Of a stretch of DNA of 64,000 bases, positions 1 to 64,000 are shown piece after piece. This stretch comes from Saccharopolyspora gregorii. Its GTDB lineage: Bacteria > Actinomycetota > Actinomycetes > Mycobacteriales > Pseudonocardiaceae. Location of the stretch: NCBI RefSeq assembly GCF_024734405.1, contig NZ_CP059556.1:2046001-2110000 (forward strand). The letters are read 5' to 3'. The notes beneath the pieces were generated by a model. That model did not search any database. It saw nothing but the letters and a program-made list of their open reading frames with translations, and was not told the origin of the DNA. Positions within the stretch are counted from its first letter, which is position 1. Each line of letters opens with the position of its first letter. The translations under genes and the position numbers were made by a program.

Positions 1-1873
1 CGCCGTCGTCGGCTGCCGGGTGCGGGTGCGGTTCCGCGGCAAGCTCGTCGACGGGTACCTGCTGGAGCGCAAGGAGAACTCGGACTTCACCGGCACCCTG
101 CAGTGGGTGGACCGGGTGATCTCCTCCGAGGTGGTGCTGCCGCCGCGGCTGCTGGAGCTGTGCCGCGCCGTCGCCGCCCGCTACGGCGGGATGCTCGCCG
201 ACGTGGTGCGGCTCGCCGTGCCGCCCCGGCACGCGCGCGCCGAGAAGCAGGTCGCCGAACCCGCGCCCGTCCCGGAACGGCCGGACACCGCGGCGTGGCA
301 GCGCTACCAGCGCGGACCGGCGCTGCTGGACGCCGTGCACGCGGGCAAACCGGCCCGCGCGGTGTGGCAGGCGCTGCCCGGCGAGCAGTGGACCGACCGG
401 CTCGCCGAAGCCGCCGCCACCGCCGCGTCGGCCGGGCGCGGCGCGCTGGTCGTGGTGCCCGACCACCGCGACGTCACCCGGCTGCACGCCGCCTGCGCCC
501 GCGCGGTCGGCGAGGACGGGGTCGTCGCGCTCACCTCGGAGCTCGGCCCGGGGGAGCGGTACAAGCGGTGGCTGAAGGTGCTGCGCGGCGCGGTGCGGGT
601 GGTCGTCGGCACCCGCGCGGCCATGTTCGCCCCGGTCCACGACCTCGGGCTGGCCGTGGTGTGGGACGACGGGGACGCGATGCACAGCTACCCGCAGATG
701 CCGTACCCGCACGCGCGGGACGTGCTCACCCACCGGGCGCACGCCGCCGGGGCCGCGGTGCTCGTCGCCGGGTTCGCCCGCACCGCGGAGGCCGCGCTGC
801 TGGTGGAGACCGGCTGGGCGCAGCAGGTCGTCGGCAGCCGCGACCAGGTGCGGGCCGCCGCGCCGCGGGTGGTGGCGATCGGCGCCGACGACACCCAGCT
901 GGCCCGCGATCCGGCGGCCCGCGCGGCCCGGCTGCCGTCGGTGGCGTTCGACGCGGCCCGCGCGGCGCTGCGCGACGGCGCCCCGGTGCTGGTGCAGGTC
1001 CCGCGCCGCGGCTACGTGCCCGCGCTGGCCTGCGGGGACTGCCGGGAGCAGGCGCGCTGCCGCCGCTGCGCGGGACCGCTGGGGTTGCCCGGCGGCACCG
1101 AGGACGGAGCGCCGAAACCGGCCGCGTGCCGCTGGTGCGGGGCGGCCGAGGCCGCGTTCCGCTGCGGGTCCTGCGGTTCGCGGCGGCTGCGGGCGATCGC
1201 CATCGGCGCGGGTCGCACCGCCGAGGAGCTCGGGCGGGCGTTCAGCGGCGTGGCGGTCCGCACCTCCGGCGGCGGGGAGATCCTCTCCAGCGTGCCCGCG
1301 GGACCGGCGTTGATCGTGTGCACGCCCGGTGCGGAACCCGTCGCCGAGGGCGGCTACGGCGCGGCGCTGCTGCTGGACGGGCGCACCCTGCTGTCCCGCC
1401 CGGAGCTGCGCGCCACCGAGGAGGCGCTGCGCCTGTGGTTCGCGGCGGCGGCGATGGTGCGCCCCGCGCAGGACGGCGGCCGGGTGGTGGTGATGGCCGA
1501 TTCCACGCTGCAACCGGTGCAGGCGCTGGTGCGCTGGGACCCGGCCTGGCACGCGTCGATCGAACTGGCCGGGCGCGCCGAGCTCGGCTTCCCGCCCGCG
1601 ATGCGGGTCGCCGCGGTGGACGGCTCGCCGGAGGCGGTGAACGACCTGCTGGACCACCTGGAACTGCCCGGCACCGGCGAGGTCCTGGGGCCGGTGCCGC
1701 TGGGCGAGGTCGATGAGGAGGGCGGCTCCGAGCAGGAGCGCGCACTGGTGCGGGTCACCCGCCCGGCGGGGCGCGAGCTCGCCACCGCGCTGCACGCGGC
1801 GCAGGCGGTCCGCGCCTCCCGCAGACCGGCCGAGCGGGTCAAGGTCCGGGTCGACCCGCTCGAACTCCTCTGA
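1..1873 (+). CDS. priA: Primosomal protein N' (PriA), 5' end outside window
   Basis: Replication-restart protein PriA. The reading frame is open from base 2, so the start codon lies upstream. The visible N-terminus (VRVRFRGKLVDGYLLERKE) is the 3'-DNA-binding domain. A zinc-binding block with four CxxC-type pairs (CGDC, CRRC, CRWC, CGSC; about 1030-1177) is intact. The helicase motifs are not: where Escherichia coli PriA has the Walker A segment this protein reads ALPGEQWTDRL, and the DEEH box is replaced by WDDGDAMHS. This fits the known loss of helicase motifs in actinobacterial PriA, so a structural or loader role is more likely than unwinding. It ends in a hairpin facing a convergent gene. 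Confidence 0.93.
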   Translation, partial: AVVGCRVRVRFRGKLVDGYLLERKENSDFTGTLQWVDRVISSEVVLPPRLLELCRAVAARYGGMLADVVRLAVPPRHARAEKQVAEPAPVPERPDTAAWQRYQRGPALLDAVHAGKPARAVWQALPGEQWTDRLAEAAATAASAGRGALVVVPDHRDVTRLHAACARAVGEDGVVALTSELGPGERYKRWLKVLRGAVRVVVGTRAAMFAPVHDLGLAVVWDDGDAMHSYPQMPYPHARDVLTHRAHAAGAAVLVAGFARTAEAALLVETGWAQQVVGSRDQVRAAAPRVVAIGADDTQLARDPAARAARLPSVAFDAARAALRDGAPVLVQVPRRGYVPALACGDCREQARCRRCAGPLGLPGGTEDGAPKPAACRWCGAAEAAFRCGSCGSRRLRAIAIGAGRTAEELGRAFSGVAVRTSGGGEILSSVPAGPALIVCTPGAEPVAEGGYGAALLLDGRTLLSRPELRATEEALRLWFAAAAMVRPAQDGGRVVVMADSTLQPVQALVRWDPAWHASIELAGRAELGFPPAMRVAAVDGSPEAVNDLLDHLELPGTGEVLGPVPLGEVDEEGGSEQERALVRVTRPAGRELATALHAAQAVRASRRPAERVKVRVDPLELL

Positions 1874-1893
1874 TCACCCGACCCGCCCGAGGT

Positions 1894-1936
1894 GAGTGGC
1901 CCGCTCGCCCGGTTCCGCCGCGCGGACGGGCCACTC
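1894..1936. terminator. Bidirectional hairpin between convergent priA and deacetylase
   Basis: Arms gagtggcccg (1894-1903) and cgggccactc (1927-1936) are perfect inverted repeats around a 23-nt GC-rich loop. The hairpin sits between two convergent stop codons and belongs to the GTGAGTGG/GTGAACGG hairpin family seen at three other gene ends here. There is no long T tract. Confidence 0.6.
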
Positions 1937-1943
1937 ATCCGGG

Positions 1944-2966
1944 TCAGTAGCGGTAGAGGCCGGGCAGGCCGGGGGCCGGGTCCGCGGACGCGGAGTTCGG
2001 CGCCGAGATCCGGTCCGGGTCGCCGTCGGAGGTGTAGCGCGACTCGGGGTCGCCCGCCAGCTCGTCCAGCCACTGGGTGGACCCGTACTCGGCCTCCTCG
2101 CCGGTGGCGGCCTGCGAGCGGATCCGCGGGATGTTCTGCCCGTCGAACTCCGCGTCGAACGGGGAGCGCGCCGGGTTGGAACCGACCAGGAACACCGCGT
2201 CGTGGTGGTAGGTCACGCCGTCGGCGCTCCCGTCCGCGGCGAGCGCCTCGTCGTCCGGGTGCACGCCCAGCGGCAGTGCCAGCGCGCGCACCGGCACGTC
2301 CGGCAGCGCTTCGCCGATCTTCCGCTGCATGGCGGCGATCTGGTGCTGCGCCTCCGCGGAGCCGACCTGGCCGAGGTTGGGGTGCTCCAGGGTGTGGTTG
2401 CCGACCTCGAAGCCGTGCTCGTGCAGCCACGGCAGCGTGGTCTTCCCGCCCGGGTCCTCGAACGGCGGGTCGAACACGAAGAAGGTGGCGGTGGGCCGGA
2501 ACTCCAGGTGCTCGGCGGCGGTGTCGAGCAGGATGCGCACCGCGGTGTCCGGCGCGGGCCGCCCGGCGCCGTCCAAGGCGAACTGGCCGGTGGAGCCGTC
2601 GTCGAAGGTGAGCACCACCGGGTGCCTGCCCGCGGGGATGTCGATGCGGCCGCTCGCGTACTCGCTGGCGGTGATCGGCGTGTAGTCCTCCGCGGCGAGC
2701 CGTTCCAGCTCGGCGCGGAAGTCCTGCGGGGTGCGGTCGTAGACGCTGCTCGGTTCGGTGGTGATCCGGTGGTACATCAGCACCGGGACCTTGCCGAGTT
2801 CGTTGGCGCGCACCGATTCCGGCGCCGGAGGTGGTGGCGGCGCGGGCGGGGGAGCGGCGACGTCAGGGGTGTCGGGGGCGGGGTCCTGGGTGCTGCACGC
2901 GGCACCGGACAGGGCGAGCAGCGCCACCGCCGTCACGGCGCAGGTGCGCTCGATCACGCTCAGCAT
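1944..2966 (-). CDS. Lipoprotein polysaccharide deacetylase (NodB domain)
   Basis: Predicted cell-surface carbohydrate esterase of family 4, 340 aa. The N-terminus is a lipoprotein-type signal (hydrophobic residues 11-20, then SGAAC with Cys24), followed by a Pro-rich linker (residues 38-49). The NodB domain shows TFDD (120-123) and the metal-binding NHTLEH pair (His191, His195); the later RxP motif is read as ALPLG. The substrate (peptidoglycan or another N-acetylated glycan) cannot be told. I chose the ATG at 2966 rather than longer options because a TAACGT -10 box lies 8 nt upstream, giving a leaderless transcript, and because the lipoprotein signal begins there. Confidence 0.85.
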   Translation of the reverse strand: MLSVIERTCAVTAVALLALSGAACSTQDPAPDTPDVAAPPPAPPPPPAPESVRANELGKVPVLMYHRITTEPSSVYDRTPQDFRAELERLAAEDYTPITASEYASGRIDIPAGRHPVVLTFDDGSTGQFALDGAGRPAPDTAVRILLDTAAEHLEFRPTATFFVFDPPFEDPGGKTTLPWLHEHGFEVGNHTLEHPNLGQVGSAEAQHQIAAMQRKIGEALPDVPVRALALPLGVHPDDEALAADGSADGVTYHHDAVFLVGSNPARSPFDAEFDGQNIPRIRSQAATGEEAEYGSTQWLDELAGDPESRYTSDGDPDRISAPNSASADPAPGLPGLYRY

Positions 2967-2974
2967 CGGTTCGC

Positions 2975-2980
2975 ACGTTA
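2975..2980 (-). promoter_or_regulatory. -10 box TAACGT, leaderless start of the deacetylase gene
   Basis: On the minus strand TAACGT is followed by 8 nt and then the ATG at 2966. No ribosome-binding site fits between them. Confidence 0.45.
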
Positions 2981-3120
2981 GTGCAGTTTTCGGCCGATGT
3001 GGATACTCAAAGTCACTTGTTGATCTCCACGTTATTACCTGGAAGGGTGGCGCGCACATTCGACCGGCAACGTAACGTGTTCAGTTGTCCGGATTCGCCG
3101 ACGTCGGGGAGGCGAAAGCT

Positions 3121-4743
3121 GTGACGGAACCTGCGCCCGAAGGGGCCCCAGGACCAACGAAACCCAGCCGTGACAACGGAATCGGCGGCATCCCGCAGTG
3201 GGCCGTCGTCGCCGTCGCCGTCATCGTGCTGCTGATCGCGGGGTACGTGCTGCTCCGCATGCTGTCCACAGAGGACGTGCGGGTCGACGGGCTGCCGTCG
3301 CACCCGGTCCGCGCCGAGGCGACGGCCGATGGATCCATTCAAATCCGTTCCGAGGGAGGCGGTTCCACCGTTCTGCTCGACGGGAAGCCCGTGCCCACCA
3401 CGCCCCAGGACGGTGCGGTGGCCGTGCACGCCCCCGCCGTGCCCGACGGCTCCCACGTGCTGGAAGTCGTCACTCCCAGGGCGATCTCCTGGCTCGGCTC
3501 CGCCAGCACCACGCAGGAGTTCACAGTGGACAGCGCGCCACCGGAGCTCCAGGTCGAGGATTCGCTGCGGCCCGAGAAGCTCGGCGAACCCGTCACCGTC
3601 ACCGGCAAGGCCGCGGGCGCCGACCAGGTGACCGTCGCGGGCGAACCGGTCCGGCCCGGTCCGGACGGCGCGTTCTCCGCCGTCGTCGACCGGCCGGAAC
3701 GGGAGGTCCAGGTCGTGGCCACCGACCTCGCGGGCAACCGCGCGGAGCGCACCATGACCGTGCACATCAAGCACCCGGGCATGCGCGCCGTGCACATGAC
3801 CGGGCTCGCCTGGACCAGCGACTCGCTGCGCGAACCCGTGCTCGAACTCGCCAGGCAGGGCCGCATCGACACCGTCGAGCTCGACATCAAGGACGAAAGC
3901 GGCGAGATCCCCTACGATTCCGCGCTGCCCGAGGCCAACCGCATCGGCGCCGTGAAGAACTACTACGACGCCCGCGAAGCCCTCGACCAGCTGCACGGCA
4001 TGGGCGTGCGCGTCGTCGGCCGGCTCGTCGCCTTCAAGGACCCGGTGCTCGGCGAGGCGTCTTGGCGTGAAGGCCACCGGGAACGGGTCGTGCAGACCGC
4101 GGACGGCCAGCCGTGGAGCAGCGGGTACGGCGACTTCGCGTTCACCAACTTCGCCGACCCGGCGGTGCGGCAGTACAACATCGACCTCGCCGCCGAAGCC
4201 GCCTCGCTCGGCTTCGACGACGTCCTCTACGACTACGTGCGCAGGCCGGACGGCGGCATCGAGAAGATGCGCTTCGCCGGGCTGCGCACCACGCCGGAGC
4301 AGGGCATCGCGGACTTCCTCCGCGACACCCAGACGGCGGTCCGCTCGAAGGGGGCGCTGCTCGGGGCGTCGGTGTTCGGCATCGCCGTGGACCGGCCCAC
4401 CCAGATCGCCCAGGACATCCCGCGGATGGCGAAGTACGTGGACTACATCGCACCGATGGTCTACCCGTCGCACTGGGGGCCGGGCGAGTTCGGCGTCGAC
4501 GACCCGAACACCCAGCCCTACGAGATCGTGCAGCGCTCGCTCGCCGAGTTCGCCAAGGCGGTCGAGGGCACCGACGTGCAGATCATCCCGTGGCTGCAGG
4601 ACTTCAGCCTCGGCGCCAGCTACGGGCCCGCCGAGGTGGGCGCGCAGATCAAGGCCGCGCAGGACGACGGCATGCCGTCGTACCTGCTGTGGGCGCCGAA
4701 CTGCCGCTACCACGGCGAGGCCCTGGTGCCGCAGCAGCCGTAG
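3121..4743 (+). CDS. Membrane-anchored putative glycoside hydrolase (DUF4015)
   Basis: A 540-aa protein with a short cytoplasmic tail, one membrane segment (about residues 27-47) and a large exported part. The middle holds an Ig-like, carbohydrate-binding-style stretch; the C-terminal ~300 residues match the DUF4015 putative glycosyl hydrolase family (VELDIKDESGEIPY, DDVLYDYVRRPDG, DYIAPMVYPSHW), a TIM-barrel type fold. The substrate is unknown; cell-wall or exopolysaccharide is an inference from location. GTG at 3121 has GGGGAGG at 3106-3112 with 8-nt spacing; a TTG at 3085 would extend it by 12 residues without a better site. It is divergent from the deacetylase across a 154-bp gap. Confidence 0.82.
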   Translation: MTEPAPEGAPGPTKPSRDNGIGGIPQWAVVAVAVIVLLIAGYVLLRMLSTEDVRVDGLPSHPVRAEATADGSIQIRSEGGGSTVLLDGKPVPTTPQDGAVAVHAPAVPDGSHVLEVVTPRAISWLGSASTTQEFTVDSAPPELQVEDSLRPEKLGEPVTVTGKAAGADQVTVAGEPVRPGPDGAFSAVVDRPEREVQVVATDLAGNRAERTMTVHIKHPGMRAVHMTGLAWTSDSLREPVLELARQGRIDTVELDIKDESGEIPYDSALPEANRIGAVKNYYDAREALDQLHGMGVRVVGRLVAFKDPVLGEASWREGHRERVVQTADGQPWSSGYGDFAFTNFADPAVRQYNIDLAAEAASLGFDDVLYDYVRRPDGGIEKMRFAGLRTTPEQGIADFLRDTQTAVRSKGALLGASVFGIAVDRPTQIAQDIPRMAKYVDYIAPMVYPSHWGPGEFGVDDPNTQPYEIVQRSLAEFAKAVEGTDVQIIPWLQDFSLGASYGPAEVGAQIKAAQDDGMPSYLLWAPNCRYHGEALVPQQP

Positions 4744-4772
4744 CCGCACCCGCGGTCGTGGCGGAGTGAACG

Positions 4773-4952
4773 GTGTGGGGTGAACGGACTGTTCGTCCGA
4801 TCTCGTTGGTCGAACGGTCCGTTCACTCGTGTCGGTGTGGGGTGAACGGACCGTTCGTCCCATCTGGTTGGTCGAACGGTCCGTTCACTCGTGTCGGTGT
4901 GGGGTGAACGGACTGTTCGTCCGATCTCGTTGGTCGAACGGTCCGTTCACTC
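4773..4952. repeat. Three tandem 62-bp hairpin units
   Basis: Units begin at 4773, 4835 and 4897 (exact 62-nt period). Each carries inverted arms of 16 bp: gtgaacggactgttcg with cgaacggtccgttcac in units 1 and 3 (one mismatch), and gtgaacggaccgttcg in unit 2, which pairs perfectly. The loop is about 15 nt (around tctcgttggt). The array fills most of the 315-bp gap between the DUF4015 gene and ggt, both on the plus strand. Termination or insulation is the simplest role. Confidence 0.9.
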
Positions 4953-5058
4953 CGATCGCGCCGGTGTTGATCTCGGTCCGCCAACGATGCCCCGTTCGTG
5001 TTGTCGAGGTGGCCGTCGCTCGGCACAGTGACGGGCACTCGGAGATCGGAGGCACACG

Positions 5059-6849
5059 ATGGTGCGAGCACGACCCGTTCGGATCACCCTCGCGGCGGTC
5101 ACCTCCTGCGCGCTGATCACTCCGATGGCGCACGCCGCCCCCGCCCCGCCGCCCAAGGCGCCGGAGGCGATCGGCTACGGCGGCGCCGTCTCCAGCGTCG
5201 ACCCGGACGCCACCCGCGCCGGCATCGAGGTCCTCCGGGCGGGCGGCACCGCGGCCGACGCCGCCGTCGCGGTCGCCGCGGCGCTCGGCGTCACCGAGCC
5301 CTACTCGGCGGGCATCGGGGGCGGCGGCTACTTCGTGCACTACGACGCGGGCACCGGCGAGGTCTCCACCCTCGACGGCCGCGAGACCGCGCCCGCCTCC
5401 GCGCACCCCGAGATGTTCCTGGAGGACGGCGAGCCGATCCCCGCCGCGGAGGCCATCACCAGCGGCCTCGGCGTCGGCGTGCCCGGCACCCCCGCCACCT
5501 GGGAGCAGGCGCTGCGGCGGTGGGGGAACAAGGACCTGGGCGAGGTGCTGCGCCCCGCCGAACGCCTCGCCAGGAACGGCTTCGTCGTCGACGACACCTT
5601 CCGGGAGCAGACCGCCGCCAACCAGGAGCGCTTCAGCGCGTTCCCCGCGACTCGCGACCTGTTCCTGCCCGGCGGTGCGCCGCCCGCCACCGGCAGCACG
5701 TTCCGCAACCCGGACCTTGCCGCGACCTACCGCACCCTCGCCGCCGAAGGACTCGACCCGCTGTACCGCGGTGAGATCGGCGCCGACGTGGTCGAAGCCG
5801 TGCGCAACCCGCCGGTCGACCCGGCCGCCGGGCGCACCGTGCGGCCCGGCGGCATGACCGCCGAGGACCTGCGCGACTACCGGATCGAGGAGCGCGACCC
5901 GACGCACGTGTCCTACCGGGGGCTCGACGTGTACGGGATGCCGCCGTCGGCCTCCGGCGGCACCACCGTCGGCGAGGCGCTGAACATCCTCGAAGGCACC
6001 GACCTGGGCGCGCTGGACGAGGCGCAGTACCTGCACCGCTTCCTGGAGGCGAGCAAGCTCGGCTTCGCCGACCGGAACCGCTGGGTCGCCGATCCCGCGT
6101 TCGGCGACGTGCCCACCGCGGAGCTCACCGGCCAGGAGTTCGCCGACTCCCGCGCCTGCCTGATCACCCCGGACGCGGTCCTGCCCGCCCCGGTCGCCGC
6201 CGCCGACCCGCGCGACCCCGCGCCCTGCGCGCCGCGACCGCCCGCACGCGGCGGCACCCCCTACGAGGGCCCGAACACCACGCACCTCACCGTCGCCGAC
6301 GCCCGCGGGGACGTGGTGTCCTACACGCTGACCATCGAGCAGACCGGCGGCAGCGGCATCACCGTGCCCGGGCGCGGGTTCCTGCTCAACAACGAGCTCA
6401 CCGACTTCTCGTCCACCCCGGCCGTGCCCGGCGAACCCGACCCGAACCTGCCGGAACCCGGCAAGCGGCCGCGCAGCTCCATCAGCCCCACCGTGGTGCT
6501 GCGCGACGGGGAACCGGTGCTGGCGGTGGGCAGCCCCGGCGGCGCCACCATCATCACCACGGTGCTGCAGGTGCTGAGCGGGCGCATCGACCGCGGCCTG
6601 CCGCTGGTGGAGGCGATCGCCCGGCCGCGCGCCTCGCAGCGCAACGCGCCGAGCACCGAGGCCGAAGCGGCGTTTTTGGCGTTGCCCGAAGCGGAGAAGT
6701 TGCGCGCCCTCGGGCACGAGCTCGACCCGTCCGCGGAGATCGGGGCCGCGACCGGTGTGGAACGGCTGCCCGACGGGCGCTGGCTCGCCGCCGCCGAACC
6801 GGCGCGCCGCGGCGGGGGAGCGGCCGAGGTGGTGCTGCCCGCCCCCTGA
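5059..6849 (+). CDS. ggt: Secreted gamma-glutamyltransferase
   Basis: Gamma-glutamyltranspeptidase precursor, 596 aa, exported by a Sec-type signal peptide (about residues 1-26, ending AHA). It would cleave or transfer gamma-glutamyl groups of glutathione-like compounds outside the cell. The autoprocessing site is [10 protein letters not shown], with Thr407 as the expected new N-terminal nucleophile of the small subunit. Large-subunit motifs ([21 protein letters not shown]) and the small-subunit RPRSSISPT and SPGGATI segments are present. The start is set by GGAGG at 5048-5052, 6 nt before ATG. This lineage uses mycothiol, so the natural substrate is uncertain. A 240-bp gap without a recognisable gene separates it from def. 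Confidence 0.93.
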
Positions 6850-7045
6850 CCCGGCCGGGTCGAGCGGGAGAACCGCCGACGCCGCGGCGAACGGGCCGTC
6901 GGCGGGCTCCGAGTGCGGATGTCGCCGGTGCGGCGGTCGCCGCAGGAGGAATCGATCCCGCGGCGAGGAGGCCGCCGCGCGGGACGGCCGCGGAGGCGGG
7001 GCGGGCGAGGACGAGCGCCCGGTCGGGCGGCGCGAGGGCGACGAC

Positions 7046-7051
7046 TAGACT
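7046..7051 (+). promoter_or_regulatory. -10 box TAGACT for def-fmt-rsmB
   Basis: TAGACT lies 38 nt before the def start, in the 240-bp gap after ggt. A GGGAG-like site precedes the GTG. No -35 is clear. Confidence 0.35.
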
Positions 7052-7089
7052 CGCCGGGTCCCCCCGCCGAGCCCGAACCGGGAGCCCGC

Positions 7090-7635
7090 GTGACCGTCCA
7101 GCCCGTCCGACTCTTCGGCGACCCCGTCCTGCGGACCCGCGCCGACGAGGTCGTGGACTTCGACAAGGAACTGCACGGCCTCGTGCGCGACCTGTGGGAC
7201 ACCATGCACGAGCAGGGCGGGGCCGGGCTGGCCGCGCCGCAGCTCGGCGTCGGGCTGCGCGTGTTCACCTACCGCTGCGACGGCTTCGAGGGCCACCTGA
7301 TCAACCCGGGCTGGGAGGTCGTCGGCGAGGAGATGCAGGACGGCCCCGAAGGCTGCCTGTCCATCCCCGGCATGCGCTGGGACTGCCTGCGGCACAAGCG
7401 CGTCGTCGCCCGCGGCTGGAACATGCACGGCGACCCGGTGGAGATCGAGGGCACCGACCTGCTGGCCCGCTGCATCCAGCACGAGACCGACCACCTGGAC
7501 GGGGTCCTGTTCGTGGACCGGCTCGACGCCGAGACCCGCAAGCGCGCGCTGCGCGAGATCCGGCAGGCCGATTGGTTCGACGGGCAGGTGCCGGTCGTCA
7601 AGGAGAGCCCGCACCCGCTGTTCGGGAAGCGCTGA
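7090..7635 (+). CDS. def: Peptide deformylase
   Basis: Removes the formyl group from nascent protein N-termini; 181 aa. All three deformylase motifs are seen: [17 protein letters not shown] (metal Cys) and HETDH (His131, Glu132, His135). The start is GTG 7090 with a short GGGAG-like site upstream; the longer upstream frame is Arg/Gly-rich and unlikely to be coding. It is followed after 2 nt by fmt, so deformylase, the initiator-tRNA formylase and the 16S rRNA methylase form one translation-related unit. Confidence 0.95.
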
Positions 7636-7637
7636 GC

Positions 7638-8564
7638 ATGCGGATCGTCTTCGCCGGGACGCCCGAGCCCGCCGTGCCCGCGCTGCGCGCGCTCCTGGAC
7701 TCCGAGCGGCACGAGGTCGCCGCCGTGATCACCCGGCCGGACGCCCGCGCGGGCCGCGGCCGCAAGGTGCTGCGCTCCCCGGTGGGCGCGCTCGCCGACG
7801 AGCACGGCGTCGAAGTGCTCACCCCCGCCCGCGCCACCGACCCGGACTTCCTGGCGCGGCTGGCCGAACTCGAACCGGACTGCTGCCCGGTCGTCGCCTA
7901 CGGGGCGCTGCTGCGGCAGCAGGCCCTCGACATCCCGCGGCACGGCTGGGTGAACCTGCACTTCTCGCTGCTGCCCGCGTGGCGCGGCGCGGCGCCCGTG
8001 CAGTCCGCGATCCGGCACGGCGACGAGATCACCGGTGCCGCCACCTTCCACCTGGTCCCCGAGCTGGACGCCGGGCCGGTGTACGGCGTGGTCACCGAAG
8101 CGGTGCGCGACACCGACACGGCGGGCGCGCTGCTGGACCGGCTGTCGATCTCCGGCGCCGACCTGCTGGTCGCCACCCTCGACGGCATCGAGGACGGCAC
8201 CCTGCAGGCCAGGCCGCAGCCCGCCGAAGGCGTCAGCTACGCGCCGAAGGTCACCCCGGAGGACGCCAAGGCCGACTTCGCCGCGCCCGCGCTCGCCGTG
8301 GACCGGCTGATCCGCTCCGTGACCCCCGACCCGGGGGCGTGGGCCTGGTTCCGCGACGAGCGGTTCAAGCTCGGGCCCGTCACCCGCACCGAGGAGACCG
8401 GGCTCGCACCCGGCGAGATCGACGTGCAGCGCCGCCGGGTGCTCGTCGGCACCGCCACCGAAGCGGTGCAGCTCGGCGAAGTGCAAGCCCAGGGCAAGAA
8501 GCGGATGGCGGCCACCGACTGGGCGCGCGGAACCCGCATCGAGCAAGGAGAACGCCTGCAGTGA
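7638..8564 (+). CDS. fmt: Methionyl-tRNA formyltransferase
   Basis: Formylates initiator Met-tRNA using 10-formyltetrahydrofolate; 308 aa, normal for the family. The N-terminal [20 protein letters not shown] is the canonical start. The folate site reads [17 protein letters not shown] (His108), with the catalytic Asp in [13 protein letters not shown]-terminal OB-fold domain follows. ATG lies 2 nt after the def stop, and the stop overlaps the rsmB start by 4 bases (GTGA), so translation is probably coupled. Confidence 0.97.
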
Positions 8565-9985
8565 ACGACGACCGCCCCCGCCGTCCGTCCCGGCCGCGCG
8601 GCAGCCGCCCGCCGCAGCGCGGCAAGAGCCCGGCTCGGCCGCCGGCGCAGGACCCGGCGCGGATGGCCGCGCTGGACACGCTGCGCGCCGTGCGCGAACG
8701 CGACGCCTACGCGAACCTGACGCTGCCCGGCCTGCTGCGGCAGCGCAAGATCAGCGGGCGGGACGCGGGCCTGGCCACCGAGCTCGCCTACGGCGCCTGC
8801 CGGGCCAGGGGACTGCTCGACGCGGTGATCGCCGACTGCGCCGGACGCGAAGTGTCCGAAGTGGATCCGCTCGTGCTGGACGCGTTGCGGCTGGGCGTGT
8901 ACCAGTTGCTGCGCACCAGGATTCCGGACCACGCCGCCGTCGCCTCCACAGTGGACATTGTGCGCGGTGAGGCGGGGTCCAAGCTCGCCGGGTTCGCCAA
9001 CGCCGTGATGCGCCGCGCCAGCGAGCGCGACGAGCAGCAGTGGGTCGAACGGCTCGCGCCCGACCGCGCCACCGACCCCGTCGGCCACCTCGCGCTGCGC
9101 CACGCGCACCCGCGCTGGATCGCGCAGGCCTTCGCCGACGCGCTCGGCGACACCGGCGACGAACTCGCCGCCGCGCTCGCCGCCGACGACGCCCGGCCCG
9201 CCGTGCACCTCGCCGCCCGCCCCGGCGAGATCAGCGCCGAAGAGCTCGCCGCCATCACCGGTGGCGACGAGGCGCCCTACTCGCCCTACGGCGTGCACCT
9301 CGAAGCGGGCGCCGGCGACCCCGGCGACCTCGAACCCGTCCGCGAGGGCTTCGCCGCCGTGCAGGACGAAGGCAGCCAGCTCACCGCGCTCGCCGTCACC
9401 CGGCCCGAGGTCACCGGCGGCGACACCCGCTGGCTCGACCTGTGCGCCGGACCCGGCGGCAAGGCCGGGCTGCTCGGCGCCCTCATCACCCTCGACGGCG
9501 GCACCCTCGACGCCGTCGAGCAGTCCGAGCACCGCGCCGAACTCATCCGCAAGGTCACCCGCGACCTCGCCGTCACCGTGCACGTCACCGACGGCCGCGA
9601 ACCCGGGCTCGAACCCGGCTACGACCGGGTGCTCGTCGACGCGCCCTGTACCGGGCTCGGCGCGCTGCGCCGCCGACCCGAAGCGCGCTGGCGGCGGCAG
9701 CCCTCCGACGTCGCCGAACTCGCCAAGCTGCAGCGCTCGCTGCTGCTGTCCGCCGTCGGCCTCGCCCGCTCCGGCGCCGTCGTGGCCTACGTCGTGTGCT
9801 CCCCGCACCTGTCCGAGACCGAGGGCGTCATCTCCGACGTGGTCCGGCGCAGCGGGGCGGAACTCCTCGACGCGCGCGAGGCGTTCCCCGGCGTGCCCGA
9901 CCTCGGGGACGGGCCGACCGTGCAGCTGTGGCCCCACAAGCACGGCACCGACGCGATGTTCTGCGCGCTCTTGCGAGTGGCCTGA
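8561..9985 (+). CDS. rsmB: 16S rRNA (cytosine-5-)-methyltransferase RsmB
   Basis: Methylates cytosine 967 (E. coli numbering) of 16S rRNA; 474 aa. An Arg/Pro-rich basic tail (residues 1-27) precedes a NusB-like RNA-binding domain. The SAM-binding motif is [13 protein letters not shown] (about 291-303), followed by the catalytic [16 protein letters not shown] (about residues 358-373) and [15 protein letters not shown]. The start codon overlaps the fmt stop in GTGA. A composite hairpin repeat begins 28 nt after the stop. Confidence 0.95.
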
Positions 9986-10012
9986 CGCACTCCTGCTGCT
10001 CGGGGGTGGGTG

Positions 10013-10160
10013 GCGGAACCTCAGCGGTTCCCTCGCTGCGGGATCTTTTTCACAGGTGGCTCCGCCACATGCGAAAAAGCTGTCCTCGCGAGGAAACCGC
10101 TGAGAACCCGCTGGTGGTTCCGTTGGTCAGGTGGTCGGCAGGTCAGCGGCTTCGCCGCTG
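10013..10160 (+). repeat. Composite hairpin element, copy A
   Basis: Copy A of a four-member family. The long nested hairpin spans 10013-10111. Outer arms gcggaacctcagcgg and ccgctgagaacccgc are continued inward by ttccctcgc with gcgaggaaa; inner arms are ctttttc with gaaaaag; the apex is gtggctccgccac. A GGTGGT-containing spacer leads to a second hairpin, cagcggcttcgccgctg, at 10144-10160. It begins 28 nt after the rsmB stop and lies before the convergent anti-sigma gene. Confidence 0.9.
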
Positions 10161-10195
10161 AGGGGATCAAATGATCAACTGATTCTTCGTTGCGG

Positions 10196-10915
10196 TCAGG
10201 CCGCTTCGCGGTGGGCGGTCGGGCGGAGGTGCGGTGGGCCTTGCGGGGCTCGGGGAGCGCTGGAGGTGTCGTCCGCCGCGTGCGGGCCGTCGGCTGCGGT
10301 GCGGTCCGCGTCCGCCGGGTCGCCGCCGCCGGTGCGGTGCACCGCGAACAGCAGGCCCAGGCCGACCAGCAGCAGCGCGTGCGAGGCCACCCGCTCCACC
10401 GTCGCCGCCCCGATCACCAGGTCGTGCACCGAGAAACCGGCCAGCGCCGCCACGAACGCGCTCAGCACCGGCAGCACCCCCGCCGCCGTGCGATCGCGCC
10501 ACGCCGCCCACAGCAACCCCACGCCCAGCGCCAGGTTCCAGGCGGTGCTCTCGTTGAACAGGTGCGCCGCCATGCCCGGCCCGCCGTGCGCCGCGTGCCC
10601 GTGCATGCCGATCAGCCCCGACAGCTGACCGAGCGCGAGCAGGATCTGCGCCACCGCGGTCAGCGCCAACGCCCCGCGCAGCACCCCGCGCGTGCGGCGC
10701 GGACGTTCCGCCGCCGCCAGCACCGCCCCCGCCAAGTCCGGGGTGGGCGCCACCGCCCGCACCCGCAGGTTCCGGGTCAGCGCCCCCGCCTCGGCCTGGA
10801 AGGCCCGGCAGGCCGCGCACGTCTCCAGGTGGGCGTCGACCTCGGATTCCGGAGCCTCCGGGAGCTCCCCGTCCAGCAAGGCCGACACCGAGGTCCGGCA
10901 TCGTTCGCAGTTCAC
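10196..10915 (-). CDS. Membrane zinc-finger anti-sigma factor
   Basis: A 239-aa protein with an N-terminal zinc anti-sigma (zf-HC2) domain: Cys3 and Cys6, then His29-x3-Cys33-x2-Cys36. About five hydrophobic helices and a Pro/Asp-rich tail follow. It is divergent from, and 64 bp away from, a SigC-like sigma factor, so it probably holds that sigma factor at the membrane; the pairing is inference. GTG 10915 is chosen because the zinc domain starts there; GACAAT six nt upstream suggests a leaderless message. The longer upstream frame would run through the promoter region into the sigma gene. Confidence 0.82.
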   Translation of the reverse strand: MNCERCRTSVSALLDGELPEAPESEVDAHLETCAACRAFQAEAGALTRNLRVRAVAPTPDLAGAVLAAAERPRRTRGVLRGALALTAVAQILLALGQLSGLIGMHGHAAHGGPGMAAHLFNESTAWNLALGVGLLWAAWRDRTAAGVLPVLSAFVAALAGFSVHDLVIGAATVERVASHALLLVGLGLLFAVHRTGGGDPADADRTAADGPHAADDTSSAPRAPQGPPHLRPTAHREAA

Positions 10916-10921
10916 GGTCAG

Positions 10922-10971
10922 ATTGTCGGCCGAGCAGGGGGAGGAGTTCCCGGCGGGGCCTCGACTAGTCT
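10922..10971. promoter_or_regulatory. Divergent leaderless promoters of anti-sigma and sigC
   Basis: Plus strand: TAGTCT (10966-10971), 8 nt, then GTG 10980. Minus strand: GACAAT (10927-10922), 6 nt, then GTG 10915. TAGTCT overlaps the palindrome gactagtc (10963-10970). Neither start has a good ribosome-binding site. Confidence 0.45.
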
Positions 10972-10979
10972 CGACCACC

Positions 10980-11540
10980 GTGACGCACTCGGAGGCCGAA
11001 GACACCCGTGTGACCGAGCTCGCGCTGGCCGCCGGGAAAGGTGACCGCCGCGCCCTCGAAGAACTCGTCCGGGCCACCCAGCGCGACGTCTGGCGGTTCC
11101 TCGCGCACCTCGCGGGCGTGCCCGCGGCCGACGACCTCGCGCAAGAGACCTACCTGCGGGCGATGCGGGCCGTGCGCACCTTCCGCGGCTCCTCCTCCGC
11201 GCGCACCTGGCTGCTGGCCATCGCGCGCCGCGTCGTCGTCGACCAGATCCGCTCCGAACGCGCCCGGCCGCGCACCGTCACCTCCGATTGGGCGCAGGCG
11301 GCCGAGAGCGGTGGCCGCACCGGACGCGGCTTCGAAGAACTCGTCGAAGTCGGCGTGCTGCTCGACGGGCTCGACCCGGACCGGCGGGAAGCGCTCGTGC
11401 TCACCCAGGTCCTCGGGCTGACCTACCTGGAGGCCGCCGAGGTCAGCGGCTGCGAGCTCGGCACCGTCCGCTCGCGGGTCGCCCGCGCCCGCGAAGACCT
11501 CCTCACCCGCTCCCGCGGGCAGGACACCGGCACCGGCTGA
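10980..11540 (+). CDS. sigC: ECF sigma factor, SigC-like
   Basis: RNA polymerase sigma-70 family ECF factor, 186 aa. It has sigma region 2 (RDVWRFLAHLAG..ADDLAQETYLRAMRA, SSARTWLLAIARRVVVDQIRSERARPR) and region 4 (LVLTQVLGLTYLEAAEVSGCELGTVRSRVARARE). The whole length aligns by eye with my memory of M. tuberculosis SigC, including the start TELALAAGKGDRRALE. GTG 10980 is preceded by TAGTCT with an 8-nt spacer and no ribosome-binding site, so it is probably leaderless; GTG 11010 is an alternative. The adjacent zinc anti-sigma gene suggests post-translational control. Target promoters are unknown. Confidence 0.88.
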   Translation: MTHSEAEDTRVTELALAAGKGDRRALEELVRATQRDVWRFLAHLAGVPAADDLAQETYLRAMRAVRTFRGSSSARTWLLAIARRVVVDQIRSERARPRTVTSDWAQAAESGGRTGRGFEELVEVGVLLDGLDPDRREALVLTQVLGLTYLEAAEVSGCELGTVRSRVARAREDLLTRSRGQDTGTG

Positions 11541-11604
11541 GGGAACATCCCGGGACCGTCCCCGGTTGTGCGGGAAGATCCATCGACCAGCAGCGGAGGA
11601 CGAG

Positions 11605-12018
11605 ATGCCAGGCACACCGGTAGAGGTGCACCGCACCGCCGAGCACACCTTCACCGCCACCAACGGCCGCGGCGGGCAGGTCACCATCGGCCGCGACGGC
11701 GCCCCCGACGCGTTCACCCCCGGTGAGCTGCTGCTCGCCGCCATCGCCGGGTGCTCCGCCGTCACCAGCGAGAACCTGCTGGTGCGCCGCGCGGGTGCGG
11801 ACGCCGACATCGCGGTGCACGCCGACCGGGACAAGACCGACGCCGACCCGAACAAGTTTTCCGAGGTGCGGGTCCGCTTCGACGTGGACCTGAGCTCCGT
11901 CGCCGGCGCCGACCGGGCGAAGCTGCTCGACGCGGTGGAACGCGCCATCGAGCGGTACTGCACGGTCTCCCGCTCGGTCCAGGAGAGCACTCCTATTTCG
12001 TTGGAGCTGCCTCGGTGA
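11605..12018 (+). CDS. OsmC-family thiol peroxidase-like protein
   Basis: A 137-aa OsmC/Ohr superfamily protein. It has Glu41 in TPGELLLAAIAGCS and the two family cysteines, Cys50 and Cys119 (ERYCTVSRSV), expected for reduction of organic hydroperoxides. It is closer to the general OsmC group than to Ohr, so the substrate is uncertain. ATG 11605 follows GCGGAGGA by 4-5 nt. It lies 64 bp after sigC on the same strand and could be co-transcribed. The composite hairpin copy B begins 17 nt after its stop. Confidence 0.88.
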   Translation: MPGTPVEVHRTAEHTFTATNGRGGQVTIGRDGAPDAFTPGELLLAAIAGCSAVTSENLLVRRAGADADIAVHADRDKTDADPNKFSEVRVRFDVDLSSVAGADRAKLLDAVERAIERYCTVSRSVQESTPISLELPR

Positions 12019-12034
12019 CGGTGGTGGTCGGCTG

Positions 12035-12181
12035 GCGGAACCTCAGCGTCCTCCTCGCTGCGGGATCGTTTTCACCGGTGGCTCCGCCACAGGAGAAAAC
12101 GCTGTCCTCGCGAGGAGAACGCTGAGAACCCGCGGGTGGTCCGGCTGCGTGCGTGGTCGCCGCTCAGCGGCTTCGCCGCTG
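12035..12181 (+). repeat. Composite hairpin element, copy B
   Basis: Same architecture as copy A: long hairpin 12035-12133 (99 nt) and second hairpin cagcggcttcgccgctg at 12165-12181. The outer arm here is cagcgtcctcctcgc pairing with gcgaggagaacgctg; the inner arm is cgttttc with gaaaacg, different from copy A but still complementary. It starts 17 nt after the OsmC stop. The rest of the 351-bp gap (12182-12369) holds only the promoter of the next gene. Confidence 0.9.
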
Positions 12182-12323
12182 ACAGGATCAACGGCAACTG
12201 CCTCGTGGGGGCGGGGCGGCGGTGTGGGCCGTTCGGTCTGCTCGGGTGGGCGGGCAGGGCATTCGGGTCGGAGGAGCGCCGTGGTGGGGGGAGACTGTCG
12301 CGTGCTTCCGGGTTCGGCGTCGC

Positions 12324-12329
12324 TAGGGT
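12324..12329 (+). promoter_or_regulatory. -10 box TAGGGT upstream of the amino-acid permease
   Basis: TAGGGT lies 40 nt before TTG 12370. A strong ribosome-binding site, GAGGAGG (12356-12362), lies 7 nt before the start. Confidence 0.4.
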
Positions 12330-12369
12330 GCTGTGCGCGCGAGTGCGCGCCAGTCGAGGAGGCGGCGAG

Positions 12370-13773
12370 TTGGAACCAGCGGGAACGGACCCGGAGCGGG
12401 CTGCGGACGGCGGCGGGCTGCGCCGCGACCTGAGCGGCCGGCAGGTCGGCATGATCGCCATCGGCGGCGCGATCGGCACCGGGCTGTTCCTCGGCTCCGG
12501 ACTCGCCATCAACATCGCGGGCCCGGCCGTGATCATCGCCTACGCGGTGGCCGCCTTCGCCGCGCTCGCCCTGGCCTACGCGCTCGCCGAGATGGTCGTC
12601 GTGCACCCCGAGGCCGGCGGGTTCGGACCCATCGCGCAGCGCTACCTCGGCGGCCTCGCCGGATTCGTGCAGCGGTGGATCTACTGGGCCGCGCAGGTCG
12701 TCAACATCGGCAGCGAGGTCGTCGCCGCCGGGCTCTACGTGCAGTTCTGGTACCCGCAGCTGCCGCTGTGGCTGCCCGTCGTGGTGTTCTCGCTGGTCAT
12801 GCTGGCGATCAACGCCTCGGCCGTGCGGTTCTTCGGCGAGTTCGAGTACTGGTTCGCGCTGATCAAGGTCGTCACGATCGTCGTGTTCGTGCTGCTCGGC
12901 ATCACCTACATCGTGTTCGGCCTGCCCGGCCGCCCCGCCACCGGCGTCGGAGCGCTCACCGAGCACGACGGGTTCCTGCCGAACGGGATCGGTGCGGTGT
13001 GGCTGGCGCTGACCGTGGTCACCTTCTCCTACCTGGGCACCGAGGCCGTCGCCGTCACCGCCTCCGAGTCGCGGAACCCGGGCCGCGACGTGCCGCGGGC
13101 GGCGCGGAACATGGTGCTGCGGCTCGGGTTGTTCTACGTGCTGGGCATGCTGGTGGTCGTCTCGATCATGCCGTGGAACCAGGTGTCCACCGAGGAGGAC
13201 GTGACGCAGAGCCCGTTCGTGGCGCTGTTCGCGACCGCCGGGATCCCCGCCGCCGCGGGCGTCATGAACTTCGTGGTGCTCACCGCGGCGCTGTCCGCGA
13301 TGAACACGAACCTGTACGTGACGGCGCGGATGACCTACTCGCTCGCCCAGGACGGCTACGCGCCGAAGTGGTTCGCCGGGCTGAGCCGCCACGGCGCGCC
13401 GCAGCGGGCGCTGCTGCTGTCCGCGGGCGGGCTGGTGCTGGCGGCGGGCATCTCGGTGTTCGCCGAGTCCACCGCGTTCCCGCTGCTGCTGGGGCTGGCG
13501 CTGTTCGGCGCGCTGATCACCTGGCTGCTCATCTTCGCCAGCCACCTGGCGTTCCGGCGGCACCGGGTCGCCGCGGGGCTGCCGGATTCGCCGGTGCGGC
13601 TGGCGGGCGCACCGGTGACGACGGTGCTGGCGATGCTGTTCGTGGGGGCGGTGCTGCTGACGACGCCGTTCACCGAGCAGTTCGACACCGCGTGGAAGGC
13701 GGGGGTGCCGTTCCTCGCCCTGCTCTGCGTCGCCTACTACGTCCTGCGCCGCCGGGCCGCCGGGCGCTCCTGA
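12370..13773 (+). CDS. APC-family amino-acid permease
   Basis: Inner-membrane amino-acid transporter, 467 aa with about 12 hydrophobic segments. The first helix holds the APC signature MIAIGGAIGTGLFLGSG, and PEAGGFG and SYLGTEAVAVTASESRNPGRDVP follow, as in the AnsP/GabP/ProY group. The specific amino acid cannot be read from sequence. I chose TTG 12370 because GAGGAGG sits 7 nt upstream and the protein begins with a short hydrophilic tail; no nearby ATG is in frame before the first helix. It stands alone between copy B and rpe. Confidence 0.9.
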   Translation: MEPAGTDPERAADGGGLRRDLSGRQVGMIAIGGAIGTGLFLGSGLAINIAGPAVIIAYAVAAFAALALAYALAEMVVVHPEAGGFGPIAQRYLGGLAGFVQRWIYWAAQVVNIGSEVVAAGLYVQFWYPQLPLWLPVVVFSLVMLAINASAVRFFGEFEYWFALIKVVTIVVFVLLGITYIVFGLPGRPATGVGALTEHDGFLPNGIGAVWLALTVVTFSYLGTEAVAVTASESRNPGRDVPRAARNMVLRLGLFYVLGMLVVVSIMPWNQVSTEEDVTQSPFVALFATAGIPAAAGVMNFVVLTAALSAMNTNLYVTARMTYSLAQDGYAPKWFAGLSRHGAPQRALLLSAGGLVLAAGISVFAESTAFPLLLGLALFGALITWLLIFASHLAFRRHRVAAGLPDSPVRLAGAPVTTVLAMLFVGAVLLTTPFTEQFDTAWKAGVPFLALLCVAYYVLRRRAAGRS

Positions 13774-13868
13774 GCCGCGGCCGGGGCACCGCCCGCCCGT
13801 TCACCTGGGCGCGCGGGCGGTTCACCTCGTCGGGTCGACGCGGGCGCGGGCGGTGGGCGGGTGAGATT

Positions 13869-13874
13869 TACACT
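13869..13874 (+). promoter_or_regulatory. -10 box TACACT, leaderless start of rpe
   Basis: TACACT is followed by 7 nt and GTG 13882. No ribosome-binding site is present. This leaves no room for an FMN riboswitch between promoter and rpe. Confidence 0.45.
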
Positions 13875-13881
13875 CCCGCAT

Positions 13882-14562
13882 GTGTCGAACCAGCCGATGA
13901 TCGCGCCCTCCATCCTGTCCGCGGACTTCGCCCGCCTCGCCACCGAGCTCGACGCCGTCAAGGGCGCCGACTGGGTGCACGTCGACGTGATGGACGCGCA
14001 CTTCGTGCCGAACCTGACCCTCGGGCTCCCGGTCGTCGAGTCGCTGCTCAAGGCCACCGACATCCCGCTGGACTGCCACCTGATGATCGAGGACCCGGAC
14101 CGCTGGGCGATCGGCTACGCCGAAGCGGGCGCGCACAACGTCACCGTGCACGCCGAAGCCGCCCAGGACCCGGTGAAGATCGCCGCGGACCTGCGCGCGG
14201 CCGGCGCCAAGGCCGGGCTGTCGATCAAGCCGGGCACGCCGTTCGACCAGTACGTCGAGGTGCTCAAGCACTACGACACGCTGCTGGTGATGTCCGTCGA
14301 GCCCGGTTTCGGCGGCCAGAAGTTCATCACCGAGGTGCTGGAGAAGGCCCGCGCCGCCCGCAACCTCGTCGACACCGGGCACCTGAACCTCATCGTGGAG
14401 ATCGACGGCGGCATCAACGCCGACACCATCGAGCAGGCCGCGGAAGCCGGGGTCGACTGCTTCGTCGCCGGTTCCGCCGTCTACGGCGCCGACGACCCGG
14501 CCCGCGCGGTGGAGGCGCTGCGCGCCCAGGCCGCCCCGAACTTCGCGCACGCCCGGAAGTGA
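13882..14562 (+). CDS. rpe: Ribulose-phosphate 3-epimerase
   Basis: Interconverts ribulose 5-phosphate and xylulose 5-phosphate; 226 aa. Family motifs: [10 protein letters not shown] at the start, [38 protein letters not shown] and EIDGGIN, which carry the metal ligands and phosphate-binding loop. GTG 13882 gives a typical N-terminus and lies 7 nt after TACACT. It is the first gene of the riboflavin block, and ribulose 5-phosphate is also the substrate of RibB. Its stop overlaps the ribD start in GTGA. Confidence 0.96.
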
Positions 14563-15590
14563 CCGCCGCGACCGCGGACCCGGTGCGCGCCGCGATGTTC
14601 GCGGCGCTCGCCGCGAGCGAACGCGTCCGCGGCAGCACCAGCCCGAACCCGCCGGTGGGCTGCGTGGTGCTCGACGCCGACGGCGCCGTCGCCGGGACCG
14701 GCGCGACCCAGCCGCCCGGCGGGCCGCACGCCGAGGTGATGGCGCTGCGCGCAGCCGGGGACCGCGCCCGCGGCGGCACCGCCGTGGTGACCCTGGAGCC
14801 GTGCGCGCACACCGGCCGCACCGCGCCGTGCACCACGGCGCTGCTCGCGGCGGGAGTGGCGCGGGTGGTGCACGCCGTGGCCGATCCGAACCCGAAGGCC
14901 GCCGGCGGCGCCGAAGTGCTGCGCGCCGCCGGGGTCCGCGTCGAATCCGGCCTGCTCGGCGAGCAGATCGCGCGCGGCCCGCTGCGGGCCTGGTTGCACT
15001 TCGCCCGCACCGGCCGCCCGCACGTCACCTGGAAGTACGCGGCGAGCCTGGACGGCCGGTCGGCCGCCGCCGACGGCACCAGCAAGTGGATCAGCTCGGC
15101 GACCTCGCGCGCCGAGGTGCACGAGCTGCGCGGCAAGGTCGACGCGATCCTCGCCGGCACCGGCACCGTCCTCGCCGACGACCCGCAGCTGACCGCCCGC
15201 GAAGCCGACGGCGGCCTGCGCCCGCACCAGCCGCTGCGCGTCGTCGTCGGCCACCGCGAGGTGCCCGCCGGGGCGCGCGTCTTCGACGACTCGGCCGCCA
15301 CGATCCGGCTGCCCGGCGGCGACCCGGCGGCCGCGCTGGCGGAGCTCGGGCGGCGCGGCGTGGTGGACGTGCTGCTGGAGGGCGGGCCGACGCTGGCCGG
15401 GGCGTTCGTCGCCGCCGGGTGCGTCGACCGGGTGCTGGCCTACCTGGCCCCCGCGCTGCTCGGCGCCGGTCCCGCCGCGCTCGGCGACGCCGGGGTGGCG
15501 AGCGTCTCCCAAGCATGGTGGTGGGACATCGAAGAGACCACGATGAGCGGACCGGACGTGCGCGTCAGCGCCGTGCCCACCGGCCGCTGA
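14559..15590 (+). CDS. ribD: Bifunctional riboflavin deaminase/reductase RibD
   Basis: Diaminohydroxyphosphoribosylaminopyrimidine deaminase and 5-amino-6-(5-phosphoribosylamino)uracil reductase, 343 aa. The N-terminal deaminase has the zinc site His57-x-Glu59 (PHAEV) and Cys82/Cys91 ([12 protein letters not shown]). The C-terminal reductase domain begins near residue 150 ([25 protein letters not shown]) and includes [15 protein letters not shown]. It starts with GTG overlapping the rpe stop, so translation is probably coupled. ribE follows after 11 nt. Confidence 0.95.
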
Positions 15591-15601
15591 GGAGGAAGAG
15601 C

Positions 15602-16213
15602 ATGTTCACCGGCATCGTCGAGGAGCTCGGCACGGTCACGTCCGTCGAGGAGGACGGCGACGGGGTGCGGCTGACCGTCGAAGGACCGCTGGTGACCTCC
15701 GACGCGAAGCACGGCGACTCGATCGCCGTGAACGGCGTGTGCCTGACCGTGGTGGACTCCGGCGCCGGCCGGTTCACCGTGGACGTGGTGGCCGAGACCG
15801 TGCGCCGCTCCGCGATCCGGCACATCACCGCGGGCGACCGGGTGAACCTGGAGCGCGCGATGGCGCTCGGTGACCGGCTCGGCGGGCACATCGTGCAGGG
15901 CCACGTGGACGGCACGGCCGTGCTGCTGGAGTCCGACGGCGACCTCACCCGCTTCGAGCTGCCCGCCGGGTTGTCGCACTACCTGGTGGAGAAGGGCTCG
16001 ATCACGGTGGACGGGGTATCGCTCACCGTGGTCGGAGCGGGACGCACCGAGTTCAGCGTCGCGCTGATTCCCACCACGCGGGAACTCACCACTCTGGGGG
16101 TGCGCCGACCGGGTGAAGAGGTCAACATCGAGGTGGACGTGCTGGCCAAGCACCTGGAACGGCTCGCCGCAGCGCAGCTCGACCGGCCCCGTACCGGAGC
16201 GGACGGGTCCTGA
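15602..16213 (+). CDS. ribE: Riboflavin synthase alpha chain
   Basis: Dismutates two lumazine molecules to riboflavin; 203 aa. It has the two-fold repeated beta-barrel: [23 protein letters not shown] and [11 protein letters not shown] in the first half and related [12 protein letters not shown] and [11 protein letters not shown] in the second. The ribosome-binding site is GAGGAAGAG just upstream of ATG. It lies between ribD and ribBA in the same transcription direction. Confidence 0.96.
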
Positions 16214-16352
16214 CCGCCCGATCGGCGGCCGGAGCCCGGCAGGCGAGAGGACAATGACGGTGCCGGGAACGCACAGCCGCCCGGCAGCCCGAACCGAGGG
16301 CGGGCGCACCGGTGGTGCGCCGCAGCCCCAGAGCGAAAGAGCACGGGACACG

Positions 16353-18115
<1,763 letters not shown>

Positions 18116-18170
18116 CCCGCGTCCGGAGGGCTGCCGCGGGGTGCGCCGCGCTACCGGGCAAACTGGACGC

Positions 18171-18698
18171 ATGCAGTCAGCTGAGGCTCGGGACGAGGTG
18201 GCCGGTCCGGAACCGGCGGGAGGTGGGGACGCGGTGGAGTCCTCGGACGCGGTCCGGCCCGTGGTGGTGCGGCCGATCAAGATCCGCCGGGTGGTGATCC
18301 CGGTGGCCGTGGTGCTGGTGGTCGTGTTCGCCGTGGTGGCGGTGCTGCTGCGCAACACCCCGACCGGCGTGTACTTCCGGGTGTCGGACCAGATCGCGAT
18401 GGCCGGGCTGGGCGTGCTGCTGGCCTGCGGGGCGCTGCTGCTGGCGCGGCCGCGGCTGCGCGCCGACCTGTCCGGGCTGGAGGTGCGCAACGTGATCGGC
18501 ACCCAGCGCTACTCGTGGGACGAGGTGCAGGCCGTCAGCTTCCCGGACGGCGCCGCGTGGGCCCGGTTGGAGCTGCCGCAGGACGAGTACGCCTCGGTGA
18601 TGGCGATCCAGTCCACCGACGGCGCGCACGCCGTGCAGGCCATGCGGGACCTGCGCGAACTCCGCCGCGAGGTGGAGGCCCGCCGCGGCGGGGAGTGA
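18171..18698 (+). CDS. Membrane protein with bacterial PH domain
   Basis: A 175-aa protein with an acidic N-terminal tail, two hydrophobic segments (VVIPVAVVLVVVFAVVAVLL and MAGLGVLLACGALLLA) and a C-terminal bacterial PH-like domain (RYSWDEVQAVSFPDGAAWARLEL). A homologue sits at the same place, downstream of ribH, in mycobacteria (Rv1417 in M. tuberculosis, from memory). Function unknown; a link with riboflavin or flavins rests only on synteny. A leaderless start is likely: CAAACT, 6 nt, ATG. Confidence 0.82.
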   Translation: MQSAEARDEVAGPEPAGGGDAVESSDAVRPVVVRPIKIRRVVIPVAVVLVVVFAVVAVLLRNTPTGVYFRVSDQIAMAGLGVLLACGALLLARPRLRADLSGLEVRNVIGTQRYSWDEVQAVSFPDGAAWARLELPQDEYASVMAIQSTDGAHAVQAMRDLRELRREVEARRGGE

Positions 18699-18710
18699 CG
18701 TGGTGCGAAA

Positions 18711-18746
18711 ACGGGTGCCCGGGAGCGATCGCTGCCGGGCACCCGT
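18711..18746. terminator. Bidirectional terminator between convergent genes
   Basis: Perfect 12-bp arms acgggtgcccgg (18711-18722) and ccgggcacccgt (18735-18746) with a 12-nt loop, between the PH-domain gene and the convergent GlsB-like gene. Confidence 0.75.
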
Positions 18747-18762
18747 TCGTCGAGCCCCTGCG

Positions 18763-19023
18763 TCAGGAACGCGACCGGTTGAAGACCAACCGGTAGGCGA
18801 TCAGCAGGATGAGCGAGCCGATCACGGCCCACACGAAGCTCATGACGCTGAAGCCGGTGACGCCCTGGCCGCCGAACTGGCTGCTGATCCAGCCGCCGAG
18901 CAGCCCGCCGACGACGCCGATCAAGATCGTCACGATGATGCCGCCCGGGTCCCTGCCGGGCAGGATGAACTTCGCGATCGCACCCGCGATCAGGCCGAAG
19001 ATGATCCAGCTGAGGATGCCCAC
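18763..19023 (-). CDS. GlsB/YeaQ/YmgE-type small membrane protein
   Basis: An 86-aa, Gly-rich protein with three hydrophobic segments (MGILSWIIFGLIAGAIAKFIL, GIIVTILIGVVGGLLGGWI, FVWAVIGSLILLIAYRLVF), matching the transglycosylase-associated GlsB/YeaQ/YmgE family often linked to envelope or acid stress. The exact role is unknown. The ribosome-binding site reads AAGGAGGA on the minus strand just upstream of ATG 19023. The 155 bp upstream, shared with the end of the MFS gene, holds no other gene that I can see. Confidence 0.88.
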   Translation of the reverse strand: MGILSWIIFGLIAGAIAKFILPGRDPGGIIVTILIGVVGGLLGGWISSQFGGQGVTGFSVMSFVWAVIGSLILLIAYRLVFNRSRS

Positions 19024-19178
19024 GGTGTCCTCCTTCCGATTCGCGCGCCGGTCTGCGGCGCGCTGCGCACACGCTCATCGACCGGGTTCCCCGCAGTGGC
19101 GTCGATCAATCGCGATCTCCACCACCGAGGCACCCGATCAAGCGTTCCGGAGGCTACGCCGTTACCCGCAGTGGCTGA

Positions 19179-20372
19179 TCACGCCCGTCCGGGCGCCGCG
19201 GCCGTCGCGGGCTCGGGGCGCACCGCGCCCGCCGCGACCGCCACCAGCAGCGCCAGCGCGGCGGGCACCGCCAGCCCCACCGACAGCCCGAAGCCCTGCG
19301 CGAGCAGCCCGATGAACACCGGCCCGGCCAGCAGCCCGCCGTAGGACAGGGTGCTGACCTGCGCCAGGTCCCGCCCGCTGCGCGCCGGGTCCCGGTGGCC
19401 GGCGGCGCTGAAGATCTGCGGCACGATGCAGGACAGCCCGACGCCGAACAGCGCGAACCCGCCCAGCGCCGCCACCGGGTGGTGCAGCAGCAGCGCCACC
19501 CCGAGCCCGCTGCCCGCGACGACCCCGCACACCCGGACCAGCGGTACCGGCCCGAACCGCCGCACCAGCCCGTCGCCGAGGAACCGGAACAGCCCCATCG
19601 TGGCGGAGAACACGGCGTAGCCCAGCGCCGCGAACCCGGTCCCGGTGCCGAGCTCGTCGTGCAGGTACACCGAGGACCAGTCGGCCATCGACCCTTCGCC
19701 GACGGAGCAGAAGAACCCGAGCGCGCCGAGGAACACGATCGCCATCGGGAACCCGCGGACCCGCGGCCCGTCCGCGGCGGGCGGCGCGGGCTCCGGCGGC
19801 AGCAGCGCGGGCCGGGCCAGCAGGGACAGCGCCAGCAGCACCGCCCCGGTCAGCGCGAAGTGCGCGGCGGGACTCACCCCGAGGTGCGCGGCCAGCGCCC
19901 CGGAACCGGCGCCGAGCAGCCCGCCGAGGCTGAACGTGGCGTGGAAGGTGCTCATGATCGGCCGCCGGTAGCGCTGCTCCACCCGCACCGCGTGCGAGTT
20001 CATCGCCACGTCGATCGTCCCGTGCGCCGCCCCGAACACCACCAGCCCCGCGACCAGCGTCCCCAGCCCGTCCGCCAGGCCGGGTGCCAGCCCGGACAGC
20101 GCGACCAGCACCCCGGCGGGCGGCACCACCCGCGCGCTGCCGAACCGGTCGGTGAGGTGGCCGCAGACCTGCATGGCCAGCACCGATCCGGCGGCGACCG
20201 CGAACAGCGCCAGGGTCACCCCGCCGTCGTCGAGGCCCAGGTCCTGCTTGATCGTCGGGATCCGCGCCGTCCAGGTGGCCAGCGCGAATCCGCTCACCAC
20301 GAAGTAGGCGGTCACCGCCCACCGCGCGCGCCGCGCGGCCGTGCCGGGCTCGGCCGGTGTCGTCTCGGGCAC
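19179..20372 (-). CDS. MFS transporter
   Basis: Major facilitator superfamily permease, 397 aa with about 12 hydrophobic helices. It has a GHLTDRFGSARVV loop between helices 2 and 3 and a related segment in the second half (LGDGLVRRFGPVPLVR). It resembles YbjJ/FucP-like uncharacterised MFS proteins; the substrate is unknown. GTG 20372 is chosen because GAGAGGA lies about 6 nt upstream on the minus strand; a GTG at 20435 would add 21 disordered residues. No regulator is adjacent. Confidence 0.85.
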   Translation of the reverse strand: MPETTPAEPGTAARRARWAVTAYFVVSGFALATWTARIPTIKQDLGLDDGGVTLALFAVAAGSVLAMQVCGHLTDRFGSARVVPPAGVLVALSGLAPGLADGLGTLVAGLVVFGAAHGTIDVAMNSHAVRVEQRYRRPIMSTFHATFSLGGLLGAGSGALAAHLGVSPAAHFALTGAVLLALSLLARPALLPPEPAPPAADGPRVRGFPMAIVFLGALGFFCSVGEGSMADWSSVYLHDELGTGTGFAALGYAVFSATMGLFRFLGDGLVRRFGPVPLVRVCGVVAGSGLGVALLLHHPVAALGGFALFGVGLSCIVPQIFSAAGHRDPARSGRDLAQVSTLSYGGLLAGPVFIGLLAQGFGLSVGLAVPAALALLVAVAAGAVRPEPATAAAPGRA

Positions 20373-20644
20373 CGCTGTCCTCTCGCTCGGGGTCGGGTCC
20401 GGCCCGGTGGATTCCCGGTCCGCCGCCCATTCCACCCGGGCGGTGCCGAGACCGGCTCGCCCGGTCTGCGCGAGTTCAACCGATCATCGCGGCACCGCGC
20501 CTGTGAAGGGGGCGAACGGGTGAGGGACAATGGCGCAGGCGTCGAGCGCCGGGGATCCCGGCACGCGCGCCGGGACCCGGCTCCGGCGCGGCCGCCGAGC
20601 GGGCGGGGCACCGGTGCGGCCGGGCGGCGATGGAGGAGGAGACC

Positions 20645-21667
20645 GTGAGCGTGGCCCAGGAGCGAAATCTTCGGCTGGTGCGGGACGAGCCCCGCGCGCC
20701 CGCCGTCCGGATCGGTGACATCCACCTGCGCAACCGGCTGGTCACCGCGTCGAGCCTGCTGGGCTACGGCGTCGCGAACTCCAAGCTGGTGCCCTACGGC
20801 ATGAGCCCGATCTCGATGTTCGTCCCGCTGGAGCGCTTCGGCGCCGTCACCACCCGCACCGTCACCGTGGAGCCGCGCGAGGGCCACTTCACCACCCAGG
20901 ACGTGTGGCCGCTGCACGAGGTCCCGGCGCTGCTCAAGCGCTACGGGCAGGCGCTGCGCCAGGTCGACGGCGGCTGGATGAACGCGTTCGGCTGGTGCAA
21001 CGTCGGCATCGACGCCTACCTGCGCGACTACTACCCGCGCACCCGCGGCCAGAACACGATCATCTCGGTCGGCGGGTTCTCCCCCGAGGAGTTCGTCACC
21101 CTGGTGGAGAAGGTCAACGCGGCGGTGCCCGCCGGCGACATCGCGGCGGTCGAGTTCAACGTCTCCTGCCACAACGTCAACTTCGACTTCAACGCGATCA
21201 TCGAGCAGGTGCTGGCGCAGGCGGTGCCGCGCAGCGACCACCCGGTGATCCTCAAGCTGTCCGCGGACTACGACTACATCGCGCACGCGAAGCTGGCCGC
21301 CCGGCACGGGGTGTCCGCGCTGACCGCGATCAACACGGTGAAGGGCCTGCGGCTGGACCCGAACACCGGGCAGCCGCTGCTGAAGAACGGGTTCGGCGGG
21401 CTGTCCGGGCGGGCCATCAAGCCGATCGGGCTGCGCGTGGTGAAGGAGCTGCGCGACGCCGGGGTGAAGCTGCCGATCATCGGCACCGGTGGCATCCGCA
21501 GCTTCGACGACTGCCGCGAGTACTTCTGGGCCGGGGCGGACGCGGTGAGCATGGGCAGCGCCAGCTGGTTCGCCAGCTACCCGGGCTACGCGCTGTCGCC
21601 GGTGCACGGCGCCCGCATCCGCGGCGTGCTCCGCCGCATCGAGCACTACCGGCCGCCGAACCGCTGA
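20645..21667 (+). CDS. Dihydroorotate dehydrogenase-like flavoprotein
   Basis: A 340-aa FMN-dependent TIM-barrel protein of the PyrD superfamily. Recognisable segments: NRLVTASSLLGYG, EFNVSCHNVNFDF (class 1-type SCxN active-site region, His where Pro is usual), LTAINTVKG, GGLSGRAIKPIGLRVVKEL and the phosphate loop PIIGTGGIRSFDDCREYFWAGADAVSMG. It is divergent enough that dihydroorotate may not be the substrate, and no pyrimidine genes are nearby. GTG 20645 has GGAGGAGG (20632-20639) upstream, which favours it over ATG 20630, since that ATG would overlap the site. Confidence 0.8.
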   Translation: MSVAQERNLRLVRDEPRAPAVRIGDIHLRNRLVTASSLLGYGVANSKLVPYGMSPISMFVPLERFGAVTTRTVTVEPREGHFTTQDVWPLHEVPALLKRYGQALRQVDGGWMNAFGWCNVGIDAYLRDYYPRTRGQNTIISVGGFSPEEFVTLVEKVNAAVPAGDIAAVEFNVSCHNVNFDFNAIIEQVLAQAVPRSDHPVILKLSADYDYIAHAKLAARHGVSALTAINTVKGLRLDPNTGQPLLKNGFGGLSGRAIKPIGLRVVKELRDAGVKLPIIGTGGIRSFDDCREYFWAGADAVSMGSASWFASYPGYALSPVHGARIRGVLRRIEHYRPPNR

Positions 21668-21821
21668 GGTCGGCCGCCCCTCCCCGCGGTGCCCGGGCTC
21701 GCCGGAAACGGTGATCTTGGGAAATGCCGATCGGATGAATGATCTCGACACGAACGGGTCCCGGAACGTTGACTCTCCGGGGGCGGGATCACCGGTCCAG
21801 CACGCGAACTGGGAGGGGCGC

Positions 21822-22901
21822 ATGTCCGGTTACGGGACGTTCGGGAGCAGCCTGCGGGACCTGCCGAGGCTGCGGCAGTCCAAGCGGGGGCGGGTCTCCA
21901 GCTGGGACCGGACCGGGGGCAACGACGACAACATCCGGCTCGAACCCGGCGAGAGCCGCGAGCTGGCGCGGCTCACCGGGCCCGGTGCGGTGACCCACAT
22001 CTGGTGCACGGTCGCCGTCGAGGACGGGCCGCACCGGCCCGAAGTGGAGGGCGACTACCTGCGCAGGCTCGTCCTCAAGATCACCTGGGACGACGCCTCG
22101 CACCCGAGCGTGCTGGTACCGCTCGGCGACTTCTTCGGCATCGGCCACGGGCGCACCGAGAACTTCGTGTCCGCGCCGCTGCAGATGAGCCCGCAGGACG
22201 GCAAGGGCTTCAACTGCTGGTTCGCCATGCCCTTCGCCGAAGGCGCCCGGTTCGAGCTGATCAGCGAGCTCAGCCTCAAAACGGTGATCTTCTACTACTA
22301 CGTCGACTACGAGCAGTACCAGCAGGCCGACCCCGATCTCGGCTACTTCCACGCGCAGTGGCGCCGCGAGGACCCCACCGACGGCGTCGAGCAGGGCGAC
22401 CAGAGCAACGACGAGTTCCTGTTCGGCGGCACCAACCTCGACGGGGCGGGCAACTACGTGATCCTGCGGGCCGAGGGCCGCGGACACTACGTCGGGTCGG
22501 TGCTCAACGTGCACAACCTGCGTTCCACCACCGACTGGAACTGGTACGGCGAAGGCGACGACATGATCTTCATCGACGGTGAGCCGTGGCCGCCGCGGCT
22601 GCACGGCACCGGCACCGAGGACTACTTCAACACCGCCTGGTGTCCCAGCCAGCCGTACCACGCGCCCTACCACGGACTCACGCTGCCGGGCGGGCGGAAC
22701 TGGAGCGGGCAGGTGTCCTACTACCGGTTCCACGTGGAGGACCCGATCACCTTCGACTCGTCGATCGAGGTGAGCATCGAGCACGGGCACGCCAACAAGC
22801 GCTCCGACGACATCTCCTCGGTCGCCTACTGGTACCAGACCCTGCCGTCGAAGCCCTTCGGCCTGCTGCCGGTGCACGACCGGTTGCCGCACCCGCTGTG
22901 A
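21822..22901 (+). CDS. GH172 (DUF2961) family glycoside hydrolase
   Basis: A 359-aa protein with the DUF2961 fold, now glycoside hydrolase family 172, whose characterised members act on fructofuranosides, difructose anhydride and arabinofuranosides, including D-arabinan. Visible signature regions: SWDRTGGNDDN, GPGAVTHIWCTV, GDFFGIGHG and LHGTGTEDYFNTAWCPSQPY, the last carrying a probable catalytic Glu. There is no signal peptide, so it should act in the cytoplasm on an imported sugar. ATG 21822 has GGGAGGGG upstream. It lies 154 bp after the DHODH-like gene; co-transcription is possible. Substrate not determinable here. Confidence 0.82.
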   Translation: MSGYGTFGSSLRDLPRLRQSKRGRVSSWDRTGGNDDNIRLEPGESRELARLTGPGAVTHIWCTVAVEDGPHRPEVEGDYLRRLVLKITWDDASHPSVLVPLGDFFGIGHGRTENFVSAPLQMSPQDGKGFNCWFAMPFAEGARFELISELSLKTVIFYYYVDYEQYQQADPDLGYFHAQWRREDPTDGVEQGDQSNDEFLFGGTNLDGAGNYVILRAEGRGHYVGSVLNVHNLRSTTDWNWYGEGDDMIFIDGEPWPPRLHGTGTEDYFNTAWCPSQPYHAPYHGLTLPGGRNWSGQVSYYRFHVEDPITFDSSIEVSIEHGHANKRSDDISSVAYWYQTLPSKPFGLLPVHDRLPHPL

Positions 22902-22909
22902 GCGCCCCG

Positions 22910-22934
22910 CCGGTCCCGCCGCGGGCGGGACCGG
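22910..22934. terminator. Bidirectional terminator after GH172 gene
   Basis: Perfect 11-bp arms ccggtcccgcc (22910-22920) and ggcgggaccgg (22924-22934) with a 3-nt loop, between two convergent stop codons. Confidence 0.75.
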
Positions 22935-23360
22935 TCAGGGGGAGTCGGCCGGGCGGTTCGCGGTCAGCGCCCACAGCACCGCCACGTCGCCCGCGATGAT
23001 CAGCAGCGACCACAGCGGCTGGTACGGGACGAACAGGAACCCCGCCACCGCGCTGAGCACCGCCAGGGCCGGGGCCGCCGGACGGGACCAGCGGCCGCCG
23101 GTCAGCAGCCCGGCCCCCGCGACCGCCACCAGCGCGCCCAGCACCAGGTGCAGCCAGCCCCACGTCGCCACGTCGTAGCCGAACACGTAGCTGCCCAGCA
23201 CCACCAGGAACAGGTCAGCCGCGACCGTCGCCACCGCCACGGCCACGTGGAACGCGCCCACCAGCACCAGCATGATCCCGGCGAACCGCGCCGGCCCTCG
23301 CGCCCGAGCGCCGCCGGTGCGGCGCACGGCGTGCGCGCCGCCGTGCCCGACCTGCGCCAT
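22935..23360 (-). CDS. Four-helix membrane protein (DUF7144-like)
   Basis: A 141-aa protein: a short basic tail (residues 1-25), then four hydrophobic helices (FAGIMLVLVGAFHVAVAVATV, WGWLHLVLGALVAVAGAGLL, PALAVLSAVAGFLFV, SLLIIAGDVAVLWAL). The pattern and the GWLHL segment fit the DUF7144 family of actinobacterial integral membrane proteins. Function unknown. It is divergent from uvrC and convergent with the GH172 gene. Confidence 0.75.
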   Translation of the reverse strand: MAQVGHGGAHAVRRTGGARARGPARFAGIMLVLVGAFHVAVAVATVAADLFLVVLGSYVFGYDVATWGWLHLVLGALVAVAGAGLLTGGRWSRPAAPALAVLSAVAGFLFVPYQPLWSLLIIAGDVAVLWALTANRPADSP

Positions 23361-23503
23361 CGATGATCAACTCCTCGTCCTCGCGCGCTCCGCCGGGCCG
23401 CCCCGGCGGGCCTCCCAGGACACCGCGTGACGACGGCACGACCCAGGGGCGAAGGTCCCCGAGCGGGCCCCGATGCCGTGACGGGGAGTGTCGGCCGCGC
23501 ACG

Positions 23504-23509
23504 TAGGGT
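23504..23509 (+). promoter_or_regulatory. -10 box TAGGGT, leaderless start of uvrC
   Basis: TAGGGT is followed by 6 nt and GTG 23516 with no ribosome-binding site; it would drive uvrC-rapZ-yvcK-whiA. Confidence 0.5.
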
Positions 23510-23515
23510 GGAGCC

Positions 23516-25681
23516 GTGGCCGACCCGTCGACGTACCGCCCAGCGCCCGGAACCGTTCCGGACGCCCCCGGCGTGTACCGCTTCCACGACGCCGAGGGGC
23601 GGATCATCTACGTCGGGAAGGCGAAGAGCCTGCGCAGCAGGCTGGCGAACTACTTCGCGGACCTCTCCGGGCTGCACCCGCGCACCCGGCGGATGGTCAC
23701 CACCGCCACCGGCGTGCGCTGGACCGTCGTCGGCACCGAGGTGGAGGCGCTGCAGCTGGAGTACTCCTGGATCAAGGAGTACGACCCGCGGTTCAACGTG
23801 CGCTACCGGGACGACAAGTCCTACCCGGTGCTGGCGGTGACCCTGCACGAGGAGTACCCGCGGCTGCACGTCTACCGCGGCCCGCGCCGCAAGGGCGTGC
23901 GCTACTTCGGCCCGTACGCGCACGCGTGGGCGATCCGGGAGACGCTGGACACGCTGCTGCGCGTGTTCCCGGCCCGCACCTGCTCCAGCGGGGTGTTCAA
24001 GCGGCACGGGCAGATCGGGCGGCCCTGCCTGCTCGGCTACATCGGCAAGTGCTCGGCGCCGTGCGTGGGCCGGGTCGACGCCGACGAGCACCGGGCCATC
24101 GTGGACGACTTCTGCGATTTCCTCAGCGGCCGCACCGACACCCTGATGCGCAAGCTGGACCGCGAGATGAAGGAGGCGTCCGCCGAGCTGGAGTTCGAGC
24201 GGGCCGCCCGGCTGCGCGACGACCTGGAAGCGCTGCGCCGCGCCATGGAGAAGCAGGCGGTGGTGCTCGGCGACGGCACCGACGCCGACGTGATCGCCTT
24301 CGCCAAGGACGAGCTCGCCGCCGCCGTGCAGGTCTTCCACATCCGCGGCGGCCGGGTGCGCGGCCAGCGCGGCTGGGTCATCGACCTGGAGGCCGAGACC
24401 GAGCTCGCCGAGCTCACCGGCCGGTTCCTCACCCAGTTCTACGGGGAGCAGGCGGCGCTGGCCGACCAGGCCGACGCGGGCGGCACCCCGGTCCCGCGCG
24501 AGGTGCTGGTGCCGGAGGTCCCCGAGGACGCCGAAGCGCTGGGGCAGTGGCTCGGCGAGCTGCGCGGCAGCCGCGTGGACCTGCGGGTACCGAAGCGCGG
24601 CGACAAGCGGACCTTGATGGAGACCGTGGAGCGCAACGCCAAGGAGGCGTTCACCCAGTACAAGCTGCGCCGCGCCGGTGACCTCACCGCCCGCTCGGCG
24701 GCGCTGCAGGAGCTGCAGGAGGCGCTGGAGCTGGACACCGCGCCGCTGCGCATCGAATGCGTGGACGTCAGCCACGTGCAGGGCAGCGACGTGGTGGCCT
24801 CGCTGGTGGTGTTCGAGGACGGGGTGCCGCGCAAGTCGGAGTACCGCCGGTTCTCGGTGCGCGAAGGCGCCGAGGGCGGCGACGTGGGCTCCATCGACGA
24901 GGTGGTGCGCCGCCGGTTCGCCCGCTACCTCAAGGAGACCGGTGCCGCGGAGACCGGCACCGGGCAGCTCGGTGCGGGGCAGGCCGACGCGGGAGCGTCC
25001 GGCACAGCAGAACCCGACGCGGCGGGTTCCGGCACACCGGGTTTCGCCGCCGGGCAGTCCGGCGCACCGGACCAGGACGCCGGGCGGCCCACCACCGAGT
25101 CCGAAGTGGACGTCCGCTCCGCCTCCGGCGAGGTCGCCGACCTCGACGGTCCGGCCCCCGGCATCGACCCGGAGACCGGCCGCCCCCGCAAGTTCGCCTA
25201 CCCGCCGAACCTGCTCGTCATCGACGGCGGCGCGCCGCAGGCCAACGCCGCGGCCGACGCGCTCACCGAACTCGGCGTCACCGACGTCGCCGTGATCGGC
25301 CTCGCCAAGCGCCTCGAAGAGGTGTGGCTGCCCAACGAGCCCGACCCGGTCATCCTGCCCCGCACCAGCGAGGCGCTGTACCTGTTGCAACGGGTGCGCG
25401 ACGAAGCGCACCGGTTCGCGATCACCTACCACCGGCAGAAGCGCTCCAAGCGGCTCAGCCGGTCCGTGCTCGATTCCGTCCCCGGGCTTGGGGAAGCCCG
25501 GAAGACCGCCCTGCTGAAGCACTTCGGTTCGGTGCGCAAGCTCAAGCAGGCGAGGATCGAGGACATCATGGCGGTACCCGGCTTCGGCAGGCGTACCGCC
25601 GAGACCGTGTGCGCGGCCCTGGCCGCCGAGGCGGCCGGGGCAGGCGGGGGAGACACCAGCACTGAAGGGGAGAATCAGTGA
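23516..25681 (+). CDS. uvrC: Excinuclease ABC subunit C with extended internal linker
   Basis: Incises DNA on both sides of lesions with UvrAB; 721 aa, long for UvrC (usually 600-660). Order: GIY-YIG nuclease ([26 protein letters not shown]), Cys-rich segment ([13 protein letters not shown]), UVR motif near 220-260, RNase H-like endonuclease ([36 protein letters not shown]), and C-terminal HhH repeats. Residues about 475-553 form a Gly/Ala/Thr/Gln-rich insertion inside the endonuclease half, between YLKETGAA and PETGRPRKF. It starts at a leaderless GTG. Its stop overlaps rapZ (GTGA). Confidence 0.95.
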
Positions 25682-26556
25682 GCGAGGAGAAGTCGGGCAT
25701 CGAGGTCGCCGTCGTCAGCGGCCTTTCCGGCGCCGGGCGCAGCACCGCCGCCAAATGCCTGGAGGACCTGGGCTGGTTCGTCGTGGACAACCTGCCCCCC
25801 GAACTGATCGCGACGATGGTGGAGCTGGGGGCGCGTTCCAGCGGCGCGATCACCCGCGTCGCGGTCGTAATGGACGTGCGCAGCCGCGCGTTCACCGAGG
25901 ACCTCGGCTCGGTCATCAAGGACCTGGACGCCCGCGGCTACAAGCCGAAGGTGCTGTTCCTGGAAGCCACCGACGAGGTGCTGATCCGCCGCTTCGAGCA
26001 GGTGCGCCGCGGCCACCCGCTGCAGGGCGAGGGGCGGCTCGCCGACGGCATCGCCAACGAGCGCGCGCTGCTGTCCCGGCTGCGCTCCGAGGCCGACCTG
26101 GTCGTGGACACCACCGGGCTGTCCGTGCACCAGCTGCGCACCAAGATCGAGGACGCGTTCGGCACCGAAGCCGAGACCCGCACCCGGGTCACCGTGCTGT
26201 CGTTCGGCTACAAGTACGGGCTGCCGATGGACGCCGACCTGGTGATGGACTGCCGGTTCCTGCCGAACCCGTTCTGGATCCCGGAGCTGCGCGAGTTCAA
26301 CGGCCTCGACGAGGAGGTCCGCAACTACGTGCTCGGGCAGGAAGGTGCTGAGGAGTTCCTGGAGAGCTACCAGGGCCTGCTGCGGCTGGTCGGCGCCGGC
26401 TACCACCGGGAGGGCAAGCGGTACCTGACGCTGGCGCTGGGTTGCACCGGCGGGAAGCACCGCAGCGTCGCCCTCGTCGAGGAGATGGCCCGCAGGCTCG
26501 CCGACGACGAAGGGATGATGGTCAAGACCGTCCACCGGGACCTGGGGCGCGAGTGA
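25678..26556 (+). CDS. rapZ: RNase adapter / nucleotide-binding protein RapZ
   Basis: P-loop protein of the RapZ (YvcJ) family, 292 aa. Walker A is [18 protein letters not shown]. The C-terminal domain shows [26 protein letters not shown] and [18 protein letters not shown], the conserved RapZ core. In E. coli it controls glmS via small RNAs; in actinobacteria the role is not settled. Start and stop overlap uvrC and yvcK by GTGA, as in the conserved uvrC-rapZ-yvcK-whiA cluster of Gram-positive bacteria. Confidence 0.96.
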
Positions 26557-27557
26557 GCTCGGCCGCACCACCGCACGACCCCGCCGAGCGCCCGCTGCGC
26601 GCGGTCGCGCTCGGCGGCGGGCACGGCCTGCAGGTCACCCTCGCCGCGCTGACCCGGCTCACCCCGGACGTCACCGCCGTGGTCACCGTCGCCGACGACG
26701 GCGGTTCCTCCGGGCGGTTGCGCCGCGAACTCGGGATGCTGCCGCCCGGCGACCTGCGCAAGGCGTTGGCCGCGCTGGCCTCGCCGGATGAGAACGGGCA
26801 GCGCTGGGCGCAGGTGTTCCAGCACCGCTTCGGCGGCAACGGGGCGCTGGCCGGGCACGCCGTCGGGAACCTGCTGCTGGCCGGGCTGCTCGACGTGGTC
26901 GGCGACCCCGTCGCGGTGCTCGACGAGGCATGCCGGCTGGTCGGCGCCCGCGGGCGGGTGCTGCCGATGTCCGGCGAGCCGCTCGACATGGAGGCCGAGG
27001 TGGTGGGCCTGGACGCGGACCCGGACGCGGTGCGCACCATCCGCGGCCAGGTCGCGATCGCCAGCACGCCGGGCCGGGTGAAGAAGGTCCGGCTCACCGC
27101 GGCGAACGGCGAGCAGCGCACCCCGCAGGCCTGCCCGCACGCGGTGCGCGCGGTGCTGGACGCGGACGTGGTGCTGCTCGGCCCCGGATCCTGGTTCACC
27201 AGCGTGCTGCCGCACCTGCTGGTCCCGGAGCTGCACGAGGCGCTGGTGTCCACGAGCGCGCGGCGCGTGGTGGTGCTCAACCTCGTCCCACAACCGGGCG
27301 AAACGGCGGGTTTCTCCCCGGAGCAACATCTCGACGTACTCTCGCAGCACGCACCGCGGTTGTCCGTGGACGCCGTCCTCGCGGACGCCGGATCGGTGCC
27401 GACACCTGATCGGCTTCGTGCTGCGGCGACCGGGCTGGGTGCGCAAACTCTGCTCGACACTGTCGCCTCGCCCGCCGCGCCGGGCAGGCACGACCCGGAG
27501 GCGCTCGCGGCGAGCCTGGCGGCCGCGTTGGAGAGGAGGAGTGACCGGTGGCGATGA
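26553..27557 (+). CDS. yvcK: Gluconeogenesis factor YvcK/CofD-like protein
   Basis: A 334-aa protein of the YvcK family (CuvA in mycobacteria), related to CofD, binding UDP-sugars and needed for cell shape and growth on gluconeogenic carbon. Motifs: [57 protein letters not shown] and [26 protein letters not shown] overlaps the rapZ stop; the 3' end overlaps whiA by 10 nt. Confidence 0.95.
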
Positions 27558-28534
27558 CCGCGGCGGTCAAAGACGAACTGAGCCGGTTGCCGGTGACCAA
27601 GACCTGCTGCCGCAGATCCGAGGTCTCCTCACTGCTGCGGTTCGCGGGCGGGCTGCACATCGTCGGCGGCCGGGTCGTGGTGGAAGCCGAGCTGGACAGC
27701 GGTTCCTCGGCGCGCAGGCTGCGCAAGGAGGTGCACGAGCTGTTCGGGCACACCTCCGACGTGCACATGATCACGTCCGGTGGCCTGCGCAAGGGCACCC
27801 GCTACGTGGTGCGCGTCGTCAAGGACGGCGAGAGCCTCGCCCGCCAGACCGGGCTGCTGGACCCCCGCGGACGTCCGGTGCGCGGGCTGCCCGCGCACGT
27901 CGTCTCCGGCGGCTCCTGCGATTCCGAATCGGCCTGGCGCGGAGCTTTCCTCGCGCACGGCTCGCTCACCGAACCCGGCCGGTCCTCCGCACTGGAGGTC
28001 ACCTGCCCGGGACCGGAGGCGGCGCTCGCCCTGGTCGGCGCGGCCCGGCGGCTCGGCGTGCAGGCCAAGTCCCGCGAGGTCCGCGGCGCCGACCGCGTCG
28101 TGGTCCGCGACGGCGACGCCATCGGCGCGCTGCTGACCAAGCTCGGCGCGCACTCCAGCGTGCTGTCCTGGGAGGAGCGCCGGATGCGCCGGGAGGTGCG
28201 GGCGACCGCGAACCGGCTGGCGAACTTCGACGACGCGAACCTGCGCCGCTCGGCCCGCGCCGCGGTCGCCGCGGCGGCCCGCGTGCAGCGCGCGCTGGAC
28301 CTGCTCGGCCCCACCGCGCCGGACCACCTGCTGGTGGCCGGGCGGCTGCGGCTGGCGCACCGGCAGGCGTCGCTGGAGGAGCTCGGCCAGCTCGCCGACC
28401 CGCCGATGACCAAGGACGCGGTGGCCGGCCGGATCCGCCGCCTGCTGGCGATGGCCGACAAGCGGGCCAGGGAGCTGAACCTCCCCGACACCGAATCCGC
28501 GGTCACCTCGGAACTGCTCGAAGCCGAGGTGTGA
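27548..28534 (+). CDS. whiA: Sporulation/division regulator WhiA
   Basis: DNA-binding protein WhiA, 328 aa, a LAGLIDADG-type N-terminal domain joined to a C-terminal helix-turn-helix. Motifs: [63 protein letters not shown], and the HTH region [29 protein letters not shown]. In Streptomyces WhiA acts with WhiB to start sporulation septation. GTG 27548 has GGAGAGGAGGAG upstream; ATG 27554 is a minor alternative. A very stable terminator follows. Confidence 0.96.
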
Positions 28535-28538
28535 CGGC

Positions 28539-28571
28539 CGGGCGGCCCCTCCGGTGCGGAGGGGCCGCCCG
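28539..28571. terminator. Strong 15-bp terminator hairpin
   Basis: cgggcggcccctccg (28539-28553), loop gtg, cggaggggccgcccg (28557-28571): a perfect 15-bp stem. It lies between convergent whiA and the GH16 gene. Confidence 0.85.
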
Positions 28572-28579
28572 CGCGCGGA

Positions 28580-29548
28580 TCACCGGTTGTAGACGGCGAT
28601 GTAGTCGACGAGCATCGGGTGTCCCGGCTCCGTCGCCTCGGTCGGCGTGGTGATCCCGGAGTTCTTGTCCGGGAACTGGCCGCCGACCGCGACGTTGAGC
28701 AGCACGAAGTACCCGTCGTGCGAGGTCATGTTCTGCCACGCCGCCGGGTCCACATCGGACTCGCGCACCGAGTGGTACTGCTGCCCGTCCACGTACCAGC
28801 GCAGCTCCTCGACCTCGCCGCTGCGGTCCCACTCGAACCGGTAGGTGTGGAACGCCTCCTGGCAGGTGCTGTCCGGGCACTCCCGGCTCGCGGCCAGGCC
28901 GTCGGTCTCGTCGCAGGAACCGCCGGGGGAGACGTCGCAGTGCAGCACGCCGTACACGCGGTTCTCGGCGTTGACGTTCTCCATGATGTCGAACTCGCCG
29001 ATGGTGGGCCAGCTCCACAGGTCCTCGCGGTACGGCGAGCCCAGCGCCCAGAACGCGGGCCAGTAGCCCAGCGCCCCGTCCGCGGCCACGTCCGGCATCC
29101 GGATGCGGCCCTCGATCCGCAGCACGCCGCCCTCGGCGGCCTTGAAGTCGCCGCGCCGCGTCTCGATCCGCGACGAGGTCCAGGCCCCGGACTCGTCCCG
29201 GCGCGGAGTGATCACCAGGTTGCCGTCGCCGTCCTGCTGCAGGTTCTCCGGATCGGCGGTGTAGGTCTGCACCTCGCCGGTGCCCCAGCCGTCCGGTCCG
29301 CCCGGGTAGCCGCGGCCGGTGTCGACCTGCCAGTCGTCGCCGGGCGCGGCACCCGCCGCGCCGGTGAAGTCGTCGCCGAAGGTCAGCGTCCAGCCCTCGT
29401 CCGGCGGCGGGACGTCGGCCCCGGCCGGGGTGGTGACCAGACCGGTCAGGCCGATCCCCGCGGCGAGCGCGGCCGCGGCCAGCCGGCCGCGCCCGCGCGG
29501 AGCCGTCCCCGTCGTCGTCCGGTTCCGCGATCTTCCGGGCAGCGCCAT
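28580..29548 (-). CDS. Secreted GH16 endo-beta-glucanase
   Basis: Extracellular family 16 glycoside hydrolase, 322 aa, probably a beta-1,3- or mixed-linkage glucanase. It has a basic N-terminus, a hydrophobic core (about residues 23-39) and likely cleavage after AGA (residue 44). The catalytic motif is GEFDIMEN (Glu185, Asp187, Glu190), preceded by GYWPAFWALG. Single-domain, with no carbohydrate-binding module. The ribosome-binding site GGGAGGA precedes ATG 29548. The promoter contains a LacI-type operator (29676-29689), so induction by glucan-derived oligosaccharides is likely. Confidence 0.92.
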   Translation of the reverse strand: MALPGRSRNRTTTGTAPRGRGRLAAAALAAGIGLTGLVTTPAGADVPPPDEGWTLTFGDDFTGAAGAAPGDDWQVDTGRGYPGGPDGWGTGEVQTYTADPENLQQDGDGNLVITPRRDESGAWTSSRIETRRGDFKAAEGGVLRIEGRIRMPDVAADGALGYWPAFWALGSPYREDLWSWPTIGEFDIMENVNAENRVYGVLHCDVSPGGSCDETDGLAASRECPDSTCQEAFHTYRFEWDRSGEVEELRWYVDGQQYHSVRESDVDPAAWQNMTSHDGYFVLLNVAVGGQFPDKNSGITTPTEATEPGHPMLVDYIAVYNR

Positions 29549-29670
29549 CGCGCAGTCCTCCCTCGGGTCGGGCCCGGCCGGGCGCCGGGCCTCGCCGGCC
29601 GCCGCGCTCCGCCCGGCCCCGCCGCGGAGGCGGTACCGGTGCAGAGACGTCGATCACGACCGACCAGCAC

Positions 29671-29699
29671 ATTCTTGAGAGCGCTCTCACGGCGGTCAA
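29671..29699 (-). promoter_or_regulatory. GH16 promoter with LacI-type operator in the spacer
   Basis: On the minus strand: -35 TTGACC (29699-29694), a 17-nt spacer, then -10 AAGAAT (29676-29671). The 14-bp perfect palindrome tgagagcgctctca (29676-29689) fills the spacer. It matches the LacI-family consensus around a central CG and closely resembles the CebR operator tgggagcgctccca of streptomycetes. Binding should block polymerase. No LacI-family gene is in the window. Confidence 0.75.
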
Positions 29700-29791
29700 C
29701 CGGCGGATGCAGCACGTAGGGGCACCCGAAAGGCAGACATCGCGGCACGAGCGGGTGATCATCGGTCGCGCCGGGGCGAGCTGCGCCATGA

Positions 29792-30925
<1,134 letters not shown>

Positions 30926-30953
30926 CGGGCTCGTTCTGCCTGCGGGTCGGGTA

Positions 30954-31100
30954 GCGGAACCTCAGTCGTCTTCTCGCTGCGGGATCTTTTTCCCAAGTGG
31001 CTCCGCCACGAGGGAAAAAGCCGTCCTCGCGAGAAGACGACTGAGAACCCGCCGGTGGTCGGCTTGCTCTGGTGGTCGTTGCTCAGCGGCTTCGCCGCTG
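30954..31100 (+). repeat. Composite hairpin element, copy C
   Basis: Long hairpin 30954-31052 (99 nt) and second hairpin cagcggcttcgccgctg at 31084-31100. The outer arm reads cagtcgtcttctcgc with gcgagaagacgactg, fully complementary and distinct from copies A and B. The inner arm is ctttttccc with gggaaaaag, again matched. It starts 29 nt after the gap stop, inside the 314-bp gap-pgk interval. Confidence 0.9.
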
Positions 31101-31183
31101 ACAGGACGATGATCGGCCTGGCCGGGCACGTTTCGCCTGCCGGCTGCACGAACCCGAATCGGGTGGCTGTCGGAAGCTTGTTG

Positions 31184-31217
31184 AAGGTCCCGCATGAGCT
31201 GTGCTCGTGCGGGCCTT
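31184..31217 (+). terminator. Hairpin with T-rich tail between gap and pgk
   Basis: aaggtcccgcatgagc (31184-31199) pairs with gctcgtgcgggcctt (31203-31217), with one bulged T and one G-T pair and a 3-nt loop, followed by ctctttc. It ends 12 nt before the pgk ribosome-binding site (31229-31234), so it could be an intrinsic terminator or an attenuator. Confidence 0.55.
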
Positions 31218-31239
31218 CTCTTTCATGTGAGGAGCAGAC

Positions 31240-32442
31240 GTGAAGAACCTCGACGATCTGCTGTCCGAAGGAGTTCGGGGGCGTCGCGTGCTGGTGCGCG
31301 CCGACCTCAACGTTCCGCTGGACGGCGACGAGATCACCGACGACGGCCGGGTGCGGGCCTCGCTGCCGACGATCGAGAAGCTGACCGGGGCCGGTGCGCG
31401 CGTCGTCGTCACCGCCCACCTCGGCCGCCCGAAGGGCGAGCCGGACCCGCGGTTCTCGCTGGTACCGGTGGCGCGCAGGCTCGGTGAGCTGCTGGGCGCC
31501 GAAGTGGCGGTGGCCGGTGACGTGACCGGGGACTCCGCCCGCTCCGTGGTGGAGGGGCTGACCGACGGTTCGGTGGCGCTGCTGGAGAACGTGCGGTTCG
31601 ACCCGCGCGAGACCAGCAAGGACGACGCCGAGCGCGGCGCGTTCGCCCGCGAGCTGGCCGAGCTGGTCGGCGACGGCGCGGCGTTCGTCTCCGACGGCTT
31701 CGGCGTGGTGCACCGCAAGCAGGCCTCCGTCTACGACGTGGCGAAGCTGCTGCCGGGCTACGCGGGCGGACTGGTGCTGTCCGAAGTGGACGTGCTGCGC
31801 ACCCTCGTCGGCGACCCGCGGCGGCCCTACGTGGTGGTGCTCGGCGGTTCCAAGGTCTCCGACAAGTTCGGCGTGATCGAAGCGCTGCTGCCGAAGGTCG
31901 ACAAGCTGCTCATCGGCGGCGGCATGGCCTACACCTTCCTGGCCGCGCAGGGCCACCAGGTCGGTTCCTCGCTGCTGCAGAACGACCAGCTCGATGCCAC
32001 CCGCGACCTGCTCGCGAAGCACGGCGACAAGCTGGTGCTGCCCGTCGACGTGGTCGTCGCCGACGCGTTCGCCGCCGACGCGAACACGCGGGTCGTCGAG
32101 GCCGACGCCATCCCCGAGGGGTGGATGGGCCTGGACATCGGGCCGCGCAGCGTCGAGCTGTTCGCCGACGCCCTGCGCACCGCGGGCACCGTGTTCTGGA
32201 ACGGCCCCGCCGGCGTCTTCGAGTTCGAGGCGTTCGCCGCGGGCACCCGGGGCGTCGCGCAGGCCATCGTCGACTCCGACGCGTTCAGCGTCGTCGGTGG
32301 CGGCGACTCCGCGGCCGCGGTCCGCACCCTCGGCCTGCCCGAGGACGGGTTCTCGCACATCTCCACCGGTGGCGGCGCTTCGCTGGAATTCCTCGAAGGC
32401 AAGGACCTGCCGGGTGTCGCGGTCCTCGAAGGCGAAGCCTGA
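31240..32442 (+). CDS. pgk: Phosphoglycerate kinase
   Basis: Transfers phosphate from 1,3-bisphosphoglycerate to ADP; 400 aa. Motifs: [75 protein letters not shown] and [20 protein letters not shown] 31240 follows GAGGAG by 5 nt. tpiA follows after 56 nt, forming the pgk-tpiA part of the glycolytic cluster. Confidence 0.97.
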
Positions 32443-32498
32443 CCGCCCGAACCGTCGAGCGTGGTGACTAGCGGCTCCGCCGCAGGAAAGGACTCCGC

Positions 32499-33284
32499 AT
32501 GGCCAGGACTCCGCTGATCGCGGGCAACTGGAAGATGAACCTGAACCACCTGGAAGCGATCGCCCTGGTGCAGAAGGTCGCCTTCGCGCTGCCCGAGAAG
32601 TACTTCGCGAAGGTCGAGGTGGCGGTCATCCCGCCGTTCACCGACATCCGGAGCGTGCAGACCCTGATCGACGGCGACAAGCTGCTGCTCAAGCACGGCG
32701 CGCAGGACGTCTCCGAGCACGACTCCGGCGCCTACACCGGTGACGTGTCCGGCCCGATGCTCGCCAAGCTCGGGTGCAGCTACGTGGTCGTCGGGCACTC
32801 CGAGCGCCGCGAGTACCACGCGGAGACCGACGAGGTCGTCGGCCGCAAGGTGCGGGCCACGCTGAAGAACGGCATGTCGCCGATCCTCTGCGTCGGCGAG
32901 CAGCTCGACGTCCGCGAATCCGGCGGCCACGTCGAGCACTGCACCACCCAGCTGATCAACGCGCTGAAGGGCCTCAAGGCGGAGCAGGTCCGCTCCGTCG
33001 TGGTCGCCTACGAACCGGTGTGGGCCATCGGCACCGGCAAGGTCGCCACCGCCGACGACGCGCAGGAGGTGTGCGCGGCGCTGCGCGCGGCGCTGGCCGA
33101 GAAGTACGGCAAGGAGATCGCCGACGAGGTGCGGGTGCTCTACGGCGGCTCGGTCAAGTCCAGCAACATCGGCGAGCTGATCGCGCAGACCGACGTGGAC
33201 GGCGCGCTCGTCGGCGGTGCGAGCCTCAACGGCGACGAGTTCACCAAGCTCAGCGCGATGGCGGCGGGCGGCCCGCTGCCCTGA
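32499..33284 (+). CDS. tpiA: Triosephosphate isomerase
   Basis: Interconverts dihydroxyacetone phosphate and glyceraldehyde 3-phosphate; 261 aa. Motifs: [26 protein letters not shown] (catalytic His), [17 protein letters not shown] (catalytic Glu) and [14 protein letters not shown] with GALVGGASL. The site AGGAAAGG precedes ATG. A small gcggctccgccgc hairpin (32471-32483) lies directly before that site. A strong terminator follows. Confidence 0.97.
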
Positions 33285-33317
33285 TGCTCCGGCCGGTCCG
33301 CACGGGCCGGCCCGGCG

Positions 33318-33354
33318 ACCGCCCCGGCCGCGTGACCTCGTCGGCCGGGGCGGT
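33318..33354 (+). terminator. Terminator after tpiA
   Basis: Perfect 13-bp arms accgccccggccg (33318-33330) and cggccggggcggt (33342-33354), 11-nt loop, separating pgk-tpiA from secG. Confidence 0.75.
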
Positions 33355-33423
33355 GCACCCACCGACCGCGGTGGAACACCGGCGCTAAGGCGGACGGCGG
33401 TCCACCGGACGAACGCCAACCGG

Positions 33424-33429
33424 TACTCT
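33424..33429 (+). promoter_or_regulatory. -10 box TACTCT for secG
   Basis: TACTCT lies 32 nt before the secG ATG, just after the tpiA terminator. A GAGG site at 33453-33456 precedes the start. Confidence 0.35.
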
Positions 33430-33461
33430 CGGTGGCGAACCGCTGTGTGAACGAGGACGTG

Positions 33462-33695
33462 ATGAATCTAATCCTGCAGATCGGCCTGATCCTGACGAGC
33501 GTGCTGCTGGTGCTGCTGGTCCTGCTGCACCGGGCCAAGGGCGGCGGGCTCTCCTCGCTCTTCGGCGGTGGCATGCAGTCGAGCCTGTCGGGTTCCAGCG
33601 TGGCGGAGAAGAACCTCGACCGGATCACGATCGTGGTCATCGCGGTCTGGGTGATCTGCATCATCGGTACCGGGCTGCTGATCAAGATCGGTTGA
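33462..33695 (+). CDS. secG: Preprotein translocase subunit SecG
   Basis: Small accessory subunit of the SecYEG channel, 77 aa with two hydrophobic helices (LILQIGLILTSVLLVLLVLL and ITIVVIAVWVICIIGTGLLI) joined by the conserved cytosolic loop HRAKGGGLSSLFGGGMQSSLSGSSVAEKNLDR. ATG 33462 has GAGGACG upstream; GTG 33459 is equally in frame. Its place after tpiA is conserved in actinobacteria. Confidence 0.93.
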   Translation: MNLILQIGLILTSVLLVLLVLLHRAKGGGLSSLFGGGMQSSLSGSSVAEKNLDRITIVVIAVWVICIIGTGLLIKIG

Positions 33696-33778
33696 CGGTC
33701 CGGCGAGCTGGCAGCGGTTGACCAACAGCGGCCGGCCGGTGCGGCCGGTCCTCCGTGCGGCTTGGTGGGTGAGAGTGC

Positions 33779-34120
33779 ATGACTGGCGGTAACGCGATCC
33801 GAGGCACGCGCGTCGGCGCGGGCCCGATGGGCGAGTCGGAGCGGGGCGAGTCGGCACCGCGCAGGCGGGTCGACTACTGGTGCGCCAACGGCCACCACAC
33901 GCGGCCGTTCTTCTCGATGGACGCCGAGGTGCCGGACCAGTGGGACTGCCCCCGCTGCGGGCTGCCCGCGGGCCAGGACGAGCAGAACCCGCCGGAGGCG
34001 CGGCGCAACGAGCCGTACAAGAGCCACTTGGCGTACGTCAAGGAGCGGCGCAGCGACTCCGACGGCATGGCCATCCTCGAAGAGGCGTTGACGAAGCTGA
34101 AGAAGCGCCAGGGGCGCTGA
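33779..34120 (+). CDS. rbpA: RNA polymerase-binding protein RbpA
   Basis: Actinobacterial transcription activator that binds the principal sigma factor and RNA polymerase; 113 aa. It shows AIRGTRVGAGPMGES (N-terminal tail), a core with zinc-type cysteines (WCANGH, WDCPRCGLPAG), a basic linker (RRNEPYKSHLAYVKERRS) and a C-terminal sigma-interacting helix (DGMAILEEALTKLKKRQGR). It keeps the cysteines found in Streptomyces RbpA but lost in mycobacteria. It lies 83 bp after secG and ends in a strong hairpin. Confidence 0.95.
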   Translation: MTGGNAIRGTRVGAGPMGESERGESAPRRRVDYWCANGHHTRPFFSMDAEVPDQWDCPRCGLPAGQDEQNPPEARRNEPYKSHLAYVKERRSDSDGMAILEEALTKLKKRQGR

Positions 34121-34136
34121 CGGCGGGTCCACCGCG

Positions 34137-34164
34137 GGCGGGCCGGAGACCTCTCCGGCCCGCC
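34137..34164 (+). terminator. Terminator after rbpA
   Basis: Perfect 13-bp arms ggcgggccggaga (34137-34149) and tctccggcccgcc (34152-34164) around cc; a few inner pairs must open to form the loop. Confidence 0.75.
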
Positions 34165-34277
34165 TTCGCGTTGTTCGGCGTCCTCCGGACGAGGGGACAT
34201 CGAGTTGTGGGCCGTCGCGGCGCGGTCGTAGCTTGGGGCGCACCGCAGCACGGCGTCGTCGCAGGAAGCAGGCCCGC

Positions 34278-34619
34278 ATGGTGTCGTCCGAGAACAGCCG
34301 TCCCGCGCAGTCGTGGGTGCCGGTGCCGGGGGTGTCGGACCTCGCTCCGGGGGAGGTCGTGACCACCAAGATCGGTGGGGAATTCATCGCGGTGTGCAAT
34401 GCGGGCGGCGTCGTGCGCGCGTTCCGCGACGAATGCCCGCAGTGCGCGCTGCCCATCGGCGGCGGCCGGTTGCTGGGGGATCTGCTGTGGTGCGCCGGGT
34501 GCGCGGAACCATTCGACGTGTCCGCCGGGGGAGTCGGCAGGAAACGTGCTCGGTTCCGGCTCGCCGCTAGGTCACTGACCGTTTCCGAAGGTTCCGCGCG
34601 CATTGCTCTATCCGCGTGA
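34278..34619 (+). CDS. Rieske-fold-like protein with four cysteines
   Basis: A 113-aa protein that aligns by eye to small Rieske [2Fe-2S] proteins, but the two histidine ligands are replaced. The usual CxH...CxxH becomes Cys53-Pro-Gln-Cys56 and Cys72-Ala-Gly-Cys75, with the fold markers GVVRAFRDECPQCALPIGGGRLLGDLLWCAGCAEPFD kept in order. The ligand set suggests a rubredoxin-like Fe, a [2Fe-2S] or a Zn site rather than a true Rieske cluster. ATG 34278 has AGGAAG upstream. A HypB-like GTPase gene starts 140 bp downstream. Function unknown. Confidence 0.7.
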   Translation: MVSSENSRPAQSWVPVPGVSDLAPGEVVTTKIGGEFIAVCNAGGVVRAFRDECPQCALPIGGGRLLGDLLWCAGCAEPFDVSAGGVGRKRARFRLAARSLTVSEGSARIALSA

Positions 34620-34759
34620 TGTGCGTGCGGAGCGCGTTTCGCGGGCCATTCCGGTATGGAGAACCGAACCGTTCTCTGCGACGATGAGATGATCTTTGCC
34701 GCGTCTGGACGGATCAGCCGGAATCCGCCCGGACGCCGCAGCTGGAGGTGTGAGAGACC

Positions 34760-35512
34760 ATGCGCGGTGGGTACGCAGCAGCGGGCCGCGCCGGGGTCCG
34801 GGTGTCGGGTCCGGACTTCCCCGAGCCGTGCGGCCACGAAGGACCGTCCGCTTCGGACGGTGCGGTCCCCCGGCAGCGGATCTCCGACGCGCTGGCGGAG
34901 CGGACGCGGAACTCGTTGGCACGGCGCAGGATTCTCGCGCTGAACCTGATGAGCTCGCCCGGCTCGGGGAAGACCACCCTCCTGGAGCGGACGCTGCGCG
35001 AGCTCGGCTCGACCGTGTCGATCTCGGCGATAGAGGGGGACCAGGAGACCCACCTGGACGCCGACCGGCTGCGGGCCGCGGGCTGCCGCGTGGTGCAGAT
35101 CAACACCGGTTCCGGCGGGCACCTCGACGCCGACATGGTCGACGAAGGACTTCGGTCGCTGCAACCGGCCGGGCGGTCGCTGGTGTTCATCGAGAACATC
35201 GGGAATCTCGCCGCGCCCGCGTTGTTCGACCTCGGCGAGCACCACCGGGTGCTGATCGCCTCGGTCACCGAAGGCGAGGACAAACCGCTGAAATATCCGC
35301 ACGTATTCCGCAGCACCGATCTGGTGCTGCTGAACAAGGTGGATCTGCTGCCGCACCTCGATTTCGACGTGGACCGATTCATCTCGCACGCGCAGCGCAT
35401 CAATCCGCGGATCCGCGTGTTGCGGTTGTCCGCGAAACGCGGCGAGGGGATCGGCGAATGGTGCGGCTGGCTGCGCGCGCACCACGACGGGACCGCGCCC
35501 ATCCCCGCGTGA
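34760..35512 (+). CDS. hypB: HypB-like GTPase lacking G-domain metal ligands
   Basis: P-loop GTPase of the hydrogenase nickel-insertion family, 250 aa. Walker A is SSPGSGKTT (Lys71); [16 protein letters not shown] and [15 protein letters not shown] are typical HypB. Two metal-binding cysteines of the E. coli G-domain (Cys166 in GKGCHLDA and Cys198 in NLVCPA) are Gly120 (GSGGHLDA) and Ala152 (NLAAPA) here; the His is kept. The N-terminus has only one Cys-x-His (Cys24, His26) and no His-rich tract. No hydrogenase, hypA or urease gene is in the window. Probably a neo-functionalised or relic metallochaperone. Confidence 0.82.
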
Positions 35513-35663
35513 GCGCTGTGGCGTTGCTCGCCCGGACCCGCTCCGCGCGCTGATCGGCGGATACGCTCGCCGGATCATGCTCCGGGCGCGGTCGCCCGCG
35601 TCGGCTCGGCGCCCGGGAAGGTCCGGCGCCGCGGGCGCCGGTGGCCCAGCCGAGGAGACTGTG

Positions 35664-36137
35664 ATGGACCTGTCGACCGCCGACCTCGCGGACCGCGAAG
35701 GACCGGCCATCCGCAGCTGCGACGTGCAGTTCCGGCAGTACGGGGGGCGGGAGGTGTTCGCCGGGCGGATCCGCACGGTCACCTGCTTCCAGGACAACGC
35801 GCTGCTCAAGAAGGTGCTCTCCGAGCCGGGGGAGGGCCAGGTGCTGGTGATCGACGGAGCCGGGTCGGTGCACACCGCGCTCGTCGGTGACCTGATCGCG
35901 GAGCTCGGCCGCTCGAACGGCTGGACCGGCATCGTGGTGAACGGCGCCGTGCGCGACACCGCGGTGCTGGCCGGGATGGAGTTCGGCGTGAAGGCGCTCG
36001 GCTCGAACCCGCGCAAGAGCGGCAAGACCGGCGACGGCGTCGTCGACGAGCCGGTGGAGCTCGGCGGGGTGCGGTTCGTGCCCGGCGAATACCTGGTGAG
36101 CGACCACGACGGCGTCGTCGTCCTCGCCGAACCGTGA
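35664..36137 (+). CDS. RraA family protein (RNase E inhibitor / HMG aldolase fold)
   Basis: A 157-aa protein of the RraA/4-hydroxy-4-methyl-2-oxoglutarate aldolase family. The segments [25 protein letters not shown] and [25 protein letters not shown] are characteristic; the Arg-Asp pair and a downstream Asp/Glu suit the metal-dependent aldolase site. RNase regulation and aldolase activity cannot be told apart from sequence. ATG 35664 sits 5 nt after GAGGAG; GTG 35661 is adjacent. It stands 151 bp after hypB and ends in a GTGAACGG-type hairpin. Confidence 0.88.
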
Positions 36138-36145
36138 TCCGGCCC

Positions 36146-36189
36146 AGGTGAACGGCCCGTTCGCCCGGCCGGACACGGGCCGTTCACCT
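36146..36189 (+). terminator. GTGAACGG-family hairpin after the RraA gene
   Basis: Perfect 15-bp arms aggtgaacggcccgt (36146-36160) and acgggccgttcacct (36175-36189), 14-nt loop. Same family as 1894 and 49510 and the 4773 tandem array. Confidence 0.75.
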
Positions 36190-36344
36190 CGGCGGACGAC
36201 CGGATCGCGCGCGGACCACCCCGGATGTCCGGTTCGGTTACCTGCCGGACATCTGCGCCGTGGTAGTTGACCGGCCGGACACGCGCGCGTAGCAGAGCTG
36301 ACGGTTCCCGCTCCTAACGTCCGAGGAGTGGGAAGCGTTGCCGG

Positions 36345-37280
36345 ATGAGCGCCGGTCCAGACACGCGGGAGCCGCGGACCCGGCGTGCGGTGCACGCCCT
36401 GACCGGCCGCCACGACGTCGAGTACGAGCAGGCGGTGCCGCCGCGGCTGGACCGCACCAGGCAGGCCGCCGTGCACGACTGCCTGTTCCTCACCGGTGAG
36501 TGCGACGGCTGGTTCGCGACGGTGCTGCCCGAGGCCCTCGCCGAGCTCGTCGACACCGGGAGCGCCGCCGACTGCGCGGCCGTCGCGCACACCACCGGTG
36601 TCGCGCCCGCCGTCCGCGCCGTCGCCGCCGGGGCCGTCGGCTACGAGCGGCTGCCCGCCACCTTCCAGGCGCTGCAACCGCACCACCTGCGGGAACCCGA
36701 GGTGCTCGGCGCGGTCGTCGCGGCGAAGCGGGTGCTGCACCGCGGCCCGGCGATGCCCGTCGACCGGGACGTGTTCGAGGACGTCGAGCGGTGGTCGGAG
36801 GCCGCCGCGGCCACGGGCGTCCCGCTGCCGGTGGACTTCACCTGGATGCGGGAGCGGGTGCGCCTGATCGGCGCGGCGCTGCGGGCGGCCGGCCGGGACT
36901 CGCGGCCCTGCCACCGGGACGGCAGCCCGTCGAACGTGCTGGTCGGCCCCGGCCGGGAGGTGCGGCTGGTCGACTTCGACTTCGCGGGCAACGCGGACCC
37001 GCACCACGACCTCGCGGCGATGCTGGTGGAGACCTGCCAGCTCGACGACGAGTGGCGCCGGGCCGCGGAGGTCGTCGACGGCAGACCCGATCAGCAGCGC
37101 CTCGCCCGCTACCGGCTCAACGCCATCGCCGACGACCTGGCGGTGGGGACGTGGGCGCTGCTGGCCGGGGCGCGCGTGCACCGGCCCGCCGGGTTCCCCG
37201 GGTACGGCCAGTGGCGGTTGCTGCGCTGCCGCTACGCGTTGCGGCACCGGCACTTCGACACCTGGCTCCGGCGGGTTTGA
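36345..37280 (+). CDS. APH-fold phosphotransferase
   Basis: Aminoglycoside phosphotransferase/choline kinase-fold protein, 311 aa. The catalytic loop reads CHRDGSPSNVLVG (His190, Asp192, Asn197) and the metal-binding segment LVDFDFAGNADPHHDLA (Asp210). The N-lobe is poorly conserved and I do not see a clear ATP-binding lysine. The substrate is unknown; small-molecule or sugar-alcohol kinase are options, and resistance is not supported by context. The start at ATG 36345 has only a weak site (GGAAG). Composite hairpin copy D begins 28 nt after the stop. Confidence 0.72.
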   Translation: MSAGPDTREPRTRRAVHALTGRHDVEYEQAVPPRLDRTRQAAVHDCLFLTGECDGWFATVLPEALAELVDTGSAADCAAVAHTTGVAPAVRAVAAGAVGYERLPATFQALQPHHLREPEVLGAVVAAKRVLHRGPAMPVDRDVFEDVERWSEAAAATGVPLPVDFTWMRERVRLIGAALRAAGRDSRPCHRDGSPSNVLVGPGREVRLVDFDFAGNADPHHDLAAMLVETCQLDDEWRRAAEVVDGRPDQQRLARYRLNAIADDLAVGTWALLAGARVHRPAGFPGYGQWRLLRCRYALRHRHFDTWLRRV

Positions 37281-37307
37281 CGGCTCTTGCTGATCGGGGG
37301 TGGGGTG

Positions 37308-37451
37308 GCGGAACCTCAGCGTCCTCGCTGCGGGATCGTTTTCACCGGTGGCTCCGCCACAGGAGAAAACGCCGTCCTCGCGAGGAGTGAGCTGAGAACC
37401 CGCGGGTGGTCCTGTTGCGTGCGTGGTTGCTGCTCAGCGGCTTTGCCGCTG
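37308..37451 (+). repeat. Composite hairpin element, copy D
   Basis: Long hairpin 37308-37403 (96 nt) and second hairpin cagcggctttgccgctg at 37435-37451. The outer 5' arm is 3 nt shorter than in other copies (cagcgtcctcgc with gcgaggagtgagctg), so pairing is weaker here. The inner arm cgttttc/gaaaacg and apex gtggctccgccac match copy B. The second hairpin has a C-to-T change in the loop only. Confidence 0.9.
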
Positions 37452-37496
37452 AGCGGCAAGTGCGCGCGGCGTGCTCTTGTCGCCAGTGGTAGGTGC

Positions 37497-38174
37497 TCAG
37501 TCGTGGGGGGTGCGGCGGTCCGCGATGTGGGGTGGGGTCGGGATACCGGGGGCGAGGTCCGGGGCCGGGATGGGGGTGCCCCACTCGGTGCGGAACGGGA
37601 GGACCCCTGCCCAGGCGCCCGTCGCGTGCTCCGCCGGGTCGTCGGTGGGCGGACCGGAGCGGATCTTCACCGAGGCCTCCGCCAGCGGCAGGGCCAGCAC
37701 GGCCACCGCCGCGAGCTCCTTCGCGTCCGGTTCCCGCGCGTGGTCCCACGAGCCGGGCGCCAGGTGCTCGGACAGCACCCGCAGCCCGTGCAGCTTCTCC
37801 GCCGGGTCCAGCACCGCCCGCGGCCGGCCGTAGATCACCGCGCTGCGGTAGTTCATCGAGTGGTCGTTGAGGGTGCGGGAGTACACCACCGCGTCCAGCA
37901 GGGTGACCGTCACGCACACCTCCGGTTCGGCGCCCGCCGCGAGCACGCTGCGCGCCCCGGTGGAGCCGTGAAGGTAGAGCACCTCGCCGTCGCGCCCGTA
38001 CCCGGTGGGCAGCACCTGCGGGTGGCCGTCGAGGACCAGGCCGAGGTGGCAGATCAGCGCCCCGTCGAGCACGTCGTGCAGGTCGGCGCGGTCGGTGGCG
38101 GCCCGGTCCTTCTTGCGGCCCAGCGAGGTGCGGGAGGTCGAGGACAACGGCGGTGCGGTGGTCGGTTCGGTCAT
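37497..38174 (-). CDS. Pyridoxamine 5'-phosphate oxidase-like flavin protein
   Basis: A 225-aa split-barrel protein of the pyridoxamine 5'-phosphate oxidase-related group (Pyridox_ox_2 type). Typical segments: ALICHLGLVLDGHPQVLPTGYGRDGEVLYLHGSTGARSVLAAGAEPEVCVTVTLLDAVVYSRTLNDHSMNYRSAVIYGRPRAV. It probably binds FMN or F420-type flavins; the substrate is unknown. ATG 38174 has AGGATGA upstream on the minus strand. It is convergent with copy D and lies downstream of pgl, beyond a hairpin. Confidence 0.85.
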   Translation of the reverse strand: MTEPTTAPPLSSTSRTSLGRKKDRAATDRADLHDVLDGALICHLGLVLDGHPQVLPTGYGRDGEVLYLHGSTGARSVLAAGAEPEVCVTVTLLDAVVYSRTLNDHSMNYRSAVIYGRPRAVLDPAEKLHGLRVLSEHLAPGSWDHAREPDAKELAAVAVLALPLAEASVKIRSGPPTDDPAEHATGAWAGVLPFRTEWGTPIPAPDLAPGIPTPPHIADRRTPHD

Positions 38175-38250
38175 GCGCTCATCCTGCGCGGCGAAGTGGA
38201 CGTCCCCAAGGTCCAATTTCCGGGGAAAGCGAAAGGCCACTTCACGCGAA

Positions 38251-38285
38251 CGGGCCGCCCGCCCCGAGGGGGAGCGGACGGCCCG
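38251..38285 (-). terminator. Terminator after pgl
   Basis: cgggccgcccgc (38251-38262) and gcggacggcccg (38274-38285): 12-bp arms with one mismatch, 11-nt loop, directly after the pgl stop on the minus strand. Confidence 0.6.
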
Positions 38286-38302
38286 GACTCGATCAGCCGT
38301 GC

Positions 38303-39055
38303 TCAGCCGCGCGGCGCGGCCGCCGGGTCCAGCAGCCACAGGGTGCGCTCCAGGCCGACGGCCCCCGCGGCCGGGATGTCCACCGGATCCGCACCGCCGA
38401 GCGCGGCCGCCACCGGCTCGGCCTTCGCCGCGCCCGTGGTCATCAGCCACACCTCGGCGGCGGACCGGATCGCGGGCAGCGTCAGCGAGATCCGCGTCGG
38501 CGGCGGCTTCGGGCAGTCGTGCACGCCCACCACCGCGCGTTCCCGCTCCCGCACGTACGGCGTGTCGGGGAACAACGACGCCGTGTGCCCCTCCTCGCCG
38601 ACGCCGAGCAGCAGCACGTCGAAGCGCGGCACCGGGAACTCCACGGCCGGCTCGGCCAGCGTCGCCAGCAGCTCCGCGTAGTGCGCGGCGGCCGCGTCGG
38701 CGTCCGCGCCGAACTTGCCGTCGGACGGGGCCATCGGGTGCACCCGCTCCGGGTCCACCGCCACGTGGTCGAGCAGCGCCGCCCGCGCCTGGGTCTCGTT
38801 GCGCTCCGGGTCGCCGTCCGGCAGGAACCGCTCGTCGCCCCAGTACACGTCCACGTTCGCCCAGTCGACCGCGTCCCGGGCGGGGGAGTGCCGGACCTGT
38901 TCGAGCACGCCGATGCCGGTGCGCCCGCCGGTGAGCACCACCGACGCCGATCCACGCGCGGCCTGCGCGTCCACGATCCGGGTGATCAGCCTGGCGGCGG
39001 CGGCCGCCGCCAGGACCTCGCCGTCGCCGTGCACGACGACTTCTTGCCTGGTCAT
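38303..39055 (-). CDS. pgl: 6-phosphogluconolactonase
   Basis: Hydrolyses 6-phosphogluconolactone in the oxidative pentose-phosphate pathway; 250 aa (DevB family). Motifs: SVVLTGGRTGIGVLEQV, VDVYWGDERFLPDGDPERNETQAR, FDVLLLGVGEEGHTASLFPDTP and RISLTLPAIRSAAEVWLMTTGAAKAE. The ATG overlaps the opcA stop (ATGA), so it is the last gene of pgi-zwf-opcA-pgl. Confidence 0.95.
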   Translation of the reverse strand: MTRQEVVVHGDGEVLAAAAAARLITRIVDAQAARGSASVVLTGGRTGIGVLEQVRHSPARDAVDWANVDVYWGDERFLPDGDPERNETQARAALLDHVAVDPERVHPMAPSDGKFGADADAAAAHYAELLATLAEPAVEFPVPRFDVLLLGVGEEGHTASLFPDTPYVRERERAVVGVHDCPKPPPTRISLTLPAIRSAAEVWLMTTGAAKAEPVAAALGGADPVDIPAAGAVGLERTLWLLDPAAAPRG

Positions 39056-40041
39056 GCCTCGCCTTCCGCCTGCTCCGGTTCGGTCGCCGCCTGCTCGGGC
39101 TCGTCGGCGGCGGGGGGTTGGTCGACGCGCCGGATCCCGGCCAGCCCACCGAGGGTGATCTCGTAGATCTCGTCCGGGTCGAGCCTGCGCAGCTCCTCGG
39201 CCAGGCAGTCCCGCACCTCGCGGCGGTGCAGCGAGAGCCGCCGGTCCGGCTGGCCCGGCTGGGTCAGCGTACCGACCTTCCCGTCCGGCCGGACGATCTT
39301 GACCGAACCGGAGGGGCGCCGCAGCTCGGCCGAGACGATGCCCGGGCCGCGCGGGTGCTCCACCCGGTACACCGGCACCTCCAGGTAGGCGCCCAGCCAC
39401 GCCGCCAGCAGGTCCGTGGACGGGGAGTCCGCGGCACCGGTGACGACGGCGCTGGTCACCGCCTCGTACGGCGGCAGGTCCAGCGCGGCGGTGAGCATCG
39501 CGCGCCACGAGGTGAGCCGGGTCCAGGACAGGTCCGTGTCGCCCTCCACGTAGGAGCCGACGCGGGTCTTGAGGAACTCGATCGGGTCGGGCTCCGCGGC
39601 CGCGTCGGTGATCCGGCGGTGCGAGAGCATCCCGATCGGGTCCTTCGCCGGGACCTCCGGGGCCTCGGTCGGCCACCACGCCACCACCGGCGCGTCCGGC
39701 AGCAGTAGCGGCACCACGGAACCGGCGCCCTCGTCGGCCAGCGCGCCGTACAGGCGCAGCACCACGACCTCCGAGGCACCCGCGTCCCCGCCGATGCGGA
39801 TCTGCGCGTCCAGCCGCGGCGCGGCCTCCTTGGCGCCCCGAGCCACCACGATCACCCGCGCCGGGTGCTCCCGGCTGGCGTCGTTGGCGGCCTGGATGGC
39901 CTTCTCCGTCTCGGTGCCGTCCCCGGTGACGATCACCAGGGTCAGCACCCGGCCGAGCGCGACGGCCCCACCGGTCTCGCGCAGCTCGACCATCTTCTTG
40001 TTGACCTGCGAGGTGGTCGTCGACGGCAGGTCGATGATCAC
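39052..40041 (-). CDS. opcA: Glucose-6-phosphate dehydrogenase assembly protein OpcA
   Basis: Assembly and allosteric partner of Zwf found in cyanobacteria and actinobacteria; 329 aa. Recognisable segments: VIIDLPSTTTSQVNKKMVELRE, PDAPVVAWWPTEAPEVPAKDPIG, SHRRITDAAAEPDPIEFLKTRVGSYVEGDTDLSWTRLTSWRAML. It ends in a Glu/Ala/Gln-rich tail. GTG 40041 overlaps the zwf stop and its own stop overlaps the pgl start. Confidence 0.95.
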   Translation of the reverse strand: MIIDLPSTTTSQVNKKMVELRETGGAVALGRVLTLVIVTGDGTETEKAIQAANDASREHPARVIVVARGAKEAAPRLDAQIRIGGDAGASEVVVLRLYGALADEGAGSVVPLLLPDAPVVAWWPTEAPEVPAKDPIGMLSHRRITDAAAEPDPIEFLKTRVGSYVEGDTDLSWTRLTSWRAMLTAALDLPPYEAVTSAVVTGAADSPSTDLLAAWLGAYLEVPVYRVEHPRGPGIVSAELRRPSGSVKIVRPDGKVGTLTQPGQPDRRLSLHRREVRDCLAEELRRLDPDEIYEITLGGLAGIRRVDQPPAADEPEQAATEPEQAEGEA

Positions 40042-41573
40042 GGGCGCCTCCAGACACGTCCGGTGCGGGTCATCATGGAGTCCGCGGTCGGCGGCCCCCA
40101 CGTCCCGGCCTTGTAGTTCTCCGGCGCTCCGTGCGCCGCCCAGTAGTCGAGGACCGGGTCGAGGATCCGCCAGGACTGCTCCACCTCGGCGTTGACCGGG
40201 AACAGCGACGGCTCGCCGAGCAGCACGTCCAGGATCAGCCGCTCGTACGCCTCCGGGGACGATTCGGTGAACGCGTGGCCGTAGCCGAAGTCCATCGTCA
40301 CGTCCCGCACCTCCATCGAGGTGCCCGGGACCTTCGAGCCGAAGCGCATCGTGACGCCCTCGTCCGGCTGCACCCGGACGACCAGGGCGTTCTGGCCCAG
40401 CTCCTCCGTCATGGTGTCGTCGAACGGCAGGTGCGGGGCGCGCTTGAACACCACGGCGATCTCCGTGACGCGGCGGCCCAGCCGCTTGCCGGTGCGCAGG
40501 TAGAACGGCACCCCGGCCCAGCGGCGGCTCTCCACCTCCAGGGTGATCGCCGCGTAGGTCTCGGTGGTCGAGTCGCTGGCGAAGCCGCCCTCCTCGTGCA
40601 GGCCCGGTACCAGCGAACCGCCCTGCCAGCCACCGGTGTACTGCCCGCGGGCGGTGGTCTCGCTGAACGGGCCGACCGGCTTGGTCGCCGAGAGCACCTT
40701 CAGCTTCTCCGCGCGCAGGTCCTCGGGGGAGAAGCTGACCGGCTCCTCCATCGCGGTCAGCGCCATCAGCTGCAGCAGGTGGTTCTGGATGACGTCGCGC
40801 GCCGCGCCGATGCCGTCGTAGTACCCGGCGCGGCCGCCGAGCCCGATGTCCTCGGCCATCGTGATCTGCACGTGGTCGACGTAGTGGGCGTTCCACAGCG
40901 GCTCGAACAGCTGGTTCGCGAAGCGCAGCGCCAGGATGTTCTGCACCGTCTCCTTGCCGAGGTAGTGGTCGATGCGGAACACCGAGTCCTCGGGGAACAC
41001 CTCGTTGACGATCTTGTTGAGGTGCTGGGCGCTCTCCAGGTCGTGCCCGAACGGCTTCTCGATGACCACCCGGCGCCACTGGTCCGGGGACTGGTCGGTC
41101 AGCCCGGAGCGGGACAGCTGGGTGAGCACCGTCGGGAACGCCGACGGCGGCACCGACAGGTAGAAGGCGTGGTTGCCGCCGGTCCCGCGCTCCTCGTCGA
41201 GCTGCTTGACGGTCTCGGCGAGGCGGTCGAACGCCTCGGGGTCGTCGAACGAGCCCGGCACGAAGCGGATGCCCTCGGCCAGCCGGTCCCACACGGACTG
41301 GTGGAACGGGGTGCGCGCGTGCTCCTTGACCGCCTCGTAGACGACCTGCATGAAGTCCTGGTCCTCCCAGTCCCGGCGGGCGAAGCCGGTCAGGGCGAAC
41401 CCCGGCGGCAGCAGCCCCCGGTTGGCCAGGTCGTAGATGGCGGGCATCAGCTTCTTCCGGGACAGGTCCCCGGTCACGCCGAAGATCGTCAGGCCGGACG
41501 GCCCGGCGATCCGCGGCAGCCGCTTGTCGCGCGGGTCCCGCAGCGGGTTGCGCGGCAGGTTCCTGGAGCTCAC
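40038..41573 (-). CDS. zwf: Glucose-6-phosphate 1-dehydrogenase
   Basis: First enzyme of the oxidative pentose-phosphate pathway; 511 aa. It has the coenzyme loop IFGVTGDLSRKKLMPAIYDL, VVIEKPFGHDLESAQHLN, the active-site FRIDHYLGKETVQNILALRFAN and the C-terminal RWAGVPFYLRTGKRL. GTG 41573 gives the standard MSSRNLP-type N-terminus with a GAGAGGGG site; it overlaps the pgi stop by GTGA. It is likely to be complexed with the next gene product, OpcA. Confidence 0.97.
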   Translation of the reverse strand: MSSRNLPRNPLRDPRDKRLPRIAGPSGLTIFGVTGDLSRKKLMPAIYDLANRGLLPPGFALTGFARRDWEDQDFMQVVYEAVKEHARTPFHQSVWDRLAEGIRFVPGSFDDPEAFDRLAETVKQLDEERGTGGNHAFYLSVPPSAFPTVLTQLSRSGLTDQSPDQWRRVVIEKPFGHDLESAQHLNKIVNEVFPEDSVFRIDHYLGKETVQNILALRFANQLFEPLWNAHYVDHVQITMAEDIGLGGRAGYYDGIGAARDVIQNHLLQLMALTAMEEPVSFSPEDLRAEKLKVLSATKPVGPFSETTARGQYTGGWQGGSLVPGLHEEGGFASDSTTETYAAITLEVESRRWAGVPFYLRTGKRLGRRVTEIAVVFKRAPHLPFDDTMTEELGQNALVVRVQPDEGVTMRFGSKVPGTSMEVRDVTMDFGYGHAFTESSPEAYERLILDVLLGEPSLFPVNAEVEQSWRILDPVLDYWAAHGAPENYKAGTWGPPTADSMMTRTGRVWRRP

Positions 41574-43204
41574 GCCCCACCCCTCTCGTCGTGCAGTTCC
41601 TGAACGGCCTTGACCAGCTCGACCAGACCGGCGGCCCGGTCGGTCAGGTGCAGCCGCAGCACCGGGCGCTCGTGCTGGACGAGCACCTGGCCGTCGCCGA
41701 GCGCCTGGGCGCGCTGCAGGCCCGCCAGCGAGTAGGGCCGCTCCGGCACCTCCAGGTCGTTCTCGGCTTCGCCGGTGATCTGCAGGAACGCGCCGTTCTG
41801 GTGACCGCCCTTGTGGTACTGGCCGGTGGAGTGCAGGAAGCGCGGTCCCCAGCCGAAGGTGGTCTGCAGGCCGGTGCGGCGGGCCAGCTCCGGGCGCAGC
41901 AGCGCGGCGGAGGCGTCGTCGAGGCGGTCCAGGTAGGCCTGCACCGCCAGGTAGCCGTGCGCGGGCGCGGACTTGACGAACGCGCGCAGCGCCTCCGCCA
42001 CGGTGCCCACCCCGGCGGTGAACCAGTCGCCGGAGGCGTAGACCTCGACGGAACCGAACACCAGCGCCGGCGTCACGACCGGACCGCCGTCGGGGCCGTC
42101 GAGCAGCGCGCGGGCGGCCTTCTTCGCGGCCTCCACGTCGGGCTGGTCGAACGGATCGATGCCCAGCAGCCGCCCGGCCAGCGCGGTGGCGAACTCCCAC
42201 AGCAGGAACTGGGCGCCCAGCGGGCCGGTGGTCACCAGCTGCGCGCCGTCGACGGCGCCGCCGACGGCGACGGTGGTGGCGTCGCGGCCCGCGTCGGCGA
42301 AGCCGGGGGCCTGCGGGTTCTCCACGACCACGGGCAGCAGGCCGGTGCCCTGCTTGCCGGTGGACTCGGCGATGAGCTGCTCCGCCCAGTCGCCGAAGCC
42401 GGGGATGCCGGAGCCGCCGTCGGCGAGCACCAGCTTCTCGGCGCCGCGCTCGTGCGCCGCGCCCCACGCCGCGGCCAGCCGCACCGCCGGGTTGTCCGCG
42501 GAGTCCTGGCGGACCAGCTCGAACGCGCTCGCCGCCTCGTCGAGCAGCGCGGTGATGTCGGCACCGGCCAGCCCGGCCGGGACCAGCCCGAACGCGGTCA
42601 GCGCCGAGTAGCGGCCGCCGACGTTCGGGTCGGCGGTGAACACGCGGCGGTACCCGGCCTCGCGGGCGGCGGTCTCCATCGGTGACCCCGGGTCGGTGAC
42701 CACGATGATGCGCGTAGCGGGATCGATTCCGTTCGCGGAGAACGCCGCCTCGAAGATGCGGCGGTGGCTGTCGGTCTCGACGGTGGTGCCGGACTTCGAC
42801 GACACGACCAGCACGGTGCGGTCCAGGTCGCCGGACAGCGCGTCCCCGACCTGACCCGGGTCGGTGGTGTCCAGCACGGTCAGCGGCACGCCCGCGGTCG
42901 CGGTGATCACCTCGGGGGCGAGGGAGGACCCGCCCATGCCGGCGAGCACGACCCGGTCGACGCCGTCGGCGTGCAGCTCCGCGCGCAGCTCGGCGATCTC
43001 CGCCAGCAGCGGGCGGGAGGTCTCGTGCAGGGTGGTCCAGGAGAGCCGGATCGAGGCTTCGCTCTCGGCGTCCGGGCCCCACAGGGTGGCGTCGCCCGCG
43101 GCGAGACCGCTCGCCGCGCCGTCCGCGGCCAGCCGCTCGGCGAGCGCGCGAGCCTCCCCGGCCAGAGCCTCGTCTGCGATCTCGACTGAAGTTTCGGTTG
43201 CCAT
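41570..43204 (-). CDS. pgi: Glucose-6-phosphate isomerase (Tal/Pgi-fusion type)
   Basis: Isomerises glucose and fructose 6-phosphates; 544 aa with SIS domains. Motifs: VVLAGMGGSSLAPEVI, VVSSKSGTTVETDSHRR, NVGGRYSALTAFGLVPAGLAG, and the C-terminal LHSTGQYHKGGHQNGAFLQITGE. The sequence is of the divergent type that elsewhere forms the C-terminal half of transaldolase-Pgi fusion proteins; here tal is the next upstream gene but separate. ATG 43204 has GAGGAATC upstream. A terminator separates it from tal, so it likely has its own promoter. Confidence 0.93.
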   Translation of the reverse strand: MATETSVEIADEALAGEARALAERLAADGAASGLAAGDATLWGPDAESEASIRLSWTTLHETSRPLLAEIAELRAELHADGVDRVVLAGMGGSSLAPEVITATAGVPLTVLDTTDPGQVGDALSGDLDRTVLVVSSKSGTTVETDSHRRIFEAAFSANGIDPATRIIVVTDPGSPMETAAREAGYRRVFTADPNVGGRYSALTAFGLVPAGLAGADITALLDEAASAFELVRQDSADNPAVRLAAAWGAAHERGAEKLVLADGGSGIPGFGDWAEQLIAESTGKQGTGLLPVVVENPQAPGFADAGRDATTVAVGGAVDGAQLVTTGPLGAQFLLWEFATALAGRLLGIDPFDQPDVEAAKKAARALLDGPDGGPVVTPALVFGSVEVYASGDWFTAGVGTVAEALRAFVKSAPAHGYLAVQAYLDRLDDASAALLRPELARRTGLQTTFGWGPRFLHSTGQYHKGGHQNGAFLQITGEAENDLEVPERPYSLAGLQRAQALGDGQVLVQHERPVLRLHLTDRAAGLVELVKAVQELHDERGGA

Positions 43205-43311
43205 CTGATTCCTCGTGTCTAGGGGATGGGCGACGCCGGCCGGTGGGCGGACCGGACGCCTCCGCCGCGGGGGTACCCCGATGAGCCTGACCGGGCCCAC
43301 CCGCCACAGCA

Positions 43312-43352
43312 CCCGGGGCACGCGAATTCCGTGGAATGTCGCGTGCCCCGGG
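43312..43352 (-). terminator. Strong hairpin between tal and pgi
   Basis: Perfect 14-bp arms cccggggcacgcga (43312-43325) and tcgcgtgccccggg (43339-43352), extended inward by attcc/ggaat. It lies 40 nt after the tal stop. Confidence 0.8.
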
Positions 43353-43391
43353 GCGGGCGCGGGGCACACCCGCGGTGGAACGGCCGTTCGC

Positions 43392-44492
43392 CTACTTGGC
43401 CTGGTCGAGCTGCTCGCGCACGGTGTCGAGCAGTTCCTCCCAGGACTTCTCGAACTTCTCGACGCCCTCGCGCTCCAGCACCGCGAACACGTCGTCGAGG
43501 TCGATGCCGATCTCGGTCAGCGCGTCGAACACCTGCTGCGAGGCGTCCTTGGTGCCGCGGACCTGGTCGCCTTCGACCTGGGCGTGGTCGGCGGTGGCGA
43601 ACAGCGTCGCCTCCGGCATGGTGTTCACCGTGTTCGGCGCCACCAGCTGGTCGACGTAGCGGGTGTCGGAGTACGCCGGGTCCTTCACGCCGGTGGAGGC
43701 CCACAGCGGGCGCTGCGGCTTCGCACCGTCCGCGGCCAGCGCCTGGAAGCGGTCCGAGGAGAAGACCTCCTCGTAGGCGGCGTAGGCCAGCCGGGCGTTG
43801 GCGATGGCCGCCTTGCCCTGCAGGTCCTGGCCGCCTTCCACGCCCTCCAGCCGCTTGTCGATCTCGGTGTCCACGCGGGACACGAAGAACGAGGCGACCG
43901 AGGCGATGGTGTTCAGCGAGTGGCCGTTGGCCTTCGCCTGCTCCAGGCCCGCCAGGTAGGCGTCCATGACGTCCCGGTAGCGCTCCACGGAGAAGATCAG
44001 CGTCACGTTCACGCTGACGCCCTCGGCCAGCACCCGGGTGATCGCGGGCAGGCCCTCGACCGTCGCCGGGATCTTGACCATCAGGTTCGGCCGGTCGACG
44101 GCCTTCCACAGCTCCAGCGCCTCGGCGACGGTGCGGTCGGTGTCGTGGGCCAGCCGCGGGTCGACCTCCAGGGAGACCCGGCCGTCGTCGCCCGCCTCGT
44201 AGACGTTGCGGAAGACGTCGGCGGCGTCGCGCACGTCCTTCGTGGTCAGCTCGCGGACCGTGTCGTCCACGCCGGCGCCGCGGGCGGCGAGCTCGCGGAC
44301 CTGGTCGTTGTAGTCGGCCGCGTTGGACAGCGCCTTCGCGAAGATCGTGGGGTTGCTGGTGACACCCACGACCGCGTAGTCGTTGATCAGCTCGGTCAGG
44401 TTGCCGGACGTGATCCGCTGGCGGGACAGGTCGTCCAGCCAGATCGCCACGCCCGCCTGGCTGAGCGCGGTGAGGTTCTGGTTGTTCGTCAC
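43392..44492 (-). CDS. tal: Transaldolase
   Basis: Transfers dihydroxyacetone units between sugar phosphates; 366 aa, the large actinobacterial/cyanobacterial type. Motifs: [52 protein letters not shown] (Schiff-base Lys), [20 protein letters not shown] and [39 protein letters not shown] 44492 is set by GGAGGT six nt upstream; an ATG at 44510 would swallow that site. tkt lies 14 nt upstream on the same strand. Confidence 0.97.
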
Positions 44493-44506
44493 TGCAATAC
44501 CTCCAC

Positions 44507-46606
44507 TCACGCGTTCGAGCGCGCGTTCTCCAGGCTCCGCCGGGCGGCGTCGACGACCGCCTCCGTGGTGAAGCCGAACTTCTCGAACAGGGTCTTGTAG
44601 TCCGCCGAGGCGCCGAAGTGCTCGATCGAGACGTTCTCGCCGAGGTCACCGGTGAACCGGTGCCAGGACTGGGCGATGCCGGCCTCGACGGAGACGCGGG
44701 CGCGCACCGACGGGGGCAGCACCTGCTCGCGGTAGGCCTTGTCCTGCCGGTCGAACCACTCGACGCACGGCATCGACACCACGCGGGTGGCAACGCCGTC
44801 GGCCTCCAGGATCTTCCTGGCCTCGACGGCCAGCTGGACCTCGGAGCCCGTGGCGATGATCACGAGCTCGGGGGTGCCGGAGGACGCCTCGGCCAGCACG
44901 TAACCGCCCTTGGCGACGCCCTCGGCGTCGGTCCCCTCCAGCGTCGGCACGCCCTGGCGGGTCAGCGCCAGCCCGGCGGGGCCGCTGGTGTCCTCCAAGA
45001 TCGCCTTCCAGGAGAAGGCGGTCTCGTTGGCGTCCGCGGGGCGGACCACCGACAGGCCGGGGATGGCGCGCAGCGAGGAGAGCTGCTCGATCGGCTGGTG
45101 CGTCGGGCCGTCCTCGCCCAGGCCGATCGAGTCGTGCGTCCACACGTAGATCGTCGGGGCGTTCATCAGCGCCGCGAGCCGCACCGCGGGCCGCATGTAG
45201 TCGCTGAAGATCAGGAAGGTGCCGCCGTACGGGCGGGTGCCGCCGTGCAGCGCGATGCCGTTGAGGATCGAGCCCATCGCGTGCTCGCGGACGCCGAAGT
45301 GCAGCGTCCGGCCGTACGGCTGGGCGTTCCACATCCCGGTGGAGATGTGCTTCGGGCCGAACGAGTCGACGCCCTTCATCGTGGTGTTGTTGCTCTCCGC
45401 CAGGTCGGCGGAACCGCCCCACAGCTCCGGCAGCACGTCGGCGAGGGCGTTGAGCACCTCACCGGAGGCCTTGCGGGTGGCGACGCCCTTGCCGTCGGCC
45501 TCCCAGGTCGGCAGCTTCTCGGACCAGCCCGCGGGCAGCTCGCGGACCCGGATCCGCTCCAGCAGCGCCTTGCGGTCGGGGTGCTCGGCGGCCCACGCGT
45601 CGTAGGACTTCTGCCACTCGGCGTGCGCGGCCTTGCCCCGCTCCACGGCCTTGCGGGCGTGCGCGAGGACCTCGTCGGAGACCTCGAAGGTCTGCTCCGG
45701 GTCGAAGCCCAGCGCCTTCTTGATCTCGGTGATCTCCTCGCCGCCCAGCGCGGCGCCGTGCGCCTTGCCGGTGTTCATCTTCGTCGGCGCGGGGAAGCCG
45801 ATCACGGTGCGCAGCACGACCAGCGTGGGCTGCTCCGGCTTGCCCTTGGCCGCGTCCAGCGCGTCCAGGATGCTGGAGACGTCCTCGCCGCCGTCGACGG
45901 TGACGACGTGCCAGCCGTAGGCCTCGTAGCGCTTCGCGGTGTCCTCGGACAGCGCGATGCGGGTGTCGTCCTCGATGGAGATCTCGTTCGCGTCGTAGAT
46001 CACCGTGAGGTTGCCCAGCTGCTGGGTGCCCGCGAACGAGGAGGCCTCGGAGGTGACGCCCTCCTCGATGTCGCCGTCGGAGGCGATCACGTAGATCTGG
46101 TGGTCGAACGGGCTCTCGCCCGGGGCCGACTCCGGGTCCAGCAGACCGCGCTCGCGGCGGGCGGCGACCGCCATGCCGACGGCCGTGGCCAGGCCCTGGC
46201 CCAGCGGGCCGGTGGTGGTCTCCACGCCGGGGGTGTGCCAGTACTCCGGGTGACCGGGGGTCTTGGAGTCCCAGGTGCGCAGGGCCTTGATGTCGTCCAG
46301 CTCCAGCCCGTACCCGGACAGGAACAGCTGGAGGTACAGCGTCAGGCTGGAGTGACCGGCGGACAGCACGAAGCGGTCGCGGCCGATCCAGTCGGCGTCG
46401 GTGGGGTCGTGCCGCATGACGCGCTGGAACAGCGCGTAGGCGGCGGGGGCCAGGCTCATGGCGGTGCCTGGGTGCCCGCTGCCGCATTTCTCGACCGCGT
46501 CGGCGGCCAGCACCCGGACCGTGTCCACGGCGCGCTGGTCCAACTCGGTCCAGTCTGCGGGCAGTCGCTTGGTGGTCAAGCGGGCAAGATCGTCGGTGAC
46601 GGACAC
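44507..46606 (-). CDS. tkt: Transketolase
   Basis: Thiamine-diphosphate enzyme of the non-oxidative pentose-phosphate pathway; 699 aa. Motifs: [20 protein letters not shown], the ThDP-binding [40 protein letters not shown], and [18 protein letters not shown] with [20 protein letters not shown] in the central domain. The GTG start has GGAGC upstream. It heads a tkt-tal unit divergent from ctaB. Confidence 0.97.
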
Positions 46607-47226
46607 GGACGCAGCTCCAGTTTCCCTCGAAGCGGTCCTTCGCGGCTCCGGCGCGTCGCCCGCTGACCCGGACCGATTCGGACCGCAATTATCCCTCGTC
46701 CAGCGGGCAGCCTAGTCGTGACCTCGTGGGCGCGCGGCGGCCCGCCTGAATTGATGCGGTCCCCCACCGGGGTGAGAGGATCGCGGGTCAACCGCCTGCA
46801 TCGCCGGAGACCCCTCGTCGTGCGGCGCCGAACCGCGCCGGCCGGTGTTCGCGCAGCTCACCGGTGCCGCCACGGCCGTGCCCCCCCGGGGTGTCGACGG
46901 TGCGTGCCCGGGGCGCCACGGCCGGTGCCCGGCCCGGTTCGCGGTGCGTCGCCCGCCCGGCGGCGCCTCGACCGCCGCGGGGCCGATCCCGCGACGGTGC
47001 GGTGGACCCCACCACCGGCAACGCGGCGCGGCGGACGTGCCTTCCGCGCGGAGCGTGTCCGGTGGCTCACCCCACGGTACCGGCGCCGCCGGGTCCGGTC
47101 CCGGCCGCGAGGCCCCCGGGGCGCGCGCCCGGACCCTGCGGGCGGCGCTGGGGTGTAGCGCGCCTACCATTCAGGGCGGTCGGTCGCCGTCGTTCCGGTG
47201 GTCACCCCGAGCTGACTAGGAGTCCC
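46607..47226. other. Long intergenic region between tkt and ctaB
   Basis: A 620-bp stretch with no gene I can support. Open frames on both strands encode only Arg/Pro/Gly-rich sequence without recognisable motifs. It must hold the divergent tkt promoter (TAGGCT at 46714-46709 on the minus strand is a candidate) and a plus-strand promoter for the small ORF and ctaB (TACCAT at 47165-47170 is a candidate). Short GC-rich inverted repeats are common but none stands out. Confidence 0.5.
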
Positions 47227-47355
47227 ATGCCTGCGATGCGGTGCGCTTCGGGCGGACACCACGGCGCGGCCCCGGCCGCGGCGCGGACCGCGCTCCCCGG
47301 CGGTGCGGAGCACGGCGTTCGGCTCGCGGCGCGCGCGGCAGGGGCGGTTTCGTGA
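47227..47355 (+). CDS. Small upstream ORF overlapping ctaB start
   Basis: A 42-codon reading frame with ATG 47227, preceded by AGGAG (47218-47222) at 4-nt spacing. It ends in TGA at 47353-47355, which overlaps the ctaB GTG (47352) as GTGA, the same coupling used by real gene pairs in this window. The predicted peptide ([15 protein letters not shown]...) is Ala/Gly/Arg-rich with one Cys and a His-His pair and no known domain. It could be a leader peptide controlling ctaB; it might also be chance. Confidence 0.35.
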
Positions 47356-48296
47356 CCAGCACCGAAACCCCGGTCGGCGGTGCGCAGCGGCACGCGCGGC
47401 GGCCCGGCGACCTGCTCAAGGCCTACCTCGGCCTGCTCAAGCCGCGCGTCATCGAGCTGCTGCTGGTCACCACCATCCCGGCGATGCTGCTGGCCGAGCG
47501 CGGCATCCCGTCGCCGTGGCTGGTGCTGTCCACCCTGGTCGGCGGCACCATGGCCGCGGGCAGCGCCAACGCGCTCAACTGCGTCGCCGACGCCGACATC
47601 GACCAGGTCATGCAGCGCACCAGGGCCCGGCCGCTGGTGCGCCACACCGTCTCCAACCGGCACGCGCTGCTCTTCGGGATCGCGCTCGGGCTCGGCTCGT
47701 TCGCGTTCCTGTGGGCGACGACGAACCTCCTGGCCGCGGTGCTGGCGGTCGCCACGATCCTGTTCTACGTCCTCGTCTACACGCTGGTGCTCAAGCGCCG
47801 CACCGCGCAGAACATCGTCTGGGGCGGGGCCGCCGGCTGCATGCCGGTGGTCATCGGCTGGGCCGGGGTGACCGGGCGGGTGGACTGGCCCGCGCTGGTC
47901 ATGTTCGGGATCATCTTCTTCTGGACGCCGCCGCACACCTGGGCGCTGGCGGTGAAGTACAAGGCGGACTACGAGCGCGCGGGCGTGCCGATGCTGCCCG
48001 TCGTCGCCGAACCGGCCTACGTGTCGCGGCAGATCGTCGCCTACAGCTGGCTGATGGTGCTGTGGACGCTGCTGCTGGCCCCCGCCACCGGGTGGCTCTA
48101 CACCGCGTTCGCGGTGCTCTCCGGCGCCTGGTTCCTGTGGCTCGCGCACCGGCTGCACACCGCGACCAAGCGGGGCGAGCCGACGAAGCCGATGCGGCTG
48201 TTCCACATGTCCAACACGTACCTGATGATCGTGTGCGTGGCGCTGGCGGTGGACTCTGCGCTGGGACTGCCGGTGCTGGGCTGGCCGTTCGCGTGA
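47352..48296 (+). CDS. ctaB: Protohaem IX farnesyltransferase (haem O synthase)
   Basis: Attaches farnesyl to haem B to make haem O for cytochrome c oxidase; 314 aa, UbiA-type polytopic membrane protein. The prenyl-diphosphate motif is [23 protein letters not shown], and the second Asp-rich region is near [19 protein letters not shown] 47352 has AGGGGCGG upstream and overlaps a small upstream frame. Its partner ctaA lies 4 kb downstream on the other strand. Confidence 0.95.
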
Positions 48297-48418
48297 TCGC
48301 CACGAGCTGAGCGGTCCGGCGCCGTCCCACCTGGTCGTCGCGCGGGCCGTCGCACCCTCCACCGCGGGCCCGACCGCATGTGCGACAGTCGGCGCGGATC
48401 ACCGGTGGAGGGAGATCG

Positions 48419-49402
48419 ATGAGCGCGGAACTGCCGCCGCGGCACCGGCAGGCGCTGGAGCGCCTCGTCGAACGCGGCACGCTGACCTCCGAGCAGGCCG
48501 AGGCGGTGCGCGCCGAGCTCACCGCCGAACCCGCACCGCAGCGCGCGGGCGGGGTCTGGGAGGTCCTCGGGTACGCGGGCGGAGCCCTCGTGATCGGCGG
48601 TGCGTCGCTGCTGGTCGGCATGTCCTGGGAGGTGTTGTCGACCGCGGCCCGGATCGGCCTGCTGGTCGCCGCCACCGCGGTGCTCGTGGTCGTGGGCGGG
48701 CTCATCGCGGGCGGGCCGCGCGGTGCGCGGGAGCTCGCCGCCGATGCGCCCTCGCGGCGCAGCCGCATCGTGTCCGCGCTGCTCGCGCTGGCCTCCGGGT
48801 CCGCGGCGATGGCGGTGGTGGCCGGGCTGGACGGTTCGGCCTCCTCGCTGTCCGCGAGCGGGCTGGGGCTGGTCGTGGCCGCCGCCGGGTACGCGCTGCT
48901 GCCCGCGGTGCCGGGGCTGGTGGCGACCGGTGCCTTCGCGTTCTGGTTCGCGCTCGCGCTGGCCGATGAGCTGCCGGGCAGCGGGTCCGTGCCGCAGATG
49001 CTGGTGCTGATCGTGCTCGGCGGGCTGTGGGCGGTGCTCGCGGTGCGCGGTGTGCTCGACCGGCCGGCCCGGGGCCGCGCGGGCCGGGTGCGGCGCGACG
49101 TGGGCTTCGGGATCGCGGCGGCGACGGCGCTCACCGGCGCCCAGTGGACCGTGATCGCGCACCAGTCGTGGAGCTATGCGATCACGTTCGTGCTGGCCGT
49201 CGGCTGCTTCGCCGCGTTCGTGGCGCTGCGCTCGGCGGTGCTGCTGGTGTTCGGCGTGCTCGGGGTGACCGTCGCCGTGCCGGAGGCGCTGTACCACTGG
49301 ACCGGCGGTGCGCTCGGCGGGCCGTTGATCGTGCTGCTGGTGGGAGTGGTGCTGCTGGCGGCGGGCGGTTTCGGGCTGCGGCTGCGGAACCGGGTCGGCT
49401 GA
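48419..49402 (+). CDS. Multi-pass membrane protein, DUF2157-like
   Basis: A 327-aa protein with a hydrophilic N-terminal helix (LPPRHRQALERLVERGTLTSEQAEAVRAEL) followed by about eight to ten hydrophobic helices. The N-terminal LxxLxxxGxLTxEQA pattern followed by membrane helices resembles DUF2157-type bacterial membrane proteins. Function unknown. ATG 48419 follows GGAGGGAG. It stands alone, convergent with qor. Confidence 0.65.
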   Translation: MSAELPPRHRQALERLVERGTLTSEQAEAVRAELTAEPAPQRAGGVWEVLGYAGGALVIGGASLLVGMSWEVLSTAARIGLLVAATAVLVVVGGLIAGGPRGARELAADAPSRRSRIVSALLALASGSAAMAVVAGLDGSASSLSASGLGLVVAAAGYALLPAVPGLVATGAFAFWFALALADELPGSGSVPQMLVLIVLGGLWAVLAVRGVLDRPARGRAGRVRRDVGFGIAAATALTGAQWTVIAHQSWSYAITFVLAVGCFAAFVALRSAVLLVFGVLGVTVAVPEALYHWTGGALGGPLIVLLVGVVLLAAGGFGLRLRNRVG

Positions 49403-49509
49403 CCCGGGGGCGGGCAGCGCCCGCGCGTCCCCGGTGCGCCGCACCAGCCGCGACCGGGCCAGGCCGCGAGCCCGTCGAGCAAGTCGGCCGCGGCACCCTG
49501 GAAGTTCCA

Positions 49510-49558
49510 GGTGAGTGGCCCACCCGACCGATCTCGCGGGGCGGATGGGCCACTCACC
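49510..49558. terminator. GTGAGTGG-family hairpin between convergent genes
   Basis: 13-bp arms ggtgagtggccca (49510-49522) and tgggccactcacc (49546-49558), 23-nt loop, between the DUF2157-like gene and convergent qor. Nearly the same arms as the hairpin at 1894. Confidence 0.7.
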
Positions 49559-49566
49559 CGGTGCGA

Positions 49567-50535
49567 TCAGGGCAGCAGCAGGAGCTTCCCGGTGCTGCGG
49601 CGGCCTTCGAGGTCCTCGTGTGCCCGGCCGGCCTGCTCCAGCGGGTAGCTGCCGCCGATGCGCACGTCGAGCTCGCCCGCGCGCACCGCCTGGAAGATCT
49701 CCCCGGCCCGCCGGTCCAGCTCCTCCCGATCCAGCATGTGGTGCGCCAGCGACGGCCGGGTGAGGAACAGCGAGCCCCCCGAGTTCAGCCGCTGCGGGTC
49801 CACCGGCGGCACCGGCCCGCTGGACGCGCCGAACAGCGCGAGCGTCCCGCGCGGGCGCAGCGACGCGAGGCTGCCGTCGAAGGTGTCCTCGCCGACGCCG
49901 TCGTAGACCACGTCCACCCCGCGTCCGTCGGTGAGGTCGCGGACCTCCTCGGCCACGTCGGCGTCGGTGTAGCGGATGATCTCGTCGGCGCCGGCCGCGC
50001 GCGCCAGCCGCTCCTTCTCGTCGGTGGACACGGTGCCGATCACGTTCCCGCCGCGCGCCTTGATCAGCTGGGTGAGCAGCAGTCCCACGCCGCCCGCCGC
50101 CGCGTGCACCAGCGCCGTCTCGCCGGGGCGGATCGGGTGGGTGGAGGTGACGAGGAAGTGCGCGGTCATGCCCTGCAGCATCGTGGCGGCCGCCGTCCGG
50201 TCGTCGACGCCGTCGGGGACGCGGACCGAGTTGCGCGCGGGCACCACGGCCTGCTCGGCGTAGCCGCCGGGCGTCATGGCCCACGCGATGCGGTCGCCGG
50301 GGGCGAATCCGGTGACGTCCGGGCCGACCTCGCGGACGGTGCCCGCGCCCTCCACGCCGGGGGTGAACGGCAGCGGCACGCTGTAGAGGCCGCTGCGCTG
50401 GTAGGTGTCGATGAAGTTTACCCCGGCCGCGGACACCTCCACCAGCAGCTCACCGGACTGCGGGGTCGGCCGGTCCAGTTCGGCGGGCTCCAGCACCTCC
50501 GGTCCGCCGTGGGCCGGTACCCGAATCGCGCGCAT
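49567..50535 (-). CDS. qor: NADPH:quinone oxidoreductase, zeta-crystallin type
   Basis: A 322-aa medium-chain dehydrogenase without catalytic zinc. Motifs: GVNFIDTYQRSGLYSVPLPFTPGVEGAGTV, DRTAAATMLQGMTAHFLV and the NADPH-binding LVHAAAGGVGLLLTQLIKARG. It reduces quinones by one or two electrons. ATG 50535 has AGGAGG upstream. A homologue sits near the same place in mycobacteria (Rv1454c, from memory). Confidence 0.92.
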   Translation of the reverse strand: MRAIRVPAHGGPEVLEPAELDRPTPQSGELLVEVSAAGVNFIDTYQRSGLYSVPLPFTPGVEGAGTVREVGPDVTGFAPGDRIAWAMTPGGYAEQAVVPARNSVRVPDGVDDRTAAATMLQGMTAHFLVTSTHPIRPGETALVHAAAGGVGLLLTQLIKARGGNVIGTVSTDEKERLARAAGADEIIRYTDADVAEEVRDLTDGRGVDVVYDGVGEDTFDGSLASLRPRGTLALFGASSGPVPPVDPQRLNSGGSLFLTRPSLAHHMLDREELDRRAGEIFQAVRAGELDVRIGGSYPLEQAGRAHEDLEGRRSTGKLLLLP

Positions 50536-50668
50536 GCGTGCCTCCTAGATCGCCTCGTCCGCCCGGCGCCGGGACGGCCGCCGGGGATCATCCCCACTCT
50601 CGCAGGCGCGGAGGCGGCCGGGCGGTGGCCTGGGTAACTGTTCGCCCCGTGTCGTCGGGGTGGTTGTC

Positions 50669-50674
50669 TAGGAT
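50669..50674 (+). promoter_or_regulatory. -10 box TAGGAT, leaderless start of the 105-aa protein
   Basis: TAGGAT, 7 nt, ATG 50682; no ribosome-binding site. Confidence 0.5.
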
Positions 50675-50681
50675 CACCCGC

Positions 50682-50999
50682 ATGGCAGCCGAGAACGACA
50701 CCGAGCAGAGCACCGCGCCCGAGCCGAAGGCGATCGCCCGGGTGAAGGCGTTCGCCGCGGGCCACGGCGGTTCCGCGCGAGCCGTGGTGGAGAACCTCGG
50801 CCAGGCGGGCGCCCGCATCGTGCTGATCGGCGAGGACGGCGCGCTCGGCGACGTGCTGGTCGCAGGCGTCGCGGCGGGGGAGGCCGTGGTCGAGGCCGTC
50901 GAGCAGGTCACCGCGGGGGAGTGGGACGGCGACACGACCGCCGCGCTGCAGATCGGCCCGGCGCACCGCCGGAAGATGGCCGGCCCCCGGGCCCGGTGA
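50682..50999 (+). CDS. Conserved-looking small protein of unknown function
   Basis: A 105-aa hydrophilic protein: an acidic tail (MAAENDTEQSTAPEPK), then an alpha/beta-looking core (AIARVKAFAAGHGGSARAVVENLGQAGARIVLIGEDGALGDVLV..AVEAVEQVTAGEWDGDTTAALQIGPAHRRKMAG) and a basic end. No family recognised. It is leaderless and its stop overlaps the start of an ATP-grasp gene by GTGA, so the two are translationally coupled and may be partners. It is too structured to be an obvious precursor peptide. Confidence 0.75.
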   Translation: MAAENDTEQSTAPEPKAIARVKAFAAGHGGSARAVVENLGQAGARIVLIGEDGALGDVLVAGVAAGEAVVEAVEQVTAGEWDGDTTAALQIGPAHRRKMAGPRAR

Positions 51000-51868
51000 G
51001 ACCGGCACCTCGGGTCCTGCTCGCCAGCTGCGCCGAGCTGCCCCGCTCGAACGCCGACGACACCGACCTGCCGGAGGTGCTGGCCGAGCTGGGCGTGCCC
51101 GCGGCTTGGGCGCCGTGGGACGACCCGGCCGCGCCGTTCGATTCGGCCGAGCTCGTGGTGCTGCGCAGCACCTGGGACTACCCGCTGCGGCGCAAGGACT
51201 TCCTGGCCTGGTGCGAGTCGGTGCCCGCGCTGGTGAACCCGGCGCGGGTGGCGCGCTGGAACACCGACAAGACCTACCTCGCCGATCTGGCCGCGCGGGG
51301 CGTCGCGGTGGTGCCGACGGAGCTGATCGCGCCGGGCGAGCCGTTGCGCCACCCGGACGGCGAGTTCGTGCTGAAGCCCTCGGTGGGGGCGAGCTCGCGG
51401 GGTGCGGCCCGGTTCGCGGTGGGGGAGCGGGACGCCGCGGCAGCGCACCTGGCCGCGCTGCACGCCGCGGATCACACGGTGCTGGTGCAGCCCTACCAGC
51501 GGGCGGTGGACCGGGAGGGCGAGACGGCGCTGGTGTTCGTCGGCGGGGGTTATTCGCACGCGTTCGTGAAGGGCGCGATGCTGCCGGATCCGGCGGCGCC
51601 GGGGCCGGGACCGGGCGATCGCTTCGGCGTGGAGCCGGATGCGGCGCTGCGCCGCGCGGCGGAGGACGCGGTGGACGCGGCGGCGGCGATTCACGGGTTG
51701 CGCCGGTCCGAGCTGCTGTACGCGCGGGTGGACCTGGTGCGCCGGGAGGACGGGTCGCCGCTGCTGCTGGAGCTGGAGCTGACCGAGCCGTCGTTGGGGT
51801 TCCGCCAGGCGGATCCGGGGGCGAAGCCGCGGTTCGCGTCGGCGGTGCGGGCGGCGCTGGCCGGGTGA
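50996..51868 (+). CDS. ATP-grasp ligase-like protein (DcsG/RimK type)
   Basis: A 290-aa ATP-grasp enzyme. An N-terminal pre-ATP-grasp domain (ELVVLRSTWDYPLRRKDFLAWCESVPALVNPARVARWNTDKTYLADLAARGVAVVPTELI) leads to the nucleotide-binding EFVLKPSVGASSRGAARF and a C-terminal metal site (LLLELELTEPSLGFRQ). The arrangement resembles the RimK-related ligases that include the cycloserine ligase DcsG; the substrate is unknown. GTG overlaps the stop of the 105-aa protein. No cycloserine or siderophore genes surround it. Confidence 0.78.
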   Translation: MRPAPRVLLASCAELPRSNADDTDLPEVLAELGVPAAWAPWDDPAAPFDSAELVVLRSTWDYPLRRKDFLAWCESVPALVNPARVARWNTDKTYLADLAARGVAVVPTELIAPGEPLRHPDGEFVLKPSVGASSRGAARFAVGERDAAAAHLAALHAADHTVLVQPYQRAVDREGETALVFVGGGYSHAFVKGAMLPDPAAPGPGPGDRFGVEPDAALRRAAEDAVDAAAAIHGLRRSELLYARVDLVRREDGSPLLLELELTEPSLGFRQADPGAKPRFASAVRAALAG

Positions 51869-51961
51869 GCCCGCTTCCGGGGCGTGTCGGGGTGGCTTCG
51901 CCGTTCTCCTGAGTCTATGGTTTCAGCATCGGTTGAAGTCGATCAGTCGGAGGCACCCGAG

Positions 51962-52453
51962 GTGACCGAGTACGCCCAGCGCACCGACCGTCCCGCCATG
52001 TCCGAGTGGATCGAGCAGATGGCCGCGCACTTCGAAGCGACCGAGGGCATGCCGCTCATCGCCGGACGGATCCTCGCGTTCCTGCTGATCTGCGACCCGC
52101 CGGAGCGCACCGCGGCCGAGCTCTCCCACGGGCTCAACGCCAGCAGCGGCTCCGTCAGCACCAACGTCCGGTTGCTGCTGCGCCTCGGGGTCATCTCCAA
52201 GACGACCCGGCAGGGCCGCGAGGCCGCGCTCTACCGGGTGGAGGAGCACCGCTGGCCGGAACTGGTCCGGCACCGCATGGAGCAGGTCACCGGGCTCGAA
52301 CAGCTCACCGAGGACGGGCTGCGGATGTTCAGCGGCCAGGGGGAGCGGGCGCGGCGGCTGCGCACCGTGCACGAGTTCTACAAGTGGCTCTCCGGCGAGA
52401 TGCCGCAGCTCTGGCAGCGGTGGGAGCGGGAGCGCCGCACACTGCGCTACTGA
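51962..52453 (+). CDS. GbsR/MarR-family transcriptional regulator
   Basis: A 163-aa winged-helix regulator. The pattern MSEWIEQMAAHFEATEGMPLIAGRILAFLLICDPPERTAAELSHGLNASSGSVSTNVRLLLRLGVISKTTRQGREAALYRV is typical of actinobacterial GbsR/MarR proteins, which often control adjacent exporters. The ABC-2 exporter pair (54.4-56.3 kb) is nearby but not adjacent; ctaA is convergent. TATGGT (51915-51920) is a likely -10, and GGAGG (51949-51953) precedes GTG 51962. ATG 51917 overlaps that -10 and is less likely. Confidence 0.83.
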   Translation: MTEYAQRTDRPAMSEWIEQMAAHFEATEGMPLIAGRILAFLLICDPPERTAAELSHGLNASSGSVSTNVRLLLRLGVISKTTRQGREAALYRVEEHRWPELVRHRMEQVTGLEQLTEDGLRMFSGQGERARRLRTVHEFYKWLSGEMPQLWQRWERERRTLRY

Positions 52454-52470
52454 GCCGGGCCGGGCACCGG

Positions 52471-53427
52471 TCAAGCCGGGACGGGCTCCGCGGATTCGCC
52501 GGCCGGGACCCGCGGCACCGGCCCGCGGTAGCGGGACTCGCACCACAGCAGCGCGGTCGCCGTGATCACCAGGGTGGAACCGAGCACGTGTAGCACCACC
52601 AGCGCCCCGGGCACCCCGAGCACGTACTGCGCGGAGCCGAGCGCCCCCTGCGCCAGCACCAGCACGCACGCCGCGCCGTAGGCCTTCAGCAGCGCGCCGG
52701 TCGGCCGGGCGCCGCGCAGCCACACCCCGAACACCGCGAGCAGGCACACGTACGCCATCACCAGCAGGCCGTGCACCTGCACCAGCGTCGGCACCGGCAC
52801 CACGAGCCGCGGCGTGTCGGCGTCCCCGGCGTGCGGCCCGGCCGCGGTCACCAGCGTGCCCGCGACCAGCATCGCCGCCGTCACCGCGGTGAGCGCCACC
52901 AGCAGCCGGCGCATCCGGGCCGGGAGCACCGGCGTCGCGGGCTCGTCGCCCTCGCCCGCGGCCTTGAACAGGTACGCGGCCAGCCAGATCAGCACGGCCG
53001 AGGCCATGAAGTGGATGGACACGCTCCACCAGCTCAGGTCCACCAGCACCGTGATGCCGCCGATGACGGCCTGCGCGAGCACGCCCAGCGGCATGATCAG
53101 CGCCAGCTTGACCAGGCGCGGCCGGTGCGGGCGCACCCGCCACGCGGCGATCAGGCAGGCCAGCGCGACGAACCCGACGAGGCCGGTCAGCGTGCGGTTG
53201 CCGAACTCGATCACCTGGTGCAGCGTCGCGACCTCGGGGTGGTCGACCGGGACCATGCTCCCCGGGAAGCACTGCGGCCACGTGGGGCAGCCGAGGCCGG
53301 AGCCCGTCACCCGCACCACCGAACCCGTCACCGAGATCAGCGATTGGGTGATGAGGACGGCGAGCGCGAGCCAGCGCACCAGGCGGTGGTCGGCGGCCGG
53401 GATCCGGGACAGCATCGACGACGGCAC
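52471..53427 (-). CDS. ctaA: Haem A synthase (COX15/CtaA)
   Basis: Converts haem O to haem A; 318 aa with eight hydrophobic helices. Conserved: RVTGSGLGCPTWPQCFPG (with the Cys pair), HQVIEFGNRTLTG, SIHFMASAVLIW, VHGLLVMAYVC and VLHVLGSTL, which supply the haem-ligand histidines. GTG 53427 lies 6 nt after TACCAT on the minus strand, so it is probably leaderless. It works after CtaB to supply the aa3 oxidase. Confidence 0.94.
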   Translation of the reverse strand: MPSSMLSRIPAADHRLVRWLALAVLITQSLISVTGSVVRVTGSGLGCPTWPQCFPGSMVPVDHPEVATLHQVIEFGNRTLTGLVGFVALACLIAAWRVRPHRPRLVKLALIMPLGVLAQAVIGGITVLVDLSWWSVSIHFMASAVLIWLAAYLFKAAGEGDEPATPVLPARMRRLLVALTAVTAAMLVAGTLVTAAGPHAGDADTPRLVVPVPTLVQVHGLLVMAYVCLLAVFGVWLRGARPTGALLKAYGAACVLVLAQGALGSAQYVLGVPGALVVLHVLGSTLVITATALLWCESRYRGPVPRVPAGESAEPVPA

Positions 53428-53433
53428 GCATCG

Positions 53434-53439
53434 ATGGTA
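53434..53439 (-). promoter_or_regulatory. -10 box TACCAT, leaderless start of ctaA
   Basis: Minus strand TACCAT, 6 nt, GTG 53427. Confidence 0.45.
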
Positions 53440-53483
53440 TTCGCCGCCCCGCACCGCCCGGCCGCCAGGTGGTGCGCCGCAGG

Positions 53484-54377
53484 TCACTCCACGCGCTTCT
53501 CGCGGGCGAAGGTGCCCTTCGGGAACGCGCCGGCCTTGAGCACCTGGGTGCTGAGCTTCTTGCCGTACCCGGCGAGGCGCTGCGCGTTCTCCGCGCCGAG
53601 GTGGGCCCAGGGGGCGGCGGCGAGTGCGTCGGTGCGCTGCTCGACGTCCTCCCGGAAGGCGACACCCCGCTCGGTGAGCTCGCCGTCGGCGTCGAGCAGG
53701 CCGCGGTCGGCGAGTTCGCGCTGCGCCTGCGCCCACTCCTCGTCGGACCAGCCGCGGCTGGCCTGCGAGAACTGCCGGGCGAGTCCTTCGCCGCTCGCGG
53801 ACTGCAGGACCAGCGCCTGCAGCCCGGTGAGGCCCGCCGCCTGCAGCACCATCAGGTGGCCGTCGCCGCGGTGCTCGCGCAGCAGCGACTGGGCGTGCCA
53901 CAGCACCAGGTGCGGCTCGTCCGGCCACTCCAGGTCGGCGTGCCCGGCGTAGAGCGGGCGGGCTTCGGGACGGCAGGCCTCGGTGGCGCGGCGGGCGAGC
54001 GCGGCGGCCTCCGCGAGCTCCTCGGAGACGATCGTCTCGGGGCCGAGCAGCTTGCGCAGCGCGGTGTCGGCGGCGCGGAACCGGGCGGCGACGGCGGCTT
54101 CCGGGGTGGTGATCGTCCACGCGTGCGGGATGACCTCGGCGATCACCCGCGGGTTGAAGTTGTAGAAGGTGGCGGCGACGACTCCCGCGCCGACGGCGCC
54201 CATCGGGGCGGCGCGGCCGGCGAAGTAGCGCATCCGGGTGCCGTCGAGGCCGAGCGCGCCGAACTCCTCCTCGGCTTCGGGGCTGAAGTAGATCAGCGAG
54301 TGCAGCGGTTCCAGGCTGCGGTGGCAGGGGCGGGCCAGTTCGGTGCCGGGCGTCACGTCGGCGTGCTGCTCAGTCAT
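53484..54377 (-). CDS. SCO6745-family protein of unknown function
   Basis: A 297-aa actinobacterial protein resembling the SCO6745 family. Segments: CHRSLEPLHSLIYFSPEAEEEFGALGL, RMRYFAGRAAPMGAVGAGVVAATFYNFNPRVI, LRVLWHAQS-type helix and a C-terminal winged-helix-like region (LADRGLLDADGELTERGVAFREDVEQRTD). No catalytic motif is recognised. ATG 54377 lies 6 nt after TAGGGT on the minus strand, a clear leaderless start. It sits between ctaA and the ABC exporter but has its own promoter. Confidence 0.78.
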   Translation of the reverse strand: MTEQHADVTPGTELARPCHRSLEPLHSLIYFSPEAEEEFGALGLDGTRMRYFAGRAAPMGAVGAGVVAATFYNFNPRVIAEVIPHAWTITTPEAAVAARFRAADTALRKLLGPETIVSEELAEAAALARRATEACRPEARPLYAGHADLEWPDEPHLVLWHAQSLLREHRGDGHLMVLQAAGLTGLQALVLQSASGEGLARQFSQASRGWSDEEWAQAQRELADRGLLDADGELTERGVAFREDVEQRTDALAAAPWAHLGAENAQRLAGYGKKLSTQVLKAGAFPKGTFAREKRVE

Positions 54378-54383
54378 GCCCTC

Positions 54384-54389
54384 ACCCTA
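54384..54389 (-). promoter_or_regulatory. -10 box TAGGGT, leaderless start of the SCO6745-like gene
   Basis: Minus strand TAGGGT, 6 nt, ATG 54377. Confidence 0.5.
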
Positions 54390-54425
54390 CTTCCGGTAAC
54401 CATCGGGTCCGGAAGTTCGGTCCGG

Positions 54426-55283
54426 TCAGGTGAGCCGAGTGGTGCGCACCGCCAGCGCCCCGGCCGCCGCGGCCCACGCCACCAGCACCAGCAGCGGCTG
54501 CCAGCCCGGCAGCGCCGCGTGCTCCAGCGCCGCCTCCAGCGAGGTGGCCAGCGCACCCGAGGGCAGCAGTCCGGCGATCGCGCCCACCGGGCCCGGCAGA
54601 TCGCTCATCGGCAGCGCCAGCCCACCGGCCAGCAGCAGCACGAACCAGATCGCGTTCGCCACCGCCAGCACGATCTCCGCCCGGAACGCGCCGCCCACGA
54701 GCACCCCGGCCGCGCCGAAGGCGAGGGTGCCCAGCACCAGCAGCGGCAGCGCCGCCACGATCCCCAGCGGGCTCGGCGTCCAGCCCAGCAGCGCGGCCGT
54801 GATCCCCAGCAGCACCGCCTGCAGCGCCACCACCAGCAGCGTCGCCAGCACCCGGCCGCTGATCAGCGTCCAGCGCGGCAGCGCCGTCGCGGACAGCCGC
54901 TTGAGCACCCCGTAGCGGCGGTCGAAGCCGAGCGCGATGGCCTGCCCGGTGAACGCGGTGGACATCACGGCCAGCGCGAGGATGCGCGGCGCCACCGAGT
55001 CCACGCGCGGTTCCGGCACGGTGCCGATGTGCAGCGTGCTCAGTCCGATCAGCAGCGCCAGCGGGATGATCAGCGTGAGCAGCGCCTGCTCGCCGTGCCG
55101 GATGATCAGCAGCGCTTCGATCCGGGTGTGCGCGGCGAGCATCCGCAGCGCCCGTCCGCGTCCCGGGGCGGGCGCGAAGGTGCCCGCGGGGAACCGCTCG
55201 CCGGGGCGCGGGGCGTCCCGGTCGTCGCGGGCGAGTCCGGTCCCGGCGGTGCCGGTCCCCGTCTTGGCGGCGCCGTGGTTCAC
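54426..55283 (-). CDS. ABC-2 type exporter permease
   Basis: Membrane subunit of an ABC-2 exporter, 285 aa. A ~60-residue hydrophilic N-terminus (rich in Gly, Pro and Arg) precedes six hydrophobic helices (TLIIPLALLIGLSTL, ILALAVMSTAFTGQAIALGFDRRYGVLKRL, LLVVALQAVLLGITAALL, IVAALPLLVLGTLAFGAAGVLVG, IWFVLLLAGGLALPM, LLVLVAWAAAAGALAV). GTG 55283 overlaps the ATPase stop. M. tuberculosis has homologous ABC genes at this position (Rv1457c-Rv1458c, from memory). Substrate unknown; a role in haem or envelope biology rests only on synteny. Confidence 0.88.
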   Translation of the reverse strand: MNHGAAKTGTGTAGTGLARDDRDAPRPGERFPAGTFAPAPGRGRALRMLAAHTRIEALLIIRHGEQALLTLIIPLALLIGLSTLHIGTVPEPRVDSVAPRILALAVMSTAFTGQAIALGFDRRYGVLKRLSATALPRWTLISGRVLATLLVVALQAVLLGITAALLGWTPSPLGIVAALPLLVLGTLAFGAAGVLVGGAFRAEIVLAVANAIWFVLLLAGGLALPMSDLPGPVGAIAGLLPSGALATSLEAALEHAALPGWQPLLVLVAWAAAAGALAVRTTRLT

Positions 55284-56260
55284 GAGCGCAACTCCCGTCC
55301 GGTGAGGTCGAGGAACACGTCCTCCAGGCTGCGCCTGCTCACCCGCAGCTCGTTGGCGAACACGCCGTGCCGCGCGCACCACGCGGTCACGGTGGAGACC
55401 ACCTGCGGGTCGATGGTGCCGCGCACCACGTACCGGCCCGCGCGCTGCTCGACGGCCTCGTAGCCCTCGGGCAGCGCGGCCAGCAGCAGGCCGAGGTCGA
55501 GCGCGGGCTCGGAGTGGAACTTCAGCTCCTGCCTGCCCTGCGGGTCGGCGGTGAGCTCGGCGGTGGTGCCGTCGGCGACGGCGCGCCCGTGGTCGACGAT
55601 GACGACCCGGTCGGCGAGCGCCTCGGCCTCGTCCATCAGGTGCGTGGTCAGCAGCACGCCGACGCCGTCCCGGCGCAGCGCGGCGACCAGGTCCCACACC
55701 AGGTGGCGGGCCTGCGGGTCGAGCCCGGCGGTCGGTTCGTCCAGGAACACCAGCTCGGGGCGGCCGACGAGCGCGCAGGCCAGCGACAACCGCTGCTGCT
55801 GTCCGCCGGAGAGCCGCTTGTACGGGGTGCGCCCGGCGGAGGTGAGCCCGAGGACGTCGAGCAGCCAGCGCGGGTCGATGGGGTCCGCGGAGCAGGTCGC
55901 GACCAGCTCCAGCATCTCGGCGGCCCGCACGCCCGGGTAGGCGCCGCCGCCCTGCGGCATGACGCCGATCCGGGGCCGCAGCCGTTCGCCCTGGGTGGCG
56001 GGATCGAGCCCGAGCACCCGCACCGTTCCGCCGTCGGGCCGCTGGAAGCCTTCGCAGATCTCGACGGTGGTGGTCTTGCCCGCGCCGTTGGGTCCGAGCA
56101 GGGCGAGCACGCTGCCGCGCGGCATCCGCAGGTCGAGCTCGTCGACGGCGGTGGTGTCGCCGAAGCGCTTGGTCAGCCCGCGCACGTCCAGCGCGTCACC
56201 GTCGGCGGCCGGTTCCTCGATCACCGGGCCGGGCGTGGGGGTGCTCGCGGCTTCGTTCAC
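55280..56260 (-). CDS. ABC exporter ATP-binding protein
   Basis: A 326-aa ATPase: Walker A LLGPNGAGKTTTVEICEGF, Q-loop MPQGGG, signature LSGGQQQRLSLACALVGRP, Walker B ELVFLDEPTAGLD and H-loop TTHLMDEAE. A C-terminal DUF4162-like extension follows. GTG 56260 is preferred over TTG 56269 because TAGGCT lies 8 nt upstream for a leaderless start. Its partner permease overlaps by GTGA. The -10 lies in the mptB stop region, so a basal mptB read-through is also possible. Confidence 0.92.
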   Translation of the reverse strand: MNEAASTPTPGPVIEEPAADGDALDVRGLTKRFGDTTAVDELDLRMPRGSVLALLGPNGAGKTTTVEICEGFQRPDGGTVRVLGLDPATQGERLRPRIGVMPQGGGAYPGVRAAEMLELVATCSADPIDPRWLLDVLGLTSAGRTPYKRLSGGQQQRLSLACALVGRPELVFLDEPTAGLDPQARHLVWDLVAALRRDGVGVLLTTHLMDEAEALADRVVIVDHGRAVADGTTAELTADPQGRQELKFHSEPALDLGLLLAALPEGYEAVEQRAGRYVVRGTIDPQVVSTVTAWCARHGVFANELRVSRRSLEDVFLDLTGRELRS

Positions 56261-56268
56261 GACGTCCA

Positions 56269-56274
56269 AGCCTA
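56269..56274 (-). promoter_or_regulatory. -10 box TAGGCT, leaderless start of the ABC ATPase
   Basis: Minus strand TAGGCT, 8 nt, GTG 56260. The box overlaps the mptB stop codon. Confidence 0.45.
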
Positions 56275-58005
56275 TGACGTGACGGGGCGCTCATCCGCCC
56301 GGGTCGGCAGCAGCGGCGGGACCTTGCCGCGCACGAGCCACAGCAGGATCCCGAAGGCGAGGATCGAGGCGATGACGGCGAACGGCACCTGGTAGGCCCG
56401 CAGGATGTAGGCGGCCCCGGTCGGCGGGACCACGAGCGCGACGATGGAGCAGATGGTGGCCGCGCCGATCCGGAACCGGTGGTCGTTGGTGGCCAGCGAC
56501 AGCGGCACCACCATCCACAGCAGGTACCAGGGGTGCAGCACCGGCCCGAACACGGCGAGCGTGCCGAGGGTGATGCCGAGCGCGGCCAGCGGTTCGATCC
56601 GGCCCTTGAACGACAGCCACAGCAGCCGCACGCACACCAGCCCGGTGATGGCGTATCCGAAGATCTTGGTGATGACCAGCATCGAGTTGGTGTGGTTGCC
56701 GAGGCCGAGCAGCATGCCGACCCCGCCGCCGGTCATGCCGAACGCGGTCATCGGCGCCAGCCAGGTCTTGATCCGGTTCGGCACGTCGTAGGTCTCGATC
56801 CAGCCGAGGCCCCAGCCGCTGGCCACGGTGATGATCGTCATGGTGCCGAGCATCAGCACGGCGAGCACGGCGGCGACGCCGACGAGGTCGCGCATCCGCC
56901 CGCCGCGCCTGCGGGCCACGTAGATGCCGAAGAAGCCGAGGGCCACGAAGCCGGGCGGTTTGATGGCCCCGCCGATGCTGAGCAGCACCCCGGCGACGAC
57001 CACGCCGAGCGGTCCGCGCCAGCGCAGCCCGAGCTCGATGGCGGCGAGCATGATCCCGACCAGCAGCGCCTCGTTGTGCGCGCCGCTGACCACGTGGAAC
57101 AGCGTGATCGGGTTGGCGGCCGAGAGCCACAGCGCGGCCACCGGGTGCACCCCGCAGCGGGCGGCGAGCCGCGGGATCGCCCAGATCGCCAGCATCAGAC
57201 CGATGATCATCACGACCCGCCAGAGCAGCACGCCGAACACGACGTCGTCGCCGATGACGCGGCCGAGGTGCTGGCCGAAAAGCAGGAACAGCGGACCGTA
57301 GGGCGAGGGCGTGTCGCGCCAGATGTTCGGCACGTTGGCGACCAGCGGGTGGTCCACGCCGAGCGCGGTGCCCGGTCCCAGCGTGTACGGGTTGATGCCC
57401 TGCGCGGCCACCGCGTTCTGCGCCAGGTACGTGTACATGTCGGTGCTGAACAGCGGCGGCGCGACGGCCAGCGGCAGCCCCCACATGACGATGGTGCGGT
57501 CCATCTGGGTGCGGCTGACCATCCGGTCCCGGCCGGGCCAGGACAGCTTGCCGAGCCAGAGCCACGCGGTGACGACCATGAGCATGCCGAGCCAGGCGCA
57601 GGCCATGGCGACGGTGGGGATGCGCGCGGGCAGCCCGAGCAGCCGGACTCCGATCAGCGGGTTGTCGACGGGAGCGGCGCCCGCGCCGATGGCGCCGAAG
57701 GCGAGCACCAGCGAGCCGGTGGTGCCGAAGCGGCGGACCAGGTCGAGCTGGCGGCGTTCGGGCGCGTCGAGCGGGGCGGGCTGCGCGGCGGGCGCGTCGC
57801 CCGCGTAGGCGGTGTCGCTGCTGGGTGGGGCGTCGGCGACCCGGGTGGTGCCGCATCCGTCCTGCTCAGCGCCGGTCGGTGCGGTCGCGGCGGCGTCCCG
57901 CGACCGGGTCGCGCCCCGGGGGGTGGTGCCGTCGGCCGGGGTGCCGGAGGTCGCTGACTCGCCCGGCCCGGCTTCGTCCTGCTGGTTCGTCTCGCCTGCG
58001 CCCAC
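56272..58005 (-). CDS. mptB: Alpha-1,6-mannosyltransferase MptB
   Basis: Polyprenol-phosphomannose-dependent GT-C glycosyltransferase, 577 aa, which in mycobacteria and corynebacteria starts the mannan core of lipomannan. An acidic, disordered N-terminus (~75 residues) precedes about 13 hydrophobic helices. The first extracytoplasmic loop has PLFSTDMYTYLAQNAVAAQGINPYTLGP, with an Asp expected to be catalytic; later AANPITLFHVVSGAHNEALLVGIML and LHPWYLLWMV are conserved. GTG 58005 lies 8 nt after TAAGCT, leaderless. It is the positional match of Rv1459c. Confidence 0.88.
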   Translation of the reverse strand: MGAGETNQQDEAGPGESATSGTPADGTTPRGATRSRDAAATAPTGAEQDGCGTTRVADAPPSSDTAYAGDAPAAQPAPLDAPERRQLDLVRRFGTTGSLVLAFGAIGAGAAPVDNPLIGVRLLGLPARIPTVAMACAWLGMLMVVTAWLWLGKLSWPGRDRMVSRTQMDRTIVMWGLPLAVAPPLFSTDMYTYLAQNAVAAQGINPYTLGPGTALGVDHPLVANVPNIWRDTPSPYGPLFLLFGQHLGRVIGDDVVFGVLLWRVVMIIGLMLAIWAIPRLAARCGVHPVAALWLSAANPITLFHVVSGAHNEALLVGIMLAAIELGLRWRGPLGVVVAGVLLSIGGAIKPPGFVALGFFGIYVARRRGGRMRDLVGVAAVLAVLMLGTMTIITVASGWGLGWIETYDVPNRIKTWLAPMTAFGMTGGGVGMLLGLGNHTNSMLVITKIFGYAITGLVCVRLLWLSFKGRIEPLAALGITLGTLAVFGPVLHPWYLLWMVVPLSLATNDHRFRIGAATICSIVALVVPPTGAAYILRAYQVPFAVIASILAFGILLWLVRGKVPPLLPTRADERPVTS

Positions 58006-58013
58006 GGCACCGA

Positions 58014-58019
58014 AGCTTA
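58014..58019 (-). promoter_or_regulatory. -10 box TAAGCT, leaderless start of mptB
   Basis: Minus strand TAAGCT, 8 nt, GTG 58005. Confidence 0.45.
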
Positions 58020-58122
58020 GGGCAGCCGGTGGGCGGCCCGTCCCGCCGTCGCACAACCGCCGTTCGGGGTGATCCGGGTCACGTTGGCGGACCTGCGGTC
58101 TGGTGTGCCGGAGCTAAATAGG

Positions 58123-58135
58123 TAACATCGGTGTT
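58123..58135 (+). promoter_or_regulatory. suf promoter with overlapping inverted repeat (candidate SufR site)
   Basis: The -10 TAACAT (58123-58128) is followed by 7 nt and GTG 58136, so the operon starts leaderless. The inverted repeat aacatcggtgtt (58124-58135; aaca/tgtt arms) covers the -10 and the transcription start. Autorepression by SufR through this site is inference. Confidence 0.45.
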
Positions 58136-58987
58136 GTGAAAAACGCCGGAACGCCACCTCCGGCTGCGGCCGCCGACTCGGGAGCCGCAGCCCCGGGTGC
58201 TGGTGCGCCGTCCGGGGACGGGCGGACCCGGCACTCGGTCGCCCGCCTCCTGCTGGAGCGCGGGCCGATCACCGCCGCGGCGGTGGCCGAAGCCCTCGGG
58301 CTCAGCTCGGTCGCGGTGCGCAGGCACCTCGACGCGCTGGTCACCGAAGGCGAGGCCTACACCAGGGAGTCCTCCGCCCGGCAGCGCCGGGGGAGGGGCA
58401 GGCCCGCGAAGCTGTTCCTGCTGACCGAGGTCGGCCGGGCCAGGTTCGGGCACGCCTACGACGACCTGGCCGTGGCGGCGCTGCGGTTCATCGCCGACAC
58501 CGACGGTGAGCAGGCGGTGCGGGAGTTCGCGCGCAAGCGCATCGCCGCACTGGTCGCCCACCACCGGGAGGCGCTGGCCGCCGCGCGGACCAGGGCCGAA
58601 CGGGCCGAGGTCCTCGCCGGTGCGCTGACTCGCGAGGGCTACGCTGCCTCGACGCGCAGCGTGGCCTCCGGTGAGCAGCTCTGCCAGCACCACTGCCCGG
58701 TGGCGCACGTCGCTGCGGACTTCCCGCAGCTGTGCGAAGCCGAGACGGAGGCCTTCGCCGAAGTCCTCGGCACCCACGTGCAGCGGTTGGCCACCATCGC
58801 CAACGGCGATGCGGCCTGCACGACGCACGTACCGCTCACGCGGTCCGAGCGAACCGCCGATCGCGGCCCGGAGACCCAGGTCATCCCGGCATCCGCGTCG
58901 GCCGAAACCGATCCGGCCGCCCACGACCGGTCCCAGACCGACGGGCGGCAGACCGCCCCGATTCCTGACGGAGGGGAGTCCGTATGA
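58136..58987 (+). CDS. sufR: Fe-S-sensing repressor SufR
   Basis: Winged-helix regulator that represses the suf operon when its [4Fe-4S] cluster is present; 283 aa. A disordered N-terminus (residues 1-30) leads to the HTH ([28 protein letters not shown]). The cluster cysteines are probably among Cys183, Cys187, Cys200 and Cys228 ([29 protein letters not shown]). A hydrophilic C-terminal tail of about 50 residues overlaps sufB by ATGA. First gene of the operon, divergent from mptB. Confidence 0.92.
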
Positions 58988-60447
58988 CTGCCGCTGCCGA
59001 GCAGCGCACACCCACCACGGCGTCGAACAACTCTGGCCAGCTCAGCCAAGAGGAGACGCTGGCGACCCTGGGCAACTACGAGTACGGCTGGGCCGACAAG
59101 GACGTCGCGGGCGAAGGCGCGCGACGCGGGCTCAACGAGGACGTCGTCCGGGAGATCTCGGCCAAGAAGGACGAGCCGGAGTGGATGCTCCAAGCGCGGC
59201 TGAAGGCGCTGCGGCTGTTCGAGCGCAAGCCGATGCCGAACTGGGGCGCCGACCTGTCGGGCATCGACTTCGACAACATCAAGTACTTCGTGCGCTCGAC
59301 CGAACAGCAGGCCCAGAGCTGGGAGGACCTGCCCGAGGACATCAAGAACACCTACGACCGGCTGGGCATCCCGGAAGCGGAGAAGCAGCGGCTCGTCGCC
59401 GGTGTCGCCGCCCAGTACGAGTCCGAGGTGGTCTACCACAAGATCCGCGAGGACCTCGAGGAGAAGGGCGTCCAGTTCCTGGACACCGACACCGCGCTGC
59501 GCGAGCACCCGGAGACCTTCAAGGAGTACTTCGGCTCGGTCATCCCGGCCGGGGACAACAAGTTCTCCGCGCTGAACACCGCGGTGTGGTCCGGCGGCTC
59601 GTTCATCTACGTGCCGAAGGGCGTGCACGTCGACATCCCGCTGCAGGCCTACTTCCGGATCAACACCGAGAACATGGGCCAGTTCGAGCGGACGCTGATC
59701 GTCGTCGACGAGGACGCCTACGTCCACTACGTCGAGGGCTGCACCGCCCCGATCTACTCCAGCGACTCGCTGCACTCGGCGGTCGTGGAGATCGTGGTCA
59801 AGAAGGGCGCTCGCTGCCGCTACACGACCATCCAGAACTGGTCGAACAACGTCTACAACCTGGTCACCAAGCGGGCCAAGGCCGAAGAGGGCGCGACCAT
59901 GGAGTGGGTCGACGGCAACCTCGGCTCCAAGGTCACCATGAAGTACCCGTCGGTGTTCCTGATGGGCGAGCACGCCAAGGGCGAGGTGCTCTCGGTGGCG
60001 TTCGCCGGTGAGGGCCAGCACCAGGACGCGGGCGCGAAGATGGAGCACCTGGCGCCGCACACCTCCTCGACGATCGTCTCCAAGTCGATCGCCCGCGGTG
60101 GTGGCCGCACCTCCTACCGGGGTCTGGTCAAGGTCGCCAAGCGCGCCAACCACTCGGCCTCCACGGTCAAGTGCGACGCGCTGCTGGTGGACACCATCAG
60201 CCGCTCGGACACCTACCCGTACGTCGACGTGCGCGTCGACGACGTGTCCATGGGCCACGAGGCCACCGTCTCCAAGGTCAGCGACGACCAGCTGTTCTAC
60301 CTGATGCAGCGCGGCCTGACCGAGGACGAGGCGATGGCGATGATCGTGCGCGGCTTCGTGGAGCCGATCGCGCGGGAGCTGCCCATGGAGTACGCGCTGG
60401 AACTGAACCGCCTGATCGAGCTGCAGATGGAAGGGGCCGTCGGCTGA
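58984..60447 (+). CDS. sufB: Fe-S assembly scaffold SufB
   Basis: Core scaffold of the SufBCD complex, 487 aa. Segments: [101 protein letters not shown] (conserved Cys), [23 protein letters not shown] and [13 protein letters not shown]-type end. It is uninterrupted: the SufB of M. tuberculosis carries an intein, this one does not. ATG overlaps the sufR stop, with GGAGGGGA upstream. Confidence 0.97.
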
Positions 60448-60448
60448 C

Positions 60449-61639
60449 ATGACGAGCACCACTGACACCGCCGACGCCCAGCACGGCCTGACCGAACACT
60501 CCCACGGGGGTGCGGTCGTGCCGCAGTCCTCCCGCGGCGAGCGCTTCACCTCCTACGACGTCGAGGCCTTCGAGGTCCCCGGCGGCCGCGAGGAGGACTG
60601 GCGGTTCACCCCGATCAAGCGGCTCAAGGGGCTGCACGACGGCACCGCGAAGGCGACCGCCTCGCTGAACGTCGAGGTCGAGGCGAGCGCCGAGGTCGCG
60701 GTCGAGACCGTCGGCCGCGACGACGAGCGCCTCGGCAAAGGCGGCGTGCCCGCCGACCGGATCGCGGCGCAGGCCTGGAGCTCCTTCGAGCAGGCCACCG
60801 TCATCACCATCCCGAAGGACGTGCAGCCGGCCGAGCCGGTCAGCGTCGTCGTGCACGGCCCCGGCGAGGGCGAGACGGCGTTCGGGCACATCCAGATCCG
60901 CGCCGAGCGGTTCGCCGAAGCGGTCGTCGTCCTCGACTACCGCGGCTCCGGCGTGCTGGGCGAGAACGTCGAGTTCGTCACCGACGACTCCGCCCGGCTC
61001 TCGGTCGTGTCCGTGCACGACTGGGCCGACGACGCGACCCAGGTCAGCTCCGAGCACGCCTACCTGGGCCGGGACGCGGTGTTCCGGCACCTGGCGGTGA
61101 CCCTCGGCGGCGACCTGGTCCGGGTCAACACCACGATCACCTACGGGGACAAGGGCGGGGACGCCGAGCTGCTCGGCCTGTACTTCGCCGACGCGGGCCA
61201 GCACCTGGAACACCGGATGCTGGTCGACCACGCGCAGCCGAACTGCCGCAGCAACGTGCTCTACAAGGGCGCGCTGCAGGGCGACGCGGCGCACTCGGTG
61301 TGGATCGGCGACGTGCTGATCCGGGCCGCGGCCGAAGGCACCGAGACCTTCGAGCTGAACCGGAACCTGGTGCTCACCGAAGGCGCCCGCGCCGACTCGG
61401 TGCCGAACCTGGAGATCGAGACCGGTGAGATCGAAGGCGCCGGTCACGCCAGCGCCACCGGCCGGTTCGACGACGAGCAGCTGTTCTACCTGCAGGCCCG
61501 CGGCATCCCGAAGGAGCAGGCCCGCCGACTGGTGGTCCGCGGCTTCTTCGGCGAGATCCTGCAGAAGATCACGGTGCCCGCGGTCCGGGAGCGGCTGGAG
61601 GCCGCGATCGAGGCCGAGCTGGCCGTCGTCGGCGCCTGA
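60449..61639 (+). CDS. sufD: Fe-S assembly protein SufD
   Basis: Partner of SufB in the SufBC2D complex, 396 aa with a beta-helix core. Segments: SSRGERFTSYDVEAFEVPGGREEDWRFTPIKRL, FGHIQIRAERFAEAVVVLDYRGSGVLGENVEF, HRMLVDHAQPNCRSNVLYKGALQGDAAHSVWIGDVLI (conserved His) and EDEQLFYLQARGIPKEQARRLVVRGFFGEIL-like C-terminus. Starts 1 nt after the sufB stop. Confidence 0.96.
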   Translation: MTSTTDTADAQHGLTEHSHGGAVVPQSSRGERFTSYDVEAFEVPGGREEDWRFTPIKRLKGLHDGTAKATASLNVEVEASAEVAVETVGRDDERLGKGGVPADRIAAQAWSSFEQATVITIPKDVQPAEPVSVVVHGPGEGETAFGHIQIRAERFAEAVVVLDYRGSGVLGENVEFVTDDSARLSVVSVHDWADDATQVSSEHAYLGRDAVFRHLAVTLGGDLVRVNTTITYGDKGGDAELLGLYFADAGQHLEHRMLVDHAQPNCRSNVLYKGALQGDAAHSVWIGDVLIRAAAEGTETFELNRNLVLTEGARADSVPNLEIETGEIEGAGHASATGRFDDEQLFYLQARGIPKEQARRLVVRGFFGEILQKITVPAVRERLEAAIEAELAVVGA

Positions 61640-61687
61640 CGCCGCCCCCTCACTCCCTTTCCCCACGTACCAGGAGAACACAGCACA

Positions 61688-63759
<2,072 letters not shown>

Positions 63760-63777
63760 ACGGCTGAAGGACGTGTG

Positions 63778-64000
63778 ATGCAGCTCGAACAGATGTACCA
63801 GGAGATCATCCTGGACCACTACCGCAACCCGCACGGGCACGGCCTGCGGGACCCGTTCGACGCGGAGTCCTCGCAGGTCAACCCGGTGTGCGGGGACGAG
63901 GTGACGTTGCGGGTCCGGCTGGCGGGCAACGGCCTCGACGCCACCGTCGAAGACGTCTCCTACGAGGGGCAGGGCTGTTCGATCAGCCAGGCCTCGATCT
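63778..64000 (+). CDS. sufU: Zinc-dependent sulfurtransferase SufU, cut by window end
   Basis: N-terminal 74 residues of a SufU-type scaffold or sulfur-transfer protein. It has the first metal/sulfur ligands Cys38 with Asp40 (NPVCGDEV) and Cys67 (GQGCSISQAS), and the MYQEIILDHYRNPH start typical of SufU/IscU. ATG 63778 is preceded by AAGGA; GTG 63775 is an in-frame alternative. It accepts sulfur from SufS. The third cysteine region lies beyond the window. Confidence 0.94.
   Translation, partial: MQLEQMYQEIILDHYRNPHGHGLRDPFDAESSQVNPVCGDEVTLRVRLAGNGLDATVEDVSYEGQGCSISQASI

Follow-up and report, generated by a model that had tools for sequence, protein, structure and literature searches.

The window, a stretch of DNA of 64,000 nucleotides, carries four plus-strand copies of one structured element, at 10013-10160, 12035-12181, 30954-31100 and 37308-37451, each behind a gene whose product Pfam assigns, in that order, to RsmB, OsmC, GAPDH and an APH-type kinase. 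In copy 1, the rsmB stop codon (9983-9985) is followed by a lead that is conserved in the family alignment (9986-10012), a large nested hairpin of 99 nt (H1, 10013-10111), a spacer with two GGTGGT motifs (10112-10143) and a small hairpin (H2, 10144-10160), all on the plus strand; the covariance model (CM) matches 10007-10166 at 173.9 bits. Copy 2, behind the osmC stop (12016-12018), has H1 at 12035-12133 (179.2 bits) and H2 at 12165-12181. Copy 3 lies in the gap/pgk spacer behind the gap stop (30923-30925), with its lead at 30926-30953, H1 at 30954-31052 (183.8 bits), H2 at 31084-31100 and a tail at 31101-31150 that the family tail profile marks as a weak third hairpin region. Copy 4 follows the kinase stop (37278-37280), with H1 at 37308-37403 (160.4 bits) and H2, carrying one loop change, at 37435-37451. 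The G of GCGG is separated by 27, 16, 28 and 27 nt from the final base of the preceding stop codon (9985, 12018, 30925 and 37280).

The sequence-only reading had described these copies, their coordinates and strand, their host genes (rsmB, osmC, gap, APH), starts 17-29 nt after a stop and a set of constant islands, and all of this agrees with our measurements: four islands of 10-13 nt are letter-for-letter the same in copies 1-4. Scanned singly with two mismatches allowed, three of the islands occur at about the level of shuffled sequence (11 versus 10.7, 14 versus 10.1 and 8 versus 8.4 matches), and the small hairpin gives 10 matches versus 1.4; what lies far beyond chance is the islands in combination, together with CM scores that span 160-184 bits. 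Other parts of that description needed amending. Two GGTGGT motifs are present in the spacers of copies 1 and 3, but the second motif is CGTGGT in copies 2 and 4. The arms are generally complementary, except that a 3-nt deletion in the H1 5' arm of copy 4 leaves the outer arms without full pairing. Finally, the element is longer than the proposed ~145 bp: a lead of ~25 nt precedes this part, and a tail of ~40 nt, weakly conserved and including a third small hairpin, follows it.

A CM search of the genome and its relatives, the check that had been suggested, revealed a large family. The own genome holds at least 143 matches (E≤1e-3), drawn from 150 scored candidates; 122 of these exceed 90 bits and form the basis of the context counts, with the 21 of 143 below 90 bits excluded. 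H1 measures 99 nt in 95 of the 122. Within the Pseudonocardiaceae, which we take to be the host family of the surveyed genomes, CM searches placed the element in at least 41 of 150 genomes and at least 13 of 46 genera, at 1 to well over 100 copies per genome. A class-wide sample of 394 genomes yielded at least two CM matches, both within the same family. Both surveys used Infernal's stricter filters with 7-20 candidates scored per genome, and their genome counts are therefore lower bounds. Rfam returned no match at gathering score in the window, one chance-level match (E 0.87) for two own-genome loci and none at E≤0.5 for four loci from other genera. Searches for phage, plasmid or viral carriage found no match, and open-access literature searches found no description of the element; PMC3610266 offered no lead either.

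Placement directly behind a stop codon in the same orientation had been described as invariable. It holds at all four loci in the window and is a strong tendency genome-wide, where a co-oriented gene precedes 103 of the 122 copies and 19 lack one; this orientation bias extends through the family. For the 95 own copies within 60 nt of a stop, the interquartile range of the distance from stop to model is 25.5-34 nt. Among tandem sense copies, 31 of 32 are found no more than 40 nt from the stop, with a median excess over 25 nt of 6.5, against 55 under uniform placement (minimum 21.5 over 10,000 runs), and up to 491 nt of spacer follow the ~30-nt position at tandem sites. The related genome G003 has a co-oriented gene upstream of 43 of 57 tested copies and a median of 36 nt from stop to GCGG, in a sample of 58 copies taken mostly from the top of the matches listed. 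Across 12 other genera, 44 of 48 loci (14 from a single genome, 9 added in a second context count) follow a co-oriented gene, 40 of these at no more than 44 nt from its stop, and sense outnumbers antisense 26:4 at tandem sites. In four of the six species of a low-copy genus, with 1-3 copies per genome, the element keeps one position, downstream of a gatB-like gene, with its arms re-paired. TGA was considered as an insertion target and set aside: host stops are TGA in 93 of 95 cases and those of far background genes in 188 of 205, counts without a clear difference. Predicted start codons of reverse genes lie near the left end of the element, an observation given no weight because the gene caller tends to over-extend starts.

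Orthologous sites differ in occupancy. The copy 1 site is filled in G004 and holds a longer, unrelated spacer in G003, G005 and G002; the copy 2 site is filled in G004 and empty in G003, G005 and G002; copy 3 is present at the same position in G003, G004 and G005 and absent in G001 and G002; and the copy 4 site is empty in G003 and G005, where by eye the opposing stops lie 7 and 3 nt apart. When 58 G003 copies are compared with the 143 own copies, six positions prove to be shared, in one case with opposite directions. Copies are thus gained and lost among sister species, and the element is or was mobile; the empty sites support the REP/MITE-like candidate of the sequence-only reading on this point. 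The empty sites compared, among the matches listed, contain no clean target duplication. Assuming replication from coordinate 0 towards a terminus about halfway along the genome, the sense strand agrees with the direction of the fork in 89 of the 122 copies; at convergent sites, where there is no gene cue, it does so in 50 of 71. Such a bias is like that of elements using the lagging-strand template.

The high turnover, the fork-direction agreement, the presence of inverted doublets, opposite directions at one locus in sister species, and the element's role as a landing site for an insertion sequence (IS) would all suit a purely selfish MITE/REP-like repeat. Its pairing would serve its own movement only, with no host function, and the site behind stops would be either the least harmful point of insertion or the place where a mobiliser finds hairpins. 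We consider this explanation credible but somewhat unlikely: low-copy genomes of several species retain the element behind one and the same gene, its arms having re-paired, unlike a dead parasite, and harmlessness alone gives no account of the ~30-nt spacing where so much spacer follows.

The proposed conservation of structure, with the two sides of the stems changing together, is borne out across genera. In an alignment spanning 12 genera, both-side changes occur at 29 of 47 pairs and covariation reaches 0.344 versus 0.101 in shuffles, with slid controls also used; two sense G-U pairs are conserved, in 30 and 28 of 31 sequences. An RNA reading of the covariation finds no support. Among the own copies (122 minus 24 whose H1 differs in length and 3 whose limits could not be set), pair cells comprise 18 G-U and 40 A-C against 248 complete swaps; one-sided G-U steps are rare, so a DNA-level palindrome fits as well as RNA. 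Copies that break pairing exist, with at least one broken H1 pair in 42 of 95 own copies, which we read as decaying. Among 28 pairs of copies with two base differences, an odd feature is that 8 have both in a single base pair. A further reading joins sense-oriented insertion at translation stops to arms whose base pairs are swapped in single events, one arm templating the other, such that complementarity would be kept by copying instead of slow compensatory selection. We regard this joint reading as unlikely. With so many similar copies, how palindromes stay palindromic becomes directly testable.

A terminator or other 3'-end role, also proposed from the sequence alone, gains indirect support from the surroundings of the element. 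Other perfect hairpins of at least 9 bp accompany 6 of 103 sense copies; at stops that lack the element the count is 31 of 206 (Fisher p=0.02). The deficit is moderate (p=0.08 in the tandem class alone), and near elements such hairpins are as frequent as within the coding sequence upstream (6.6% of 122). It might stem from insertion at terminators instead of their replacement. The next tandem gene also follows at a short distance less often when the element is present (5 of 32 versus 89 of 216, p=0.006). Against such a role, the family tail profile shows no U-tract after H2, with GACAGGA or similar in its place. Could the element then be a dedicated host 3'-end RNA device, be it a terminator, an RNase III site or an exonuclease block, with movement secondary? 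Sense placement behind stops across the family, long conserved pairing with its sense G-U pairs, the scarcity of other hairpins and the copies kept in place in the low-copy genus speak for it. We nevertheless judge it quite improbable: 109 of 150 family genomes gave no match under strict filters, copy number is very unequal, turnover within the genus is high, H2 has no U-tract behind it, and a plain terminator has no need of conserved islands.

The ends of the element were profiled in 107 own copies (15 of 90-140 bits excluded, and 5 more for the tail profile). At the hairpin foot, position -2 is T in 101 of 107 copies and position -1 is A or G in all 107; the tag is nearly always GTGG in the own genome, and GTAG is common in other genera. 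Terminal motifs, derived from the same 107 copies on which they were scored, match in at least 14 letters at the right end of 16 and the left end of 6 (0.3% and 0.2% in shuffles). Complementarity between a copy's own ends barely exceeds the cross-copy level, and an inverted left-end motif lies downstream of 12 of 122 copies at varying distances; in two of the 12 it is an adjacent copy. As a general trait of the element, terminal inverted repeats are weak.

An IS, presumably IS481-like by resemblance, lands repeatedly in the element at a conserved GGTAGC hexamer with a 6-bp duplication. Its transposase gene abuts the hairpin, which made it a candidate autonomous partner; however, where its ends fall and the duplicated GGTAGC reveal an insertion into the element, and the IS is thus only a passenger of the copies that contain it. 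No Y1 transposase (PF01797) was found in G000, G003, G004 or G005, the most copy-rich genus members, which led us to reject RAYT/Y1 as mobiliser; G001 has one, G002 two, and control matches occurred in 5 of 14 named genomes. A known-type REP moved by a RAYT is thus highly improbable, for all that the GTRG foot, inverted doublets, gene-downstream location and IS targeting resemble what PMC3733652 describes; the hairpin is clearly longer than a REP.

Our preferred explanation, to which we give about an even chance, is a mobile structured 3'-UTR repeat of the REP/ERIC/BOX kind. It would be interspersed, non-coding and non-autonomous, some 200-250 nt long and ordered as a ~25-nt lead, the 99-nt nested hairpin, a G-rich spacer, the 17-nt hairpin and a variable tail. 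It would insert directly behind stop codons, mostly in sense, and from this location would probably become the host gene's 3' UTR, where its hairpins may terminate or protect the mRNA. The site behind the stop would be harmless and the element therefore retained, and a trans-acting protein may mobilise it on the folded strand. Copy number, gain and loss, sense placement ~30 nt past the stop, two-sided pairing changes, islands and the constant position in the low-copy genus form the observed basis of this account. Counting against it are the 19 of 122 copies without a co-oriented upstream gene, the lack of a U-tract, of a clean target duplication at the empty sites compared and of any mobiliser found, the only moderate deficit of other hairpins, and a mismatch spectrum in which sense G-U is not preferred over A-C. 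If it is true, this bacterial family harbours a structured 3'-UTR element, as yet without a name, that travels between the ends of genes, and more than 100 natural copies in one genome offer a test of how structures at the 3' side determine where mRNAs end in GC-rich actinomycetes. Its mobiliser, still missing, gives a search something concrete to aim at.

Several known systems bear comparison. Intrinsic terminators consist of a hairpin and a U-tract behind the stop at the end of a transcription unit; the element shares the hairpin in that position and differs in lacking the U-tract, in its long conserved islands and in its mobile copies. BOX, RUP and SPRITE (PMC3049150) are small interspersed repeats, as is ERIC, and share with the element a structured intergenic repeat, probably co-transcribed and trans-mobilised, whereas here a sense position ~30 nt past stops recurs in 12 other genera; no sequence relation to them was noticed. 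GTAG-tagged REPs and REPINs with RAYT (PMC3733652) have in common with the element a palindrome with a GTRG foot, many intergenic copies, inverted pairs, a location mostly downstream of genes and use as an IS target; the main text of that paper contains none of the words Actinobacter-, Streptomyces, Frankia, Amycolatopsis and Saccharopolyspora. REPs span 20-40 bp with stems of 5-13 bp (PMC3733652), whereas here 99 nt are joined by a second hairpin, in copy-rich genomes that have no Y1 transposase. Lastly, REP-targeting insertion sequences insert repeatedly into a repeat (PMC1525189), as happens here with an IS481-like IS, a GGTAGC hexamer and a 6-bp duplication.

The four hairpin elements that the sequence-only reading had placed at 10013–10160 (copy 1), 12035–12181 (copy 2), 30954–31100 (copy 3) and 37308–37451 (copy 4) were all found there, and its siting of them after the stop codons of rsmB, osmC, gap and an APH-type kinase gene, respectively, held with hosts identified by Pfam. 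They share one order: a lead of 16–28 nt, a nested hairpin of 99 nt, a spacer of 31–33 nt and a hairpin of 17 nt. The nested hairpin of copy 4 is 96 nt long, compared with 99 nt in copies 1–3; three bases are gone from one arm, where pairing is incomplete. Copy 3 lies between gap and pgk (30926–31239), placing the element within the gap–pgk gene cluster.

We searched the 6.34-Mb S. gregorii chromosome with copy 3 at the DNA level and with a covariance model, R1, built from 33 copies. R1 gave at least 143 matches (E ≤ 1e-3), 122 of them above 90 bits, a lower bound because scoring covered only 150 of the 10,242 first-look candidates. The element occurred in six of six searched genomes of the genus, with at least 150 in three (best 150 candidates scored per genome). 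Across the Pseudonocardiaceae, R1 matched 37 of 150 genomes (E ≤ 1e-6) and the cross-genus model R2 matched 41 of 150, in 13 of 46 genera (E ≤ 1e-5). A class-wide draw of 394 genomes returned S. gregorii itself and one other family member only; the phages, plasmids and viral contigs searched returned zero matches. Every one of 44 stretches from an exact-pattern scan of named genomes came from Saccharopolyspora sp. NFXS83. Rfam yielded no match in the window at the gathering score, none at four loci from other genera, and a single chance-level match at two S. gregorii loci.

RNAalifold folded 33 S. gregorii copies into 49 pairs, with both-side changes at 10. Counted on a named structure, S. gregorii copies had 99.1% of cells paired, and covariation was 0.153 versus 0.047 after shuffling. 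We then scored 31 sequences from 12 genera, aligned with MAFFT, on the S. gregorii structure. Both-side changes appeared at 29 of 47 pairs (225 cells versus 78.8 shuffled), and covariation reached 0.344 against 0.101 shuffled (sd 0.008) and at most 0.109 in slid controls. The islands kept across genera comprise both hairpin feet and the surroundings of an asymmetric GGGATC/GCTGTCC motif, including two sense G-U pairs present in 30 and 28 of the 31 sequences. The innermost hairpin fails to align across genera, with 15–26 of 31 cells unpaired at its five pairs.

How the arms change was counted in 95 copies with the 99-nt hairpin, over 37 pairs of Watson-Crick consensus. Complete swaps made up 248 of 3422 Watson-Crick cells, beside 18 G-U, 40 A-C and 35 other mismatches; 53 copies had no broken pair and 42 at least one. 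Among 28 copy pairs exactly two bases apart, eight differed at both partners of one pair, versus 0.84 expected from column variability (p = 1e-6, optimistic because copy pairs are non-independent). Seven of these were clean swaps, including four transversions with no wobble intermediate; the remaining one led to a mismatch. One-sided steps therefore exist, since 14 copy pairs one base apart included seven single changes in paired columns. At the gap locus, whose element is common to four species, the arms of S. gregorii and G003 differ at four pairs, all with both partners altered; between G003 and G004 a single pair differs, again at both partners, and G005 has one additional one-sided change (G001–G005 being other genomes of the genus). 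An arm-templated event would give such changes, and strong selection against mispaired copies may do so instead.

We called genes on the flanks of the 143 S. gregorii copies with a codon-usage caller trained on the window. Among the 122 above 90 bits, 103 had a co-oriented gene upstream and none lay inside a predicted gene; the neighbors were convergent at 71, tandem with the element in sense at 32, tandem in antisense at 14 and divergent at five. Tandem sense copies lay within 40 nt of the stop in 31 of 32 cases, despite 15–491 nt to the next gene. A co-oriented gene preceded 43 of 57 copies in G003 (tandem sense:antisense 19:10, p = 0.14 taken alone) and 44 of 48 loci in other genera (14 of the 48 from one genome; tandem sense:antisense 26:4), with 40 of the 44 at no more than 44 nt. 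With origin positions assumed, element direction agreed with the presumed replication fork at 89 of 122 copies, and at 50 of 71 convergent sites; genes far from elements agreed in 172 of 286 cases. Agreement among copies listed was 55/79 in G003, 14/16 in G056 and 21/26 in G018.

Occupancy varies between species. Copies 1 and 2 recur in G004, and copy 3 in G003, G004 and G005; copy 2 is absent from G003, G005 and G002, copy 3 from G001 and G002, and copy 4 from G003 and G005. Not all absences are clean empty sites, because the copy 1 counterparts in G003, G005 and G002 are longer, unrelated spacers, and in G004 the place of copy 4 is taken by a ~200-nt spacer that the model does not match. By eye, the empty site of copy 4 has opposing stop codons 3 and 7 nt apart. 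Two G003 insertions (L192) altered the host C-terminus, with a new TAG stop at the element edge. S. gregorii shares six positions with 58 fetched G003 copies. Element direction is reversed between sister species at three loci (joined-stretch coordinates): G003 7250 and G005 7943; G003 18845 and G005 19277 against G004 21229; and G005 24290 against G004 26057. Either a flip in place or repeated insertion would account for this. Tail-to-tail pairs occur, as at L129 (S. gregorii 4180260–4180603), where two full copies stand 26 nt apart; the 143 S. gregorii matches held no further inverted pair within 1 kb. Four of six species in a genus with 1–3 copies per genome carry the element after what we take, from its C-terminus, to be a gatB-like gene, and two carry it after a second gene; the arms differ in sequence and are mostly paired, partly broken in G149.

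Other repeats meet the element. An IS resembling IS481 sits within its GGTAGC hexamer at four examined G004 sites (L299, L304, L310, L316), with a 6-bp duplication and different element arms at each. In G001, three of six IS matches (L297, L303, L309; four of six examined) adjoin the same site, and one G001 and one G002 copy lie at related hexamers elsewhere. Tandem ~20-bp units such as GGCACGGCCTTCGGCCGCGA close to whole or truncated elements (L243, L299) are perhaps a second repeat family.

Perfect hairpins of at least 9 bp followed 6 of 103 sense copies, searched from the element's right end. Stops lacking an element were followed by one in 31 of 206 cases (p = 0.02; 0.01 for convergent and 0.08 for tandem sites taken separately), and the rate inside upstream coding sequence was 6.6%. 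The element also avoids sites where the next tandem gene is close. Both observations fit transcript ends and are no proof of termination; from sequence, the predicted role is that the element likely acts at mRNA ends. We read it as a mobile structured, probably 3'-UTR, repeat, working like a REP, ERIC or BOX element. Its size and the transposase evidence place it outside the REP/RAYT kind, and no Y1 transposase was found in the copy-rich genomes. What distinguishes it is its constant placement after stop codons.
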